From Bradyrhizobium sp. ORS 285 (lineage in GTDB: Bacteria > Pseudomonadota > Alphaproteobacteria > Rhizobiales > Xanthobacteraceae), in the NCBI RefSeq assembly GCF_900176205.1, contig NZ_LT859959.1:1240001-1304000 (forward strand): a stretch of 64,000 bases of DNA, read 5' to 3'. Under the pieces are notes generated by a model. The model had not been told where the DNA came from. It ran no database searches and saw nothing but the letters and a program-made list of their open reading frames with translations. Both the position numbers and the translations under genes were made by a program. Positions 1 to 64,000 of this stretch are shown piece by piece. Each line of letters opens with the position of its first letter. The first letter of the stretch is position 1.

Positions 1-2
1 TC

Positions 3-2744
3 GGCCGTGCAAAGCGCAGTCGCCCGTGCGAGGCAGACCAGGAACTGATCGAAGGATTAAAGATAGCCTTGAGGGCCGCAAACTTTACGTCCACGACTGT
101 TAATGACTACGTGTCGGCGCTTCGGCAGTTTAGTGAATTCCTTCAATCCAAAGGCCTCATTCTGACGGACGTGCCTGGCGAGTCTGATCTGCTGGCAGAT
201 TGTCGTGATGAATTCATCAGGGGAACGAGTTCTTTTAGCACAGGCAGGAGGTCTTTGAGTGGGGCCCTCTATACGCTTCAGGAATTTCGGGCTGGAAAGT
301 CTATTCAAGCTCCTAATCGGGGTGTGCGTGGTCAACCCATGCGTCCTTCCGACGAGCAGATGATAAACCAGTTTGAGAAGGAGGTCAGAGAGTACAAAAT
401 TGAGCCTGATGGTACCAGGGGCCGCGGGACCGGAATGGTGCCCTCAGGAACCATTCGCATGCATGTGGGGGTTCTCAAAAAGTTTGCGCGTTGGCTCCTA
501 GCGCACGACAAGGGGGCATTAGCTCGGGCGTTCACTGAGCCAACGTCGTTGGCTGATGACGTAAGCGAGTACCTCGAAGCTGGTGGCGACGATAGGGGCC
601 GCCTCAGCGTAGCGCTGTCTCACCTGCGTAGGCTCGGGACTGATGGGCAGCTCATAGCTGTCGGCGCCGGCCCTCGCCTGATGGGGCAGCAAATATTGGC
701 TCCTCATCCGGAGGACGCCGTCGCTATCGACCGTGGCATGACCAGTGCGCTGTCAATGGGCAAAGAAAAAACCGCCGTTGCGATGCTAGCCTGGCGACTA
801 CGCAGTTTCAGTGATTGGCTTCAGAGAGAGGACAAGCTTAGCATTCTGGACCGGATTGATGGGAGTTTTGAGCAGCAAGCCTCGTTGAGGGCTGATATCG
901 CGGAGTTCCGGAAAGCTGGAAGGCAGGTGCCCGGGTTTGATCAAATTCGTGCATACCTGGGTGTCGAAGGAATTCGCCCTTACGACGAGGATGCCTACCT
1001 TGTAGAGGGCCTCGCCAGGGAGGAGTTGAACAAGACCAATTCTCCTTCCCAACAGAAGAGATCAGCAGTTCGAATAACTGCTTCATCGCAGCGCGAGTTC
1101 AGCGATTGGCTACGAACAACCGGTAGATTGAGCATCGCTAGCCGTATCAATAGCGATAGAGAGCAGCGACGCTCGCTGGATCGAGACTGCAAGGCTTTCA
1201 AGGAAGTTAGGGGGGACGTTCCAGTGTCTCTGAGGAAGCTGAGGCAGTACGCACAGGTCGTCGATGCAAATAGGGCGCTCGGCCTGGACCTCCCGCAACA
1301 GAGAGGCGAGCCGGACGCAAGCTCGGCCTGGAGACGAACTTTGCCGCAGCCGCCGTCCGAAGCTGAGTGGACCCGGTCGCAGCCCGACCGGTTTGGGCAG
1401 GCGGGGTTGCAGACTTCGGCCGACTCAAGCTCGACCTCAACCTGGCTTCAAGACTTGCAATTGCCGGCCTTCTTCGACTTTCCCACGCCGGAGGGCGCGC
1501 CCGCTCACTCATCAGAGATTTACCAAGGTCTTTCTTCGTTCGCGGACCTGCCGTCTACACCGCAGGCCGTGCGTGACGACGCCCAGTCGGCCTACTTCAA
1601 TGTCTTTCCGGAAGACGCGCCAGTCCCATCCTCAGAGATTTACCAAGGCCTTTCTTCGTTCGCGGACCTGCCGTCTACACCGCAGGCCTTGCGTGACGAC
1701 GCCCGGTCGTCCTACTTCAATGCCTTGCCGGAGGGCGCGCCCGTCCGCTCCTCAGAGATTTACCAAGGTCTTTCTTCGTTCACGGATCTGCCGTCTACAC
1801 CGCAGGACATGCGTGATGACGCCCAGTCAAGGCCGGCGCTCAGCCCAGCCGGCGCTCCGCCGTTCTTCATCGGCATCTCAGGCGTTCTGCAGGAGCTCGA
1901 AGACATCGGACATCTCGTCGGTGAGGATTGGCGGCATGGCTCACAACCGGTGCCGGATTATCTGATCGATGTGCTGGACAACAAAATGCTGTTGCCGAGT
2001 TCGCGAATGGCTCCCCAGCCGGTGGCCATCAACGGAGAGACCTATTCCGTCACAATGGGACCGCGAGGTCGCCGTGACTCCCAATTCGTCCATCATCCCC
2101 GTCACCTCGCCGCCTGGGATGCCCAGGCCGGCACATCGGGTACCGCTGCTTCTTCCGGCGACCGCAGCGGACGTGTGCTGGGCTCCATGCAGTGGCTGGG
2201 TGACGAGCACATCCAACGAGACTACGAGCTTCTGTCGGAGGAGTTGCAGCAAAGCAATCCAGATCTCGCCGCTCGGACCCGGTTCGTGGATCCGCTAATG
2301 GCCTTTCAGCTGGCCCATAGCACAGGTGCCGATGCCCTAAGGGCGTTCCATATAATCGTGTCCGATCGGAATGAAAACGACACAGCCGACTTCCTGTTCC
2401 TGCCGGTGAACAATGCCAGTATCTCGGGCCTCTCTGCGCGAGGCACTCATTGGTCGTTGCTGCTGGTCGACCGTCGCAACCGCGACAGGCCAGTTGCCTA
2501 CCACTACGACTCCGCTCAACAGTACGGCAATGCCGGACCAGCGGCAAGACTCGCAGCAGCAGTAGGGGCCAATCCGCAACATGCCCCAATAGCTCAGCAG
2601 AGCAACAGCTACGATTGCGGCGTCTTTGTCGTCGACGGTACGAGGGAGCTGGCACGAAGGCTTGCAGGAGGGCGCCAGGTAGATCTCAACCTCAGCAACC
2701 TCATCGTCGATCGGCAGGCACTTCAGAACCGGCTGAAGAGCTGA
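3..2744 (+). CDS. nopD: NopD/XopD-like T3SS effector, C48 SUMO protease (5' end missing)
   Basis: Predicted type III effector that would remove SUMO from plant proteins. The reading frame is open to the left edge (base 3), so the TTG at 69 is unlikely to be the true start and the gene is probably 5'-truncated by the window. Counting from the codon at base 69, the C-terminal Ulp1 domain (about 700-891) has His794 in THWSLLLVD, Asp814 in YHYDSAQ, Gln843/844 and Cys850 in SYDCGVFVVD, in the order of the C48 catalytic residues. The N-terminal part holds several short helical units (FSEFLQS, FARWLLA, FSDWLQR, FSDWLRT) that resemble repeated integrase core-binding (SAM-like) folds. The centre has three 40-residue repeats. 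This architecture matches rhizobial NopD proteins; the family call is firm, while substrate and host effect are inference. An IS630 lies 56 bp downstream. Confidence 0.85.
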   Translation, partial: GRAKRSRPCEADQELIEGLKIALRAANFTSTTVNDYVSALRQFSEFLQSKGLILTDVPGESDLLADCRDEFIRGTSSFSTGRRSLSGALYTLQEFRAGKSIQAPNRGVRGQPMRPSDEQMINQFEKEVREYKIEPDGTRGRGTGMVPSGTIRMHVGVLKKFARWLLAHDKGALARAFTEPTSLADDVSEYLEAGGDDRGRLSVALSHLRRLGTDGQLIAVGAGPRLMGQQILAPHPEDAVAIDRGMTSALSMGKEKTAVAMLAWRLRSFSDWLQREDKLSILDRIDGSFEQQASLRADIAEFRKAGRQVPGFDQIRAYLGVEGIRPYDEDAYLVEGLAREELNKTNSPSQQKRSAVRITASSQREFSDWLRTTGRLSIASRINSDREQRRSLDRDCKAFKEVRGDVPVSLRKLRQYAQVVDANRALGLDLPQQRGEPDASSAWRRTLPQPPSEAEWTRSQPDRFGQAGLQTSADSSSTSTWLQDLQLPAFFDFPTPEGAPAHSSEIYQGLSSFADLPSTPQAVRDDAQSAYFNVFPEDAPVPSSEIYQGLSSFADLPSTPQALRDDARSSYFNALPEGAPVRSSEIYQGLSSFTDLPSTPQDMRDDAQSRPALSPAGAPPFFIGISGVLQELEDIGHLVGEDWRHGSQPVPDYLIDVLDNKMLLPSSRMAPQPVAINGETYSVTMGPRGRRDSQFVHHPRHLAAWDAQAGTSGTAASSGDRSGRVLGSMQWLGDEHIQRDYELLSEELQQSNPDLAARTRFVDPLMAFQLAHSTGADALRAFHIIVSDRNENDTADFLFLPVNNASISGLSARGTHWSLLLVDRRNRDRPVAYHYDSAQQYGNAGPAARLAAAVGANPQHAPIAQQSNSYDCGVFVVDGTRELARRLAGGRQVDLNLSNLIVDRQALQNRLKS
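1487..1830 (+). repeat. Three tandem 120-bp repeats inside the nopD-like gene
   Basis: Three in-frame units with a period of exactly 120 bp (40 residues). Each contains SEIYQGLSSF followed by DLPSTPQ and RDDA; the shared block starts at 1513, 1633 and 1753. DNA identity is very high, which suggests recent expansion or homogenisation. Repeats of this kind lie between the N-terminal region and the protease domain in XopD/NopD proteins. Confidence 0.9.
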
Positions 2745-2815
2745 TGTCGGCTTCAATAGCGTGCCTGATTGAAGCACAGCGTCTCGCCCATTGGAGGGTC
2801 TAGAGCATGATGTTT

Positions 2816-3289
2816 TTATACGGAAACATATCCTGAGTTTTTGAGATAGTTCGCACACTCCTCCGCGGAGAAGAGGTCGAGGAGCCTTCCGGCCTTTCGC
2901 CAAGTTTCCTCGATAGTGCGCGGTTCTGCAGCTCGCATGAGGTGCTTGAGCTTGGCGAAGACCTGCTCGATCGGATTGAGGTCGGGGCTATAGGGCGGCA
3001 GGAAGAGCAAATGCGCTCCTCTGGCGCGGATGATTTCGCGAGCTCGCTTTCCTTTGTGACTTCCGAGATTGTCGAGGATCACGATGTCTCCCTTGGTTAA
3101 GGTCGGAGCCAATTCATTCTCAACATGGAGTGTGAAGAGTTCGCCATTAATGGGACCGTCAATGACCCACGGCGCCGTGATCCGATCATGGCGCAGGGCC
3201 GCGATGAAGGTCATGGTCTTCCAGTGGCCGAAGGGAACGGACGCGTCCAGACGTTGTCCGCGTGGCCCCCAGCCGCGGAGCGGCGCCAT
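2816..3289 (-). CDS. IS630 transposase, catalytic frame (orfB)
   Basis: DDE domain of the IS630 transposase. The window shows DNLGSHKGKRA (second Asp) and PPYSPDLNPIEQVFAKLK (final Glu with the family's NPIE motif). The first Asp, in VFIDETW, lies upstream of the Met at 3289 in the part reached only by frameshifting from orfA. The product is therefore probably made as an OrfAB fusion; the ATG at 3289 may not be a real start. Confidence 0.85.
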   Translation of the reverse strand: MAPLRGWGPRGQRLDASVPFGHWKTMTFIAALRHDRITAPWVIDGPINGELFTLHVENELAPTLTKGDIVILDNLGSHKGKRAREIIRARGAHLLFLPPYSPDLNPIEQVFAKLKHLMRAAEPRTIEETWRKAGRLLDLFSAEECANYLKNSGYVSV

Positions 3290-3371
3290 GTTGGTCTTGA
3301 TCCAAGTTTCGTCGATAAAGACCAGGCGGGAGACGTCAATCTTGTCCTGGTGAGCTTTCCAGCGCGTCCGC

Positions 3372-3776
3372 TTACGAGCGACGTCTGGGCGATCCTGTTC
3401 GGCTGCGCGGATCGTTTTTTTTATAGCTCAGCCCTTCAGCATGTACGAAGGTCCACACCGCGCGAACATCTGTTTTTATCCCGCGGGCCGCCAGCTCCTT
3501 TGTCAGTTGACGCAGCGTGAAAGGCCCCGAGCGGATGCGTTGACGCAACCAATCGGCGTTGTCTCCAGATAGAACTGGCTTCTTGTGACCGCCGATCTTG
3601 CCAGGTGTGATATTGCCGGTCTCCTGCCTCAGCTTCTTCCATTTCGGGATGCAGGACGGGCTGATCTGGAGACAGCTTGCAATCGAGCGCACGCTCTCGC
3701 CGGCATCTGCCCGCGCCAGAGCAACCTCACGGATATCTTCCGAATACGGTCGCGTCATCCATGCTGGCCTCCGCAC
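3372..3776 (-). CDS. IS630 transposase, N-terminal reading frame (orfA)
   Basis: 134-residue helix-turn-helix part of an IS630 transposase: two HTH segments, the first around REVALARADAGESVRSIA. Near its end the codons AGC TAT AAA AAA AAC run through eight A residues (plus-strand T tract 3415-3422). A -1 slip on this tract leads into KKTIRAAEQDRPDVARKR, the expected continuation, and on into orfB. The zero frame instead stops after RSRTGSPRRRS. This is a typical programmed-frameshift layout. Confidence 0.88.
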   Translation of the reverse strand: MRRPAWMTRPYSEDIREVALARADAGESVRSIASCLQISPSCIPKWKKLRQETGNITPGKIGGHKKPVLSGDNADWLRQRIRSGPFTLRQLTKELAARGIKTDVRAVWTFVHAEGLSYKKNDPRSRTGSPRRRS

Positions 3777-3985
3777 CCCAGCATGAAGCTTGAATCAGAG
3801 ATTGCCTCCCTTGGGAATCCGATTCTGAAGAAAAACAACGCGCTCTAGGATCGGCGTGTCTGTAGAGCATGACGTGTAGCCGGCGTCAGGGCTGCTTTGC
3901 AAAATTGCAAGGCCCCAACTGTCGACCGGCGTTCAAAAATGCCCCCGCGTATTGCCTCAGCGAGGAATGTTACCCGGACGAAGGT

Positions 3986-5633
3986 CTACGAACCGGCCCA
4001 GACCGGTCTCTGGCCGCGGCCAACTCGGTTTGGAGGGGGTGTGGGCGGGGCGGAGTGCTCATCACACGCAGCGCCGTCCACAGCCCCGGGCCGTATTTCG
4101 TCGACGGGCATGGATACGATGGCTGTCTCCGCCACTTTCCGCCGGAGGGACCGAAGCAAGCGCTGGACGATGGAATCCTGCTTGTCGCTGAACGTCAGGG
4201 GATCAATGGTGGTGAGCCGGCCCACGATGGTCAGTGCAGTGAGCTGCGGCTCGACGGCGAGCCAGCTCTCGATCGTCGCGAGATGGGGATCGAGCTTGGA
4301 CGGCATGCGAACGCGCTTTTTGTATCGCCGTTTCGGCAGGCGGTGCGTAGCCCGCACCTCGGTGGTCTTTGCCGAGTTGCCAAGCGACCGGGCGAATGAG
4401 CGCGGGTCGACCGAAGATACCTTGGCAGCTATCGCAGACCGCGCTTGCCGATCCGTTCGCCGAGCTCTTCTTGTGCCGAACGGATCGTAGCAAGCAATTG
4501 CACGGGGGCGAGAGTCCGATATGTCTCGCGCAGACGGCGCTTGATCGCCGAGGGAAGTTTCGGGTGTTCGAGTGCACGTTCGTACGGTGTAGTGGGCGGA
4601 TGATAGCGTTTGATGATCCTGGCACCCTCGCGTCGCTTCTCTTTAAGCTTGAATGACGGCTGGAAGAAGTTCACCAGCAGGCGTGCCGCCGCGGAGAGAC
4701 GTGCCATCACCCGGGCCGTCTCGACCCCGTCGAAGCGTCCGTATCCGACAAGCCGCCTGACCACCGCGCCGTTCTTCTGCTCCACGAAAGCCTGATCGTT
4801 CTTCTTGTAGGCACGTGACCGCGTGACCTCGATCTTCTGTGCTCGGCACCATGGAACGACGACGTCGTTCATGAACGCGCTGTCGTTGTCGAAGTCGGCG
4901 CAACAGATTACCCAAGGGAACAGGCCCTGTGCTCGCGTCATCGCTTCCACGACGAGGCTGCCATCGCGTGTCACCAGAGGCAAGCATTCCGTCCATCCCG
5001 TTGCGATGTCGACCATGGTCAATGTCTGGATAAACGAGCCGGCGACGCTGGTTCCACCGTGCGCAACCATGTCGATCTCGCAAAAGCCCGGCGGCGGGTT
5101 TGCCCAGTCATTGAACCTGCGGATCGGCACCTCGCGTCGAAGCGCCGAGTAGAATCCGACACGCCGCCGGCGTCCCCCAGCGGCCGCAACTTTGACGTCG
5201 ATCAACATCCGATCAATCGTTGCCGCGCTCAGAGTTGTCAGCAGCACTCGCTCGGCGCTCGTCGGCTTCAGCCGGCCATGCCGCTCCAGCGCGGGCAACA
5301 GCACTGGGATCATCGATACAAGTTACCGCAGACACGATCGGAGGCCTCCCACAGCGCGACCAGAGCGTCGCGCACGCTGGCGTATTTGCGCCGCCGACTT
5401 GTCGCTGGTTCGGATCGGCCCGTTGTCCCTTCGTCGAGTGATGGTCTGGGCCTGTCGCTTCCAGCAACCGACAGTGCCCGCACCGCGTGCTTGCGGTGCC
5501 AACCCGTCGTTGCTGTCAACTCGTCAAAGATCCTACCCTTCTCAACCCGTCCAGCCGCACGGTAGCGCTCCGCCACCGCGGCCAACATCTCGCGCCTTGC
5601 GCCCATGCTGATCCCGCTCGCCATTGGCGCCAC
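3986..5633 (-). pseudogene. rve-type (DDE) transposase, split over three frames
   Basis: One transposase appears to be spread over three minus-strand frames. These are an HTH-like N-terminus (5310-5633, 107 aa), an integrase core (4429-5313, 294 aa, with CEIDMVAHGG, CADFDNDSAFMND and FVEQKNGAVV as the Asp/Asp/Glu motifs), and a C-terminal tail (3986-4357, with RATHRLPKRRYKK). The first two overlap by ATGA. The third is in yet another frame, so at least one frameshift has inactivated it. I recognise the type as a rve-domain transposase common in rhizobia, with no firm IS family. Confidence 0.75.
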
Positions 5634-5808
5634 CGACCTGATTCGGTAACGCCGCCCCAGTCATCGGCGGAATTGTCCGGTAACATTTTCGTGTTATCCG
5701 GCGTGCAAATTTGCCCCCCTAAGCCGGGGGATCGGCGTCCAAAATTGACCCCCCGATTGTTGGCCGTAGCAGGCTGCCCGCTTCGGGTTGAAGCGGGGGG
5801 TCAGGGGG

Positions 5809-5960
5809 ATGCTGGTTGTGGAGACGATTGCGCGGATCAGGCGCGAGCACTTCGTCAAGGGCAAGACGATCAAGGAGATTGCCCGGGACCTCAAGGTCTC
5901 GTGGAACACCGTCCGCAAGGTGCTGCGGTCGGGCGAGACATCATTCGAGGAGGGCGGCCT
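5809..5960 (+). pseudogene. istA (IS21 transposase) N-terminal stub
   Basis: The frame begins MLVVETIARIRREHF and continues through the HTH KTIKEIARDLKVS to VLRSGETSFE, the start of an IS21-family IstA. It stops abruptly at 5960 where an IS256 remnant begins. Upstream DNA around 5735-5760 has an IS21-like end sequence. Only about 50 residues remain, so it is inactive. Confidence 0.7.
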
Positions 5961-6680
5961 AGATCGTGTCCCACAGAGTGGTGTAGCTGGCATGGTGGAT
6001 CACCGGGGTCATTCCGGTGCCGGCTGCGCCCGTTCTGCCGCATCTTCACGTAGGTGGCGTCGATCCACAGATACGGCCAGTCGCCTTCGATCGGACGGGC
6101 GAGAAAGGCCTTCACCTTGTCGTCGATCTCGCCACAGAGCCGGCTCACCTGGCTCTTGGAGATGCCGCTCATCCCCATAGCCTGCACGAGGTCGTCGACT
6201 GAACGGGGCGGGACGCCCTGGACGTAGCTTCCTGGATCACGGCGGTCAGCGCCTTCTCGGCCATCCGGCGCGGCTCCAGGAGGCCCGGGAAGTAGCTTCG
6301 CTTGCGCAGCTTGGGGATGCGCAGCTCGACCGCGCCGGCGCGCGTCTCCCAGGCCCGCTCACGGTAACCGTTGCGCTGCGCCCGACGCTCGGAGCTCTTC
6401 TCGCCATGGATGCTCCGGTCAGCCCGGCGACCGCTGGACTGCAAAGCCGATCATCTCGCGCAGAAGATCGGCGTCCGTGCCTTCTCCACGAGCGCGCGAA
6501 GCTTGATCATCTCGTCGGTCATAGGTTGCCCCTCGAATCAGGTTGGTGTCAGCAACCCCGGCCCAGTCGGGCAATCACCGGTGACCACAACAAAGCCGTC
6601 CACCCGCTACGGCGCTATGGGGGAGTGCGCGGGCGGACGACCTTGCTCTACCGAGTTACCCCACGCCCGGGGACACGATC
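5961..6680 (-). pseudogene. IS256-family element remnant with internal deletion
   Basis: Both ends match the full IS256 copies in this window (GATCGTGTCCC at the left, GGGACACGATC at the right). About 700 bp of the transposase gene is missing near 6020, and frameshifts break the rest. Surviving parts encode the middle and N-terminal regions of the transposase ([35 protein letters not shown]). Confidence 0.85.
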
Positions 6681-7856
6681 TGTTGCTGCCCCAAGTACGC
6701 GGTCGCGGCCCCGGTGCTTTGTCTTGTGCATCGTTCCGTGCTGCTTACCCCAGCCAAAGATACAACTCGATCATGGCTCGGCGCGTTTGGGGCATCCCAT
6801 AGCCTGCGCGCGCCCGGGTCATGCGTCAATCGATGCACTCTGACGCTCGTTGGAATAGGTGCTGCTGTACTGGGCGAGGTAAGGGCAATCGTCGCCACAG
6901 CTTGGTGACGTGCTCGGCTGTCTTATAGGCGTGCACCAGCCGCGCTGAGCTTATCAGCAAGCTTTGTCCCGCGCAAGCTGGCCCGGCGTCCCGCAAAGTC
7001 GACTTCGAAAAAGGGATTTTGTTCCGCTTGATTGTCGATGCAGGTGATGGTCGCGGTGGCGCGGTCGATTACGGCGAGACGATCACGCGGGCCAGGAATT
7101 CTATCTAATAGCGGTTGCGAAGGCAAGTGTCTGGTTGTGACACGACGGCTTAACGGTTGCCCCTCGATATCCTCGCTGAGGACCCGCCCGTCGCGCCTCA
7201 TTCGGATGCGCACCTCATCTTTGAGAGTACGCACCTGCGCATTAGTCCTGGCAACTGGCAGGACAAAGGTCTTCGGCATATGCGATCTCGACATGGACGG
7301 CCCCGAGCTGAGCAATGTCAGCTTGGTCGAACACGGCTCGCTGCCAGGCCCCGACGACCTCCAGACGAGCGCAATCTGTACTTCACGTCCGGCAAAACGC
7401 CTCAGGTCTTTGCCGACGAAGCGCGGCTGACCGGCAGCCCCGAAAGCCGCGCTGCGCGACGATCTGCTCTATAGTGTGCCTTCAAAAAGAAATTAGTTCC
7501 GTGCTTAAATTCTACGTGGCGCGGTAACAGAATCGAACATCTTCCTCCTTCCCGCTGATAAAGCGGTCAGCGCTCCGCAAAGCCGCCGCCTGCGGTCGGG
7601 CGAAAGTAAACTGTTGTAGGTTCATGTTGTTCTCTCGAGTGCTCCGCGCTCCAAGCAACGATGGCACTGTCCATGTGGTTGTCCTTGAGGGCCCGGTGTC
7701 TGATCCATCTACCGCAGCCGTATCTAACGAGCTGAAATGCAAAGCTCGCAGGCTCGTATTGGTAGCCGCCGGAGCTTTTGTAGATCTGACGATCGGGGAA
7801 TATATCTTACGCTAAATAGGGCGACTTTACTCGGCGCAGTTTTGTACCTTCGAGGA
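6681..7856. other. 1.2-kb stretch with no recognised gene; possible decayed ORF on the minus strand
   Basis: It holds a minus-strand frame at 6923-7315 (130 aa, including QNPFFEVDFAGRRASLRG). With one frameshift near 6930 this would continue as VHAYKTAEHVTKLWRRLP to about 6833. I do not recognise the protein. A second short minus frame (7512-7742) is also unrecognised. This stretch lies downstream of the native end of rhcC1. No promoter or terminator stood out. Confidence 0.4.
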
Positions 7857-7898
7857 TCACCGTTGGCCTCGATTGTCCTTGGGCAGTGCGCTCTCATG
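7857..7898 (-). pseudogene. rhcC1: Detached 3' end of rhcC1/nolW beyond the IS66 insertion
   Basis: Reading leftwards from the target duplication CTCTCATG (7891-7898), the rhcC1 frame continues as HESALPKDNRGQR and stops with TGA at 7857-7859. It joins in frame to the gene body at 10592 once IS66 and one duplication are removed. The native protein would have been about 231 aa. Confidence 0.8.
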
Positions 7899-7984
7899 GT
7901 ATCGCTCCGGCGTAGGCCGCCTTGTTCGGCGTCACCGGCCGCCTAAGGATATGGCCTTAAGTCCAGCCTTGAGGTCATGCGGCG

Positions 7985-8380
7985 ATGCAGATGGAAGTTT
8001 TGGGCGCCGAACGGCGGCGTCGATGGAGTTATAAGGATAAGGTTCGTCTGATCGAGGAGACGATGCAGTCCGGGCAGACCGTCTGCGGAGTTGCCCGGCG
8101 GCATGGGGTGGCTCAGAGCCTGCTGTTCACCTGGCGCCGGCAGGCGCGGCAGGGCCGGCTGGGTGCCGAGGCTGTGCCGGCTATCGTTCCTGTCGCCATC
8201 GTGTCGTCGCAGGCTGACGACTTGACGAGGGTGCCATCACCACCGTCGCCATCGCGTGCCGCACCGAGCATGCGGGCCGGAACGATCGAGATCGAACTGG
8301 ACGACTGCTGCGTGCGCGTCGACCGCGACGTGGACACCGAGGCACTTCGGCGCATTCTCGACCTTTTGAGGCGGCGATGA
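7985..8380 (+). CDS. tnpA: IS66 TnpA
   Basis: 131-aa IS66 accessory protein with a Tnp_1-like helix-turn-helix (RRRWSYKDKVRLIEE then VCGVARRHGVAQSLLFTWRR). The C-terminus is a short tail (DDCCVRVDRDVDTEALRRIL). Its stop overlaps the tnpB start by ATGA, so the two are probably translationally coupled. It is needed together with TnpB and TnpC for transposition in this family. Confidence 0.92.
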   Translation: MQMEVLGAERRRRWSYKDKVRLIEETMQSGQTVCGVARRHGVAQSLLFTWRRQARQGRLGAEAVPAIVPVAIVSSQADDLTRVPSPPSPSRAAPSMRAGTIEIELDDCCVRVDRDVDTEALRRILDLLRRR

Positions 8381-8724
8381 TTCCGATCCCGAGCGACGTC
8401 AAGGTCTGGATTGCGACCGGCCACACGGACATGCGCCGTGGTATGCAGAGCCTGGCCCTGATGGTCCAGGAGATTTTGAAGCGAGATCCCCACGCCGGCG
8501 ATCTCTACATCTTCCGCGGCCGTCGCGGGGATCTGGTCAAGATCCTGTGGCATGACGGAATCGGCTTGTCGCTCTACGCCAAGCGCCTCGACCGAGGAAA
8601 GTTCATCTGGCCCTCGGTGTCCAATGGCGCGGTGTCGATCTCGGCCGCGCAGATGGCCTACATGCTTGAGGCGATCGATTGGAGGAATCCGCAGCTGACA
8701 TGGCGGCCACAGAGCGCAGGCTGA
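8377..8724 (+). CDS. tnpB: IS66 TnpB (Orf2)
   Basis: 115-aa protein of the IS66 Orf2 family. It shows the family signature VWIATGHTDMRRGMQSLAL, the FRGRRGDLVKILWHDG block and a C-terminal EAIDWRNPQ. It starts at the ATG overlapping the tnpA stop. Function within transposition is accessory and not well defined. Confidence 0.93.
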   Translation: MIPIPSDVKVWIATGHTDMRRGMQSLALMVQEILKRDPHAGDLYIFRGRRGDLVKILWHDGIGLSLYAKRLDRGKFIWPSVSNGAVSISAAQMAYMLEAIDWRNPQLTWRPQSAG

Positions 8725-8794
8725 GCAGAGATAGTTGCGGCTTTCCGGTATTTAGGGAGTTCCAACCGGCCTGATCTGTGATTCACTGCGTCGC

Positions 8795-10447
8795 ATGAAC
8801 GCCGATTGCGATGCTGGACCGGATGACGTCGTCGCCCTGAAACAGGCGTTGGGGGCCGAGCGCGCGAAGGGATTGGAGGTCGCTGCCGAGCTTGCGGCTG
8901 CCCGAGCCAAGGCATCGGAAGACGAAGCCCTGATCGCGTCCCAGAAGCTGCAGATCGCCAAGCTGAGGCATCAGATCTACGGGCAGCGGTCGGAGCGTTC
9001 ATCACGCCTGCTCGAACAACTGGCGCTGACGTTCGAAGAGCAGGAAGCTGGCGCCACCGAGGACGAGCTTGCGGCGGAACGCGCCGCGGCGAAGACCAGC
9101 ACGGTCCGCGCCTTCACGCGCAAGCGCACCGAGCGACAAACCTTCCCCGAACATCTGCCCCGCGAGCGGGTGGTGATCGAGCCGCCGACGGCTTGCGAAT
9201 GCTGCGGCAGCAATCGCCTGCGCAAGCTCGGCGAGGACGTGACGCGGACGCTGGAGGTGGTGCCGCGCCAATGGAAGGTGATCGAGACGGGGCGGGAGAA
9301 GTTCTCCTGCCGGGACTGCGAGAAGATCAGCCAGGTGCCGGCGCCGTTCCATGCCGTGGCGCGAGGATGGGCCGGGCCGAGCCTGCTGGCGATGATCATG
9401 TTCGAGAAGTTCGGTCAGCATCAGCCCTTGAACCGCCAGGCCGAGCGCTATGCGCTGGAGGGCGTGCCGATAGCGCTCTCGACCATGGCGGATGCCGTGG
9501 GGTCGGTCTGTGCGTCGCTGGACCCGCTGCTGCGCCTGGTTGAAGCGCATGTCATGACGGCCGAGCGCCTTCATGCCGACGATACGACCGTGCCGGTGCT
9601 GGCCAAGGGAAAGACTGACACGGGGCGGTGCTGGATCTATGTCCGGGACGACCGGCCGTTCGGTGGTGCGGACCCGCCGGCAGCGATGTTCTACTACTCG
9701 CGCGATCGCAAGGGCGAGCATCCGCAGGCGCATCTGGCGCGGTATGCCGGCATCCTGCAGGCCGACGCCTATGACGGCTATAACCAGCTCTATCTGGCTG
9801 GACGCGGCCCTGGACCGATCCGCGAGGCGTCGTGCTGGGCGCATGCGCGGCGCCCGTTCTTTGCCATGGCCGATCTGGAGGAGAATGCGCGCCGCAAGGC
9901 TGCGGGCAAGAAGGAGATCCCGCTTTCTCCGATCGCAATCGAGGTCGTGCGCCGGATCGACGCGTTGTTCGAGATCGAGCGTTCCATCAATGGCAAAAGC
10001 GCGCAGGAGCGTCTCGAAGCACGGCAGACGCTCAGTCGGCCTTTGACCGAAGACCTGCGGCTCTACATGCAAGAGCAACTCGCCAAGCTCGCCCGGGGGC
10101 ACGACCTTGCCAAGGCATTCAATTACGTGCTGAAGCGATGGCCGAGCTTCACGCTGTTCCTCGATGACGGTCGTGTGTGCCTCTCCAACAATGCCGCCGA
10201 GCGCGGTCTGCGAGGCATCGCCCTAGGTCGAAAATCCTGGCTCTTCTGCGGGTCTGATCGCGGCGGCCGGCGCGCAGCTGCGATGTACAGCCTGATCGTC
10301 ACCGCCAAAATGAACGGGATCGATCCGCAAGCCTGGCTGACCGATGTCATTGACCGGATTGCCGCTCACCCGTCCCAACGGCTCGACGAACTGCTGCCCT
10401 GGAACTGGACGCCTCAGGCCGCAGCGCTCTCCACCCGAGCAGCATGA
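8795..10447 (+). CDS. tnpC: IS66 transposase TnpC
   Basis: 550-aa transposase of the usual IS66 length. In order: an N-terminal coiled coil ending in [14 protein letters not shown], a zinc-binding segment with [11 protein letters not shown] and FSCRDCEK, the DDE core with [16 protein letters not shown] and [13 protein letters not shown], an insertion helix region, and the C-terminal [18 protein letters not shown] (Glu) block ending LLPWNW. No frameshift is visible. It differs from the second copy at only a few residues. Confidence 0.95.
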
Positions 10448-10641
10448 CCACGCACGTCAACAAAGTTCACCACGTCACCACCATCGCCAAGGTTGCCAAG
10501 GACCTCGGCGAAGATGAGGAATGGTTGCACGACGTCGCCAGCGAATTGGACATCGAGGATGGCGTCATCTGGGTCTACGGCGGATGCTTACCTCTCATGG
10601 TGCGGCGTTTCAGGAGAACCTTCCAGCTGGCCATCCCGTAA
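10444..10641 (+). CDS. IS66-associated small ORF, running out of the element
   Basis: A small frame overlapping the tnpC stop by ATGA and starting [16 protein letters not shown], with [20 protein letters not shown]. The same ORF follows tnpC in the inverse copy at 48 kb, so it belongs to the element. It has no stop before the right end at 10591, so its last residues come from host DNA and differ between copies. Function unknown. Confidence 0.6.
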
Positions 10642-11253
10642 AACCGTGCTTGATGAGCCGCGAAACAACATCAAAACCGACTCGCCTTGTATTCTTTCGG
10701 CCGAGACGGGACTACGCCGCACCTGCGCTGCTGCCACAAGGCCCTTGAGCGTCTGATCAACCAGCGCGACGAACCGGGGCGGCCCGGAAGCAAGGACGAG
10801 GCCATCTCCCGGTGCCGGCTTCACTATATAGCGCTGATCAGAGATGTTGAGCGCGTCAAGCGCTGACTTGAGCGCATCGAAGCCGATGGGGCCCAATGCG
10901 AGGAGCCGACTTTGCGTCTCGTGAGCAGCGGAAACGTAGAGGACAAGTCCGTCATAATACCAATGGAGATTGTATAAGGCAGTTAGGCGATCGAGAAAGT
11001 CTTGTGGGGGAAGGTCCGGCAGTCGACCTCGAACTCGCCCCTTGACCTCCGCACTAACGCTGATCCTGACATTGAGATTGTTCCCAAACTCCTGGAGTGT
11101 GGCGGAGAGATCTTGATCTAGAACGGTGTAGCTATAAGGGCCCGACGGCAGGGAGAGAGAGGCCCCGGACGAGCGTGTTACTCCGATACAGAAAAAAACG
11201 CTGAAGCAAATAAGTCTCATCGAACTGAATGCAATCGTGGATCGTGCGAGCAT
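10588..11253 (-). CDS. rhcC1: RhcC1/NolW, N-terminal secretin subunit of the T3SS (C-terminus replaced by IS66)
   Basis: Rhizobial T3SS secretins are encoded as two proteins; RhcC1 (NolW) carries the N-terminal periplasmic domains. The frame starts with a signal peptide (LICFSVFFCIGVTRSSGA), followed by N0-like (SYTVLDQDLSATLQEFGNNL) and N1-like segments (LGPIGFDALKSALDALN). It is transcribed away from nolB, as in other rhizobia. IS66 entered after codon HE: the current product ends ER with a TAA supplied by the IS inverted repeat, giving 221 aa in place of about 231. All the recognisable secretin domains are intact, so function may survive. Confidence 0.88.
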   Translation of the reverse strand: MLARSTIAFSSMRLICFSVFFCIGVTRSSGASLSLPSGPYSYTVLDQDLSATLQEFGNNLNVRISVSAEVKGRVRGRLPDLPPQDFLDRLTALYNLHWYYDGLVLYVSAAHETQSRLLALGPIGFDALKSALDALNISDQRYIVKPAPGDGLVLASGPPRFVALVDQTLKGLVAAAQVRRSPVSAERIQGESVLMLFRGSSSTVLRDGQLEGSPETPHHER

Positions 11254-11345
11254 CTCAGGCGCCTTCCGCTCATCATGGAGTTGCAGTGTGGTCTAAGCTT
11301 GAACGTCAAACGTGATCTTAAGATGACGCGAGTGGCCCGATGTCG

Positions 11346-11370
11346 GTCAGGTTTTCGTCAGCTCGCCCGC
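11346..11370 (+). promoter_or_regulatory. Candidate tts box upstream of nolB
   Basis: The plus-strand sequence GTCAGGTTTTCGTCAGCTC followed by GCCCGC fits the TtsI-binding tts box pattern (GTCAG-TT-TCG-AGCT). It lies 55 bp ahead of the nolB start in the nolW-nolB divergent region, the position where a tts box drives the T3SS operon in other rhizobia. Confidence 0.7.
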
Positions 11371-11425
11371 GTATTGACTTTGGCTGTTCCTTCGTCACGC
11401 GCCTAGGGCTTATCAAGCGAGCACA

Positions 11426-11938
11426 ATGATGCATCCCATGTTGTTGGCCGCCGCGCCGATCTCCCACAATTTAGCCGAATGTCTTCCTGTTGATTGCCTA
11501 TCGGGGGCTGTCGGCGATCAGTCGCGCTTTGGGGCGTGCTTGGCTCGGGTGGCTTCAGGTTCAGGAGAGGCTTTTCCGCCTGCGGGCAAGATCGTCGCTT
11601 CTCCAGAAGTGTTGGAGGTTGAGCGTGCGAATGTTCTAGCCGATCCGCCTGGTGTTCGAGTCCTGCAGGCTCTTTCGAGTATGTACCGCGGTGTCGCTAT
11701 TCCATCAGTGGCTGTGTCCGCTTCCGTGGCTGGTGTGCAGCCTGGGCCTGCTGCGCAACCAATCGTGTCGGCGGGGCGCGTTGATGAACGTGCGGGTGTC
11801 GAGTCTGGGGGCGAGGGGTTTGATGTGATGATGGCGAACTTGCGAGATGTTTACAGGGATGTCATTCAGGTTTCGCTGGTCTCAAAAACGACCAGTGCCG
11901 TCAGCTCATCGCTGAACAAGCTGCTATCGGCCGGCTGA
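11426..11938 (+). CDS. nolB: NolB, T3SS inner-rod/needle-associated protein
   Basis: 170-aa protein with no membrane segment. Its C-terminus (DVMMANLRDVYRDVIQVSLVSKTTSAVSSSLNKLL) is an amphipathic helical region like that of SctI/inner-rod proteins, and its place directly before rhcJ and divergent from nolW is the nolB position. The start at 11426 has a second ATG right after it. It is the first gene of the T3SS operon behind the tts box. Identification rests on order plus the conserved C-terminus. Confidence 0.85.
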   Translation: MMHPMLLAAAPISHNLAECLPVDCLSGAVGDQSRFGACLARVASGSGEAFPPAGKIVASPEVLEVERANVLADPPGVRVLQALSSMYRGVAIPSVAVSASVAGVQPGPAAQPIVSAGRVDERAGVESGGEGFDVMMANLRDVYRDVIQVSLVSKTTSAVSSSLNKLLSAG

Positions 11939-11954
11939 GGGGCGGGGCTGCGTG

Positions 11955-12797
11955 ATGAATGGGGGTGGGCGTGGTGACCGTAGATCGCTGCGACTAATTT
12001 TTGTGTGTCTTGCGCTTCCTGTTTTGCTGTCGCTGGTTGGCTGTAAGGCTGATCTCTACACCAAAATTCAGGAGCGTGAAGCTAATGAAATTTTGTCGCT
12101 TCTCCTTGGCAGGGGGGTTGATGCCACTCGTATTGTTGCCAAAGACGGATCCAGTACAATTCAGGTCGAGGAGAGGCAGCTCGCCTATTCTATTGATCTG
12201 CTCAATGTTGAAGGGCTGCCGAGGCAGAGCTTCAAGAATCTTGGCGATGTATTCAGGGGGGGTGGTCTCGTTGCCTCTCCAGTTGAAGAGCGGGCGCGTT
12301 ACGTCTATGCTCTAAGCGAGGAATTGTCGCGCACGATCAGCGATATTGATGGTGTCCTTTCAGCGCGGGTCCATGTCGTGCTGCCGAAGAATGACCTGTT
12401 GAGGCAGGATGCGACCCCGTCATCAGCTTCGGTCTTCATTCGTCATGGCTCTAGCGCGAAGCTCTCGGCGTTGTTACCGCAGATCAAGATGCTTGTCGCA
12501 AACAGCATTGAGGGACTGTCCTACGACAAGGTTGCGGTTGTTTTTGTCCCGGTCGAGCGTGCTGCAATCGGGCAACTGGCTCCCCCGACGGTACAGGCAA
12601 CAGGGGGCCCTTCGGCGCCGCTCCTCGCGCTTGCTGTGATTGGTGTCGGAGCAGTGTTCGGCATCCTAGCCTGGCTGTTGCTACGCTCTCGCTTACATCA
12701 GTTTCGTCGGTCATCGCGCAAGTTGAGCATGAGCGGAAAGGGCTTGCGTCTATCTGCTGAGCAAGGGGACGAAAAAGTGATTGATGATGCGACATAG
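11955..12797 (+). CDS. rhcJ: RhcJ (NolT/SctJ), inner-membrane ring lipoprotein
   Basis: 280-aa YscJ/FliF-family protein. A lipoprotein signal ends in LLSLVGCKADLY, with Cys as the lipidation site. The two periplasmic ring-building motifs follow (EREANEILSLLLGRGVDA; DGVLSARVHVVLP with PSSASVFIRH), and a C-terminal membrane segment at about 218-237 (LLALAVIGVGAVFGILAWLL). A GTG immediately upstream (11952) is an alternative start. It forms the inner ring of the T3SS basal body. Its 3' end overlaps nolU. Confidence 0.93.
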   Translation: MNGGGRGDRRSLRLIFVCLALPVLLSLVGCKADLYTKIQEREANEILSLLLGRGVDATRIVAKDGSSTIQVEERQLAYSIDLLNVEGLPRQSFKNLGDVFRGGGLVASPVEERARYVYALSEELSRTISDIDGVLSARVHVVLPKNDLLRQDATPSSASVFIRHGSSAKLSALLPQIKMLVANSIEGLSYDKVAVVFVPVERAAIGQLAPPTVQATGGPSAPLLALAVIGVGAVFGILAWLLLRSRLHQFRRSSRKLSMSGKGLRLSAEQGDEKVIDDAT

Positions 12798-13434
12798 TGT
12801 GGGGCCGATTTCAATGTCATCCACCAAACCAAGTTATTCGTCCATCCTCGACGACGACCGGCTCCACGAGCTTGTGGCGTCCGCAGACCTCAGTCGTTTG
12901 GCTAAGCATCTTGATCCGCGGCTTTCCAACTCTTTACTGGCTCGGCTACAGCAAAGTGCTAGGCTGCAGCCTAGGCTGGCTGCATTGCTGCTTGGGGAAG
13001 AAGTGGCGATAGGCGATACCGATTGGAGCGAGGATCTTCTTCTCGGCCATGATCCGCGCCGGGTTGCTCTGCTTGCGGGTAGCATATGGCATGCACGCTC
13101 CATTCTGAAAATGGTTGCGAGGCGCGATCTGTCTATTTTAGTGGAGTTGATTGGTTCCGACGCACATGCTTTCGCTATGCGACACTCATCCAAGGCAGTC
13201 GTGAAGGGGCCGATCGACGATCCACGGCAATTGTCAACACAGATAGAATATGACGGGCACGCTTGTCTCGGTGCTTGGCTCGAACAGGCGTCATGGCTTG
13301 ATCGTATGCGCGTGTTTGTTCGTTTGCCGGTTGGAACGGCCGCGGACAATCCGTTGGCTGAACACCGAAGCGCCGCAGGCCCTCTGCTTTCTCAAGTCAT
13401 TGCGTATTTGCGCGCGGAGGCTGATGGGGTATGA
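12781..13434 (+). CDS. nolU: NolU (SctK-like) T3SS sorting-platform protein
   Basis: Around 215 aa, with no membrane segment or signal. Identified by position between rhcJ and nolV, length close to NolU of other rhizobia, and the helical content of SctK/OrgA-type proteins. The start may be TTG 12781, ATG 12784 or ATG 12787; all overlap the end of rhcJ, and the stop overlaps nolV by ATGA. SctK proteins link the cytoplasmic ring to the sorting platform. Confidence 0.82.
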   Translation: MMMRHSVGPISMSSTKPSYSSILDDDRLHELVASADLSRLAKHLDPRLSNSLLARLQQSARLQPRLAALLLGEEVAIGDTDWSEDLLLGHDPRRVALLAGSIWHARSILKMVARRDLSILVELIGSDAHAFAMRHSSKAVVKGPIDDPRQLSTQIEYDGHACLGAWLEQASWLDRMRVFVRLPVGTAADNPLAEHRSAAGPLLSQVIAYLRAEADGV

Positions 13435-14051
13435 CAGCCGACGCTCCAACAACACCCTTGGCGCCGCAAATTCGGCCTCTTGGACCGCTTATCCCTGCTG
13501 CGCAGCTTGATCTGTGGGCGGACGCTGTGCGCGCGCAGGCCGCTGCCGATCGATATCTGCAGCGAGTTCGCGGGTGGGCACGACAGGCCTATGAGCGGGA
13601 ATGGGCGCGAGGCCGTGATGAAGGTTTGAGAGCCGGCTCGGAAGAAATGGCGAGACTAATCGCGCAAGCGACTTGTGAAGAAGCTCAGCGCAAGGCGGTT
13701 CTGGAGCGGGAATTGCCTCAACTCGTGTTCGAGATTGTTCGCGATCTGCTTGGAACGTTTGATCCGGGCGAGATACTGGTTAAGGGTGTCCGTCATGCTA
13801 TCGAGCAAAGCTATAAAAATACAGAACTTTGCCTTCATGTGGCGCCAAGCCGAGTCGACCTACTGGCTGGTGAGTTCAGCGACTATGATGGTCTAGAGGG
13901 GCGGCCGAAGGTGAAAATTGAGGTCGATCCGGCGCTGAGTGCAGACCAATGTGTCCTGTGGAGCGAGTTTGGCAATGTCGACCTTGGACTTGCGGCGCAG
14001 CTCCGCGCTCTGCGTGTCGGGTTTGGCCTATCGCAGGAAACCGAAAAATGA
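13431..14051 (+). CDS. nolV: NolV (SctL), ATPase stator/regulator
   Basis: 206-aa HrpE/YscL/FliH-family protein. The N-terminal half is a charged helical region (AYEREWARGRDEGLRAGSEE) and the C-terminal half has the family's VFEIVRDLLGTFDP then VDPALSADQCVLWSEFGNVD. Start overlaps nolU by ATGA and stop overlaps rhcN by ATGA. It binds and controls the RhcN ATPase at the base of the T3SS. Confidence 0.9.
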   Translation: MTADAPTTPLAPQIRPLGPLIPAAQLDLWADAVRAQAAADRYLQRVRGWARQAYEREWARGRDEGLRAGSEEMARLIAQATCEEAQRKAVLERELPQLVFEIVRDLLGTFDPGEILVKGVRHAIEQSYKNTELCLHVAPSRVDLLAGEFSDYDGLEGRPKVKIEVDPALSADQCVLWSEFGNVDLGLAAQLRALRVGFGLSQETEK

Positions 14052-15403
14052 GCATGAAACACGTCACACATAATGGCGAGGCGGTAGATAGGACTTTAAA
14101 GGTGGTCCTCTCGTCGTTGCGATCTTCAGCCAGAGACATTGATACCCGTGCCGTCCGCGGCCGAATCACCCGCGCGGTAGGTACGCTGCTGCATGCCGTC
14201 CTGCCAGAGGCTCGCGTCGGAGAACTTTGCCTACTGCAGGATCCTCGCAACGGCTGGTCGCTTGAGGCTGAGGTTATCGGTCTTTTGCCGGATGGAGTCT
14301 TACTCACTCCCAAAGGGGACATGGTAGGGCTCTCCAATCGTGCCGAGGTGGTTATGACAGGGCGAGTGCAGGAGGTGGCTGTAGGCCCCGATTTGCTTGG
14401 CCGCGTCATCGACAGCTTTGGTCGTCCGCTTGATGATAAAGGCCCGATAAGGCTAGAGTCGACCCGACCGCTGCGCGGCAAGGCGCCCAACCCTATGAAG
14501 AGGCGTGGGATTGAGAAGCCATTTCCGCTCGGTATCCGTGTCTTGGACGGCCTTCTCACATGTGGAGAAGGTCAGCGGATTGGAATTTATGGCGATGCCG
14601 GTTGCGGCAAGTCGACGCTAATGTCGCAGATAGTAAGAGGAGCGGCGGCCGACGTTACAATTGTTGCGCTAATCGGTGAGCGCGGCCGAGAGGTTCGGGA
14701 ATTCATCGAGCGTCATCTCGGCGAGTCCCTTAGCCGCTCGGTTGTTGTGGTGGAGACCTCCGACCGCTCGGCCATGGAGCGAGCTCAATGTGCCCACATG
14801 GCAACGGCAATAGCCGAGTATTTTCGTGATGAGGGTCTCCGCGTGGTTCTAATGATGGACTCTTTGACACGATTTAGCCGAGCCATGCGTGAAATCGGGC
14901 TCGCTGCGGGAGAACCGCCGACCCGACGCGGCTTTCCACCATCCGTGTTCGCGTTGCTGCCCGGCCTGTTGGAGCGCGCCGGCATGGGCGAGCACGGCTC
15001 CATTACGGCATTCTATACGGTGCTTGTTGAAGGCGATGGCAACGGTGATCCAATAGCGGAAGAGTCCCGCGGGATTCTTGATGGTCACATCATTCTCTCT
15101 AGAGCGTTGGCATCGCGAGAGCACTTTCCGGCTATTGACGTGCTATCGAGCCGTAGCCGCGTTATGGATGCGATTGTGTCCGCGCCGCATAGAAGTGCTG
15201 CATCGGTATTTCGTGATCTGCTATCTCGCTTTGAGGAGGCCGAGTTCTTGGTCAAAGTTGGTGAATACAAGAAAGGCTCTGATCCCCTGACAGATCGGGC
15301 GATAACTTCGATCGAGAAGCTACGGGCGTTTTTACGGCAGGGCCAGGGCGAAGCATGCAGCTTTGAGGAGACAGTCGCATGGATGTCGCGCTTGGCCGCC
15401 TAA
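14048..15403 (+). CDS. rhcN: RhcN (SctN), T3SS ATPase
   Basis: Choosing the ATG at 14048 (ATGA overlap with nolV) gives 451 aa, the usual RhcN length; the longer frame from 13949 only overlaps nolV. Walker A is GDAGCGKST at 182-190 (Lys188), Walker B is VVLMMDS with Asp271, and the T3SS/flagellar ATPase block SLTRFSRAMREIGLAAGEPP follows. It powers unfolding and export of effectors as a hexamer at the cytoplasmic face. Confidence 0.97.
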   Translation: MSMKHVTHNGEAVDRTLKVVLSSLRSSARDIDTRAVRGRITRAVGTLLHAVLPEARVGELCLLQDPRNGWSLEAEVIGLLPDGVLLTPKGDMVGLSNRAEVVMTGRVQEVAVGPDLLGRVIDSFGRPLDDKGPIRLESTRPLRGKAPNPMKRRGIEKPFPLGIRVLDGLLTCGEGQRIGIYGDAGCGKSTLMSQIVRGAAADVTIVALIGERGREVREFIERHLGESLSRSVVVVETSDRSAMERAQCAHMATAIAEYFRDEGLRVVLMMDSLTRFSRAMREIGLAAGEPPTRRGFPPSVFALLPGLLERAGMGEHGSITAFYTVLVEGDGNGDPIAEESRGILDGHIILSRALASREHFPAIDVLSSRSRVMDAIVSAPHRSAASVFRDLLSRFEEAEFLVKVGEYKKGSDPLTDRAITSIEKLRAFLRQGQGEACSFEETVAWMSRLAA

Positions 15404-15915
15404 ACCCTGGTCACGCCTCAAAGCTGCGTCTCGTAAAAGACAAGCAAGAACGAAGCGCCATTCGTGAATTATCCGCCATGGAAGCCAAGCACCACCTCGC
15501 AATGCGAGCGACCCAAGAAGCTTTTGAGCATCTGGCATACGCCCATGATCAACGTGCGAAAGTTGAGTTCGAACTATATCGGGAAATGCTAGCCGCCGAT
15601 GCAATATCGGCGTGCGAGCTTCAGCGACGCCATCATCTCATAATCGGTCGGCTTACAGACAAGATCGAAGCGGCACAGCGCGGCGTTGAAGAGGCTCGCG
15701 CTGCTCAAGAGCAAGCGGAGGCCGCGGTTCGTGGGGCGCGCATCGTTTGGACAAGGTGTTCCGCAGCGAGCCAGAAATGGAGTGAGATCGACCGCGACGT
15801 TCAGACAAGGGCGAATGCCTATTTCGAGGCCGCCGCTGAAAAAGAATCCGATGATGAAATCTTGCCTCTCTACCGGCGAGGCACATCAGGTCATACCGGC
15901 GGCGACGCAGCATGA
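15379..15915 (+). CDS. rhcZ: RhcZ (Y4yJ/SctO), T3SS stalk protein
   Basis: 178 aa, almost entirely charged coiled coil (DRQ/E-rich helices through about residue 150), as in YscO/FliJ-type stalks that sit inside the ATPase ring. Its start overlaps the end of rhcN by 25 bp and its stop overlaps rhcQ by ATGA. Sequence alone would not identify it; position and coiled-coil nature do. Confidence 0.8.
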   Translation: MDVALGRLNPGHASKLRLVKDKQERSAIRELSAMEAKHHLAMRATQEAFEHLAYAHDQRAKVEFELYREMLAADAISACELQRRHHLIIGRLTDKIEAAQRGVEEARAAQEQAEAAVRGARIVWTRCSAASQKWSEIDRDVQTRANAYFEAAAEKESDDEILPLYRRGTSGHTGGDAA

Positions 15916-17000
15916 TGACAATTCCTCCGGAAATCGTCTCATCTGGGGAGGCGGGGCCCGCTGCCTTCAAGCCGATACCGATGCTCTCGCACACCGTGGC
16001 TTCATGGCTCAACGAGATCGCGGAATTGCGTGCCTCAACACAGCACTTCTTAGGTGAGAAGCCCATATCCGCGCGCTTAAGCCGAATCGTCTTGCAGGGT
16101 GACTTGGCGGAGCTGCCGATGATCGATTGCGTCTTTGATGTCGAAGGTGAGATCTTAGTCCTGTCTTTCCCCCATATCCTTGCCGAAGCGCTGATTGGGA
16201 CCGTGCAAGAAGGCCTTGCTCTGCCTTCCGAGCCGATACGTTCGCTCCTCCTTGAACTCGCACTCGAACCCTTGCTTTCTCCGCTGGAGAAAATAGTGAA
16301 GCGAAATCTGCAGCTTGTTCGCACCCAGGAGGCGTCCGCCACAATTCCCCATCTTGAATTTGATATTATCTATGGTGAGATGGCGAGCAAGGCCCGACTG
16401 CTTTTATTCACCCCCTTGGACGGTCCTGTTCCATCGCTGTTCCGAGTTGTCGGCGAGCTACTTTGTCGATTACCCCGGCAGCCGCCAAGGTTGCTCTCTG
16501 ATCTACCGATCATAGTCGCTGGCCAGATCGCTTCGCTACGAGTGAGTATCGACATTCTCCGGCAGGCCAAACGTGGTGACGCGCTGCTCCCGGACGCAAT
16601 ACCTTTCGCACGAGGCCATATCATCCTCACTGCTGATCGTTTGTGGGCTTCTGCGGAAATTAGCGGCGATAAACTAGTGTTGCGGGGACCATTCCGCTTG
16701 CGATCCCATCCCTTACAGAGCGAAGATTTGATGACCCAGAGCCAAGTGCAACAGCAGACTCCGTCGGAGGCGGAAATCGACAGCATTGAGATCACGCTCG
16801 TATTCGAATGTGGCCGATGGCCGATTCCATTAGGAACGCTACGTTCCATCAACGAAGGCCACGTCTTTGAACTTGGTCGGTCGCTTGATTGCCCAATCGA
16901 CATTCTCGCCAACGGCCGATGTATCGGCCGCGGGGACATTGTGCGGATCGGGGAAGAGCTGGCAATCAGATTGCGCGGCAGGTTGGGTCTCAATGACTGA
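15912..17000 (+). CDS. rhcQ: RhcQ (SctQ), cytoplasmic C-ring protein
   Basis: 362-aa protein with a C-terminal SPOA/FliN-like domain (IDSIEITLVFECGRWPIPLG to LDCPIDILANGRCIGRGDIV and IGEELAIRL). The long N-terminal part is typical of SctQ. It forms the C-ring/sorting platform with NolU and NolV. Starts at the ATGA shared with rhcZ; its last codons overlap the rhcR start. Confidence 0.92.
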   Translation: MMTIPPEIVSSGEAGPAAFKPIPMLSHTVASWLNEIAELRASTQHFLGEKPISARLSRIVLQGDLAELPMIDCVFDVEGEILVLSFPHILAEALIGTVQEGLALPSEPIRSLLLELALEPLLSPLEKIVKRNLQLVRTQEASATIPHLEFDIIYGEMASKARLLLFTPLDGPVPSLFRVVGELLCRLPRQPPRLLSDLPIIVAGQIASLRVSIDILRQAKRGDALLPDAIPFARGHIILTADRLWASAEISGDKLVLRGPFRLRSHPLQSEDLMTQSQVQQQTPSEAEIDSIEITLVFECGRWPIPLGTLRSINEGHVFELGRSLDCPIDILANGRCIGRGDIVRIGEELAIRLRGRLGLND

Positions 17001-17658
17001 GATTCAACCTAGCATCCTTGCGCTTCTTGCGATTACCCTCGGACTTGGCCTCCTGGCGTTTGCTATCGTCACAACAACTGCGTTCATCAAGGTCTCGGTT
17101 GTTCTCTTCCTGGTGCGTAATGCGCTCGGGACTCAATCGATACCGCCAAACATAGTTCTTTATGGCGCGGCACTGATCCTAACCGTTTTCATAAGCGCGC
17201 CGGTCTTCGAGCAGACCTATAACCGACTCACCGACCCGCAACTTCGCTACCAAAGCTTCGATGATTGGGTGGTGGCCGCGAAGGAGGGACAGGAGCCGCT
17301 GCGTGCGCATCTGAAGAAATTTACCAACGAAGAGCAGCGACGCTTCTTCTTGTCGTCAACAGAGCATGTCTGGTCGGAAGATATGCGCGGCAGCGTAACT
17401 TCGGACGATTTGGCAATTCTGGTGCCGTCGTTCTTGATTTCCGAACTAAAGCGGGGTTTTGAGATCGGCTTTCTTCTCTACCTTCCCTTCATCACCATTG
17501 ATCTGATTGTCACCACAATTTTGATGGCCATGGGCATGTCGATGGTATCACCGACGGTGATATCTGTGCCTTTCAAGCTCTTTCTATTCGTCACTATCGA
17601 TGGATGGTCACGTCTTATGCACGGGTTGGTATTGAGCTACACGACGCCAGGAGGTTGA
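16993..17658 (+). CDS. rhcR: RhcR (SctR), export apparatus membrane protein
   Basis: With the ATG at 16993 (8-bp overlap with rhcQ) the protein is 221 aa, normal for FliP/SctR; a longer frame from 16867 merely shadows rhcQ. Membrane segments lie near the N-terminus (ILALLAITLGLGLLAFAIV), then FIKVSVVLFLVRNALGTQSIPPN (the conserved family block), and two near the C-terminus (FEIGFLLYLPFITIDLIV; GMSMVSPTVISVPFKL). Confidence 0.96.
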   Translation: MTEIQPSILALLAITLGLGLLAFAIVTTTAFIKVSVVLFLVRNALGTQSIPPNIVLYGAALILTVFISAPVFEQTYNRLTDPQLRYQSFDDWVVAAKEGQEPLRAHLKKFTNEEQRRFFLSSTEHVWSEDMRGSVTSDDLAILVPSFLISELKRGFEIGFLLYLPFITIDLIVTTILMAMGMSMVSPTVISVPFKLFLFVTIDGWSRLMHGLVLSYTTPGG

Positions 17659-17661
17659 GCC

Positions 17662-17937
17662 ATGAATGAAACAGGTATCCTCACGCATCTAAGCCAATCG
17701 CTCATGCTCTTCATGATCTGGGTTCTGCCACCGCTGCTCGCTGCTCTCCTCTCTGGATTGATCATCGGGCTGATTCAGGCCGCAACGCAGCTACAGGATC
17801 AAACATTGCCGCTGACAGTCAAGCTTTTGGTCGTCGTCGTCGTTCTGGCGGGGTTTTCGCCAGTGCTTAGCGGCCCACTGATCGATCAGGCCGAGCAAAT
17901 ATTCAGTGAGTTTCCAGTACTCACCGCAAGATACTAA
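17662..17937 (+). CDS. rhcS: RhcS (SctS), export apparatus membrane protein
   Basis: 91-aa FliQ/SctS protein with two membrane helices (LMLFMIWVLPPLLAALLSG and LPLTVKLLVVVVVLAG) joined by the family loop GLIIGLIQAATQLQDQTL. Starts four bases after rhcR ends, with a GGAGG-like site in the rhcR stop region. Confidence 0.96.
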   Translation: MNETGILTHLSQSLMLFMIWVLPPLLAALLSGLIIGLIQAATQLQDQTLPLTVKLLVVVVVLAGFSPVLSGPLIDQAEQIFSEFPVLTARY

Positions 17938-17948
17938 CAGAGTTGCGT

Positions 17949-18770
17949 ATGGGCATCATGGGACCCTTAGAGGGGCAAGCTCTTGTACAGAGCACCATTG
18001 AACTCGTTACCGCAGCAGGCCTTAGCGGCGCCCGCGCCCTGGGTGTCATGTTGGTGCTTCCTGTCTTCACCCGGCCGCGGATCAGCGGACTGATTCGAGG
18101 GAGCCTGACTATTGCGATCGGTCTGCCGTGCGTCACGCATATCAAGGTTGGTCTGCGAGCTCTAGATCCAAACACTCGCCTGGTCAGCGTCAGCGTGCTT
18201 GGCCTCAAGGAGGTGTTTGTCGGTCTTGTGCTTGGCATCCTGCTCAGTATTCCATTATGGAGCCTACAGGCAGTCGGCGATATAATCGATACGCAACGAG
18301 GAATTTCGAGCCAAGTTGCGGGGGAGGATCCCGCTACGCACGGCCAAGCGTCCGGAACAGGACTGTTTCTGGGTATTGCGGCGGTTACGATCTTCGTGCT
18401 GGTCGGCGGGCTTCAGACCATGGTGGGCGGCCTCTATGGCAGTTACCTCGTGTGGCCAGTCTATCAATTTCTACCTGCCGTGACGGCGCAAGCTGCAATG
18501 GAATGCCTAGCGCTTCTTGATCGTATCATGATAACAACTTTGTTGGTCGCCGGACCAGTGCTGTCTTTGTTGCTGCTGATAGACATCTCGGTCATGATGC
18601 TCGGTCGTTTGGCGCCTCAGCTCAAGATGAATGACCTCGCACCCATGATCAAAAACAGTGCCTTCGGGATCATTATGGTAAGCTACACGGCTTATCTTCT
18701 TGAATACGCTGGGGCCGAAATCATTAACTCTAACGAGGTGCTTCAGTACCTCAAAAAGCTTTTGAAATGA
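17949..18770 (+). CDS. rhcT: RhcT (SctT), export apparatus membrane protein
   Basis: 273-aa FliR/SctT-family protein with about six hydrophobic segments; conserved features include RALGVMLVLPVFTRPRISGL and the segment after EVFVGLVLGILLSIPLWSLQ with DTQRG. The ATG at 17949 is chosen; a TTG at 17943 would add two residues. It forms, with RhcR and RhcS, the helical export gate entrance. Stop overlaps rhcU by ATGA. Confidence 0.95.
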   Translation: MGIMGPLEGQALVQSTIELVTAAGLSGARALGVMLVLPVFTRPRISGLIRGSLTIAIGLPCVTHIKVGLRALDPNTRLVSVSVLGLKEVFVGLVLGILLSIPLWSLQAVGDIIDTQRGISSQVAGEDPATHGQASGTGLFLGIAAVTIFVLVGGLQTMVGGLYGSYLVWPVYQFLPAVTAQAAMECLALLDRIMITTLLVAGPVLSLLLLIDISVMMLGRLAPQLKMNDLAPMIKNSAFGIIMVSYTAYLLEYAGAEIINSNEVLQYLKKLLK

Positions 18771-19804
18771 GCGGTACGAGCGAAGAGAAAAAGCTGCCTC
18801 CCACCCAAAAGAAGCTGCGAGATGCGCGCAAGAAAGGACAAAGCGCGCGAAGCTCCGATTTTGTCAGTGGCGTTGGCGTTTGTGCCGGTTTAGGCTGCCT
18901 TTGGTTGCGATCTAGTGCGGTGCAAGACAAGTGGCAAGAAACTGTCCGACTAGTAGATAAATTGCAAGAACAGCCATTCACGAGCGCGGTGCCTCGAGCG
19001 CTCAGCGGTTTACTAGAACTTTTTATTGCGACTGTCGCGCCCCTGCTCGCCGCCACCGTCCTAGCGGCCCTTTTGGCTAATATTCTCGCCAATGGCGGTT
19101 TTATTTTTGCCTTAGAGCCGCTCAAGCCAAAGCTCGATAAATTAGATCCTTTCAAAGGCTTAAAGCGGATTGCCTCAAAGCGTTCGGCCATAGAGCTTGG
19201 CAAAACGTGGATTAAAATAATTACGCTTGGTGCGATCTTCATTTTCTGCGTTGCAGCTAGCTGGAAGGCGATGGTCCATATTCCGGCCTGCGGCCTAGCC
19301 TGTTTTGGCTTTGCATTTTTTGAAATCAAAACAATGATCGGGATTGCAGCTGGAGCGTTTCTGGTGGGCGGATTGGGCGACCTACTGATCCAGCGTTGGC
19401 TGTTCATGCAGGACATGCGCATGACTGAAAGTGAAGCTAAGCGTGAGAGCAAGGAGCAGCAAGGCAGTCCACAGGTGAAGCGAGAGCATCGGCGTCTGCG
19501 ACAGGAGTCGGCGAACGAGGCTCCCCTTGGCGTTCATCGCGCCACGTTGATACTGAAGGGCGCGACGGTGTTGATTGGGCTTCGTTATGTGCGAAACGAG
19601 ACCGGCGTACCTGTCCTGGTCTGTGGTGGTGAAGGCGAAGCTGCCTCACAGCTGCTTCGCGAGGCGCGTGCGATGCATCTTTGCGTTGTTGAAGACGAAC
19701 GTCTGACGCTTCAGTTGCTTCACAAAGCAAAGCTCGGCAATCCAATTCCTTCGCAGCATTTTGAATCAGTTGCCAAGGCGCTCTATGCCGCTGGGCTAGT
19801 CTAG
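18767..19804 (+). CDS. rhcU: RhcU (SctU), export switch protein; NPTH site replaced
   Basis: 345-aa FlhB/SctU protein. The N-terminus has the typical charged start (EEKKLPPTQKKLRDARKKGQ) and four membrane segments before about residue 215, followed by the FMQDMRMTESEAKRE linker. The cytoplasmic domain aligns with the family (IGLRYVRNETGVPVL), but where the autocleavage motif NPTH should be, the sequence reads KGAT (264-267). The protein is otherwise complete and the ORF is intact. Last gene of the operon; no downstream rhc gene follows. Confidence 0.93.
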   Translation: MSGTSEEKKLPPTQKKLRDARKKGQSARSSDFVSGVGVCAGLGCLWLRSSAVQDKWQETVRLVDKLQEQPFTSAVPRALSGLLELFIATVAPLLAATVLAALLANILANGGFIFALEPLKPKLDKLDPFKGLKRIASKRSAIELGKTWIKIITLGAIFIFCVAASWKAMVHIPACGLACFGFAFFEIKTMIGIAAGAFLVGGLGDLLIQRWLFMQDMRMTESEAKRESKEQQGSPQVKREHRRLRQESANEAPLGVHRATLILKGATVLIGLRYVRNETGVPVLVCGGEGEAASQLLREARAMHLCVVEDERLTLQLLHKAKLGNPIPSQHFESVAKALYAAGLV

Positions 19805-20857
19805 GATCGGCAAAAAGAGACGTGCCAGAGAGGCTTATCAGCGATAATGAGAGAGCCTGCGTATAGGTGGCTGATGGAAACGCAGGCGTAGGTTCTTGCA
19901 AGGCGGGGTGGCGCCTGATTGCTCTTGTTGCCGCGATGGGCCACAGGAGCAACGCGGTGGATTATTGTCAGGAGTCAGCAGTATTGTGTGGATCGGGCCG
20001 TGCGAGGTGCGGTGCGATTATGTCCCAAATTTGCGGCCCCCGCGATACCGATGATCGCTTGAACCGCTGACCTTGCCCCTAAATGTCTTTCTCAGGCCGG
20101 AGCCGTTCGGGCAGGTGGATGTGCCATTTGGGCGGTGGTAGCTGCGGAACTCCTTAGTTACGGCCGCCTCCCTCCTGAACTGGACGGCAAAGGTCAGCCC
20201 GTGTTCAACGCGCGCTGCGGACGATCGCCTCTCGCATTGTTGAGTGACAAAGGCGCATTCTTGTGGATGTTCATCTGGCCGTTCTTTGGGACATTGACGC
20301 CTCGCAAGCTTAGCTTTCTCGGTTCAGGCCAGACGGATGAACGACCACAGCTAGTTCTCGAAGCCGATGTCGATCAGCGAACAACTATTCCTGCACTAAC
20401 GCGGAGACAAAATTAGTCTCGCAGCCACTCAAGTGTCGACGGTTGCGGCAGTGCACCTTGAGCGTTCGACAAGTCTTTGCGGAACATCGTTGATTGCACT
20501 AATACAATTGCGCTTTGGCATTGTTAGGTAGGAGTCTGTCGCAGAAGCAGCTTTCGAGAATCTGACCATAGTCGTGTAATGCTTATTGTTAGTCGAGCTT
20601 TGGTTGGCATCAAACCGCACAGTACAGCAATTTGCGCTGTATTGCTCAACTGGCAATCTCAGGGCCTGAGACTGACTATTCAACGCGTAATGCTGATATT
20701 GCAGCGGTGGATTAGTCGCCACAGGACTTGCGTTCGGCTAAGGATGATTGTTTTATGAAAAGCGAAACGATACTTGACGCTGGCAAAGCGTCAAGACGCT
20801 CGATGCGTGTCCGACACGTCCCAGCCCCGCAATTGTATCTAGAGGAAGACGAGCCCC
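19805..20857. other. About 1 kb with no recognised gene between rhcU and virK
   Basis: Only short frames are present. A minus-strand frame (20429-20722, 97 aa) has no recognisable features. A tts-box-like sequence faces left at 20301-20329. I see no clear terminator after rhcU. Confidence 0.5.
20301..20329 (-). promoter_or_regulatory. Degenerate tts-box-like sequence
   Basis: Shares the 14-base core AAGCTTAGCTTTCT at the same internal position with the tts box of the nopM-like gene (36788-36816), but lacks the GTCAG half. It points left, where no gene was recognised, so it may be a relic. Confidence 0.35.
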
Positions 20858-21298
20858 GTGAAATCAAATGTAAAGTCCATATTCATCCTGCTTATGATGT
20901 TTTCTGCAAGCGTTAAAAGCACGGTCGTAAGTGCGGATGACGCATCACCCAAATACATTGAGGTGCTCAATGCCCTTCAGGCGGGCAAGAACGTTAAATT
21001 GTTGCTCGACATGAGCCGCTGTAATCCCACCGAGGGCGGAAAGCCAAGCTCAGCTACACTTGCCGGGTTGGCTGTCAGCGCCTTTAGGGTAACCGTCCAG
21101 AATGGCATAAGCTTCTCTAACGCGCACCAAACGGTTGACAATTCGGGGCATGCCGTGACGGAATTTATTCGTCATAGTCTCAGTCGGGAGGGCAAACTGA
21201 CTGTGCGGGCCTCCAAGCTCGTCGTTGGAAGCAATGAGCTAGTGAATCAAGGTGAATTCACTTGCGAAGTGCCGGACGGGGCACGGTTTATTTGGTAA
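20858..21298 (+). CDS. virK: VirK-family secreted protein
   Basis: 146 aa with an N-terminal signal peptide (SIFILLMMFSASVKSTVVSA, cleavage near residue 26). The mature part matches the VirK family, first described next to the Agrobacterium vir genes and also found in rhizobial symbiosis regions: ALQAGKNVKLLLDMSRC, then LAVSAFRVT and HAVTEFIRHSLSREGKLTVRAS. Two Cys residues (in MSRCNP and FTCEVP) may pair. The start is GTG with an AGAGGAAGA-like site upstream. Role unknown. Confidence 0.82.
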   Translation: MKSNVKSIFILLMMFSASVKSTVVSADDASPKYIEVLNALQAGKNVKLLLDMSRCNPTEGGKPSSATLAGLAVSAFRVTVQNGISFSNAHQTVDNSGHAVTEFIRHSLSREGKLTVRASKLVVGSNELVNQGEFTCEVPDGARFIW

Positions 21299-21523
21299 GC
21301 TGCAGGATTACGTCGCGTTGGCCTTGACCGTTTTAACAGTAAGGCCGGTATCGTAAGCCCATAGATGCTGCTCTCGACAGGGGGTGACGGCCAAAATGAT
21401 ATTGGCCGTCGTTTTTGGACGCTGACCTGCCACCGATATGTCATCCAGCAGCATTTAGAGTCCGAATGGGTTTGCAGTGAGGCCGAGCTTTGGACCACCC
21501 AGAACTAGAGTTTTGCGCCCTGA

Positions 21524-21690
21524 TCACGGTGGCGGGCTGGTTGCGCCATCGTGGTTTTGCAGCAGAATCGGCGGTTTGTTGCCGATTGCGCCGTGCGGCC
21601 GTTCTTCGTTGTAGTACCTGCGCCAAGTCTCCACTGTTTCCTCGGCATCCGCAAGCGTCAGGAAGCAATGGGCAATTGAGACATTCCTCC
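21524..21690 (-). pseudogene. IS3-family OrfB C-terminal fragment
   Basis: Minus-strand remnant encoding EETVETWRRYYNEERPHGA then IGNKPPIL, the usual end of an IS3 (IS407-type) integrase. The rest is missing because it abuts another IS3 copy at about 21690. Confidence 0.75.
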
Positions 21691-21722
21691 CGGGTTTAGC
21701 GAACAGCAGATCATCTGGATTT

Positions 21723-21947
21723 TTGAAGGAGCACGAGGCTGGCGTTGCGGTCGCCGATCTGTGCCGCAAGCATGGCGTGAGCGACGCCAGCATTTACAAG
21801 TGGAAGGCCAAGTTCGGCGAAACGGACGTCTCGGAGGCCAAGCGGCTGAAGACGCTGGAGGACGAGAATACACGGCTGAAGCGGCTGCTGGCGGACGCGA
21901 TGCTGGACAATGCTGCCCTGAAGGATCTCCTGGGAAAGAAGTCGTGA
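21723..21947 (+). pseudogene. IS3 OrfA, broken at its 5' end
   Basis: Encodes the HTH and leucine-zipper part of OrfA (VADLCRKHGVSDASIYKWK; LEDENTRLKRLLADAML; stop after LGKKS). Compared with the 36.9-38.1 kb copy, the start codon region is missing and a small insertion shifts the frame just before 21723, so the apparent start there is internal. Confidence 0.75.
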
Positions 21948-21996
21948 CGCCCGCGGCGAAGCGGAAAGCTGTCGTACATCTCGTGGCGTTCACGGG

Positions 21997-22899
<903 letters not shown>

Positions 22900-22917
22900 A
22901 ACTTGGGGGCAAGGTCA

Positions 22918-24045
22918 TCCTCATTGAAGTGCCGTCAAAAGGCGTCGAAGCGGCGTTGGTGATCTTCACACCCATTCATTGGCTCCAGTTCAAGCTAAGC
23001 CCGCTCCGGTGGCTTAATCCTAACGGCCGGCCGGGAAAACCAGCCCCCTCCCAGCTCAATGACCACACGCAAGCTGCGTCGCGCTCCCACCGGACTGCTT
23101 ACAAAATCGTTAATGCAACGACCAAAGACGCTTGATCCTTCCCCGGCGTCAGATTGTAAGTCTTCTGGCAAGCCGCGACACTTCCAGTCGTGTTCAACCC
23201 TTTCTGACAGGTAGTGACCAGTGCGACCGTTTGCACCCCATAAATTCCACGACTGCGCCGCATCGCGCTACTGCGTTATTCTTCCAGTAGGACGATGCTC
23301 CACGTCGATGATTTGCGGAGCGGCGAACCCTAACCCACCATGTGTCACGAGGGCGCAAAATGCGTCACGAGGAGTTCGCTGGCGCTCGCCAGTGCTAGGT
23401 CCGCATCAGGAGTGTTTCGGGCTAGCAAAAAGTCCTCACTACGCGCGAGTCTATTGGGAGGCGCTATCGACGCCCGATAGCTGCATTGTTGAAGCACGGT
23501 GTGCATCTCAGCAGATCAGGGGGGCGAGTAGGTTGATCGCGGTTTTCTAATCATTGCATGGTCATGCTTGACTTGATGACTTCGGATATATGGGGGAAGG
23601 GGCGACTGAGGCAGTCGCGGTGCGACGGCTCCTCTATGAAGAGTGGCAATCGTCAAGCCCCCCTAGTCGGGGTATTGCGATCTTTGATGCGGGGGCGGAA
23701 CAGCTTCTTCCCAGTCTCCGCTTCTAAGTGGCAATCATGCTCTCACTCGCGCTATTCAGCAACAGTCAGGACAGATGACAGCTCTACTGGCGACATTCGT
23801 TGAACAACAATTTCATCAAAACGAGAGGCGAGTTTTGATCGGCGCCGTGGTTCCGAGAATTTCGTCCTGCGTGATGTGTGTTCCTAATCATCCACTCAGT
23901 GGTGCCGGCCCAACATCGTCGCGAGCACATCGCCCGTGTATGCATTCAATGACGGGTCTCGACCATTGCGTGAAAGGTCGAGGATCATCTATTTCGCACG
24001 CATGCGGTCCAAACCGAACGCTCGGGATGAGCGCCGCGAGCGGTG
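22918..24045. other. 1.1 kb without a recognised gene upstream of rhcC2
   Basis: Only short, unconvincing frames on either strand. Around 22974-23003 there is half of a tts-box-like pattern (CAAGCTAAGCCCGC) on the plus strand; the GTCAG half is absent. Nothing else was recognised. Confidence 0.5.
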
Positions 24046-24085
24046 TCAGCTAGATCCTGGCAGTTTCAGCTAGATCCCGGAAGTT
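24046..24085 (+). repeat. Tandem 20-bp repeat directly upstream of rhcC2
   Basis: Two adjacent imperfect copies: TCAGCTAGATCCTGGCAGTT and TCAGCTAGATCCCGGAAGTT (two mismatches). It lies about 95 bp before the chosen rhcC2 start and could be a regulatory site or the end of a lost element. Confidence 0.75.
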
Positions 24086-24179
24086 ATTGGCGCAACATCG
24101 GCTGGCTAGCCGATCGAACTCTGAAGGCAGCACTCACTTGAACTTCTTTAACAAAAAACACGTCGCTCACGACACGTTG

Positions 24180-25583
24180 ATGGTCGCTGGCGCCTCTCGT
24201 CGCATCGCGGTGCGTCTCCGGAGCGCGCTGTTTGTAGCTTGTATGCTGGTTCCAGTCTCGGGCATGGCTCAAACATCGAGTAGCGGAGACCGGCCACATG
24301 CTGCGCTTGACAGCGACACTGGTACGCTCAACATCACCTCCTCACAGGGGAGGACAGTTCGTCTCAAATCGCCCGCAGCGAGCATCTTTGTTGCCGATCC
24401 TGCAATTGCGGATTACCAAGCCGCGTCGAACACTACGATTTTCGTGTTCGGTAAAAAGTCCGGCCGAACAAGCCTGTTTGCCCTCAATGACAAGGGGGAG
24501 GCTCTCGCCGAGCTGGCAGTCGTCGTCACCCAGCCGATTGAGGATCTCCGAGCCGCGCTGAAGGCCGAGGTCGGCGACTATCCAATTCAGGTTAGCTACA
24601 CGCCGCGTGGCGCGATCCTTAGCGGTACGGCGCCCAGTGCAGATGTTATCGAGGCGGCTAGGAAGGTTACTGAGCAGTTTCTCGGAGCGGGCGCACTGGT
24701 TGTGAACAAAATCAAGGTCGCCGGCTCTCTGCAGGTGAATCTTAGCGTAAGAGTTGCAGAAGTCTCGCGTAGTGCTGTGAAAGATCTCAATATAAACTTC
24801 ACCGCATCCGGCCCAAACGGCGCTTTCCTAGTGACCGGCAAAGGCGGTGGCTCTGGCGCAGCCGCCGGCGGTGGTACAATCGGGATCGGCTTTAGTGCTG
24901 GAAATGCAAATTTGAGCGCGGTTCTCGACGCCCTCGCAAGTGAGCACCTCGCCTCAATTCTGGCTGAGCCGAATTTGACCGCAATGTCAGGCGAATCCGC
25001 AAGCTTCCTTGCAGGAGGCGAATTTCCCATTCCGGTGATGCAGGATAACCGGCAGGTTTCTGTCCAGTTTCGTCAGTTCGGTGTAAGCCTCGACTTCGTT
25101 CCGACAGTTCTCAACAATAATCAGATCAATGTTCGAGTGAAGCCAGAAGTTAGCGAACTGTCGAGTGAGGGCGAAGTTAAGATCAATGGCATGTCGGTCC
25201 CCGCTCTTTCCACCCGACGGGCGAGCACGGTGGTCGAGCTCGCTAGCGGTCAGAGCTTTGCGATTGGCGGCCTCATCAGACGTAACTTTAACACTGATAT
25301 CGGTGAATTCCCCTGGCTCGGTGATGTGCCGATCCTGGGTGTGCTTTTTCGCTCATCATCGTTTCAGAAACACGAAACCGAGCTGGTAATTATTGTCACG
25401 CCATACATCGTGCGGCCGGCATCGACCCCAAAGAAAATGAGTACGCCGAGCGAGCGCATCTCACCTCCCTCAGACGCTGGACGAATCCTGACGAATACGG
25501 TGGCCCGACCGCCTCGGGACCGCGATGCGCCTCGTACCAAGGCACCGGGATTGACCGGGAGTGCCGGCTCTATCCTCGAATGA
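24180..25583 (+). CDS. rhcC2: RhcC2, CpaC-type secretin of the T3SS
   Basis: About 467 aa from the ATG at 24180, which puts a good signal peptide (LRSALFVACMLVPVSGMAQT) near the N-terminus; in-frame TTG codons upstream (24087, 24138) are alternatives. The N-terminal domain is of the pilus-secretin type (IFVADPAIADYQA; TIFVFGKKSGRTSLFAL), then a BON-like segment, then the secretin core (ILAEPNLTAMSGESASFLAGGEFPIPV; FAIGGLIRR; PWLGDVPILGVLFRS; VIIVTPYIV). In rhizobia this protein works with RhcC1 to form the outer-membrane pore. Confidence 0.9.
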   Translation: MVAGASRRIAVRLRSALFVACMLVPVSGMAQTSSSGDRPHAALDSDTGTLNITSSQGRTVRLKSPAASIFVADPAIADYQAASNTTIFVFGKKSGRTSLFALNDKGEALAELAVVVTQPIEDLRAALKAEVGDYPIQVSYTPRGAILSGTAPSADVIEAARKVTEQFLGAGALVVNKIKVAGSLQVNLSVRVAEVSRSAVKDLNINFTASGPNGAFLVTGKGGGSGAAAGGGTIGIGFSAGNANLSAVLDALASEHLASILAEPNLTAMSGESASFLAGGEFPIPVMQDNRQVSVQFRQFGVSLDFVPTVLNNNQINVRVKPEVSELSSEGEVKINGMSVPALSTRRASTVVELASGQSFAIGGLIRRNFNTDIGEFPWLGDVPILGVLFRSSSFQKHETELVIIVTPYIVRPASTPKKMSTPSERISPPSDAGRILTNTVARPPRDRDAPRTKAPGLTGSAGSILE

Positions 25584-25593
25584 GAACAGCCAA

Positions 25594-26259
25594 ATGATCT
25601 TGCGACAAATCTGCCAATTGATCGGCGTTGCGGCAACATTGGTTGGCTGCGCAGATACAGCTCCCGACCATTACGGACCTGGCGAGCAATCGGTTAAGGT
25701 CGAGCAAAAGAGCCGCGTTTTGTTCTTAAAAAGCCTTCACCGCCCCGAAGCGCATCGGCTGCGGAGGTTCATTGCGACTGCCGGCGGGGGGCGGCCGGAT
25801 GTACTGCATGTCGATGTCACCGGCTCGGAACGCCTCACGGCGCAAGTGGCGCACGAGGCCCTCGCTATGGGCATTGCTCCGTACAACATTCGGCTTTCTA
25901 ACCTTCCTCCGGATCACTTCACTCATTCAATGGTGAGGATCGAGGTGACCACCTTCCAAGTCTATCCTCCGCCGTGTCCGTCGCTTTCTATCGTCGGCCC
26001 TACCGTGAACGACAATGCTTTCGACTCGACGCTTGGCTGCTCGACCAGAAACAATCTTGCAACGATGGTCAATGACCCGGTCGATTTGCTGGAGAATCGA
26101 TCAATCATGCCGAGTAATGGCGAACGTGCTGCCAATCCTCTCGCCCGCGACGGTACCTTCAGACCGTCCAGCAGGATGAACGGAGAAGACGGCCCTCGCG
26201 ACAAGCTAGCGCCGGAAGCTTCCGGCGCTACGGCGGGGGACGGCCGGCCAATTCGGTAG
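25594..26259 (+). CDS. CpaD-like lipoprotein next to rhcC2 (Y4xK-type)
   Basis: 221 aa starting MILRQICQLIGVAA with a lipobox LVGC (Cys at about residue 19). The body resembles CpaD-type pilus lipoproteins (VTGSERLTAQVAHEALAMGI then IRLSNLP; VRIEVTTFQVYPPPCP). It begins 10 bp after rhcC2 ends, so the two are probably cotranscribed. Probably a pilotin-like or stabilising partner of the secretin; that role is inference. An IS256 begins 10 bp after its stop, so the 3' part of the operon may be lost. Confidence 0.8.
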   Translation: MILRQICQLIGVAATLVGCADTAPDHYGPGEQSVKVEQKSRVLFLKSLHRPEAHRLRRFIATAGGGRPDVLHVDVTGSERLTAQVAHEALAMGIAPYNIRLSNLPPDHFTHSMVRIEVTTFQVYPPPCPSLSIVGPTVNDNAFDSTLGCSTRNNLATMVNDPVDLLENRSIMPSNGERAANPLARDGTFRPSSRMNGEDGPRDKLAPEASGATAGDGRPIR

Positions 26260-26269
26260 CGCAGCAGGT

Positions 26270-27696
26270 GGTCGTGTCCCCGGGCGTGGTGTAACTCGGT
26301 AGAGCAAAGCCGTCCGCCCGCGCGCTCCCCCATAGCGCTGTAGCGGGTGGACGGCTTTGCGGTGGTCACCGGCGATTGCCCGGTAGGGTCGGGTTGCTGA
26401 CACCAACCTGATTCGAGGAACCACCGATGACCGACGAGATGATGAACCTTCGCGCACTCGTGGAGAAGGCCCCGGACGCGGATCTTCTGCGCGAGATGAT
26501 CGGCTTTGCAGCGCAGCGGTTGATGGAGATGGAAGTCGCCGGGCTGACCGGGGCGGCCTATGGCGAGAAGAGCTCCGAGCGTCTGGCGCAGCGCAACGGC
26601 TACCGTGACCGGACCTGGGAGACGCGGGCCGGTTCGGTCGAGCTGCGCGTTCCCAAGCTGCGCAAGGGAAGCTACTTCCCGGGCTTCCTGGAGCCGCGCC
26701 GGATGGCCGAGAAGGCGCTGACCGCCGTGATCCAGGAAGCCTACGTCCAGGGCGTCTCGACCCGTTCGGTCGACGACCTCGTGCAGGCGATGGGGATGAG
26801 CGGCATCTCCAAGAGCCAGGTGAGCCGGCTCTGTGGCGAGATCGACGACAAGGTGAAGGCCTTTCTCGCCCGTCCGATCGAAGGCGACTGGCCGTATCTG
26901 TGGATCGACGCCACCTACGTGAAGGTGCGCCAGAACGGGCGCATCGTCTCGGTCGCGGTTATCGTCGCGATCGGCGTCAACAGCGACGGCCGACGCGAGG
27001 TGCTGGGCATGGACGTCGGCCCGTCCGAGGCCGAGACGTTCTGGACCGCGTTCCTGCGCAAGCTCACACGCCGTGGACTGCGTGGCGTGCAGCTCGTGAT
27101 CTCGGATGCTCACGAGGGCATCAAGGCCACCGTCGCCAAGGTGCTCAATGCCACCTGGCAGCGTTGTCGCGTTCACTTCATGCGCAACGCTCTCGCTCAT
27201 GCCGGTAAGAGCGGGCGCCGCGTGGTCTCCGCCTTCATCGCCACGGCCTTTGCCCAGGACGACGCCGAGGCAGCCAAGGCGCAATGGCGCAAGGTCGCCG
27301 ACCAGATCCGTCCCAACGTGCCCAAGCTCGCCGCCCTCATGGATGAGGCCGAGCCTGACGTGCTCGCCTATATGAGCTTCCCGGCACAGCACCGCGCCAA
27401 GCTGCACTCGACCAATCCAATCGAGAGGGTCAATGGCGAGATCAAGCGCCGCACCGAGGTCGTCGGCATCTTCCCAAACGAGGAAGCAATCGTCCGTCTC
27501 GTCGGTGCGATCCTGCTCGAGCAGAACGACGAGTGGGCCGTCCAGCGCGCCCGCTACATGACTCTGGAAACCATCGCGCCTTTGAGCGATGATCCCATTG
27601 CTGGCCTGCCCGCCGTGGCAGGCTGACCAGCTCGGCCCGCACCGGAATCGCCCGGTGATCCACCATGCCAGCTACACCACTCTATGGGACACGATC
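26270..27696 (+). mobile_element. IS256-family element, copy 1 (1427 bp)
   Basis: Ends GGTCGTGTCCC (left) and, inverted, GGATCGTGTCCC (right). Flanking bases CAGCAGGT (26262-26269) and CCGCAGGT (27697-27704) could be an 8-bp duplication with one change. A second full copy, inverted, is at 44584-46010. Confidence 0.88.
26427..27626 (+). CDS. IS256-family transposase
   Basis: 399-aa DDE transposase of the Mutator/IS256 superfamily. The catalytic residues are in [30 protein letters not shown] (followed by the family's [11 protein letters not shown]) and [16 protein letters not shown]. Complete frame, usual length. It differs from the copy at 44.6 kb at only a few residues. Confidence 0.95.
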
Positions 27697-27995
27697 CCGC
27701 AGGTTTGCAATGATACCGTAAGGCCTAAGCCGACTAGAGGTGCTAAATTGATCCTCAATGCATGGCACAGGCGGCATGGTTTCGATTGTCGTAGCGAGTT
27801 TGCAATAGGCCGGAGATTATTTGGAGCCGCGGTGAAATGTTTTACCTGTGGGCACTTCGTCGCTTGCAGACGTTTGTTCCTCGGTTAGAGCTCCCGCGTC
27901 ACATTCGTAGCGGGTGACCTTGCCCCTAGTATCAACCGGCGTTCAAAATTGACCCCGCGTATTGCCTCAGCGAGGATGTTACCCGGACGAAGGTC

Positions 27996-29643
27996 TACGA
28001 ACCGGCCCAGACCGGTCTCTGGCCGCGGCCAACTCGGTTTGGAAGGGGGTGTGGGCGGGGCGGAGTGCTCATCACACGCAGCGCCGTCCACAGCCCCGGG
28101 CCGTATTTCGTCGACGGGCATGGATACGATGGCTGTCTCCGCCACTTTCCGCCGGAGGGACCGAAGCAAGCGCTGGACGATGGAATCCTGCTTGTCGCTG
28201 AACGTCAGGGGATCAATGGTGGTGAGCCGGCCCACGATGGTCAGTGCAGTGAGCTGCGGCTCGACGGCGAGCCAGCTCTCGATCGTCGCGAGATGGGGAT
28301 CGAGCTTGGACGGCATGCGAACGCGCTTTTTGTATCGCCGTTTCGGCAGGCGGTGCGTAGCCCGCACCTCGGTGGTCTTTGCCGAGTTGCCAAGCGACCG
28401 GGCGAATGAGCGCGGGTCGACCGAAGATACCTTGGCAGCTATCGCAGACCGCGCTTGCCGATCCGTTCGCCGAGCTCTTCTTGTGCCGAACGGATCGTAG
28501 CAAGCAATTGCACGGGGGCGAGAGTCCGATATGTCTCGCGCAGACGGCGCTTGATCGCCGAGGGAAGTTTCGGGTGTTCGAGTGCACGTTCGTACGGTGT
28601 AGTGGGCGGATGATAGCGTTTGATGATCCTGGCACCCTCGCGTCGCTTCTCTTTAAGCTTGAATGACGGCTGGAAGAAGTTCACCAGCAGGCGTGCCGCC
28701 GCGGAGAGACGTGCCATCACCCGGGCCGTCTCGACCCCGTCGAAGCGTCCGTATCCGACAAGCCGCCTGACCACCGCGCCGTTCTTCTGCTCCACGAAAG
28801 CCTGATCGTTCTTCTTGTAGGCACGTGACCGCGTGACCTCGATCTTCTGTGCTCGGCACCATGGAACGACGACGTCGTTCATGAACGCGCTGTCGTTGTC
28901 GAAGTCGGCGCAACAGATTACCCAAGGGAACAGGCCCTGTGCTCGCGTCATCGCTTCCACGACGAGGCTGCCATCGCGTGTCACCAGAGGCAAGCATTCC
29001 GTCCATCCCGTTGCGATGTCGACCATGGTCAATGTCTGGATAAACGAGCCGGCGACGCTGGTTCCACCGTGCGCAACCATGTCGATCTCGCAAAAGCCCG
29101 GCGGCGGGTTTGCCCAGTCATTGAACCTGCGGATCGGCACCTCGCGTCGAAGCGCCGAGTAGAATCCGACACGCCGCCGGCGTCCCCCAGCGGCCGCAAC
29201 TTTGACGTCGATCAACATCCGATCAATCGTTGCCGCGCTCAGAGTTGTCAGCAGCACTCGCTCGGCGCTCGTCGGCTTCAGCCGGCCATGCCGCTCCAGC
29301 GCGGGCAACAGCACTGGGATCATCGATACAAGTTACCGCAGACACGATCGGAGGCCTCCCACAGCGCGACCAGAGCGTCGCGCACGCTGGCGTATTTGCG
29401 CCGCCGACTTGTCGCTGGTTCGGATCGGCCCGTTGTCCCTTCGTCGAGTGATGGTCTGGGCCTGTCGCTTCCAGCAACCGACAGTGCCCGCACCGCGTGC
29501 TTGCGGTGCCAACCCGTCGTTGCTGTCAACTCGTCAAAGATCCTACCCTTCTCAACCCGTCCAGCCGCACGGTAGCGCTCCGCCACCGCGGCCAACATCT
29601 CGCGCCTTGCGCCCATGCTGATCCCGCTCGCCATTGGCGCCAC
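27996..29643 (-). pseudogene. rve-type transposase, split over three frames, copy 2
   Basis: Identical arrangement to the copy at 4.0-5.6 kb: N-terminal frame 29320-29643, integrase core 28439-29323, C-terminal frame ending near 28367. Because the left-end indels differ, the last frame stays open a little further (to 27885). Shared frameshifts show that decay came before duplication. Confidence 0.75.
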
Positions 29644-29818
29644 CGACCTGATTCGGTAACGCCGCCCCAGTCATCGGCGGAATTGTCCGGTAACATTTTC
29701 GTGTTATCCGGCGTGCAAATTTGCCCCCCTAAGCCGGGGGATCGGCGTCCAAAATTGACCCCCCGATTGTTGGCCGTAGCAGGCTGCCCGCTTCGGGTTG
29801 AAGCGGGGGGTCAGGGGG

Positions 29819-29970
29819 ATGCTGGTTGTGGAGACGATTGCGCGGATCAGGCGCGAGCACTTCGTCAAGGGCAAGACGATCAAGGAGATTGCCCGGGACC
29901 TCAAGGTCTCGTGGAACACCGTCCGCAAGGTGCTGCGGTCGGGCGAGACATCATTCGAGGAGGGCGGCCT
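29819..29970 (+). pseudogene. istA N-terminal stub, copy 2
   Basis: Same about 50-residue IstA start as at 5809-5960. Cut off at 29970, where the sequence changes to an IS3 orfB fragment on the opposite strand. Confidence 0.7.
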
Positions 29971-30340
29971 GGTCGGAGCGACGGGATCTGTAGTGGTAGG
30001 TCGACCTGTCGAACTCCAGGGCCTCGCAGGCCCTGCGGATCGACACCTGCCACTTGCCGCAGATCTCGTCGACCAGCTTGCGCTTCCGACCAGGCTTCAC
30101 AGCTTTCGGCGGATCATGTCCTGCAGCATCTCCTTGTCGAGCGACAGATCGGCCACCAGCTTCCTCAGCTTGCCGTTCTCGTCCTCAAGCTGCTTCAGCC
30201 GCCGCATCTCGGTCGGCAGCAGCCCGTCGTACTTCTTCTTCCAACTAAAATAGGTCGCTGGGCTGATCCCGGCCTTGCGGCAGATGTCCGTGACCTGCGC
30301 GGCGACAATCAAGGTGAGAACCCAGCGACAATCAGGATGA

Positions 30341-32841
<2,501 letters not shown>

Positions 32842-33125
32842 CGCTGCGGCAATGCTGATTGTCGCCCAGCGTCAATCAGCCCTTGCCAAGCCGGGAGCCA
32901 GCGACAATGATCCGGCCACCCGGCTCCAATCTTCTCATCCAGATTGACGCCAAGTTCTCATCCTGATCGTCGCGCTATAGTGACCGGCACGCCGTCGTTG
33001 CCCTGCTTCAGAATGAACGCCTTCTGGGCGTCCGAAAACTTCGAGGCCTTCATCGTCTTCCGCTCCTCCCAGCCGGGGAATCGGCAACGCAAGACTCTAC
33101 CCAAAAATGGTCCAGTTTCCCGGCC

Positions 33126-33454
33126 TCAGATCAACGGCCGTTGGCGAGCTGGTCGGAGACAAAGTCCAGCGACCAGCGCGCATTCGGTTTGCCTTCCACC
33201 GAGATCGGAGCCCGCATCCCGATAGCCTTTCGACGGGCGCGTCGCTTGCGCACCGTAGGCCTTTCTCCGCGGTACAGCCGACGGATACGATTGATGCCGG
33301 ATCGCTCGCCCTCCCGTCGCAGCAGGATGAACAGCCGACGATAGCCGAACCGCCGCCCTTCGTTGGCAAGCTCGCGCAGTCTGGCCCGAAGCTCGGCGTC
33401 CGGAGGGCGACGAGACCGGTAGCGCACCATCGTCCGATCCGCCCCGCCGATCAA
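33126..33454 (-). pseudogene. IS3-family OrfB fragment (second type)
   Basis: Minus-strand fragment with [53 protein letters not shown] and [15 protein letters not shown]. Truncated at both sides by other IS sequences; the catalytic core is missing after the first Asp. Confidence 0.78.
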
Positions 33455-34177
33455 GCAGGGCTACCTGGTAAATCACAAGAAGCTGTTCCGGCTGTACCGG
33501 GAGGAACGGCTCACGGTGCGCCGCAGAGGTGGCCGCAAGCGCGCTATCGGGACGTGAGCGCCGATGAAGGTGCCGCTGCTAGCGAATGATCGCTGGTCGC
33601 TCGACTTCGTGTCGGATCGGATGACCGATGGCCGACGCTTCCGCATCCTGACCGTGGTCGAGGACTGCACCCGCGAGTGCCTGGCGCTGGTGGCCGACAC
33701 CTCACTCTCGGCACCCGGGCCGCTCGGGAGCTGGACCGGCTGGTCGCCGAGCGCGGCAAGCCCGGGTGGGGGTGAATGAAAACGGCGGTGAGCTCACCAA
33801 CAATGCCATCCTGACCTGGGCCGATCAGAGCCGCATCGCCTGGCACTACATCGCGCCGGGCAAGCCCACGCAAAACGCCTTCATCGAGAGCTTCAACGGC
33901 CGCCTGCGAGATGAACTGCTGAACGAGACCCTTGTCACCTCGCTCGCCCAGGCCCGCGTCGCTCTCCGATGCTGGCGGGCCTACTATAACGACGCTCGGC
34001 CGCACTCCCAGCTCGGATGGAAGACGCCATCCGAGTTTGCCGCAACCTGCCATCGGCGTCGGGATCTGGCGCTGCGCTGTGAAGGCTCCGCGCCAGCTCC
34101 CGCCGCTACCACCGCCCATATGGGCACATCCGACCGCCCCAACGAACTCAGACCTGGATAAAACTTGGGCAAGGTCA
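33455..34177 (+). pseudogene. IS3-family OrfB fragment (same type as copy 1)
   Basis: Begins within orfB ([20 protein letters not shown]) and runs to the element end GGGCAAGGTCA. Frameshifts split it near 33545 and 33720-33770 (main pieces 33564-33779 and 33766-34161). It keeps the normal [17 protein letters not shown], showing what the C tract of copy 1 replaced. Confidence 0.82.
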
Positions 34178-34285
34178 CGAGGTTGTCCATCATGGCGTCC
34201 GCCAACAGCCGCTTGAGCAGCGTGTTCCCGTCCTCCGGAATCTTCAGCCGCTTAGCCGACGAAACGTCCATTTCGCGAAATTGGC
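34178..34285 (-). pseudogene. IS3 OrfA scrap
   Basis: About 100 bp on the minus strand encoding MDVSSAKRLKIPEDGNTLL then KRLLADAMMDN, a variant of the leucine-zipper part of OrfA. It abuts the 3' end of the nopM-like gene. Confidence 0.65.
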
Positions 34286-34289
34286 CTTT

Positions 34290-36728
34290 TCATAGCTGAA
34301 GTGCGTGCTCCTCGAGAATCTGGCGTGTCAGAGCGCCCCTGATCTCACAGGCGATTTCGTCACGAATGATGGCGCCGAGTTGTAGCTCGGCATCGCTGTA
34401 TCCGGTCAGTCCATTATCGGCCAGCCGTTGGTCAAGGCGCCTACGGAACTCCTCGTCGAGCGCCTCCGCTAGCCTGTCCTGCATCTTTACATGCTCTTCC
34501 GGGGCGATTCGCCTCATGACAGCGTCCCAAGGCTGCCAGCAAGTCGCCAAATAGTCGGCGAACCCCGCCGCCTCCTGACTCTTTACTTGCATCTCGGCTT
34601 CGGCGAGGTCATTCTCTGTGACGAAGGAGACATCATAAAACCGCATGTCCGGAGCGATGAGCTGTAGATCAAGCCGGTCACGTAGCTTTACCTGATAGGC
34701 GAGGTACACTTCGAGCTCGTCGACGCCCCTAAGCGAGGCAACCTTCTGGCGGGCAATCGGCTCAAGCGCGTCCAGACGGAACAGAACGCGGGCCTGCTGG
34801 ATGAGTTCGCCGAGCCGCTGGTCATAGGCCCCATCCTCGACATCAGCGTTCAGACGCGCGGTTTGCATGCCGTTCCAGGTCAGAGTGATACGATCCTGGC
34901 AGGTCTCGCTCGCGTCCACGGCCAACTGAAAGTACTGCTCGCGCAACTTCGGCCTCATCGCTGCCTGTCGCAGTCCATCAGCCACGGCCTGCCGGAAATC
35001 GAGGTTGTCATAGTTTACGGTCTTTTTCAGCTTGCCTAGGAAGATTGCATATTCCGGAGCCCCCGCCTCTTCGGCGAAGCTATGCCAAGCGGTTATCACC
35101 TCCGGCTCGTCTTTAATCCATTCCGCCACCGCCTCGGGCAAAGATCTTTCCTGATCCTCCACCACTTCATCGTGCATTGAAAAGAATATCCTCGGGCCGG
35201 CGTAGCGCGGGGCATTAAGGTCTCCCGCCAAGTTCGTCAGTACCTGTTCGGGCAGCGGATTATTTTCCAAATAAACCATGCACTCAGAACACAACGCGGT
35301 TAGCAGCGTTTCCGGCAGGCTGGTCAGTCGATTGTGGCGTGCCTCAAGCATCTGGAGTGCGGCCGGCAGGCGCTCTGGCAAGCTGGTAAGCCTGTTCCCG
35401 CTGACGTGGAGTCTCTGGAGCTCAGGCGGAAGCGTCTCTGGCAGGCTAATCAGGAGGTTGTCGCGCGCAAATAGCAACCGGAGTTCGGTCGGGAGAGTGT
35501 CGGGCAGAGTGGCCAGCCGGTTGTCATCGGCTTCGAGCTCTTCGAGGTCGGACGGAAGGGTTTCAGGCAGGCTGGCGAGCCGATTGCTGCCGACAGCGAG
35601 CGATCGAAGTCCGCTAGGCAGCGCATCGGGCAGGCTGGTTAGCCGGTTGCCGCGTACATCAAGGTCTTGGAGACCGACCGGCAACGCGTCCGGAAGGCTG
35701 GTCAGCAAGTTGGTGGTGACGGTGAGTGTCCACAGATTCTCCGGAAGAGTCTCAGGCAGCGCAGCCAGCCTGTTGCTGCCAAGAGATAGTGATTGGAGTC
35801 CCTCCGGCAGGGTTTCAGGCAGACTGGTCAACAGATTGCAGCTGGCGTCAAGCGTCCGAAGTCCGGATGGGAGCTGGTCAGGCAGGTGCACAAGCTCGTT
35901 TTGGCTCACGTTTAGTGACTTGACCCCGGCCGGAAATGCATCGGGCAATGTCGTCAGGCTCAGGTTTGACAAATCCAACCTTGCGTAGACGTCGCCATCC
36001 TCGCCCCAAGCAAGGATTCGTCTTACCGCCTCTTGCCGATCCTCGCCTTCCGCTTGCCCGCTCTCGCAGGCCCAGGCGTCCAAGGTCTGTTCAAGCCGCG
36101 GTTGCCTGACGACGGGACCCTCAAGGTCTGTAGGACCGCCTTCGCAACTCTCCAACGCTTCGTTCCACTCCGCTCCGATCGAGGCGAGCCCACGCCCCAA
36201 TCCTGAAGTATGATCAAAACTTGGCTGGGGATCACGACTGAGAACCGACGCCCCCACGCTTCGTTCCCAAGGATCAGCCGAAGCCGATGGCCAATCTGGC
36301 AGAATTTCGCCGGCATCCGTCCATGAATGCCCTTCCTGATCGAGATGCGCGGGCCAAGTTGAAGACGAATCGATGTCAGACCAACAATCCATCGGACCGA
36401 AGTTGCCGCCGGGCGACCACACAGCGTGATCCGCCGCAAAACGGATATGCGGATTGCCCCGCTGATCAGAGTAGACGGACGGATCAAAGGGCATCTGCGA
36501 CGCCCCCTGCGCACCGAGATCGTCGCGCGACATTCCGAAAGACTCGACATCTCCGCTCGCCCCAATATCGGGAGCGCCTGAGCCGTCTGAATGGTGAGGC
36601 GGGAGTTCGTTCAGATTCAACTCGGTCAGGCGCAGCTGAAACCCCGATTGGTCCGCCTCTTGTTGTCCTCGCTCGCCCCGCTCGACATACGGGACCTCGA
36701 ATGAGTTTAGGTCTTTGAGTGGGTCCAC
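34290..36728 (-). CDS. nopM: NopM-like T3SS effector, LRR-NEL E3 ubiquitin ligase (IpaH type)
   Basis: 812 aa. The N-terminal 240 residues are Ser/Asp/Gly-rich without known domain. About eleven 21-residue leucine-rich repeats follow at 250-480 (pattern L-N-L-SLPETLP). From about 500 comes a NEL ubiquitin-ligase domain with the catalytic Cys-x-Asp in DASETCQDRITLTWNGMQTA (Cys610, Asp612). Start is GTG at 36728 behind GGGAGG. A tts box lies 60 bp upstream, consistent with TtsI control and secretion by the Rhc system. NopM-type ligases are known to modulate plant defence and nodulation; the target here is unknown. Confidence 0.93.
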   Translation of the reverse strand: MDPLKDLNSFEVPYVERGERGQQEADQSGFQLRLTELNLNELPPHHSDGSGAPDIGASGDVESFGMSRDDLGAQGASQMPFDPSVYSDQRGNPHIRFAADHAVWSPGGNFGPMDCWSDIDSSSTWPAHLDQEGHSWTDAGEILPDWPSASADPWERSVGASVLSRDPQPSFDHTSGLGRGLASIGAEWNEALESCEGGPTDLEGPVVRQPRLEQTLDAWACESGQAEGEDRQEAVRRILAWGEDGDVYARLDLSNLSLTTLPDAFPAGVKSLNVSQNELVHLPDQLPSGLRTLDASCNLLTSLPETLPEGLQSLSLGSNRLAALPETLPENLWTLTVTTNLLTSLPDALPVGLQDLDVRGNRLTSLPDALPSGLRSLAVGSNRLASLPETLPSDLEELEADDNRLATLPDTLPTELRLLFARDNLLISLPETLPPELQRLHVSGNRLTSLPERLPAALQMLEARHNRLTSLPETLLTALCSECMVYLENNPLPEQVLTNLAGDLNAPRYAGPRIFFSMHDEVVEDQERSLPEAVAEWIKDEPEVITAWHSFAEEAGAPEYAIFLGKLKKTVNYDNLDFRQAVADGLRQAAMRPKLREQYFQLAVDASETCQDRITLTWNGMQTARLNADVEDGAYDQRLGELIQQARVLFRLDALEPIARQKVASLRGVDELEVYLAYQVKLRDRLDLQLIAPDMRFYDVSFVTENDLAEAEMQVKSQEAAGFADYLATCWQPWDAVMRRIAPEEHVKMQDRLAEALDEEFRRRLDQRLADNGLTGYSDAELQLGAIIRDEIACEIRGALTRQILEEHALQL

Positions 36729-36787
36729 GCCATCCTCCCTTCACAGATCTGAGCAGCTAACGCCAGCCACTTATAATCACGCTCTTG

Positions 36788-36816
36788 CTAATAAGCTTAG
36801 CTTTCTGGAACCTGAC
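36788..36816 (-). promoter_or_regulatory. tts box of the nopM-like gene
   Basis: Read on the minus strand it starts GTCAGGTTCCAGAAAGCTAA and ends GCTTATTAG, a good fit to the TtsI-binding pattern. It sits 60 bp before the GTG start. An IS3 copy begins 63 bp further upstream. Confidence 0.82.
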
Positions 36817-36878
36817 CAAGTAGACGAACGATCGCAACCGCCATTGAGCTCTCTTTGGCATTCGAGCGTTATACCAAG

Positions 36879-37719
36879 TGACCTTGCCCAAGTTTTCTCC
36901 AGGTCTGAGTTCGTTGGGGCGGTCGGATGTGCCCATGTGGGGGCGGTGGTAGCGGCGGGAGCTGGAGCGGAGCTCTCGACATAGCGCAGCGCCAGATCCC
37001 GACGCGGATGGCAGGTGGCAGCGAACTCGGATGGCGTCTTCCACCCGAGCTGCGAGTGCGGCTGAGCGTCGTTATAGTCGGCCCGCCAGCATCGGTGCGC
37101 GACGCGGGCCTGGCAAACGAGGTGACAAGGGTCTCGTTCAGCAGTTCATCCCGCAGGCGGCCGTTGAAGCTCTCGATGAAGGCGTTTTGCGTGGGCTTGC
37201 CCGGCGCGATGTAGTGCCAGGCGACACGGCTCTGATCGGTCCATCTCAGAATGGTCTTGCTGGTGAGCTCGCTACCGTTGTCGCTCACCATCATCCTGGG
37301 CTTGCCGCGCTCGGCGACCAGCCGGTCCAGCTCCCGAGCGACCCGGGTGCCCGAGAGTGAGGTGTCGGCCACCAGCGCCAGGCACTCGCGGGTGCAGTCG
37401 TCGACCACGGTCAGGATGCGGAAGCGCCGGCCATCGGTCATCTGATCCGACATGAAGTCGAGCGACCAGCGATCATTCGCTAACCTCTGCGGCGCACCGT
37501 GAGCCGTTCCTCCCGGTACAGCCGGAACAGCTTCTTGTGATTGACCAGGTAGGCCTCCCGCTTGAGCAGGACGTGCAGGCGACGATAGCCGAAGCGGCGG
37601 CGCTCGTAGGCGATCGCCCTCATGCGCTGCCGCAGCCCGGCATCATCGGCCCGGCTCGTCTGATATCTGACCGTCATGCGGCAATAGCCGACGGCTTTAC
37701 ACGCCCGCCGTTCGCTCAT
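36879..37719 (-). pseudogene. IS3 OrfB, deleted and frameshifted
   Basis: The 5' part (37480-37719) ends at TVRRRG; about 55-60 bases are missing compared with copy 1. The rest (36869-37453) resumes at [17 protein letters not shown] second frameshift near 37110 scrambles the C-terminus. Confidence 0.82.
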
Positions 37720-37768
37720 CCCGTGAACGCCACGAGATGTACGACAGCTTTCCGCTTCGCCGCGGGCG

Positions 37769-38035
37769 TCACGACTTCTTTCCCAGGAGATCCTTCAGGG
37801 CAGCATTGTCCAGCATCGCGTCCGCCAGCAGCCGCTTCAGCCGTGTATTCTCGTCCTCCAGCGTCTTCAGCCGCTTGGCCTCCGAGACGTCCGTTTCGCC
37901 GAACTTGGCCTTCCACTTGTAAATGCTGGCGTCGCTCACGCCATGCTTGCGGCACAGATCGGCGACCGCAACGCCAGCCTCGTGCTCCTTGAAAATCCAG
38001 ATGATCTGCTCTGCCGTAAAGCGGCTGCGCTTCAT
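37769..38035 (-). CDS. IS3 OrfA
   Basis: 88 aa from MKRSRFTAEQIIWIFKEHEA. HTH (VADLCRKHGVSDASIYKWK) and leucine zipper (LKTLEDENTRLKRLLADAML). Intact, but its orfB partner is dead. Confidence 0.85.
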   Translation of the reverse strand: MKRSRFTAEQIIWIFKEHEAGVAVADLCRKHGVSDASIYKWKAKFGETDVSEAKRLKTLEDENTRLKRLLADAMLDNAALKDLLGKKS

Positions 38036-38099
38036 GCTCTGGTCCTCGTTGCGGGCCAGAACGAACTTCAAACTGGATTAAGCCCTAGGGGCAAGGTCA

Positions 38100-38400
38100 T
38101 GACCATGGTCGAACACTACCACCGTGAGGGCCGCTGGCGGCCGACACCTCACTCTCCGACGCCGGCAGGCGCTCGGGAACCGGATTGGCTGGTCGCGAAG
38201 CACGGCAAGCTCGGGATGGTGGTCAGTGACAGCGGCAGAGAACTCACCGGCCACGCCATCCCAACATGGCCGATCAGAGCCGCATCGTTAGCACATCGCG
38301 CCGGGAAACCTCACGCTTTCATCGAGAGCTTCACAAGCGCCTGCGAGATGAACTATTGAACAATCCCCTGTTCACCTTGCTCACTCAGGTGCATGTCACG
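38100..38400 (+). pseudogene. Degenerate IS3 OrfB fragment
   Basis: Recognisable pieces of OrfB in shifting frames: GMVVSDSGRELTGHAIPTW, HAFIESFT and LRDELLNNPLFTLLTQ. More diverged than the other IS3 remnants. Confidence 0.65.
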
Positions 38401-38699
38401 CTCCGATGTCAAAGTGGCGACCACGCGTGTAAAAATGTGAGTATAATAGATTTAGGTGCAGGTAACTTAAGTGTAGGTTGGGCAAATTGCCGACTCTATC
38501 CTTATAAATTCAGGACGAGCCGTGTCGAAATCGACAACCGCTGTCGCAGACACGAAGGATTAGCCGGCCTCGATGCTGGCCTGAGATGGGCCCTCGCCTT
38601 CAGCGGCTGAAGGCCTTGACCCCGTCCGCTCGTTGTCCTGTCGGTTCGATACGCGCTCGTTTGTTGACGGCGTGTGGCATGGCGCTCGATCAGCTCACC

Positions 38700-39440
38700 G
38701 CAACGCGTGGTGACTTATGATCCATTTTCTCCACGCGCGATCATCGTGTTTAGGATGATGATCAGCATGCGCATGCAGGCAAGGAGCGCAATTTTTAGCT
38801 CCTTCGCCTGAGGCTCTCGTAATAGGTTTTTGGCACGAAATTAGACTGGGGCGCTGCGCCGAAACAGGCAGGGTACAGGCATTTTTACCCAACCCTACCT
38901 CCCTTGATGTGGCGCTCGCCTCGGCGCTGCCGCTGTCATCGTCGAAAGAGGCGACTCTGATCGGGGCGGCGGTGATCTCGTCGCTCACCTTGCCGAGCGC
39001 CGGCGCTCCTGCAATGAGGATCACGGGGGGCGCGCCAGCAAGAATGATCTCGGTGCGCTTGGCAACTCCGGTGTCGCCTTGACCTAGAGGAGATCGCTGC
39101 CTCCAGCTTAGCAATCCGGCCTTCAATGCCTAGGATCGGCCTGTAGCGCCAATCCCGGCCCAACATGCTCGTTCTGGTTCCGCGAACGGGCTTCCAGATC
39201 CATCAGGTTATTTCATGCTCTCACCAGTCCCGCTAGTTCCTCACGCTTAGCATCGTTGGTCCGACTCGGCGCATCGCTGAAATTCTCAGCGAACCAGGCA
39301 ATCATCTCCGCATCGATCGTGTCGGTCTTCGACTGGCCGACAGGGCGAAGCTACGGATCCGCTTGGAAGCGACGATTCTCACCTCTATGCCGGCCTAGCG
39401 CAGCAGGATACATCGATGCCGGCAACACCAATTGCGATTA
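38700..39440 (-). pseudogene. IS110-family transposase remnant, heavily decayed
   Basis: Minus strand, several frames. From the right: a segment like the IS110 DEDD region (DAEMIAWFAENFSDAPSRTN), then degenerate sequence, then a C-terminal piece (ALLACMRMLIIILNTMIARG). Many stops. Confidence 0.6.
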
Positions 39441-40770
39441 GTGCATCATGCACGCCCTTACTTGCCTTGCATGGGCTCAAGGCTTTTCCAATTGTTCGGG
39501 TTCAAGAAAATCACCGCAGCTATTCATAGCTATAGTCAGGCTTTGCCGCGTTTGGGCTCTACGGCTCATATCTAGCGACGGGCAGTTTGCGAGAGCCGCG
39601 CGTTCGTGATTGTTGTTGAAAGTCCGAACACAAGGGGACCGCTTTGGTGAGGGCGAGGTGGCATTCATTGTTACGCGGCCAGATTCGACTCGTTGTTGCC
39701 TTCTCGCCTAGTGCGCTGGCTCGGCCATTACGGCGTTCTCGACTATTACAGCATTGGCGACATAGCTGAGTTCGAGGAACCTGGACGACCAGGTGAGGAC
39801 TAGACACCAGACGGCATTGTTCTCGCTGGGGGGGTTGAACCTGACATTGCGTCAAGTTGTATGAAAATCACGCTGGCTTAATTCGATGATACGCGGATCG
39901 CGTCCTTATATTGAGCCAAACCAAACCTTCAAAGATTCAGGGGCCCGTGCTATGCTGTTCTTCTTCGCGCTGTCGATAGCTTTCGCTATCCTCGGTACGA
40001 CATTCGCCATGAGCGCATGGCTGTCCCGCCAGCGCAGCCGCAACTTAATCGGCGTTCGTCCCACCCACATGTCTAAGCGGAGAGCGTTCTAAACTGAAAA
40101 GCAAGGTACCTTGTTGCCATCTTATCGATAGCTAACCGGCCATGAGCTGTCGCGAAACCTTGGTGACGGCGAGGCCGGTCAGACGCTGGCGGATATGGGC
40201 CAACGGTCGGTCGGCCTCGCGAGGACACCCAGCTCGTAATCGAATGTAATCAAAAACGAGCTTTTGCGACTGGTTGTGGCCGCCAAGACGGCCGCAGCCT
40301 TCCTGTATGACCTCGATCACTTTGAGCGTTATAGCAGGGCGGTGCCGTTCGACGGACAGCCATCGACTGGATGGTGCAGTGGCACACACTGCCTAAGTTC
40401 CTCTCGAGTCGTCGTCCGCAGACGCCTGCAGAGCTCGGCTAGTAGTTCGTAGACTGCAGCAGTATGTCTCGATTCCTGTTCAGGCAGTCGACAGCTGTCT
40501 GTAGACATTTCCACGAGCGTCTACAATGCGCTTATTGCAGAACGTGGATTATAGAAATCTTGTCGAGGGATGGGATAACGGTTGAGCTTTAGGCGGGGGA
40601 AATCGTCGTACTCGAACCTGGCGATAATGACGTGCGATGCGGCACTCGGCTTGCTTGGCGCAAACCCGGCCACTCTGATCTTTGTTCTGACCGGAGGATC
40701 CCATACTGGTGCGCAATCAACTGGCGCCGGAGCTCCGGGTCATCACGTTCGTCGACAAGCTGCCTGCTGT
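39441..40770. other. 1.3 kb without a confident gene
   Basis: A small plus frame (39886-40092) contains a hydrophobic stretch (MLFFFALSIAFAILGTTFAM) and could encode a tiny membrane protein; support is weak. Other short frames at 40132-40514 are unconvincing. Ends at the target duplication of the next IS66. Confidence 0.4.
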
Positions 40771-40848
40771 GTAAGCCCCCGGTGACGGCCGCCTTGCGCG
40801 GGAGCTGATGCCTGTTGAAGCCATAGTACTAGTCCACGCCCTAGTCCT

Positions 40849-41214
40849 ATGGCCAGTACAGAAGTGGAAGTGATCACGTCGGAGCGGCGACGGCGGCATT
40901 GGTCGCGGGCTGAAAAGGAGCGCATCGTCGCTGCAGCGTTGCAGCCGGGTGCGACGATCCTGGGCGTGGCGCGCGCGTTTGGTGTGCATTCGAGCCAGGT
41001 GTTCCGCTGGCGCCAGCAGCTGTGCGGCGAGAAGGCTGCCGTGCCCGGCTTTGCCGCGGTGACGATCGCTGCCGATCCGCACCCGGCAACAGCCTGCATG
41101 CAGGGGTTTATCGAAGTCGAGATCGGGACCGAGACGAAGATCCGGATCAGCGGTACGGCGGATGTCGCGACGGTGACGGCAGAGATCGCGGCACTCCGGG
41201 CGGGCTCAGGATAA
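40849..41214 (+). CDS. tnpA: IS66 TnpA (second type)
   Basis: 121 aa with the HTH RRRHWSRAEKERIVAAALQP and VARAFGVHSSQVFRWRQQL. The C-terminus has the usual short tail (DVATVTAEIAALRAG). The stop falls at the start of tnpB. Confidence 0.88.
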   Translation: MASTEVEVITSERRRRHWSRAEKERIVAAALQPGATILGVARAFGVHSSQVFRWRQQLCGEKAAVPGFAAVTIAADPHPATACMQGFIEVEIGTETKIRISGTADVATVTAEIAALRAGSG

Positions 41215-41561
41215 CGATTCCGATCCCCTCCGGCACCCAGGTCTGGCTGGCGACGGGCCATACCGACATGCGCAAGGGCTTCGACGGTCTGGCGCTGCTG
41301 GTCCTGGAGACCTTGAAGCGCGATCCACATGGTGGCCATCTGTTCGTGTTCCGCGGCCGCAGCGGCAGCCTGATCAAGGTGCTGTGGCACGACGGCCAGG
41401 GCATGTGCCTGTTCGCCAAGCGGCTGGAGCGCGGCCGCTTCATCTGGCCACAGGCTGTGGACGGAGCCATGACGATCACGCCGGCCCAGCTCGGCTATCT
41501 GCTCGAAGGCATCGACTGGCGGCATCCGCAGCGGACGTGGCGCCCGGAAGCTGTGGGTTGA
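41211..41561 (+). CDS. tnpB: IS66 TnpB (second type)
   Basis: About 115 aa: QVWLATGHTDMRKGFDGLAL, FRGRSGSLIKVLWHDGQG, and EGIDWRHPQRTW. The normal ATG start is not present: the sequence at the junction reads ATAACGATT where relatives have ATGATT. A downstream ATG (41269) would lose the conserved N-terminus, so start and function are uncertain. Confidence 0.75.
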   Translation: MTIPIPSGTQVWLATGHTDMRKGFDGLALLVLETLKRDPHGGHLFVFRGRSGSLIKVLWHDGQGMCLFAKRLERGRFIWPQAVDGAMTITPAQLGYLLEGIDWRHPQRTWRPEAVG

Positions 41562-41602
41562 GCGCTCGAACGTAACGGCACTGATGCGTACCGGGCGGAG
41601 CT

Positions 41603-43227
41603 GTGATTCCATCTTCTGCGATGATCACAGCCGATTCGCTCCCTGATGATGTCGCGACGCTGAAGGCGCTGGTGCTCGCCGGCCAGGCGGCGCAGCTCGC
41701 AGCGGAGTCCAAGGCACGCAATCTCGAAGCCGAGGTCCGCGCCCGCACGCTGCTGATCGAGCAGATGAAGTTCACGATCGCCAAGCTCAAGCACGAGCAG
41801 TACGGGCCGTCGTCGGAGCGCGCCTCGGTGCTCGAACAGCTCGAGCTTGAACTCGCCGGTCTCGAGGAGGATGCCTCGGAGGCTGAAGCCGAGGCGCATC
41901 TGGCAGCCGAGCGGGCCAAGGCCGCGAAGATAGACGTGCAGCCATTCGAACGGCGGCGTCCGGCGCGGCGGCCGCTGCCCGAGCACCTGCCGCGGGAGCG
42001 CATCGTGCATCCTGCACCGGCCCATTGCTCGTGTTGCGGCGGCGACAGGCTGCGCAAGATCGGCGAGGACGTGACCGAGACGCTGGAGCTCGTACCGCGG
42101 CAGTGGAAGGTGATCGAGCATGTGCGCGAGAAGTTCTCCTGCCGCGCCTGCGAGGCGATCAGCCAGCCGCCGGCGCCGTTCCATCCGATCTCCCGCGGAC
42201 GTGCGGGACCGCGTCTGCTTGCGCACATCCTGTTCGCCAAATACGGACTGCACCTGCCGCTCAACCGGCAGAGCACGACGTATGCGCATGAAGGTGTGAT
42301 GTTGGACGTCTCCACGCTGGCCGACTGGGTCGGCGCGGCGGCGGCGACATTGATGCCGCTGGTCGAGGCGATCAAGGCGCATGTCCTCATTGCCGAGCGC
42401 ATCCATGCCGACGACACCACGGTGCCGGTTCTGGCCAAGGGCAAGACGCGCACGGGGCGCGTCTGGACCTATGTGCGCGACGATCGGCCCTCGCCGGGCA
42501 CGCGCCGCCGGCCGCCGTGTTCTTCTACTCGCCCGACCGCTCCGGCACCCATCCCGAGGCGCATCTTGCGACCTATGCCGGACCGATGCAGGCGGACGCC
42601 TATGCCGGCTTCAACAGGCTCTACGATCCATCGCGGAAGCCGGGCCCGATCATTGAGGTCGGTTGCTGGGCGCACGCACGGCGCAAGTTCTTCGAGATCG
42701 CACGGCTGAAGAAGGCGCCGATCGCGATCGAAGCGATCGCGAAGATCGACGCCCTGTTTGCGATCGAGCGCGAGATCAACGGTCTGCCGGCCCACGAGCG
42801 CAAAGCCGCGCGCCATGCGCGCAGCCGCCCGCTGGTCGATGAGCTTCATACCTTCCTGCACGAGCGCCGCGCCAAGATCTCCGGCAAGAGCGAGACTGCC
42901 AAGGCGATCGACTATAGCCTCAAGCGCTGGGAGGTGTTCACGCGCTTCATCGACGATGGCCGGCTGTGCATGACCAACAACGCGGCCGAACGCAAGCTGC
43001 GCGCCGTGGCCGTCGGCCGCAAGAACTGGACCTTCGCCGGCTCCGACGATGGCGGCCGCCGTGCCGCCGCCATCTACACCCTGATCCAGACCGCCAAACT
43101 CAAGGACGTCGATCCGTAGGCCTGGCTCGCCGACGTCCCTGCCAGGCTACCCGATCATTCGGCCAGCAAGGTCGCCGATCTGCTGCCCTGGACCTGGCAG
43201 GCAGCGCAGACGTCGGCCGCAGCCTGA
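41603..43227 (+). pseudogene. tnpC: IS66 TnpC (second type), frameshifted and with a premature stop
   Basis: The frame is normal from MITADSLPDDVATLKAL through the zinc-binding segment (CSCCGGDRLRK; FSCRACEA) and [17 protein letters not shown]. Near 42500 it shifts: AAVFFYSPDRSG is in another frame, which then continues through FIDDGRLCMTNNAAERKL. A TAG at 43117-43119 replaces the Gln of DPQAW. Two lesions make this a pseudogene. Confidence 0.85.
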
Positions 43228-43384
43228 TCGAACCGTTCAGACCGGTTGCTCAGCCTGTGGTCTTCACCGGCTGCGTACCCTGCTGTTGAGATCGATTAGC
43301 GGCTGATGGCGTTCGTCGACGGCAGCGCCGACGTCCTCTTGCGACCACCCATCGTCAAAGCGGTCTCCATATCCCCCCCGGGCG

Positions 43385-44352
43385 AACGCCATCGTCATGG
43401 TGCGGTCTCTTTGCTCTCGATCTGCCCTCGCTCAGCGTCCGGATCGCTGCCGGCGGGAGCGAAGACACGTCGTCCATCGACGAGGTCGACGGCCACCATG
43501 CCCTCCGGTGGACGCACGAGATCGCGCAGGGCGCCCGCGGCGGGCACATCGTGGGGCGACACTGACACGGGCGAGCTTGGAGCCCTTCTTTTGCACGAAG
43601 CCGAACTGCGCGCGCCTGCGGAACAGCAGCCCGGTGGCGAGGCCGTGCTTGCGCGAGACGGCAGAAACCTTGGCGCCTGGTAGCTCGGTTTCCCTGGCTA
43701 TCGCGAGCATTTCCCCGTCGCTGAAGAAGCGGCGAACGGGTGCCGGCGGCGTCGCCGGGTCGCCGATTTCGGCGGCTGTCATGCGGTGTTCGGGATGTGA
43801 GTTCCTAGCACTACTGCTAACGGCCGGACGGGCGGAGAGTTGAAGATGGGCGCGCCAGTCGATCGTGACCTCCCCAGTGGCCAATCGGTAGCGCCATTTG
43901 CGTAGCGAATGCGGCGACAGCTGCAGCGCCGCGGCATAGGCGCGGAGCTCCATTGCGCTCCGGTTCAGCGCCTCGACATGGATTTCTCAGAACGTCTGAA
44001 GCGACCGTGAACCTGCGCTGCTTCTGCTTTCGGAGCGCCTTTTCCCGCTCTTCCCGGGTGCGCTCGCGGCGCAATTCCGTCTGAAATTTCTCAAGCTTAA
44101 GCGCAGTCTCGTTGCCGGCCAACCGCTTCAGCCACCGCCGCAACGGGTTCTCGGTCAGACGGTGTTGCTGGCAGTATTTGCGGATCCCGAGACCGCTGCG
44201 ACGCCACGCTTCGATGTGCAGCGACCACCATTCGGGTCGCGCCTTGTTCTCGAAACGTTTGGGTCCCACCGGAAGATTTTCCACAGTAGCAGAGACCGCG
44301 AAATGCAGCGACAATGTACTACCGGAAAGACGTGCAAGGTCCGGACGCTTAC
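43385..44352 (-). pseudogene. IS66 remnant (third type), tnpA part only
   Basis: Related to the element at 52897-55843. From the terminal repeat (GTAAGCGTCCGGACC, inverted, ending 44352) a decayed tnpA runs left (PKRFENKARPEWWSLHIEAW; LRAYAAALQLSPHSLRKWRY) to about 43385. There is an internal deletion near 43975. tnpB and tnpC are lost. Confidence 0.8.
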
Positions 44353-44583
44353 GACGCTCACAGGGCGACGTTTCAGTGCTGTCCGTAATCGGCCTGACCG
44401 TCCAGCTGCTGACGCACAGCGGCGGCCATGCAGAATTAGAGCTCTCACCAACACGGGAGGCGCGCCATGGAGTTCTTCTGCGGACTGGACGTCGGCATGG
44501 ATCAGCCGCGATTTTTGTGGTCAACGACAAAGGAGAAGTGCTACTGGAGGTCGAGGCGATGAGCGACCCGGACGCGATCAAAG

Positions 44584-46010
44584 GATCGTGTCCCATAGAG
44601 TGGTGTAGCTGGCATGGTGGATCACCGGGCGATTCCGGTGCGGGCCGAGCTCGTCAGCCTGCCACGGCGGGCAGGCCGGCAATGGGATCATCGCTCAAAG
44701 GCGCGATGGTTTCCAGCGTCATGTAGCGGGCGCGCTGGACGGCCCACTCGTCGTTCTGCTCGAGCAGGATCGCACCGACGAGACGGACGATTGCTTCCTC
44801 GTTTGGGAAGATGCCGACGACCTCGGTGCGGCGCTTGATCTCGCCATTGACCCTCTCGATTGGATTGGTCGAGTGCAGCTTGGCGCGGTGCTGTGCCGGG
44901 AAGCTCATATAGGCGAGCACGTCAGGCTCGGCCTCATCCATGAGGGCGGCGAGCTTGGGCACGTTGGGACGGATCTGGTCGGCGACCTTGCGCCATTGCG
45001 CCTTGGCTGCCTCGGCGTCGTCCTGGGCAAAGGCCGTGGCGATGAAGGCGGAGACCACGCGGCGCCCGCTCTTACCGGCATGAGCGAGAGCGTTGCGCAT
45101 GAAGTGAACGCGACAACGCTGCCAGGTGGCATTGAGCACCTTGGCGACGGTGGCCTTGATGCCCTCGTGAGCATCCGAGATCACGAGCTTCACGCCACGC
45201 AGTCCACGGCGTGTGAGCTTGCGCAGGAACGCGGTCCAGAACGTCTCGGCCTCGGACGGGCCGACGTCCATGCCCAGCACCTCGCGCCTTCCGTCGCTGT
45301 TGACGCCGATCGCGACGATCACCGCGACCGAGACGATGCGCCCATTCTGGCGCACCTTCACGTAGGTGGCGTCGATCCACAGATACGGCCAGTCGCCTTC
45401 GATCGGACGGGCGAGAAAGGCCTTTACCTTGTCGTCGATCTCGCCACAGAGCCGGCTCACCTGGCTCTTGGAGATGCCGCTCATCCCCATCGCCTGCACG
45501 AGGTCGTCGACCGAACGGGTCGAGACGCCCTGCACGTAGGCTTCCTGGATCACGGCGGTCAGCGCCTTCTCGGCCATCCGGCGCGGCTCCAGGAAGCCCG
45601 GGAAGTAGCTTCCCTTGCGCAGCTTGGGAATGCGCAACTCGACCGCGCCGGCACGCGTTTCCCAGATCCGGTCACGGTAGCCGTTGCGCTGCGCCAGACG
45701 CTCGGAGCTCTTCTCGCCATAGGCCGCTCCGGTCAGCCCGGCGACTTCCATCTCCATCAACCGCTGGGCTGCAAAGCCGATCATCTCGCGCAGAAGATCC
45801 GCGTCCGGGGCCTTCTCCACGAGCGCGCGAAGGTTCATCATCTCGTCGGTCATCGGTGGTTCCTCGAATCAGGTTGGTGTCAGCAACCCGACCCTACCGG
45901 GCAATCGCCGGTGACCACCGCAAAGCCGTCCACCCACTACAGCGCTATGGGGGAGCGCGCGGGCGGACGGCTTTGCTCTACCGAGCTACACCACGCCCGG
46001 GGACACGACC
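44584..46010 (-). mobile_element. IS256-family element, copy 2 (1427 bp)
   Basis: Same length and ends as copy 1, opposite orientation. Flanks CGATCAAA (left) and CGATCACA (right) look like an 8-bp duplication with one difference. Inserted in an IS110 transposase gene. Confidence 0.9.
44654..45853 (-). CDS. IS256-family transposase, copy 2
   Basis: 399 aa, complete, with the same catalytic blocks as copy 1. Differences include [14 protein letters not shown] for [14 protein letters not shown], and LRGVKLV for LRGVQLV. Confidence 0.95.
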
Positions 46011-46735
46011 CGATCACAAAGGAGCACTGTCGCTGTATCTCGGCCGCTCCGCTGCTCGGCCACGAGGCCGGCGCGCTGTCGCCGTGGCTGCACCCAGAAT
46101 TGCTCCCTCTCGGCCTGCCGGCGTTCTGCCTGGAGGACCCAGCATGTGCGCGCTGCGCTGAAGGCCCAGCGCAACAAGACCGACCGCGCCGACGCGCTCG
46201 GCATCGCGCAAATCATGCGCACCGACTGGTTCCGGCGCGCACATATCAGGACCGCGCCGTGCTACCGGCTGAGGCTGCTGCTGACGCATCGACGCAATCT
46301 CAAGCGCAGATGCCTCGATATCGAGAACGCGGCCCGGCATTCGCAGAAGGCGTTTGGCATCCGGCTGAGCCATGTCGGCCGCGGCGGTTTTGCGTAGGCG
46401 GTGCGCGACGCGGTGGCCGGCGATGTTCTGGTCAGCGAGCTGATCGACGCCATGCAAGGCGGGCGACGCCGATGTGCGGCGCGCGCTCTACGAGGCGGCG
46501 AGCGCGTTGCTGACGCGCTTCAAGCGCAAGGACAAGGTCAAGACCTGGGGCCTGGCGGTTGCCAAGCGCGCTGAACACCGCGAGGCGGTGGTCGCGGTGG
46601 CGCGCAAACTGGCGGTGATCATGCACGCGATGTGGTGCGACGGCACGGCGTATTGCGGCGATCGGGCCGTCAGCGCCGCCGATGCGGCCGCACAGGCCAA
46701 ACGCATGGACCACAGGCTGCTGGAGCGCTAGCAGG

Positions 46736-47266
46736 AAGCCAAGCGGCATGAACCAGAGCAGCAATCCTGCAGCAACGAATAGGCCTCGCGGATGACGCGC
46801 GAAGTGATGGAGTTCCGCTGTCAGCGGATGAGGACCGGTGCAGATCCAAGACGACGGAACGCACGCTATCTTGCCTGCGACGCGGTGCCCGAACGGGCGG
46901 CGCGATCGCGCCAAATTGCCTGTGATATGGCTCCGTCAGACCGATAGAAGATTGCGCCGCAACGGCTATGCTGCTGCCATCGTGCGGCGGCGCGACGCCA
47001 TCGATGAGCGCGGAAAGCTGCACGCGCACTGGAACTCCTCGCTGTCAACGAGCTGCAGATCAGGCTGGGCTGCAGGCGTGTGTTTGACAATGAAGACGGA
47101 GAGCTCCGATGGCGAAAGCGACGAAGACGATCGTGGCCGAGAGGCAGAACACCCGGCCGATTAAAGTGGCGGCATAATCGGGCGGGTGCGAGGTGAGACA
47201 GTCGCGGCAACAAAGGCGCAGCATGGCGGGGAATCAAAATTGATTCGCCGAAGAGGACGTCCGCCG
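46736..47266. other. 3' flank shared by two IS110 remnants; no gene seen
   Basis: The part from 46736 to about 47135 resembles 52603-52896 (for example the stretches around GCAGCAACGAATAGGC and GACGCGCGAAGTGATGGAG). It is therefore probably the non-coding end of an IS110-type unit. No credible ORF. Confidence 0.55.
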
Positions 47267-47988
47267 ATGAAACTCTCAGCAGCACTCGACACCTCCAGCA
47301 CCAAGACCGCAATCTGCGTCGTGAACAGCCGCGACGGCGTATTCGTGTTCGAAGCCAGCGTGTTGACGGATCCTGCGATCATCTTCGAAGCGTTGGCACC
47401 GTACCTGCCACGGCTCGACAAGGTCGGCCATGAAGCGGGAAGTGTAGCGCCTTGGCTGCACCGTCAGCTCGTGTCTCTTGGCTTGCCCATGGTCCTGCTG
47501 GAAACGCGGCAGGCCGCGGCTGCGCTGGAAGTTCAGCGCAACAAGACCGACAAAAATGATGCGCGAGGATTGGCGCACCTGGCGCGTGCGGGTTGGTATC
47601 GACCCGTCCATGTCAAGAGTCAGGAGAGTCCCAAAATACGGCTTCTGCTGGGGACACCGGCGAACCCTGAAGCGCAAATTGCTCAACATAGAGAACGAGA
47701 TCAGACAGTCGCTGAAGGTGTTCGGATCGATGGTCGGACCGCGGGTCCAGCGCGCGACTTTTGTAGCACGAGTGCACGAGTTGGTCGCTTGCGACCGGCT
47801 TATCACCGGCGTAACAGACTGCATGTTGAGAGCGTGGGAAGCACTGTGGGCCGAGTACAAAAGGCTGCATGATCTGCTGGTGCAGATGGTGGGCCGCGAC
47901 GAGCTCTGCCGACGTTTTTGCGCCATTCCCGGCGTAGGCCCGGTAACGGCACTGACCTTCAAGGCGGCCATCGATGATCCGCATAGGT

Positions 47989-48192
47989 TCAGCAAGTCGA
48001 AGACCGTCGGCGCGCATTTCGACTGACGTCCCGGCGTATCCAGAGTAAGCATCCGCCGTAGACCCAGATGACGCCATCCTCGATGTCCAATTCGCTGGCG
48101 ACGTCGTGCAACCATTCCTCATCTTCGCCGAGGTCCTTGGCAACCTTGGCGATGGTGGTGACGTGGTGAACTTTGTTGACGTGCGTGGTCAT
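47989..48192 (-). CDS. IS66-associated small ORF, copy 2
   Basis: Same start as the ORF at 10444 ([20 protein letters not shown]); its tail again runs through the IS end (48045) into host DNA. Function unknown. Confidence 0.55.
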
Positions 48193-49841
48193 GCTGCTCG
48201 GGTGGAGAGCGCTGCGGCCTGAGGCGTCCAGTTCCAGGGCAGCAGTTCGTCGAGCCGTTGGGACGGGTGAGCGGCAATCCGGTCAATGACATCGGTCAGC
48301 CAGGCTTGCGGATCGATCCCGTTCATTTTGGCGGTGACGATCAGGCTGTACATCGCAGCTGCGCGCCGGCCGCCGCGATCAGACCCGCAGAAGAGCCAGG
48401 ATTTTCGACCTAGGGCGATGCCTCGCAGACCGCGCTCGGCGGCATTGTTGGAGAGGCACACACGACCGTCATCGAGGAACAGCGTGAAGCTCGGCCATCG
48501 CTTCAGCACGTAATTGAATGCCTTGGCAAGGTCGTGCCCCCGGGCGAGCTTGGCGAGTTGCTCTTGCATGTAGAGCCGCAGGTCTTCGGTCAAAGGCCGA
48601 CTGAGCGTCTGCCGTGCTTCGAGACGCTCCTGCGCGCTTTTGCCATTGATGGAACGCTCGATCTCGAACAACGCATCGATCCGGCGCACGACCTCGATTG
48701 CGATCGGAGAAAGCGGGATCTCCTTCTTGCCCGCAGCCTTGCGGCGCGCATTCTCCTCCAGATCGGCCATGGCAAAGAACGGGCGCCGCGCATGCGCCCA
48801 GCACGACGCCTCGCGGATCGGTCCAGGGCCGCGTCCAGCCAGATAGAGCTGGTTATAGCCGTCATAGGCGTCGGCCTGCAGGATGCCGGCATACCGCGCC
48901 AGATGCGCCTGCGGATGCTCGCCCTTGCGATCGCGCGAGTAGTAGAACATCGCTGCCGGCGGGTCCGCACCACCGAACGGCCGGTCGTCCCGGACATAGA
49001 TCCAGCACCGCCCCGTGTCAGTCTTTCCCTTGGCCAGCACCGGCACGGTCGTATCGTCGGCATGAAGGCGCTCGGCCGTCATGACATGCGCTTCAACCAG
49101 GCGCAGCAGCGGGTCCAGCGACGCACAGACCGACCCCACGGCATCCGCCATGGTCGAGAGCGCTATCGGCACGCCCTCCAGCGCATAGCGCTCGGCCTGG
49201 CGGTTCAAGGGCTGATGCTGACCGAACTTCTCGAACATGATCATCGCCAGCAGGCTCGGCCCGGCCCATCCTCGCGCCACGGCATGGAACGGCGCCGGCA
49301 CCTGGCTGATCTTCTCGCAGTCCCGGCAGGAGAACTTCTCCCGCACCGTCTCGATCACCTTCCATTGGCGCGGCACCACCTCCAGCGTCCGCGTCACGTC
49401 CTCGCCGAGCTTGCGCAGGCGATTGCTGCCGCAGCATTCGCAAGCCGTCGGCGGCTCGATCACCACCCGCTCGCGGGGCAGATGTTCGGGGAAGGTTTGT
49501 CGCTCGGTGCGCTTGCGCGTGAAGGCGCGGACCGTGCTGGTCTTCGCCGCGGCGCGTTCCGCCGCAAGCTCGTCCTCGGTGGCGCCAGCTTCCTGCTCTT
49601 CGAACGTCAGCGCCAGTTGTTCGAGCAGGCGTGATGAACGCTCCGACCGCTGCCCGTAGATCTGATGCCTCAGCTTGGCGATCTGCAGCTTCTGGGACGC
49701 GATCAGGGCTTCGTCTTCCGATGCCTTGGCTCGGGCAGCCGCAAGCTCGGCAGCGACCTCCAATCCCTTCGCGCGCTCGGCCGCCAGCGCCTGTTTCAGG
49801 GCGACGACGTCATCCGGTCCAGCATCGCAATCGGCGTTCAT
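48189..49841 (-). CDS. tnpC: IS66 transposase TnpC, copy 2
   Basis: 550 aa, complete. Differs from copy 1 by a few residues, such as [11 protein letters not shown] (copy 1 [11 protein letters not shown]) and [10 protein letters not shown] (copy 1 [10 protein letters not shown]). Confidence 0.95.
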
Positions 49842-49911
49842 GCGACGCAGTGAATCACAGATCAGGCCGGTTGGAACTCCCTAAATACCGGAAAGCCGCA
49901 ACTATCTCTGC

Positions 49912-50259
49912 TCAGCCTGCGCTCTGTGGCCGCCATGTCAGCTGCGGATTCCTCCAATCGATCGCCTCAAGCATGTAGGCCATCTGCGCGGCCGAGATCG
50001 ACACCGCGCCATTGGACACCGAGGGCCAGATGAACTTTCCTCGGTCGAGGCGCTTGGCGTAGAGCGACAAGCCGATTCCGTCATGCCACAGGATCTTGAC
50101 CAGATCCCCGCGACGGCCGCGGAAGATGTAGAGATCGCCGGCGTGGGGATCTCGCTTCAAAATCTCCTGGACCATCAGGGCCAGGCTCTGCATACCACGG
50201 CGCATGTCCGTGTGGCCGGTCGCAATCCAGACCTTGACGTCGCTCGGGATCGGAATCAT
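49912..50259 (-). CDS. tnpB: IS66 TnpB, copy 2
   Basis: 115 aa, same protein as in copy 1 (GHTDMRRGMQSLAL; FRGRRGDLVKILWHDG). Coupled to tnpA by an ATGA overlap. Confidence 0.93.
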   Translation of the reverse strand: MIPIPSDVKVWIATGHTDMRRGMQSLALMVQEILKRDPHAGDLYIFRGRRGDLVKILWHDGIGLSLYAKRLDRGKFIWPSVSNGAVSISAAQMAYMLEAIDWRNPQLTWRPQSAG

Positions 50260-50651
50260 CGCCGCCTCAAAAGGTCGAGAATGCGCCGAAGTGCCTCGGT
50301 GTCCACGTCGCGGTCGACGCGCACGCAGCAGTCGTCCAGTTCGATCTCGATCGTTCCGGCCCGCATGCTCGGTGCGGCACGCGATGGCGACGGTGGTGAT
50401 GGCACCCTCGTCAAGTCGTCAGCCTGCGACGACACGATGGCGACAGGAACGATAGCCGGCACAGCCTCGGCACCCAGCCGGCCCTGCCGCGCCTGCCGGC
50501 GCCAGGTGAACAGCAGGCTCTGAGCCACCCCATGCCGCCGGGCAACTCCGCAGACGGTCTGCCCGGACTGCATCGTCTCCTCGATCAGACGAACCTTATC
50601 CTCATAACTCCATCGACGCCGCCGTTCGGCGCCCAAAACTTCCATCTGCAT
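50256..50651 (-). CDS. tnpA: IS66 TnpA, copy 2
   Basis: 131 aa, same as copy 1 except SYEDKVRL for SYKDKVRL in the N-terminal part. Confidence 0.92.
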   Translation of the reverse strand: MQMEVLGAERRRRWSYEDKVRLIEETMQSGQTVCGVARRHGVAQSLLFTWRRQARQGRLGAEAVPAIVPVAIVSSQADDLTRVPSPPSPSRAAPSMRAGTIEIELDDCCVRVDRDVDTEALRRILDLLRRR

Positions 50652-51525
50652 CGCCGCATGACCTCAAGGCTGGACTTAAGGCCATATCCTTAGGCGGCCG
50701 GTGACGCCGAACAAGGCGGCCTACGCCGGAGCGATACTATCCAGACGGGCACATCCATCGACATCGAAGGGCACATTCCGAAGTGCGGCGACGGGGAGGG
50801 TGCGTACCGTGCTCTACGAGGCGGCGAGTGCGATGCTGGTGCGCTCCAAGCAATGGTGCGGCATCAAGGCCTGGGGTGTCCGGATCGCAGCCAAACGTGG
50901 CCATAAGCGCGCGGTGGTGGCCGTTGCACGCAAGCTGGCAGTCGTCATGCACCGCATGTGGATCGACGGATCTGCGTTCCGGTTCGCAGCCGAAGATGAA
51001 AGCGCCGGTGAACCGAATTTTAGCAACCCGACGGCGCTCGCCGCCGCAATGTGAGAGCTCTGGGCGAGCGCCGTCTGGCAGACAGCTCGACGACAGAAGA
51101 ATGGCTGAGTTTCCGCTGATCGGCGGAAAGGCATGTGGTGGATCGAAGCGGATGTGGAGAGCACGCTATCTTGCCGGCGACGACAGTTCGATCGAGGCTG
51201 CGAGCGCACGTGAGTGCCTGTGTTGCCCCGCGATCCTGACGACGACATGTGCGCCCGCACGGCGAGCGGGGCCGAGCACGGACTCCTGCATGGACCACCA
51301 GATGTTATCACCGCAAAATCACGATGAAAGCCGGACCATTGTCATGTTGTCGACCGCTCGGGTGCAGCCGCATAGTATGAAGCAGAGGATACGATCATGT
51401 CGAAGAAGAAGGCGGAGAGACGCCCGATTACTCCTGCCGTCCGTAATCGGCCTGACCGTCCAACTGCTGACGCGACAGCGGCGGCCATGCAGAATGAGCG
51501 CTCTCACCAACACAGGAGGCGCGCC

Positions 51526-52602
51526 ATGGAGTTCTTCTGCGGACTGGATGTCGGCATGGATCAGACCGCGATTTGTGTGGTCGACGACAAGGGCGAAGTG
51601 CTGCTGGAGGTCGCGGTGATGACCGACCCGGACGCGATCAAGGGAGCAGTGTCGCCGTATCTCGGCCGGCTGCGGCGGGTCGGCCATGAGGCCGGCGCGC
51701 TGTCGCCGTGGCTGCACAGAATTGCTCCGTCGCGGCCTGCCGGCGATCTGTCTGGAGACGCAGCATGTGCGCGCCGCGCTGCATGCCCAGCGCAACAAGA
51801 CCGACCGTGCGGACGCGCTCGGCATTGCACACATCATGCGGACCGGCTGGTTCTGGCGCGCGCACATCAAGACCGCGCCGTGCTATCGGCTGCGATTGCT
51901 GCTGACGCATCGCCGCAATCTCAAGCGCAATTGCTCGATCTCGAGAATGCGATCCGGCACTCGCTGAAGGCGTTCGGCATCCGGCTCAGCCGCGGCGGGT
52001 TTGCGCAGGCGGTGCGCGACGCGGTCGTCGGCGACGCGCTGATCAGCCAGCTGATTGATGCGATGCTGAATGCGCGCGCCGCGCTGTGGAAGGAGTACTG
52101 CCGGCTGCATGGCCTGGTCGTCAAGTTGGTCGACGGACACGAGCTGTGCCGGCGCTTCATGTAGATTCCAGGTGTCGGGCCGATCGCAGCGCTGAGCTTC
52201 ATGACGGCGATTGACGATCCATCGCGATTTAAGCGTTAGCGCGACGTCGCGGCGTATTTTGGTTTGACGTCGCGGTGCTGGCAGTCGGTCACCTCGATCG
52301 ATGTGCAGGGGCCGATCAGCAAGGCGGGCGACGCCGATGTGCGGCGCGCGCTCTACGAGGCGGCGAGCGCGTTGCTGACGCGCTTCAAGCGCAAGGACAA
52401 GGTCAAGACCTGGGGATTGGCGGTTGCCAAGCGCTCTGGACACCGCAAGGCGGTGGTCGCAGTGGCGCGCAAACTGGCCGTGATCATGCACGCGATGTGG
52501 TGCGACGGCACGGCGTATTGCGGCGATCCGGCCGTCAGCGCCACTGAGGCCGCCGCACATGCCAAATGTAAGGACCGCAGGCTGCTGGGAGCCCTGGCAT
52601 GA
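51526..52602 (+). pseudogene. IS110-family transposase, frameshifted
   Basis: Good start (MEFFCGLDVGMDQTAICVVD through VGHEAGALSPWLH), then a frameshift at about 51715. The middle (QRNKTDRADALGIAHIMRT; LRLLLTHRRNLKR) and the later part (DALISQLIDAMLNARAALWK) lie in other frames, with a TAG after CRRFM. The C-terminal piece from about 52320 (DADVRRALYEAASALLTRF) completes it. At least two lesions. Confidence 0.83.
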
Positions 52603-52896
52603 AGCAAAGCAACAATCCTGCAGCAACGAATAGGCGTCGCGGACGACGCGCGAAGTGATGGAGCTCCGCTGTCAGCCGATGAGGACCGGTGCAGATCCAA
52701 GACGACGAACGCACGCTATCTTGCCTGCGACGCGGTGCCCGAAGGGGCGGCGCGATCGCGCCAAATTGCCTGTGACGTGGCTCCGTCAGACCGATGGAAA
52801 ATTGCGCCGCGACGGCTATGCTGCTGCCATGCAGGCGTGTTGTTGATGATGAAGATGGAGAGCACCGATGGCGAAAACGAGGAAGAAGATCGCGGC
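52603..52896. other. IS110 3' flank, cut by an IS66 end
   Basis: Non-coding tail similar to 46736-47135. Ends where the IS66 terminal repeat GTAAGCGTCCGGCC begins. Confidence 0.55.
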
Positions 52897-52922
52897 GTAA
52901 GCGTCCGGCCGCTGCACATGCC

Positions 52923-54448
52923 TCAGGTCTTGACATGATCAGCCAGTTTCCAGTTCCACGGCAGCAGTTCATAGAGGCGGTTGACGGGATGTCCGTCGGT
53001 CATTCGCTGCAGGACATCCCGCAGATAGGCGTAAGGCTCGACGTCGTTCATCTTACACGTCGTGATCAGCGAGCTGACCACTGCCCATCGATGTCCGCCA
53101 CCGTCGCTGCCGGCGAACAGGTGGTTCTTGCGGCCGAGGGTGACAGGGCGGATCGCGCGTTCGACCGGATTGGTGTCGAACTCGACGCGTCCATCGTTCA
53201 GGAAGCGTGTCAGACCGTGCCAGCGCGAGAGCGCATATCGGATTGCCTCGGCGAGCGTGCTGCGGCCGGAGACCAGGCGGAGCTGTGCATCGAACCAGAC
53301 GTTCAGAGCGTCAACGATTGGCTTGGCGAACGTCCTGCGCTCGGCCAGGCGATAAGCAGGCGATTGGCCGCGGATACGCGCCTCGATCGCATAGAGTTCG
53401 CCGATCCGGCGCAGGGCTTCTGTCGCCACAGGATACGCCGTGGCTTCGGCCACATCGTAGAACTTGCGTCGCGAGTGGCTCCAACACGCTGCGAGCGTAA
53501 TTGCGTCCTTGTCGGCCAGCTGCTCGAAGCCGGCATATCCGTCGACATGCAAGATGCCCTTGAAGGCGGCAAGATGTGCGACCGGTCGCTCCGCCTTGCG
53601 ATCCGGAGCGAACAGATAGATTGCTGCCGGAGGTTCGGGGCCGCTCCACGGCCGTTGCTCGCGCGCGTACACCCAGAGCCGTACCGTCTTGGTTCGTCCG
53701 CGGCCAGGATCAAGCACCGGGATCGGCGTGTCATCGGCAAAGAGATGGTTGGAGGCGAACATGTTCTTGCACAGCCGTTTGTGCACGGCCTCGAGCCACC
53801 AGCATGCACCGCCAACCCAGCCAGCGACCGTCGAGCGGCAGAGAGCCACGCCGTGACGGTCGAAGATCTGCGACTGCCGATAGAGCGGAAGATGATCGCA
53901 GTATTTGCTGATCAACACGTGCGAGAGCAGCGCGGGTGTCGCCAAGCCACCGGCGATCGATCGTTCCGGCGCGCCGGCTTGCACCACGGTGTTGCAGGCG
54001 CGGCAGGCGTATTTCGGACGGGTCGTACGCACGACGCGAAGCTGGGCAGGCACCCAATCCAGCATCTCGCCGACGCTCTCGCCGATCAGATGAAGAGCAC
54101 CGCCACAGCAGCTGCAGACTCGGTCCTGAACGTCAAGCAGAACGTCTTCGCGTGGCAGATGATCGGGCAGCGCACGACGCTCGGCGGAGATTTGGCTTCC
54201 GGTGTGACCTTCGGTTGCGCTTCTTCGACGCGGCCAATGTCGCTGTCGAGATCCTCCAGACCGAGTGCAAGCTGGTCGGGATCGATGCGCTCGGAGCTGC
54301 GGCCGAACTGCATCCGCTGCAGCTGCTTGATGATGGATTTGAGACGCTCGATCTCGGTGTCGCGATGATCAATCGCAGCAGCAATGTCGCGCACCAGGCG
54401 CTGCAGAAGTTCAGGATCGGAGGGCAGATTGGTGAGTTCGAGCCGCAT
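52923..54448 (-). pseudogene. tnpC: IS66 TnpC (third type), frameshifted
   Basis: N-terminal frame 54086-54448 (LKSIIKQLQRMQFGRSSERID) goes out of frame around 54165-54180. The catalytic part continues in 52923-54065 (YACRACNTVVQAG; HLFADDTPIPVLDPG; LNDGRVEFDTNPVERAIR; ELLPWNWKLADH). A single frameshift separates otherwise complete halves. Confidence 0.85.
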
Positions 54449-54517
54449 GTCCGATGGTACTCGAGGACGCTGATTCGTAGAAGAATCGCAACTCAGTTGA
54501 GCACCAGTGTTTGCAAA

Positions 54518-54871
54518 TCATCCTGCAATCGCAGGCTTCCATACGCGTTCCGGCGAGCGCCAGTCGATGCCTTCAATCAGCATTGCGAGCTGCGCAGGAG
54601 AGAGCGCCACGGTGCCTCCCGCATCGCTGACACGCGGCCATACGAAGCCACCTCGGTCAATTCGTTTGGTGAACAAGCAGAGCCCGTTGCCGTCCCAGAA
54701 CAGGATCTTCAACATCGATGCCTGCTTACCGCGGAAGGCGAAGAGATGGCCCGAGAACGGATCCTTCTTCAGCGTGTCCTGGACCAGCATTGCAAGCCCG
54801 TCCATGCCCTTCCGCATGTCGGTGTAGCCGAGCGCCAGATGCACTTTCACGCCGGCGGGAACGATCATCAT
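54518..54871 (-). CDS. tnpB: IS66 TnpB (third type)
   Basis: 117 aa: VHLALGYTDMRKGMDGLAML, FRGKQASMLKILFWDGNG, IEGIDWRSPERVW. Start overlaps the tnpA stop by ATGA. Confidence 0.92.
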   Translation of the reverse strand: MMIVPAGVKVHLALGYTDMRKGMDGLAMLVQDTLKKDPFSGHLFAFRGKQASMLKILFWDGNGLCLFTKRIDRGGFVWPRVSDAGGTVALSPAQLAMLIEGIDWRSPERVWKPAIAG

Positions 54872-55761
54872 GATGCGGTCTCCTTGTTCTCGACATGCGC
54901 TCGGACCGTCGCAGGATCTGTGCCTGATGGTGCAAAAACGCGGAGTCCATCCGACAGCTCAACGGTCACCATGCCGTCTGGTGGTTGCAAGAGATCGTTC
55001 AATACGAGCTGTTCGGATGACCCTCCGGTGAGCGTCACCGCTGCAAAGGTCGGTTGCGATCGCTTGCCGAAGCCGAACTGGACTCGCCAGCGGAACAGCT
55101 TGCTGGTGACGATGCCGTGACGCCGACAGAGTTCGGCAGCGGACGTACCCGGAACGTCGGACTCACGCACGATCGCGAGCTTCTCATCGTCCGTGAACCG
55201 ACGCCGGTTCGCGCGCCCATCACGTGGCTCATCTGTCAAGCTCGTTTCGCAGTCGGACTCCTTAGCAGCGCTGCTTACGACACTGCTAACGGCGGGACAG
55301 GCGGAGGGATGAAGATGGGCGCGCCAATCGATCGTGACCTCGCCAGCGTCCAGCCGGTCACGCCATTTGCGCAGCGAGTGCGGCGACAGCTGCATTGCGA
55401 CAGCATAGGCGCGGAGCCCCATCCCGCTCCAGTTCAGCGCCTCGACATGCATCGCCCAGAACGCTTGGGACGCCCGATTACGTACATCCGAGCTGACCGT
55501 GAACCTGCGCTGCTTCTGGGTTCGGAGAGCCTGTTGCCGCTCCTCCCGGGCGCGCTCCCGGCGCAATTCCGTCTGTTGTTTCTCGAGTTTGAGCGCTGCC
55601 TCTTCGCCGGCCAGCCACTTGAGCCAACGCCGGAATGTGTTCTCGGTCAGGCGGTGTTGTCGGCAGTATTTGCGGATCCCGAGGCCACTTCGGCGCCAAG
55701 CTTCAATGTGCAGCGACCACCATTCGCGGCGGGCCTTGTTCTCGAAATGTTTGGGTCCCAC
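54868..55761 (-). CDS. tnpA: IS66 TnpA, extended form
   Basis: 297 aa, twice the usual TnpA length. The C-terminal half is a normal TnpA (RRFTDDEKLAIVRESD; LCRRHGIVTSKLFRWR). The N-terminal half has two further HTH-like units (SGLGIRKYCRQHRLTENTFR; GLRAYAVAMQLSPHSLRKWR), giving three DNA-binding-like modules. Confidence 0.85.
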   Translation of the reverse strand: MGPKHFENKARREWWSLHIEAWRRSGLGIRKYCRQHRLTENTFRRWLKWLAGEEAALKLEKQQTELRRERAREERQQALRTQKQRRFTVSSDVRNRASQAFWAMHVEALNWSGMGLRAYAVAMQLSPHSLRKWRDRLDAGEVTIDWRAHLHPSACPAVSSVVSSAAKESDCETSLTDEPRDGRANRRRFTDDEKLAIVRESDVPGTSAAELCRRHGIVTSKLFRWRVQFGFGKRSQPTFAAVTLTGGSSEQLVLNDLLQPPDGMVTVELSDGLRVFAPSGTDPATVRAHVENKETAS

Positions 55762-56139
55762 CGGAGATTCTCCACAGCAGCAGAGAACCCGAAATGGAGC
55801 GACAATGTACTACCGAAAAGACGTGCAAGGTCCGGACGCTTACATTTGTCCGGAGTCGACGGCAAGATAAAAGCGGCTCACCGGTTGAACGCCAAGCCAT
55901 TGACATGGCTTGTGTTCAACCACGCCGGTCGGTCGGAGCGCGTGCCGCGCTCTGCACTTTTAGTAGTGAGATCAATCTTGTTTTCGGCACTGTAGGTTTT
56001 CAAGCGGCCCCGGGGCGCCGCGCATGACCACGAGCGAGCGCGAGTTCCGTATCCGACCTGGGCGCATTCGTCAGAGGCGGAGCGCCAAGACGAAGAGCTT
56101 CATCAATCGCGTGCTGCGGGCGGCTAGAGCATGATGTTT

Positions 56140-56613
56140 TTATACGGAAACATATCCTGAGTTTTTGAGATAGTTCGCACACTCCTCCGCGGAGAAGAGG
56201 TCGAGGAGCCTTCCGGCCTTTCGCCAAGTTTCCTCGATAGTGCGCGGTTCTGCAGCTCGCATGAGGTGCTTGAGCTTGGCGAAGACCTGCTCGATCGGAT
56301 TGAGGTCGGGGCTATAGGGCGGCAGGAAGAGCAAATGCGCTCCTCTGGCGCGGATGATTTCGCGAGCTCGCTTTCCTTTGTGACTTCCGAGATTGTCGAG
56401 GATCACGATGTCTCCCTTGGTTAAGGTCGGAGCCAATTCATTCTCAACATGGAGTGTGAAGAGTTCGCCATTAATGGGACCGTCAATGACCCACGGCGCC
56501 GTGATCCGATCATGGCGCAGGGCCGCGATGAAGGTCATGGTCTTCCAGTGGCCGAAGGGAACGGACGCGTCCAGACGTTGTCCGCGTGGCCCCCAGCCGC
56601 GGAGCGGCGCCAT
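56140..56613 (-). CDS. IS630 transposase catalytic frame (orfB), copy 2
   Basis: Identical to the orfB of copy 1 (DNLGSHKGKRA; YSPDLNPIEQVF). Probably expressed by frameshifting from orfA. Confidence 0.85.
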   Translation of the reverse strand: MAPLRGWGPRGQRLDASVPFGHWKTMTFIAALRHDRITAPWVIDGPINGELFTLHVENELAPTLTKGDIVILDNLGSHKGKRAREIIRARGAHLLFLPPYSPDLNPIEQVFAKLKHLMRAAEPRTIEETWRKAGRLLDLFSAEECANYLKNSGYVSV

Positions 56614-56695
56614 GTTGGTCTTGATCCAAGTTTCGTCGATAAAGACCAGGCGGGAGACGTCAATCTTGTCCTGGTGAGCTTTCCAGCGCGTCCGC

Positions 56696-57100
56696 TTACG
56701 AGCGACGTCTGGGCGATCCTGTTCGGCTGCGCGGATCGTTTTTTTTATAGCTCAGCCCTTCAGCATGTACGAAGGTCCACACCGCGCGAACATCTGTTTT
56801 TATCCCGCGGGCCGCCAGCTCCTTTGTCAGTTGACGCAGCGTGAAAGGCCCCGAGCGGATGCGTTGACGCAACCAATCGGCGTTGTCTCCAGATAGAACT
56901 GGCTTCTTGTGACCGCCGATCTTGCCAGGTGTGATATTGCCGGTCTCCTGCCTCAGCTTCTTCCATTTCGGGATGCAGGACGGGCTGATCTGGAGACAGC
57001 TTGCAATCGAGCGCACGCTCTCGCCGGCATCTGCCCGCGCCAGAGCAACCTCACGGATATCTTCCGAATACGGTCGCGTCATCCATGCTGGCCTCCGCAC
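56696..57100 (-). CDS. IS630 transposase N-terminal frame (orfA), copy 2
   Basis: Identical to copy 1, including the A8 slippery tract (T run 56739-56746 on the plus strand). Confidence 0.88.
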   Translation of the reverse strand: MRRPAWMTRPYSEDIREVALARADAGESVRSIASCLQISPSCIPKWKKLRQETGNITPGKIGGHKKPVLSGDNADWLRQRIRSGPFTLRQLTKELAARGIKTDVRAVWTFVHAEGLSYKKNDPRSRTGSPRRRS

Positions 57101-57718
57101 CCCAGCATGAAGCTTGAATCAGAGATTGCCTCCCTTGGGAATCCGATTCTGAAGAAAAACAACGCGCTCTAATGCAGCGGGGCACGTGCCGCCGGTGTCA
57201 GTCGTGAATGGACGCTACGCCGTACGGGCTCATTCGACCTTCGGGCGGGGCCGAGTGAGCTTCAGCCGAGAGCGGCTGTTCGCCCCGGTTCGGCGGGTTT
57301 CGGTCAAGGCGCGCATCGCGAGACACACGGGCCGCGCGTTTCGGTCAGCGCCTCTGGCGACGCATCTGGCCTACGTGAAGCGGGACGGCGTCACTCGCGA
57401 TGGCCAGCCGGCCCGGATGTTCGATGCGACTGGCGATCAGGCCGATGAGATTGGCTTCGAGGCGCGGGGCAAAGGTGACCGGCATCATTTCCGGTTCATC
57501 GTCTCGCCGGAAGGATGCCGCCGACATGGTGGACCTCAGGGCCTTCACCCGCGACCTGATGCGGCAGAAGGAGGCAGATCTATAGCGCGACGATCAGGAT
57601 GAGAACTTGGCGTCAATCTGGATGAGAAGATTGGAGCCGGGTGGCCGGATCATTGTCGCTGGCTCCCGGCTTGGCAAGGGCTGATTGACGCTGGGCGACA
57701 ATCAGCATTGCCGCAGCG

Positions 57719-60219
<2,501 letters not shown>

Positions 60220-60464
60220 TCATCCTGATTGTCGCTGGGTTCTCACCTTGATTGTCGCCGCGCACAGATCTCTCCACGCGGTTGGAGTGGATCGCTGTCG
60301 ACCATTGGAACACGGACAATCCTCACATCCATGTGCTCGTCCGCGGCGTGGACGAGACAAGGGCCGATCTCGTGATCTCCCGGGATTACATCAGCCGTGG
60401 CCTGCGCGCTCGCGCCGAGGAGCTTGTTGCGCTCGCTCGGTCCGAAGCCGGCGCGCGAGATCCG

Positions 60465-61810
60465 CAGCGCTTGAGGATGTAGTTGAACGCCTTGGCGAGG
60501 TCGTGCCCACGGGACAGTTTGGCGAGTTGCTCACGCATATAGACCTCCAGGTCCTCGACCAGAGGCCGGCTCAGCGCCTGCCGCACCCGAACGCGCTCCT
60601 TGGCGCTCCTGCCATTGACGGAGCGTTCGATCTCGAACAATGCATCGATCCGTCGCACCATCTCGACCGCGATCGGCGACAGCGGAATGTCCTTCTTGCC
60701 GGAAGCCTTGCGTCGCGCGTTCTCGTCGATGTCGGCCATGACGAAGAACGGGCGCCGGGCATGTACCCAACACGCCGCTTCGCGGATCGCTCCAGGTTGG
60801 CGCTCCGCCAGATAGAGCTGGTTATACCCGTCATAGGCATCGGCCTGCAGGATGCCGGCATAGCCTGCCAGATGCTTCTGCGGGTGCTCGCCCCTGCGGT
60901 CGCGGGAGTAGTAGAACATCGCTGCCGGCGGGTCGGCGCCGCCAAACGGCCGATCGTCCCGGACGTAGATCCAGCATCTCCCCGTATCGGTCTTGCCCTT
61001 GGCCAGCACCGGCACGGTCGTGTCATCAGCATGAAGGCGCTCGGCCGCCAGAACGTGGGATTCGACTAGGCGTAGCAGAGGTTCCAGCGACGCACAGACC
61101 GATCCAACGGCATCCGCCATGGTCGAGAGCGCGATCGGCACGCCTTCCAAGGCGTAACGCTCGGCCTGGCGGTTCAATGGCTGATGCTGGCCGAACTTCT
61201 CGAACATGATCATGGCCAACAAGCTCGGACCGGCCCATCCCCGCGCCACGGCATGGAACGGCGCTGGCGCCTGGCTGATCTTCTCGCAGTCGCGGCAGGA
61301 GAACTTCTCCCGCACCGTCTCGACCACCTTCCACTGCCGCGGCACTGCCTCCAGAGTCCGCGTCACGTCCTCTCCGATCTTGCGCAGGCGATTGCCGCCG
61401 CAGCACTCGCACGCGGGCGGCGGATCTATCACAACCCGCTCGCGCGGCAGATGCTCCGGGAAGGTCTGGCGCTCCGCACGCTTGCGCGTAAATCCGCGCA
61501 CGGTCGTGGTCCTGGCCGCCGCCTGCTCGGCGGACAGTTCGTCCTCGGTGGCGTCGACTTCCAGTTCCTCGAAGGTCAGCGCCAACTGCTCGATCAGCCG
61601 CGACGAGCGCTCCGACTGTTGTCCGTAGATCTGATGCCGCAGCTTGGCGATCTGCAGCTTCTGCTGGGCGATCAGCGCGCTGTCTTCCGAGGCTTTCGCG
61701 CGGGCGACAGCCAGCTCCGCCGCAATTTCCAAACCCCTGGCGCGCTCGGCTGCCAGCGCCTCTTTCAAGGCCGCTATGTCATCGGGACCGGCGTCGCGCT
61801 CAGCATTCAT
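60465..61810 (-). pseudogene. tnpC: IS66 TnpC, C-terminally truncated
   Basis: Starts MNAERDAGPDDIAALKEALA (ATG at 61810; a longer frame from 61861 adds non-IS residues). Contains [44 protein letters not shown] and [13 protein letters not shown]. Ends at FNYILKRC, so the C-terminal block with the catalytic Glu (NNAAERG) is gone. Confidence 0.88.
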
Positions 61811-61879
61811 ACAGCGCAGTGAATCACAGATCGAAGGTATTGTGACTCCCCAAACGCCCAAAGCCGAAGGATTATTGGC

Positions 61880-62227
61880 TCAACCCGCGCTTTGCGGTCG
61901 CCAGCTTGCCTGCGGATGTCTCCAGTCGATGCCCTCGAGCATGTAAGCCATCTGCGCGGCCGAGATCGACACCGCGCCGTCCGACGCCGAAGGCCAGATG
62001 AACCTGCCGCGATCCAGGCGCTTGGCGTACAGCGACATACCCAACCCGTCATGCCAGAGAATCTTGACCAGATCGCCGCGACGGCCGCGGAAGATGTAGA
62101 GATCGCCGGCATGCGGGTCGCGCTTCAGGCTCTCCTGGACTCCAAGCGCCAGGCTCTGCATGCCACGGCGCATGTCGGTGTGGCCGGTCGCGATCCACAC
62201 GCGTACCCCTGACGGAATTGGGATCAT
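61880..62227 (-). CDS. tnpB: IS66 TnpB
   Basis: 115 aa: VWIATGHTDMRRGMQSLALG, FRGRRGDLVKILWHDGLG, EGIDWRHPQASW. Intact, overlapping tnpA by ATGA. Confidence 0.93.
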   Translation of the reverse strand: MIPIPSGVRVWIATGHTDMRRGMQSLALGVQESLKRDPHAGDLYIFRGRRGDLVKILWHDGLGMSLYAKRLDRGRFIWPSASDGAVSISAAQMAYMLEGIDWRHPQASWRPQSAG

Positions 62228-62643
62228 CGCGTTCGCCCGTCCGTCAACGCCGCGACGGCAGCCTTCAGCGTCGCCTCATCGACTGCGCCCGTGATCCGCA
62301 TCCTGGCTCCGGCCGCAAACTCGATCTCAATCGCACCACCGCCGGTCGGCTCGACTGGATCATGCGTCGCCAAGGGATCTGCCTTTGCAGGAACGAAGCC
62401 CAGTCCCGACCCGGCTTCATTCCGTTCAGCGCGGAACAGACGCCGCCACTTGAGAAGCAAAGAACGAGAGATGCCGTATCGCCGGGCTGTCGCCGAAACC
62501 TGCCGGCTCCCCTGCAGGCTCTCCATCACGAGCCTGAGCTTCTCATCCTCAGACCAGCGCCGCCGCCAACCCGTCTCAACCACTTCAAGCCGCTCGACCT
62601 GGGCTCTGTGCCTATCTCTGTCCATAAGGACAGTTCTCAGCAC
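62224..62643 (-). CDS. tnpA: IS66 TnpA
   Basis: 139 aa with HTH RRRWSEDEKLRLVMESLQG and ARRYGISRSLLLKWRRLF, and the C-terminal tail GAVDEATLKAAVAAL. Intact. Confidence 0.9.
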   Translation of the reverse strand: MLRTVLMDRDRHRAQVERLEVVETGWRRRWSEDEKLRLVMESLQGSRQVSATARRYGISRSLLLKWRRLFRAERNEAGSGLGFVPAKADPLATHDPVEPTGGGAIEIEFAAGARMRITGAVDEATLKAAVAALTDGRTR

Positions 62644-62861
62644 CTACGCCAGATTGCCAAGGCGGCCCTCGGCGGAGCGTTATGGTTGTGTTTAAGAACG
62701 TGTAGTACCGCGGCTAGCGAACTGCGAAGCGCACCTGCAGGCAAGGCTCGGCCTCTGGAACGGCGGGCTGCTCCATGGTCGAGGCGGACCGAACAATGGT
62801 GAGCTATGGGTTCCGTCGCTCTCCGACGCCTAGATAGCCGCAAAAGTTCCCCGTCGTCGGC

Positions 62862-63788
62862 TTAAGCTTGGGGCGCGTTTGATGCGATTAAACTGGCCTC
62901 CTGCAAAAAAATCTTTCGCATCCAGATGCTTCCTGGGTCACAGTTGTGAAGGTGAGGCCATTGGACTGCCTCAGTGAACGAAAGCAGCGGGATCGGTGGT
63001 TTGATTACCCGCAATGCAGGCTTCTCACCGTAATGGCGGACGAGCATTGAGGGCATATAGGCGATGCGGGGGGTACCTCGAAGCATTGCCGGGATCATGC
63101 TGAATCCTGGAACGGAAATCTCGATCCGTATTGACAGTCCGTGCTCGGTCAGGAGGCGTTCTTCAAACTGAGGCCGCAGCGAACGTGCGAACCTAGCGGC
63201 AACGTGGCCGAGAGACAAATATCGGTGCAAGGTAAGAGATTCTGGTAAGTTCTCGTTGGTCGGGCAACTGACGCAGACCAGTCGATCATCAAAGAGCGGT
63301 AGTCTTGGATGTGCATTTGACATAAACACCTCGGGATAAATGATGAAGTCGACTTCAGCTCGACGAAGCAGCTCATCAGGCCCATCTGCTGGCGGCAATA
63401 ACTCGAGGCTTACCCCAGGAGCTTCGCGTTGAATTCGGTCGATGACTTTACGAACGAAGATCATTGTCATAAAATCAGATGTGATTACTTTGTAACGTCG
63501 CTGTGAAGCTGGCGGATTGAATCCCTTCGTGCTAATTATATTTAAGTTAATATGGGCGAGAGCGTCTCGCACAGGAGTCGCGAGCGCTAGCGCACGCGGA
63601 GTTGGAACGAGCTGTCGCCCTCTCATTGTAAATAGCTCATCTCCAAAATAGATCCTTAACCGTGCAATTGCAGCGCTCATAGCGGGCTGGCTCAGATTGA
63701 TACTTCGTGCAGCAGTAGTTAGATTCTCTTGCGTCAACAGTGCATCGAGTGCAACGAGAAGGTTGAGGTCGAGTCCTTTGAAGCGCAT
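62862..63788 (-). CDS. nodD: NodD-family LysR regulator
   Basis: 308 aa from the ATG at 63788 ([19 protein letters not shown], the typical NodD start); an ATG at 63818 would add ten residues. N-terminal winged HTH ([34 protein letters not shown]), then the inducer-binding domain with NodD signatures ([54 protein letters not shown]). NodD activates nod genes in response to plant flavonoids. In Bradyrhizobium more than one NodD occurs; which one this is cannot be told from here. Confidence 0.92.
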
Positions 63789-64000
63789 TCTAGTTTGACT
63801 CGCAGTGAAATTACTCATCGAGCCGTTAGCGTCGATTGAGTCTCGGTGGAACGTGGTAGGCGATGTGTGTAGTAGATATTTTCAAATTCGCCAAATTGGA
63901 TGGTGGATGTTCGAATTGGCGTTGTGCTAATCGCCAATAATTGTCCTGTTGTGTGATTGGGGTGGTGCCAAATTCCTTTTGAGTCCACTCCTTTTGAGTC
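63789..64000. promoter_or_regulatory. nodD upstream region with three CGCCAA motifs
   Basis: AT-rich region. CGCCAA occurs at 63889-63894 and 63932-63937, and its complement TTGGCG at 63916-63921, the first two forming an imperfect inverted repeat (CGCCAAATT/GAATTGGCG). No convincing nod box was seen before the window edge. Confidence 0.4.

Follow-up and report, generated by a model that had tools for sequence, protein, structure and literature searches.

A dead nested IS mosaic, present in four copies, flanks the T3SS block of a Bradyrhizobium-type chromosome

The T3SS block in the window analysed here (a stretch of 64,000 nucleotides of a Bradyrhizobium-type chromosome) is flanked by a pair of repeats, A and B. 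Both belong to a dead nested IS mosaic that occurs four times in the genome, and the body of this mosaic was on balance probably spread by recombination or gene conversion between resident copies. Copies A (window positions 3912-5960) and B (27922-29970) lie in direct orientation, are about 2.04 kb long and are 99.61% identical over 2050 aligned bases, with 6 mismatches and 2 gaps. The direct repeat is therefore where the initial annotation had placed it, but that annotation recognised only these two copies; the genome, a single contig with a completeness of 100, also contains an inverted copy (C) and a truncated one (D), which rules out a two-copy duplication.

Anatomy of the repeated unit

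The unit consists of a 27-bp IS21-type terminal repeat, a dead insertion sequence of about 1.75 kb (hereafter IS-X), the left end of a second IS21 element and an IS3-family fragment (Table 1). On the left it begins with the IS21-type TG terminus, at 3920 in A and 27930 in B, which puts the edges about 5 bp outside those first proposed (3925 and 27935). The second-IS21 piece of A is 90% identical to genome positions 1141848-1142104, where istA runs on, and the junction between istA and the IS3 fragment is common to A, B and C. The unit resembles the IS21 family, intact members of which are present in the window, in having terminal repeats and the start of istA. Where a whole IS21 element has istA and istB enclosed by terminal repeats, the unit lacks a right terminus, istB and most of istA; it is thus not a complete IS21 element.

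Table 1. Coordinates of the repeat copies, their parts and neighbouring features (window positions unless marked as genome positions)
Feature	Position	Strand	Basis or remark
IS630-family element in the repeated sequence forming the left flank of A and D	2800..3847	-	
Copy A, 27-bp IS21-type outer terminal repeat (left edge of unit)	3920..3946	+	junction and motif; like repeat borders IS-X in relatives
Copy A, dead IS-X, right end truncated	3948..5691	-	rve-type transposase gene on minus strand; identity to intact elements; lesions; ends
Copy A, second IS21 element, left end and 5' part of istA	5692..5949	+	two terminal repeats
Copy A, first 11 bp of IS3-family fragment	5950..5960	.	continues in B and C
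Internally deleted IS256-type element cutting copy A	5962..6680	.	
T3SS block bracketed by A and B	10588..26259	.	T3SS-family ORFs
Copy B, 27-bp IS21-type terminal repeat	27930..27956	+	diverged from that of A
Copy B, IS-X	27958..29701	-	three lesions of A and one extra 1-bp insertion
Copy B, second IS21 element, left end and 5' istA	29702..29959	+	
Copy B, IS3-family fragment, first part	29960..30295	-	homologous to C and four further places
IS21-family element inside the IS3 fragment of B	30296..32979	+	6-bp target duplication GTGACC; istA and istB
Copy B, IS3-family fragment, rest, up to where copies cease matching	32980..33133	-	98.7% to copy C
Copy C	genome 1182447-1184485	inverted	
Copy D	genome 1155794-1157806		truncated; left flank of A included

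The two copies had been thought to end at the same base. The A-B match stops at 5960 because an IS256-type derivative starts there in A, whereas B and C are homologous on to 30295 and again over 32980-33133; since B and C run on together, a common right end as the border of the unit is ruled out. The intervening gap in the homology is a 2685-bp element in B with istA at 30437-32020 and istB at 32017-32841, which belongs to the IS21 family, an IS66 identity being ruled out. The full relative of the IS3-family fragment of B is of the IS3 family. No target duplication was seen at the IS256-type derivative in A, a full-length relative of which, of the IS256 family, lies at 26270-27697.

On the left, the copies share a mobile-element terminus as their edge, in three different contexts. 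B and C each have a unique left flank, which meets the unit at the terminus also used in A and D; when empty sites were sought through 195 genomes of the genus for each flank, the flanks were found in their own genome only. Between copies A and D identity is 100% over 2013 bp, left flank included, and this pair looks like a plain duplication.

Origin of the copies

Against an intact relative with an annotated coding sequence of 469 aa, the transposase genes of A, B and C have in common a 4-bp deletion, a 1-bp deletion and a 2-bp insertion. The statement that A and B carry the same frameshifts is therefore correct, and the common lesions, together with the common IS21/IS3 junction, bear out the deduction that copying postdates the death of the transposase. 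The initial annotation had named two signs that would speak against its reading as a whole. Of independent inactivating mutations, one was found, a further 1-bp insertion in the divergent left part of B; comparison of the flanks by eye showed no target duplication enclosing the whole unit in B or C, whereas the 2685-bp IS21 element in B has one.

The distribution of the differences between A and B is uneven: 4 substitutions and 2 indels fall between 3921 and 4033 (about 114 bp) and are followed by 1927 identical bases (Fisher p 2.5e-8, for a boundary chosen after the data were seen). Four of the six differences lie in the 27-bp terminus, which is variable among IS21-type carriers, so that the contrast inside IS-X rests on the two indels. 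As I read the alignment with relatives, the six changed states are divided equally, three in A and three in B. A simple segmental duplication should leave evenly spread differences and common flanks, a pattern seen only for A and D; between A and B the differences are clustered and the left flanks differ. The initial proposal of recombination or segmental duplication is thus retained for recombination between dead IS copies, which appears to fit the clustered differences and the common lesions better than one simple segmental duplication, but not for the copying of one dead segment as a block.

I infer the following order of events. IS21-type elements with IS-X just inside the terminal repeat would have inserted at several sites of the region, and one copy would have been damaged further, acquiring the transposase lesions and a second IS21 element in its right end, with istA becoming fused to an IS3-family fragment. 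The damaged body may then have spread through homologous recombination or gene conversion among the resident copies, each copy keeping its own left flank and B its diverged left end. Later, the IS256-type derivative would have cut A and another IS21 element split B. One objection to this account is that the right end of the body likewise lies at a terminus, that of IS3, which means that copying needs exchange on both sides. The identity of the A and D left flanks also counts against recombination as the sole account, a plain duplication being needed for that pair.

An alternative is that a larger segment containing the unit was duplicated and that IS-mediated deletions then trimmed the flanks to the IS termini. 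Transposition is known to produce deletions that begin at IS termini; the A-D identity extends into the left flank, and the right half of the repeat flanking A is gone beside the unit, yet present at genome positions 1223605 and 1238649. This history would nevertheless require separate precise trimming at B and at C and would leave unexplained why all six differences between A and B lie within 114 bp while the following 1927 bp have none, and I consider it unlikely. It is more doubtful still that an IS21 element of the genome mobilised the dead unit in trans, acting on the IS21-type terminus at its left: such a move would account for the start of every copy at that terminus in three contexts, elements with intact-looking istA/istB and target duplications are nearby, and an IS21 element carrying IS-X in B. 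septentrionale appears to have moved as a unit, but in B and C no IS21-type right terminus or target duplication was seen at the borders of the whole unit, its right edge is an IS3 terminus, and the A/B mosaic would go unexplained. That misassembly of this IS-rich region produced one of the copies is very improbable, for although near-identical 2-kb repeats are hard to assemble, the genome is a single contig with a completeness of 100, B and C have private differences and unique flanks, and A and B carry private later insertions.

Relatives of the unit and of IS-X

A single-copy ancestor in related genomes, which the initial annotation had suggested looking for, did not emerge: among the matches listed in 195 genomes of the genus, 136 of which have some match, the whole unit is present at high identity in no other genome. 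The same matches include separate parts (up to 90% for IS-X by itself and up to 88% for the IS21 piece by itself) and, in five genomes, alignments spanning the IS-X and IS21 parts at 69-71%. A search for the exact istA/IS3 junction in genome contigs, a set that may leave out the genome of the window itself, returned 0 matches, and neither the matches listed nor this junction search yielded an intermediate or single-copy relative. Of 7985 homologues, 120 were taken in.

Intact elements carried by Bradyrhizobium plasmids match IS-X at up to 90.8% identity, and the IS-X transposase matches Pfam rve weakly, below the curated cut-off. A pattern search matched twice, both times in one plasmid, and neither match gave a copy with both ends. 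A less expected finding is that close relatives of IS-X lie mostly inside IS21 terminal repeats: the IS21-type motif is present on the left in 13 of 16 copies, on the right in 13 and on both sides in 11, against 206 of 20000 controls, the copies not being independent events (17 loci were given, one without a recognised end; a locus at the same place as another was omitted). For 14 distant relatives only exact matches were used, because a fuzzy motif also matched 22% of random stretches (1091/5000). The exact motif was at an estimated end in 5 of them (both ends in 2, neither end in 9), which narrows any homing to the close IS-X group.

IS4321 and IS5075, whose recombinase is of the IS110 type, home to the terminal repeats of other mobile elements (Tn21-type ends). 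Close IS-X relatives are likewise mostly in the terminal repeats of other elements, in this case IS21, and one such composite, that of B. septentrionale, appears to have moved as a unit, but IS-X differs in its rve-type transposase (a weak Pfam match). No pertinent literature on IS homing to IS21 ends was found, as judged by title and start of abstract. A tentative reading, about as likely as not, is that the close IS-X group is an rve-type IS that homes to IS21 terminal repeats and rides inside them, and that a dead composite of this kind, homogenised by gene conversion, forms the closest recombination bracket of the T3SS; a transposon parasite would then influence how stable a symbiosis-type locus is. 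Should IS-X really target IS21 ends, it would show an IS spreading by insertion where the carrier need not be disabled.

Deletion potential at the T3SS block

The ORFs of the bracketed block comprise the N-terminal part of SctC, NolB, YscJ, SctL, an ATPase, a FliN-type protein and SctR, followed by FliQ-type, Bac_export_1, Bac_export_2, VirK, secretin and CpaD-like products. An IS66 element lies at around 8795-10447 of the window.

IS-mediated deletion and duplication are known from Bradyrhizobium symbiosis islands, where recombination between direct IS copies is the demonstrated route of both rhc deletion and duplication; direct copies around the rhc genes delete the cluster by homologous recombination at 2.2 x 10^-4 in culture, and IS fragments too can serve as substrates (Arashida et al. 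2021, PMC8692435). As in those strains, near-identical direct IS copies, here A and B, are found on both sides of the rhc genes; unlike there, several ISs make up the repeat, a dead mosaic, and its two copies are only 24 kb apart. As rhc deletion of this kind has already been demonstrated in Bradyrhizobium, the hazard at this locus is a new instance of a known phenomenon.

By analogy with what is published on related strains, a single RecA-type crossover between A and B could delete 24,010 bp, the T3SS block included. The single crossover of about 24 kb foreseen by the initial annotation is accordingly possible, the copies being direct and sharing 1927 identical bases, and the block within the window would go, but not rhcV, which is outside the window at genome positions 1145418-1147358. 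PMC9569860 makes no mention of rhcC2, secretin or rhcV. In the 187 kb examined, 20 direct-repeat pairs bracket the block; five others exceed 2 kb, and A-B encloses the shortest interval. The other IS pairs include a 66-kb IS21 pair.

The comparison of the block covered 240 of 265 genomes of the genus, 25 being left out; the best other near-full-length matches are 79% identical over about 7.8 kb. A and B thus give a deletion interval of 24 kb that is precise and testable, for a T3SS with no closer near-full-length match among the genomes scored, and they suggest that wholly dead IS remnants stay recombination substrates.

Copies and borders of the repeat

The direct repeat described by the initial annotation as bracketing the T3SS core is real: by BLASTN, 3912-5960 and 27922-29970 align over 2050 bases at 99.61% identity, with 6 mismatches and 2 gaps. 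The surrounding genome is a single contig of 7.80 Mb, in which the window occupies 1240001-1304000, and whole-genome comparison raised the number of copies from the two first described (A and B) to four, the others being C and D (see table). Over 2013 bp, which take in the left flank, A and D are identical and resemble the product of a simple duplication, unlike the picture given by A and B. Six instances of the IS21-type terminal motif were counted in the window, all of them in A and B, and the relative of the second IS21 piece at 1141848 extends into further istA sequence.

Features of the repeat unit and of the T3SS region (seven-digit positions, genome; others, window)
Feature	Position	Strand or orientation	Remarks
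Copy A, repeat of the type found at IS21 ends	3920-3946		27 bp
Copy A, IS-X (dead element)	3948-5691		rve-type transposase on minus strand
Copy A, second IS21 element	5692-5949		left end and 5' istA
Copy A, IS3-family element	5950-5960		11 bp
IS256-type element	5962-6680		internally deleted; adjoins A's end at 5960
ORF with SctC N-terminal domains	10588-11253	minus	between A and B
Secretin, putative rhcC2 (name from initial annotation)	24087-25583		pilus-type domains; CpaD-like ORF follows
Relative of the unit's IS21 part alone	1141848		257 bp; whole-genome comparison
SctV/RhcV, export gate protein	1145418-1147358		outside window; 104.6 kb from 8-kb core query
Copy D	1155794-1157806		truncated; left flank of A; whole-genome comparison
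Copy C	1182447-1184485	inverted	same DNA as A/B; whole-genome comparison

The common right end proposed for the two copies (5960 and 29970) was not borne out. B and C continue as homologues past 29970, up to 30295 and again over 32980-33133; in between, B carries an insertion of 2685 bp at 30295, an IS21-family element whose target duplication is GTGACC. At 33133, the IS3-family sequence of B and its other copies cease to match. A ends at 5960 because the internally deleted IS256-type element sits there, and no target duplication was seen around that element. On the left, all four flanks join the unit at the same IS21-type terminus; those of A and D are repeated sequence, those of B and C unique. 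Counterparts of A's flank at 1223605 and 1238649 both run on into DNA present nowhere else in a 187-kb stretch (1136000-1323000). The left flank of C is a 1-kb segment (1184486-1185486) where a regulator-like reading frame was seen by eye; among 195 genus genomes searched, only its own contains this segment.

Divergence between the copies

Substitutions at 3921, 3924, 3939 and 3942 and indels at 3966 and 4033 separate A from B within the unit; over 4034-5960 the two are identical. C is set apart from both at 5465-5503, where it has one substitution and has lost 3 bp. Six changes over 113 positions versus none in 1927 give p = 2.5e-8 by Fisher's test, an optimistic value, the boundary having been picked after seeing the data, and four of the six positions lie within the 27-bp terminus, a part that is variable among IS21-type carriers. 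As I read the alignment, the six changed states are split evenly, three in A and three in B; the left ends would therefore have been diverging longer than the rest of the unit. Exchange between resident IS copies generates this clustered pattern, and copying is better described by recombination among dead IS copies than by one segmental duplication. Borders and copy number apart, the initial observation was largely right.

Identity of IS-X and its position within IS21 ends

Lesions in the IS-X transposase were scored against an annotated 469-aa coding sequence, which leaves out an upstream part, homologues and the ORF of one IS-X relative (L081) being nearer 550 aa. The frameshifts said to be shared by A and B were found, and in C as well: deletions of 4 bp and 1 bp and an insertion of 2 bp. 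An additional 1-bp insertion is present in B. D, in which the gene is missing its 5' part, has two of the shared lesions, the deletion of 1 bp and the insertion of 2 bp. Intact elements, about 90-91% identical, reside on plasmids of B. septentrionale, Bradyrhizobium sp. 2S1 and others, their proteins being annotated as DDE-type or transposase-family. In a protein search (8000 candidates scored, 7985 kept), the best 120 of the 7985 homologues are named transposase, integrase or hypothetical protein. IS-X had no NCBIfam match above a cut-off, and its match to Pfam rve fell slightly below cut-off.

What most deserves further attention is the way in which IS-X is nested in IS21 ends. Seventeen loci of close copies were submitted, 16 with both ends recognised; 13/16 have the IS21-type motif within 45 bp on the left, 13/16 on the right and 11/16 on both sides, compared with 206 of 20000 random 45-bp stretches from the same and neighbouring loci. 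These copies are not independent events, because six loci of one genome (G070) hold the same arrangement, IS-X between the outer and second repeats of the same IS21 element (istA, istB), with differing left flanks. On the right, with one locus as reference, three of the five others share 2467-2469 bp; another has 2410 bp in common and resumes about 1.77 kb further, beyond what is apparently a second IS-X, and the last shares just 467 bp. From these comparisons the G070 composite seems to have moved as one piece. In a set of 14 more distant relatives, five have the exact motif at an estimated end, two have it at both and nine at neither, which restricts the reading of IS-X in IS21 ends to the close group at best. 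IS-X relatives within IS21 terminal repeats are found at L081-L088, L033, L035 and L036.

The T3SS block and its bracketing repeats

Besides the SctC N-terminal domains, matches between A and B comprise NolB, YscJ/FliF, T3SS stator, T3SS ATPase, FliN C-terminal, SctR, FliQ-type (Bac_export_3), Bac_export_1, Bac_export_2, VirK, secretin and CpaD-like lipoprotein; rhc is the gene name used here for the T3SS ORFs. Two others, 12781-13431 and 15379-15912, were looked up and gave no match. A core match was present in 106 of 240 genomes; in 11/11 relatives that the author chose from these, the FHIPEP gene corresponding to rhcV, identified by bit score, is 9.4-17.5 kb away from the core. Compared with this, the island here, with rhcV 104.6 kb off, has been stretched or rearranged. 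The 24-kb loss by crossover envisaged at the outset would remove the window's T3SS block but leave rhcV in place.

BLAST pairs of at least 300 bp and at least 95% identity, some overlapping, bracket the block within the 187-kb stretch as 20 direct and 20 inverted pairs. A-B spans the shortest interval among direct pairs, at 24,010 bp. Of the remaining direct pairs, five exceed 2 kb, each longer than A-B. The proposed A x B deletion would be an instance of the IS-mediated rhc deletion demonstrated in Bradyrhizobium by Arashida et al. 2021 (PMC8692435), and the hazard is ordinary for the genus. A 2.7-kb IS66-family element also flanks the block as inverted copies (7899-10595 and 48042-50737, 99.8% identical), and crossing over between these would invert a segment of about 40 kb.

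Elsewhere in the window, an 891-aa ORF (69-2744, plus strand) has a C48 (Ulp1-type) peptidase domain and internal DNA repeats spaced by about 120 bp at 1487-1828, and an 812-aa ORF (34290-36728, minus strand) combines leucine-rich repeats with a NEL E3 ligase domain.
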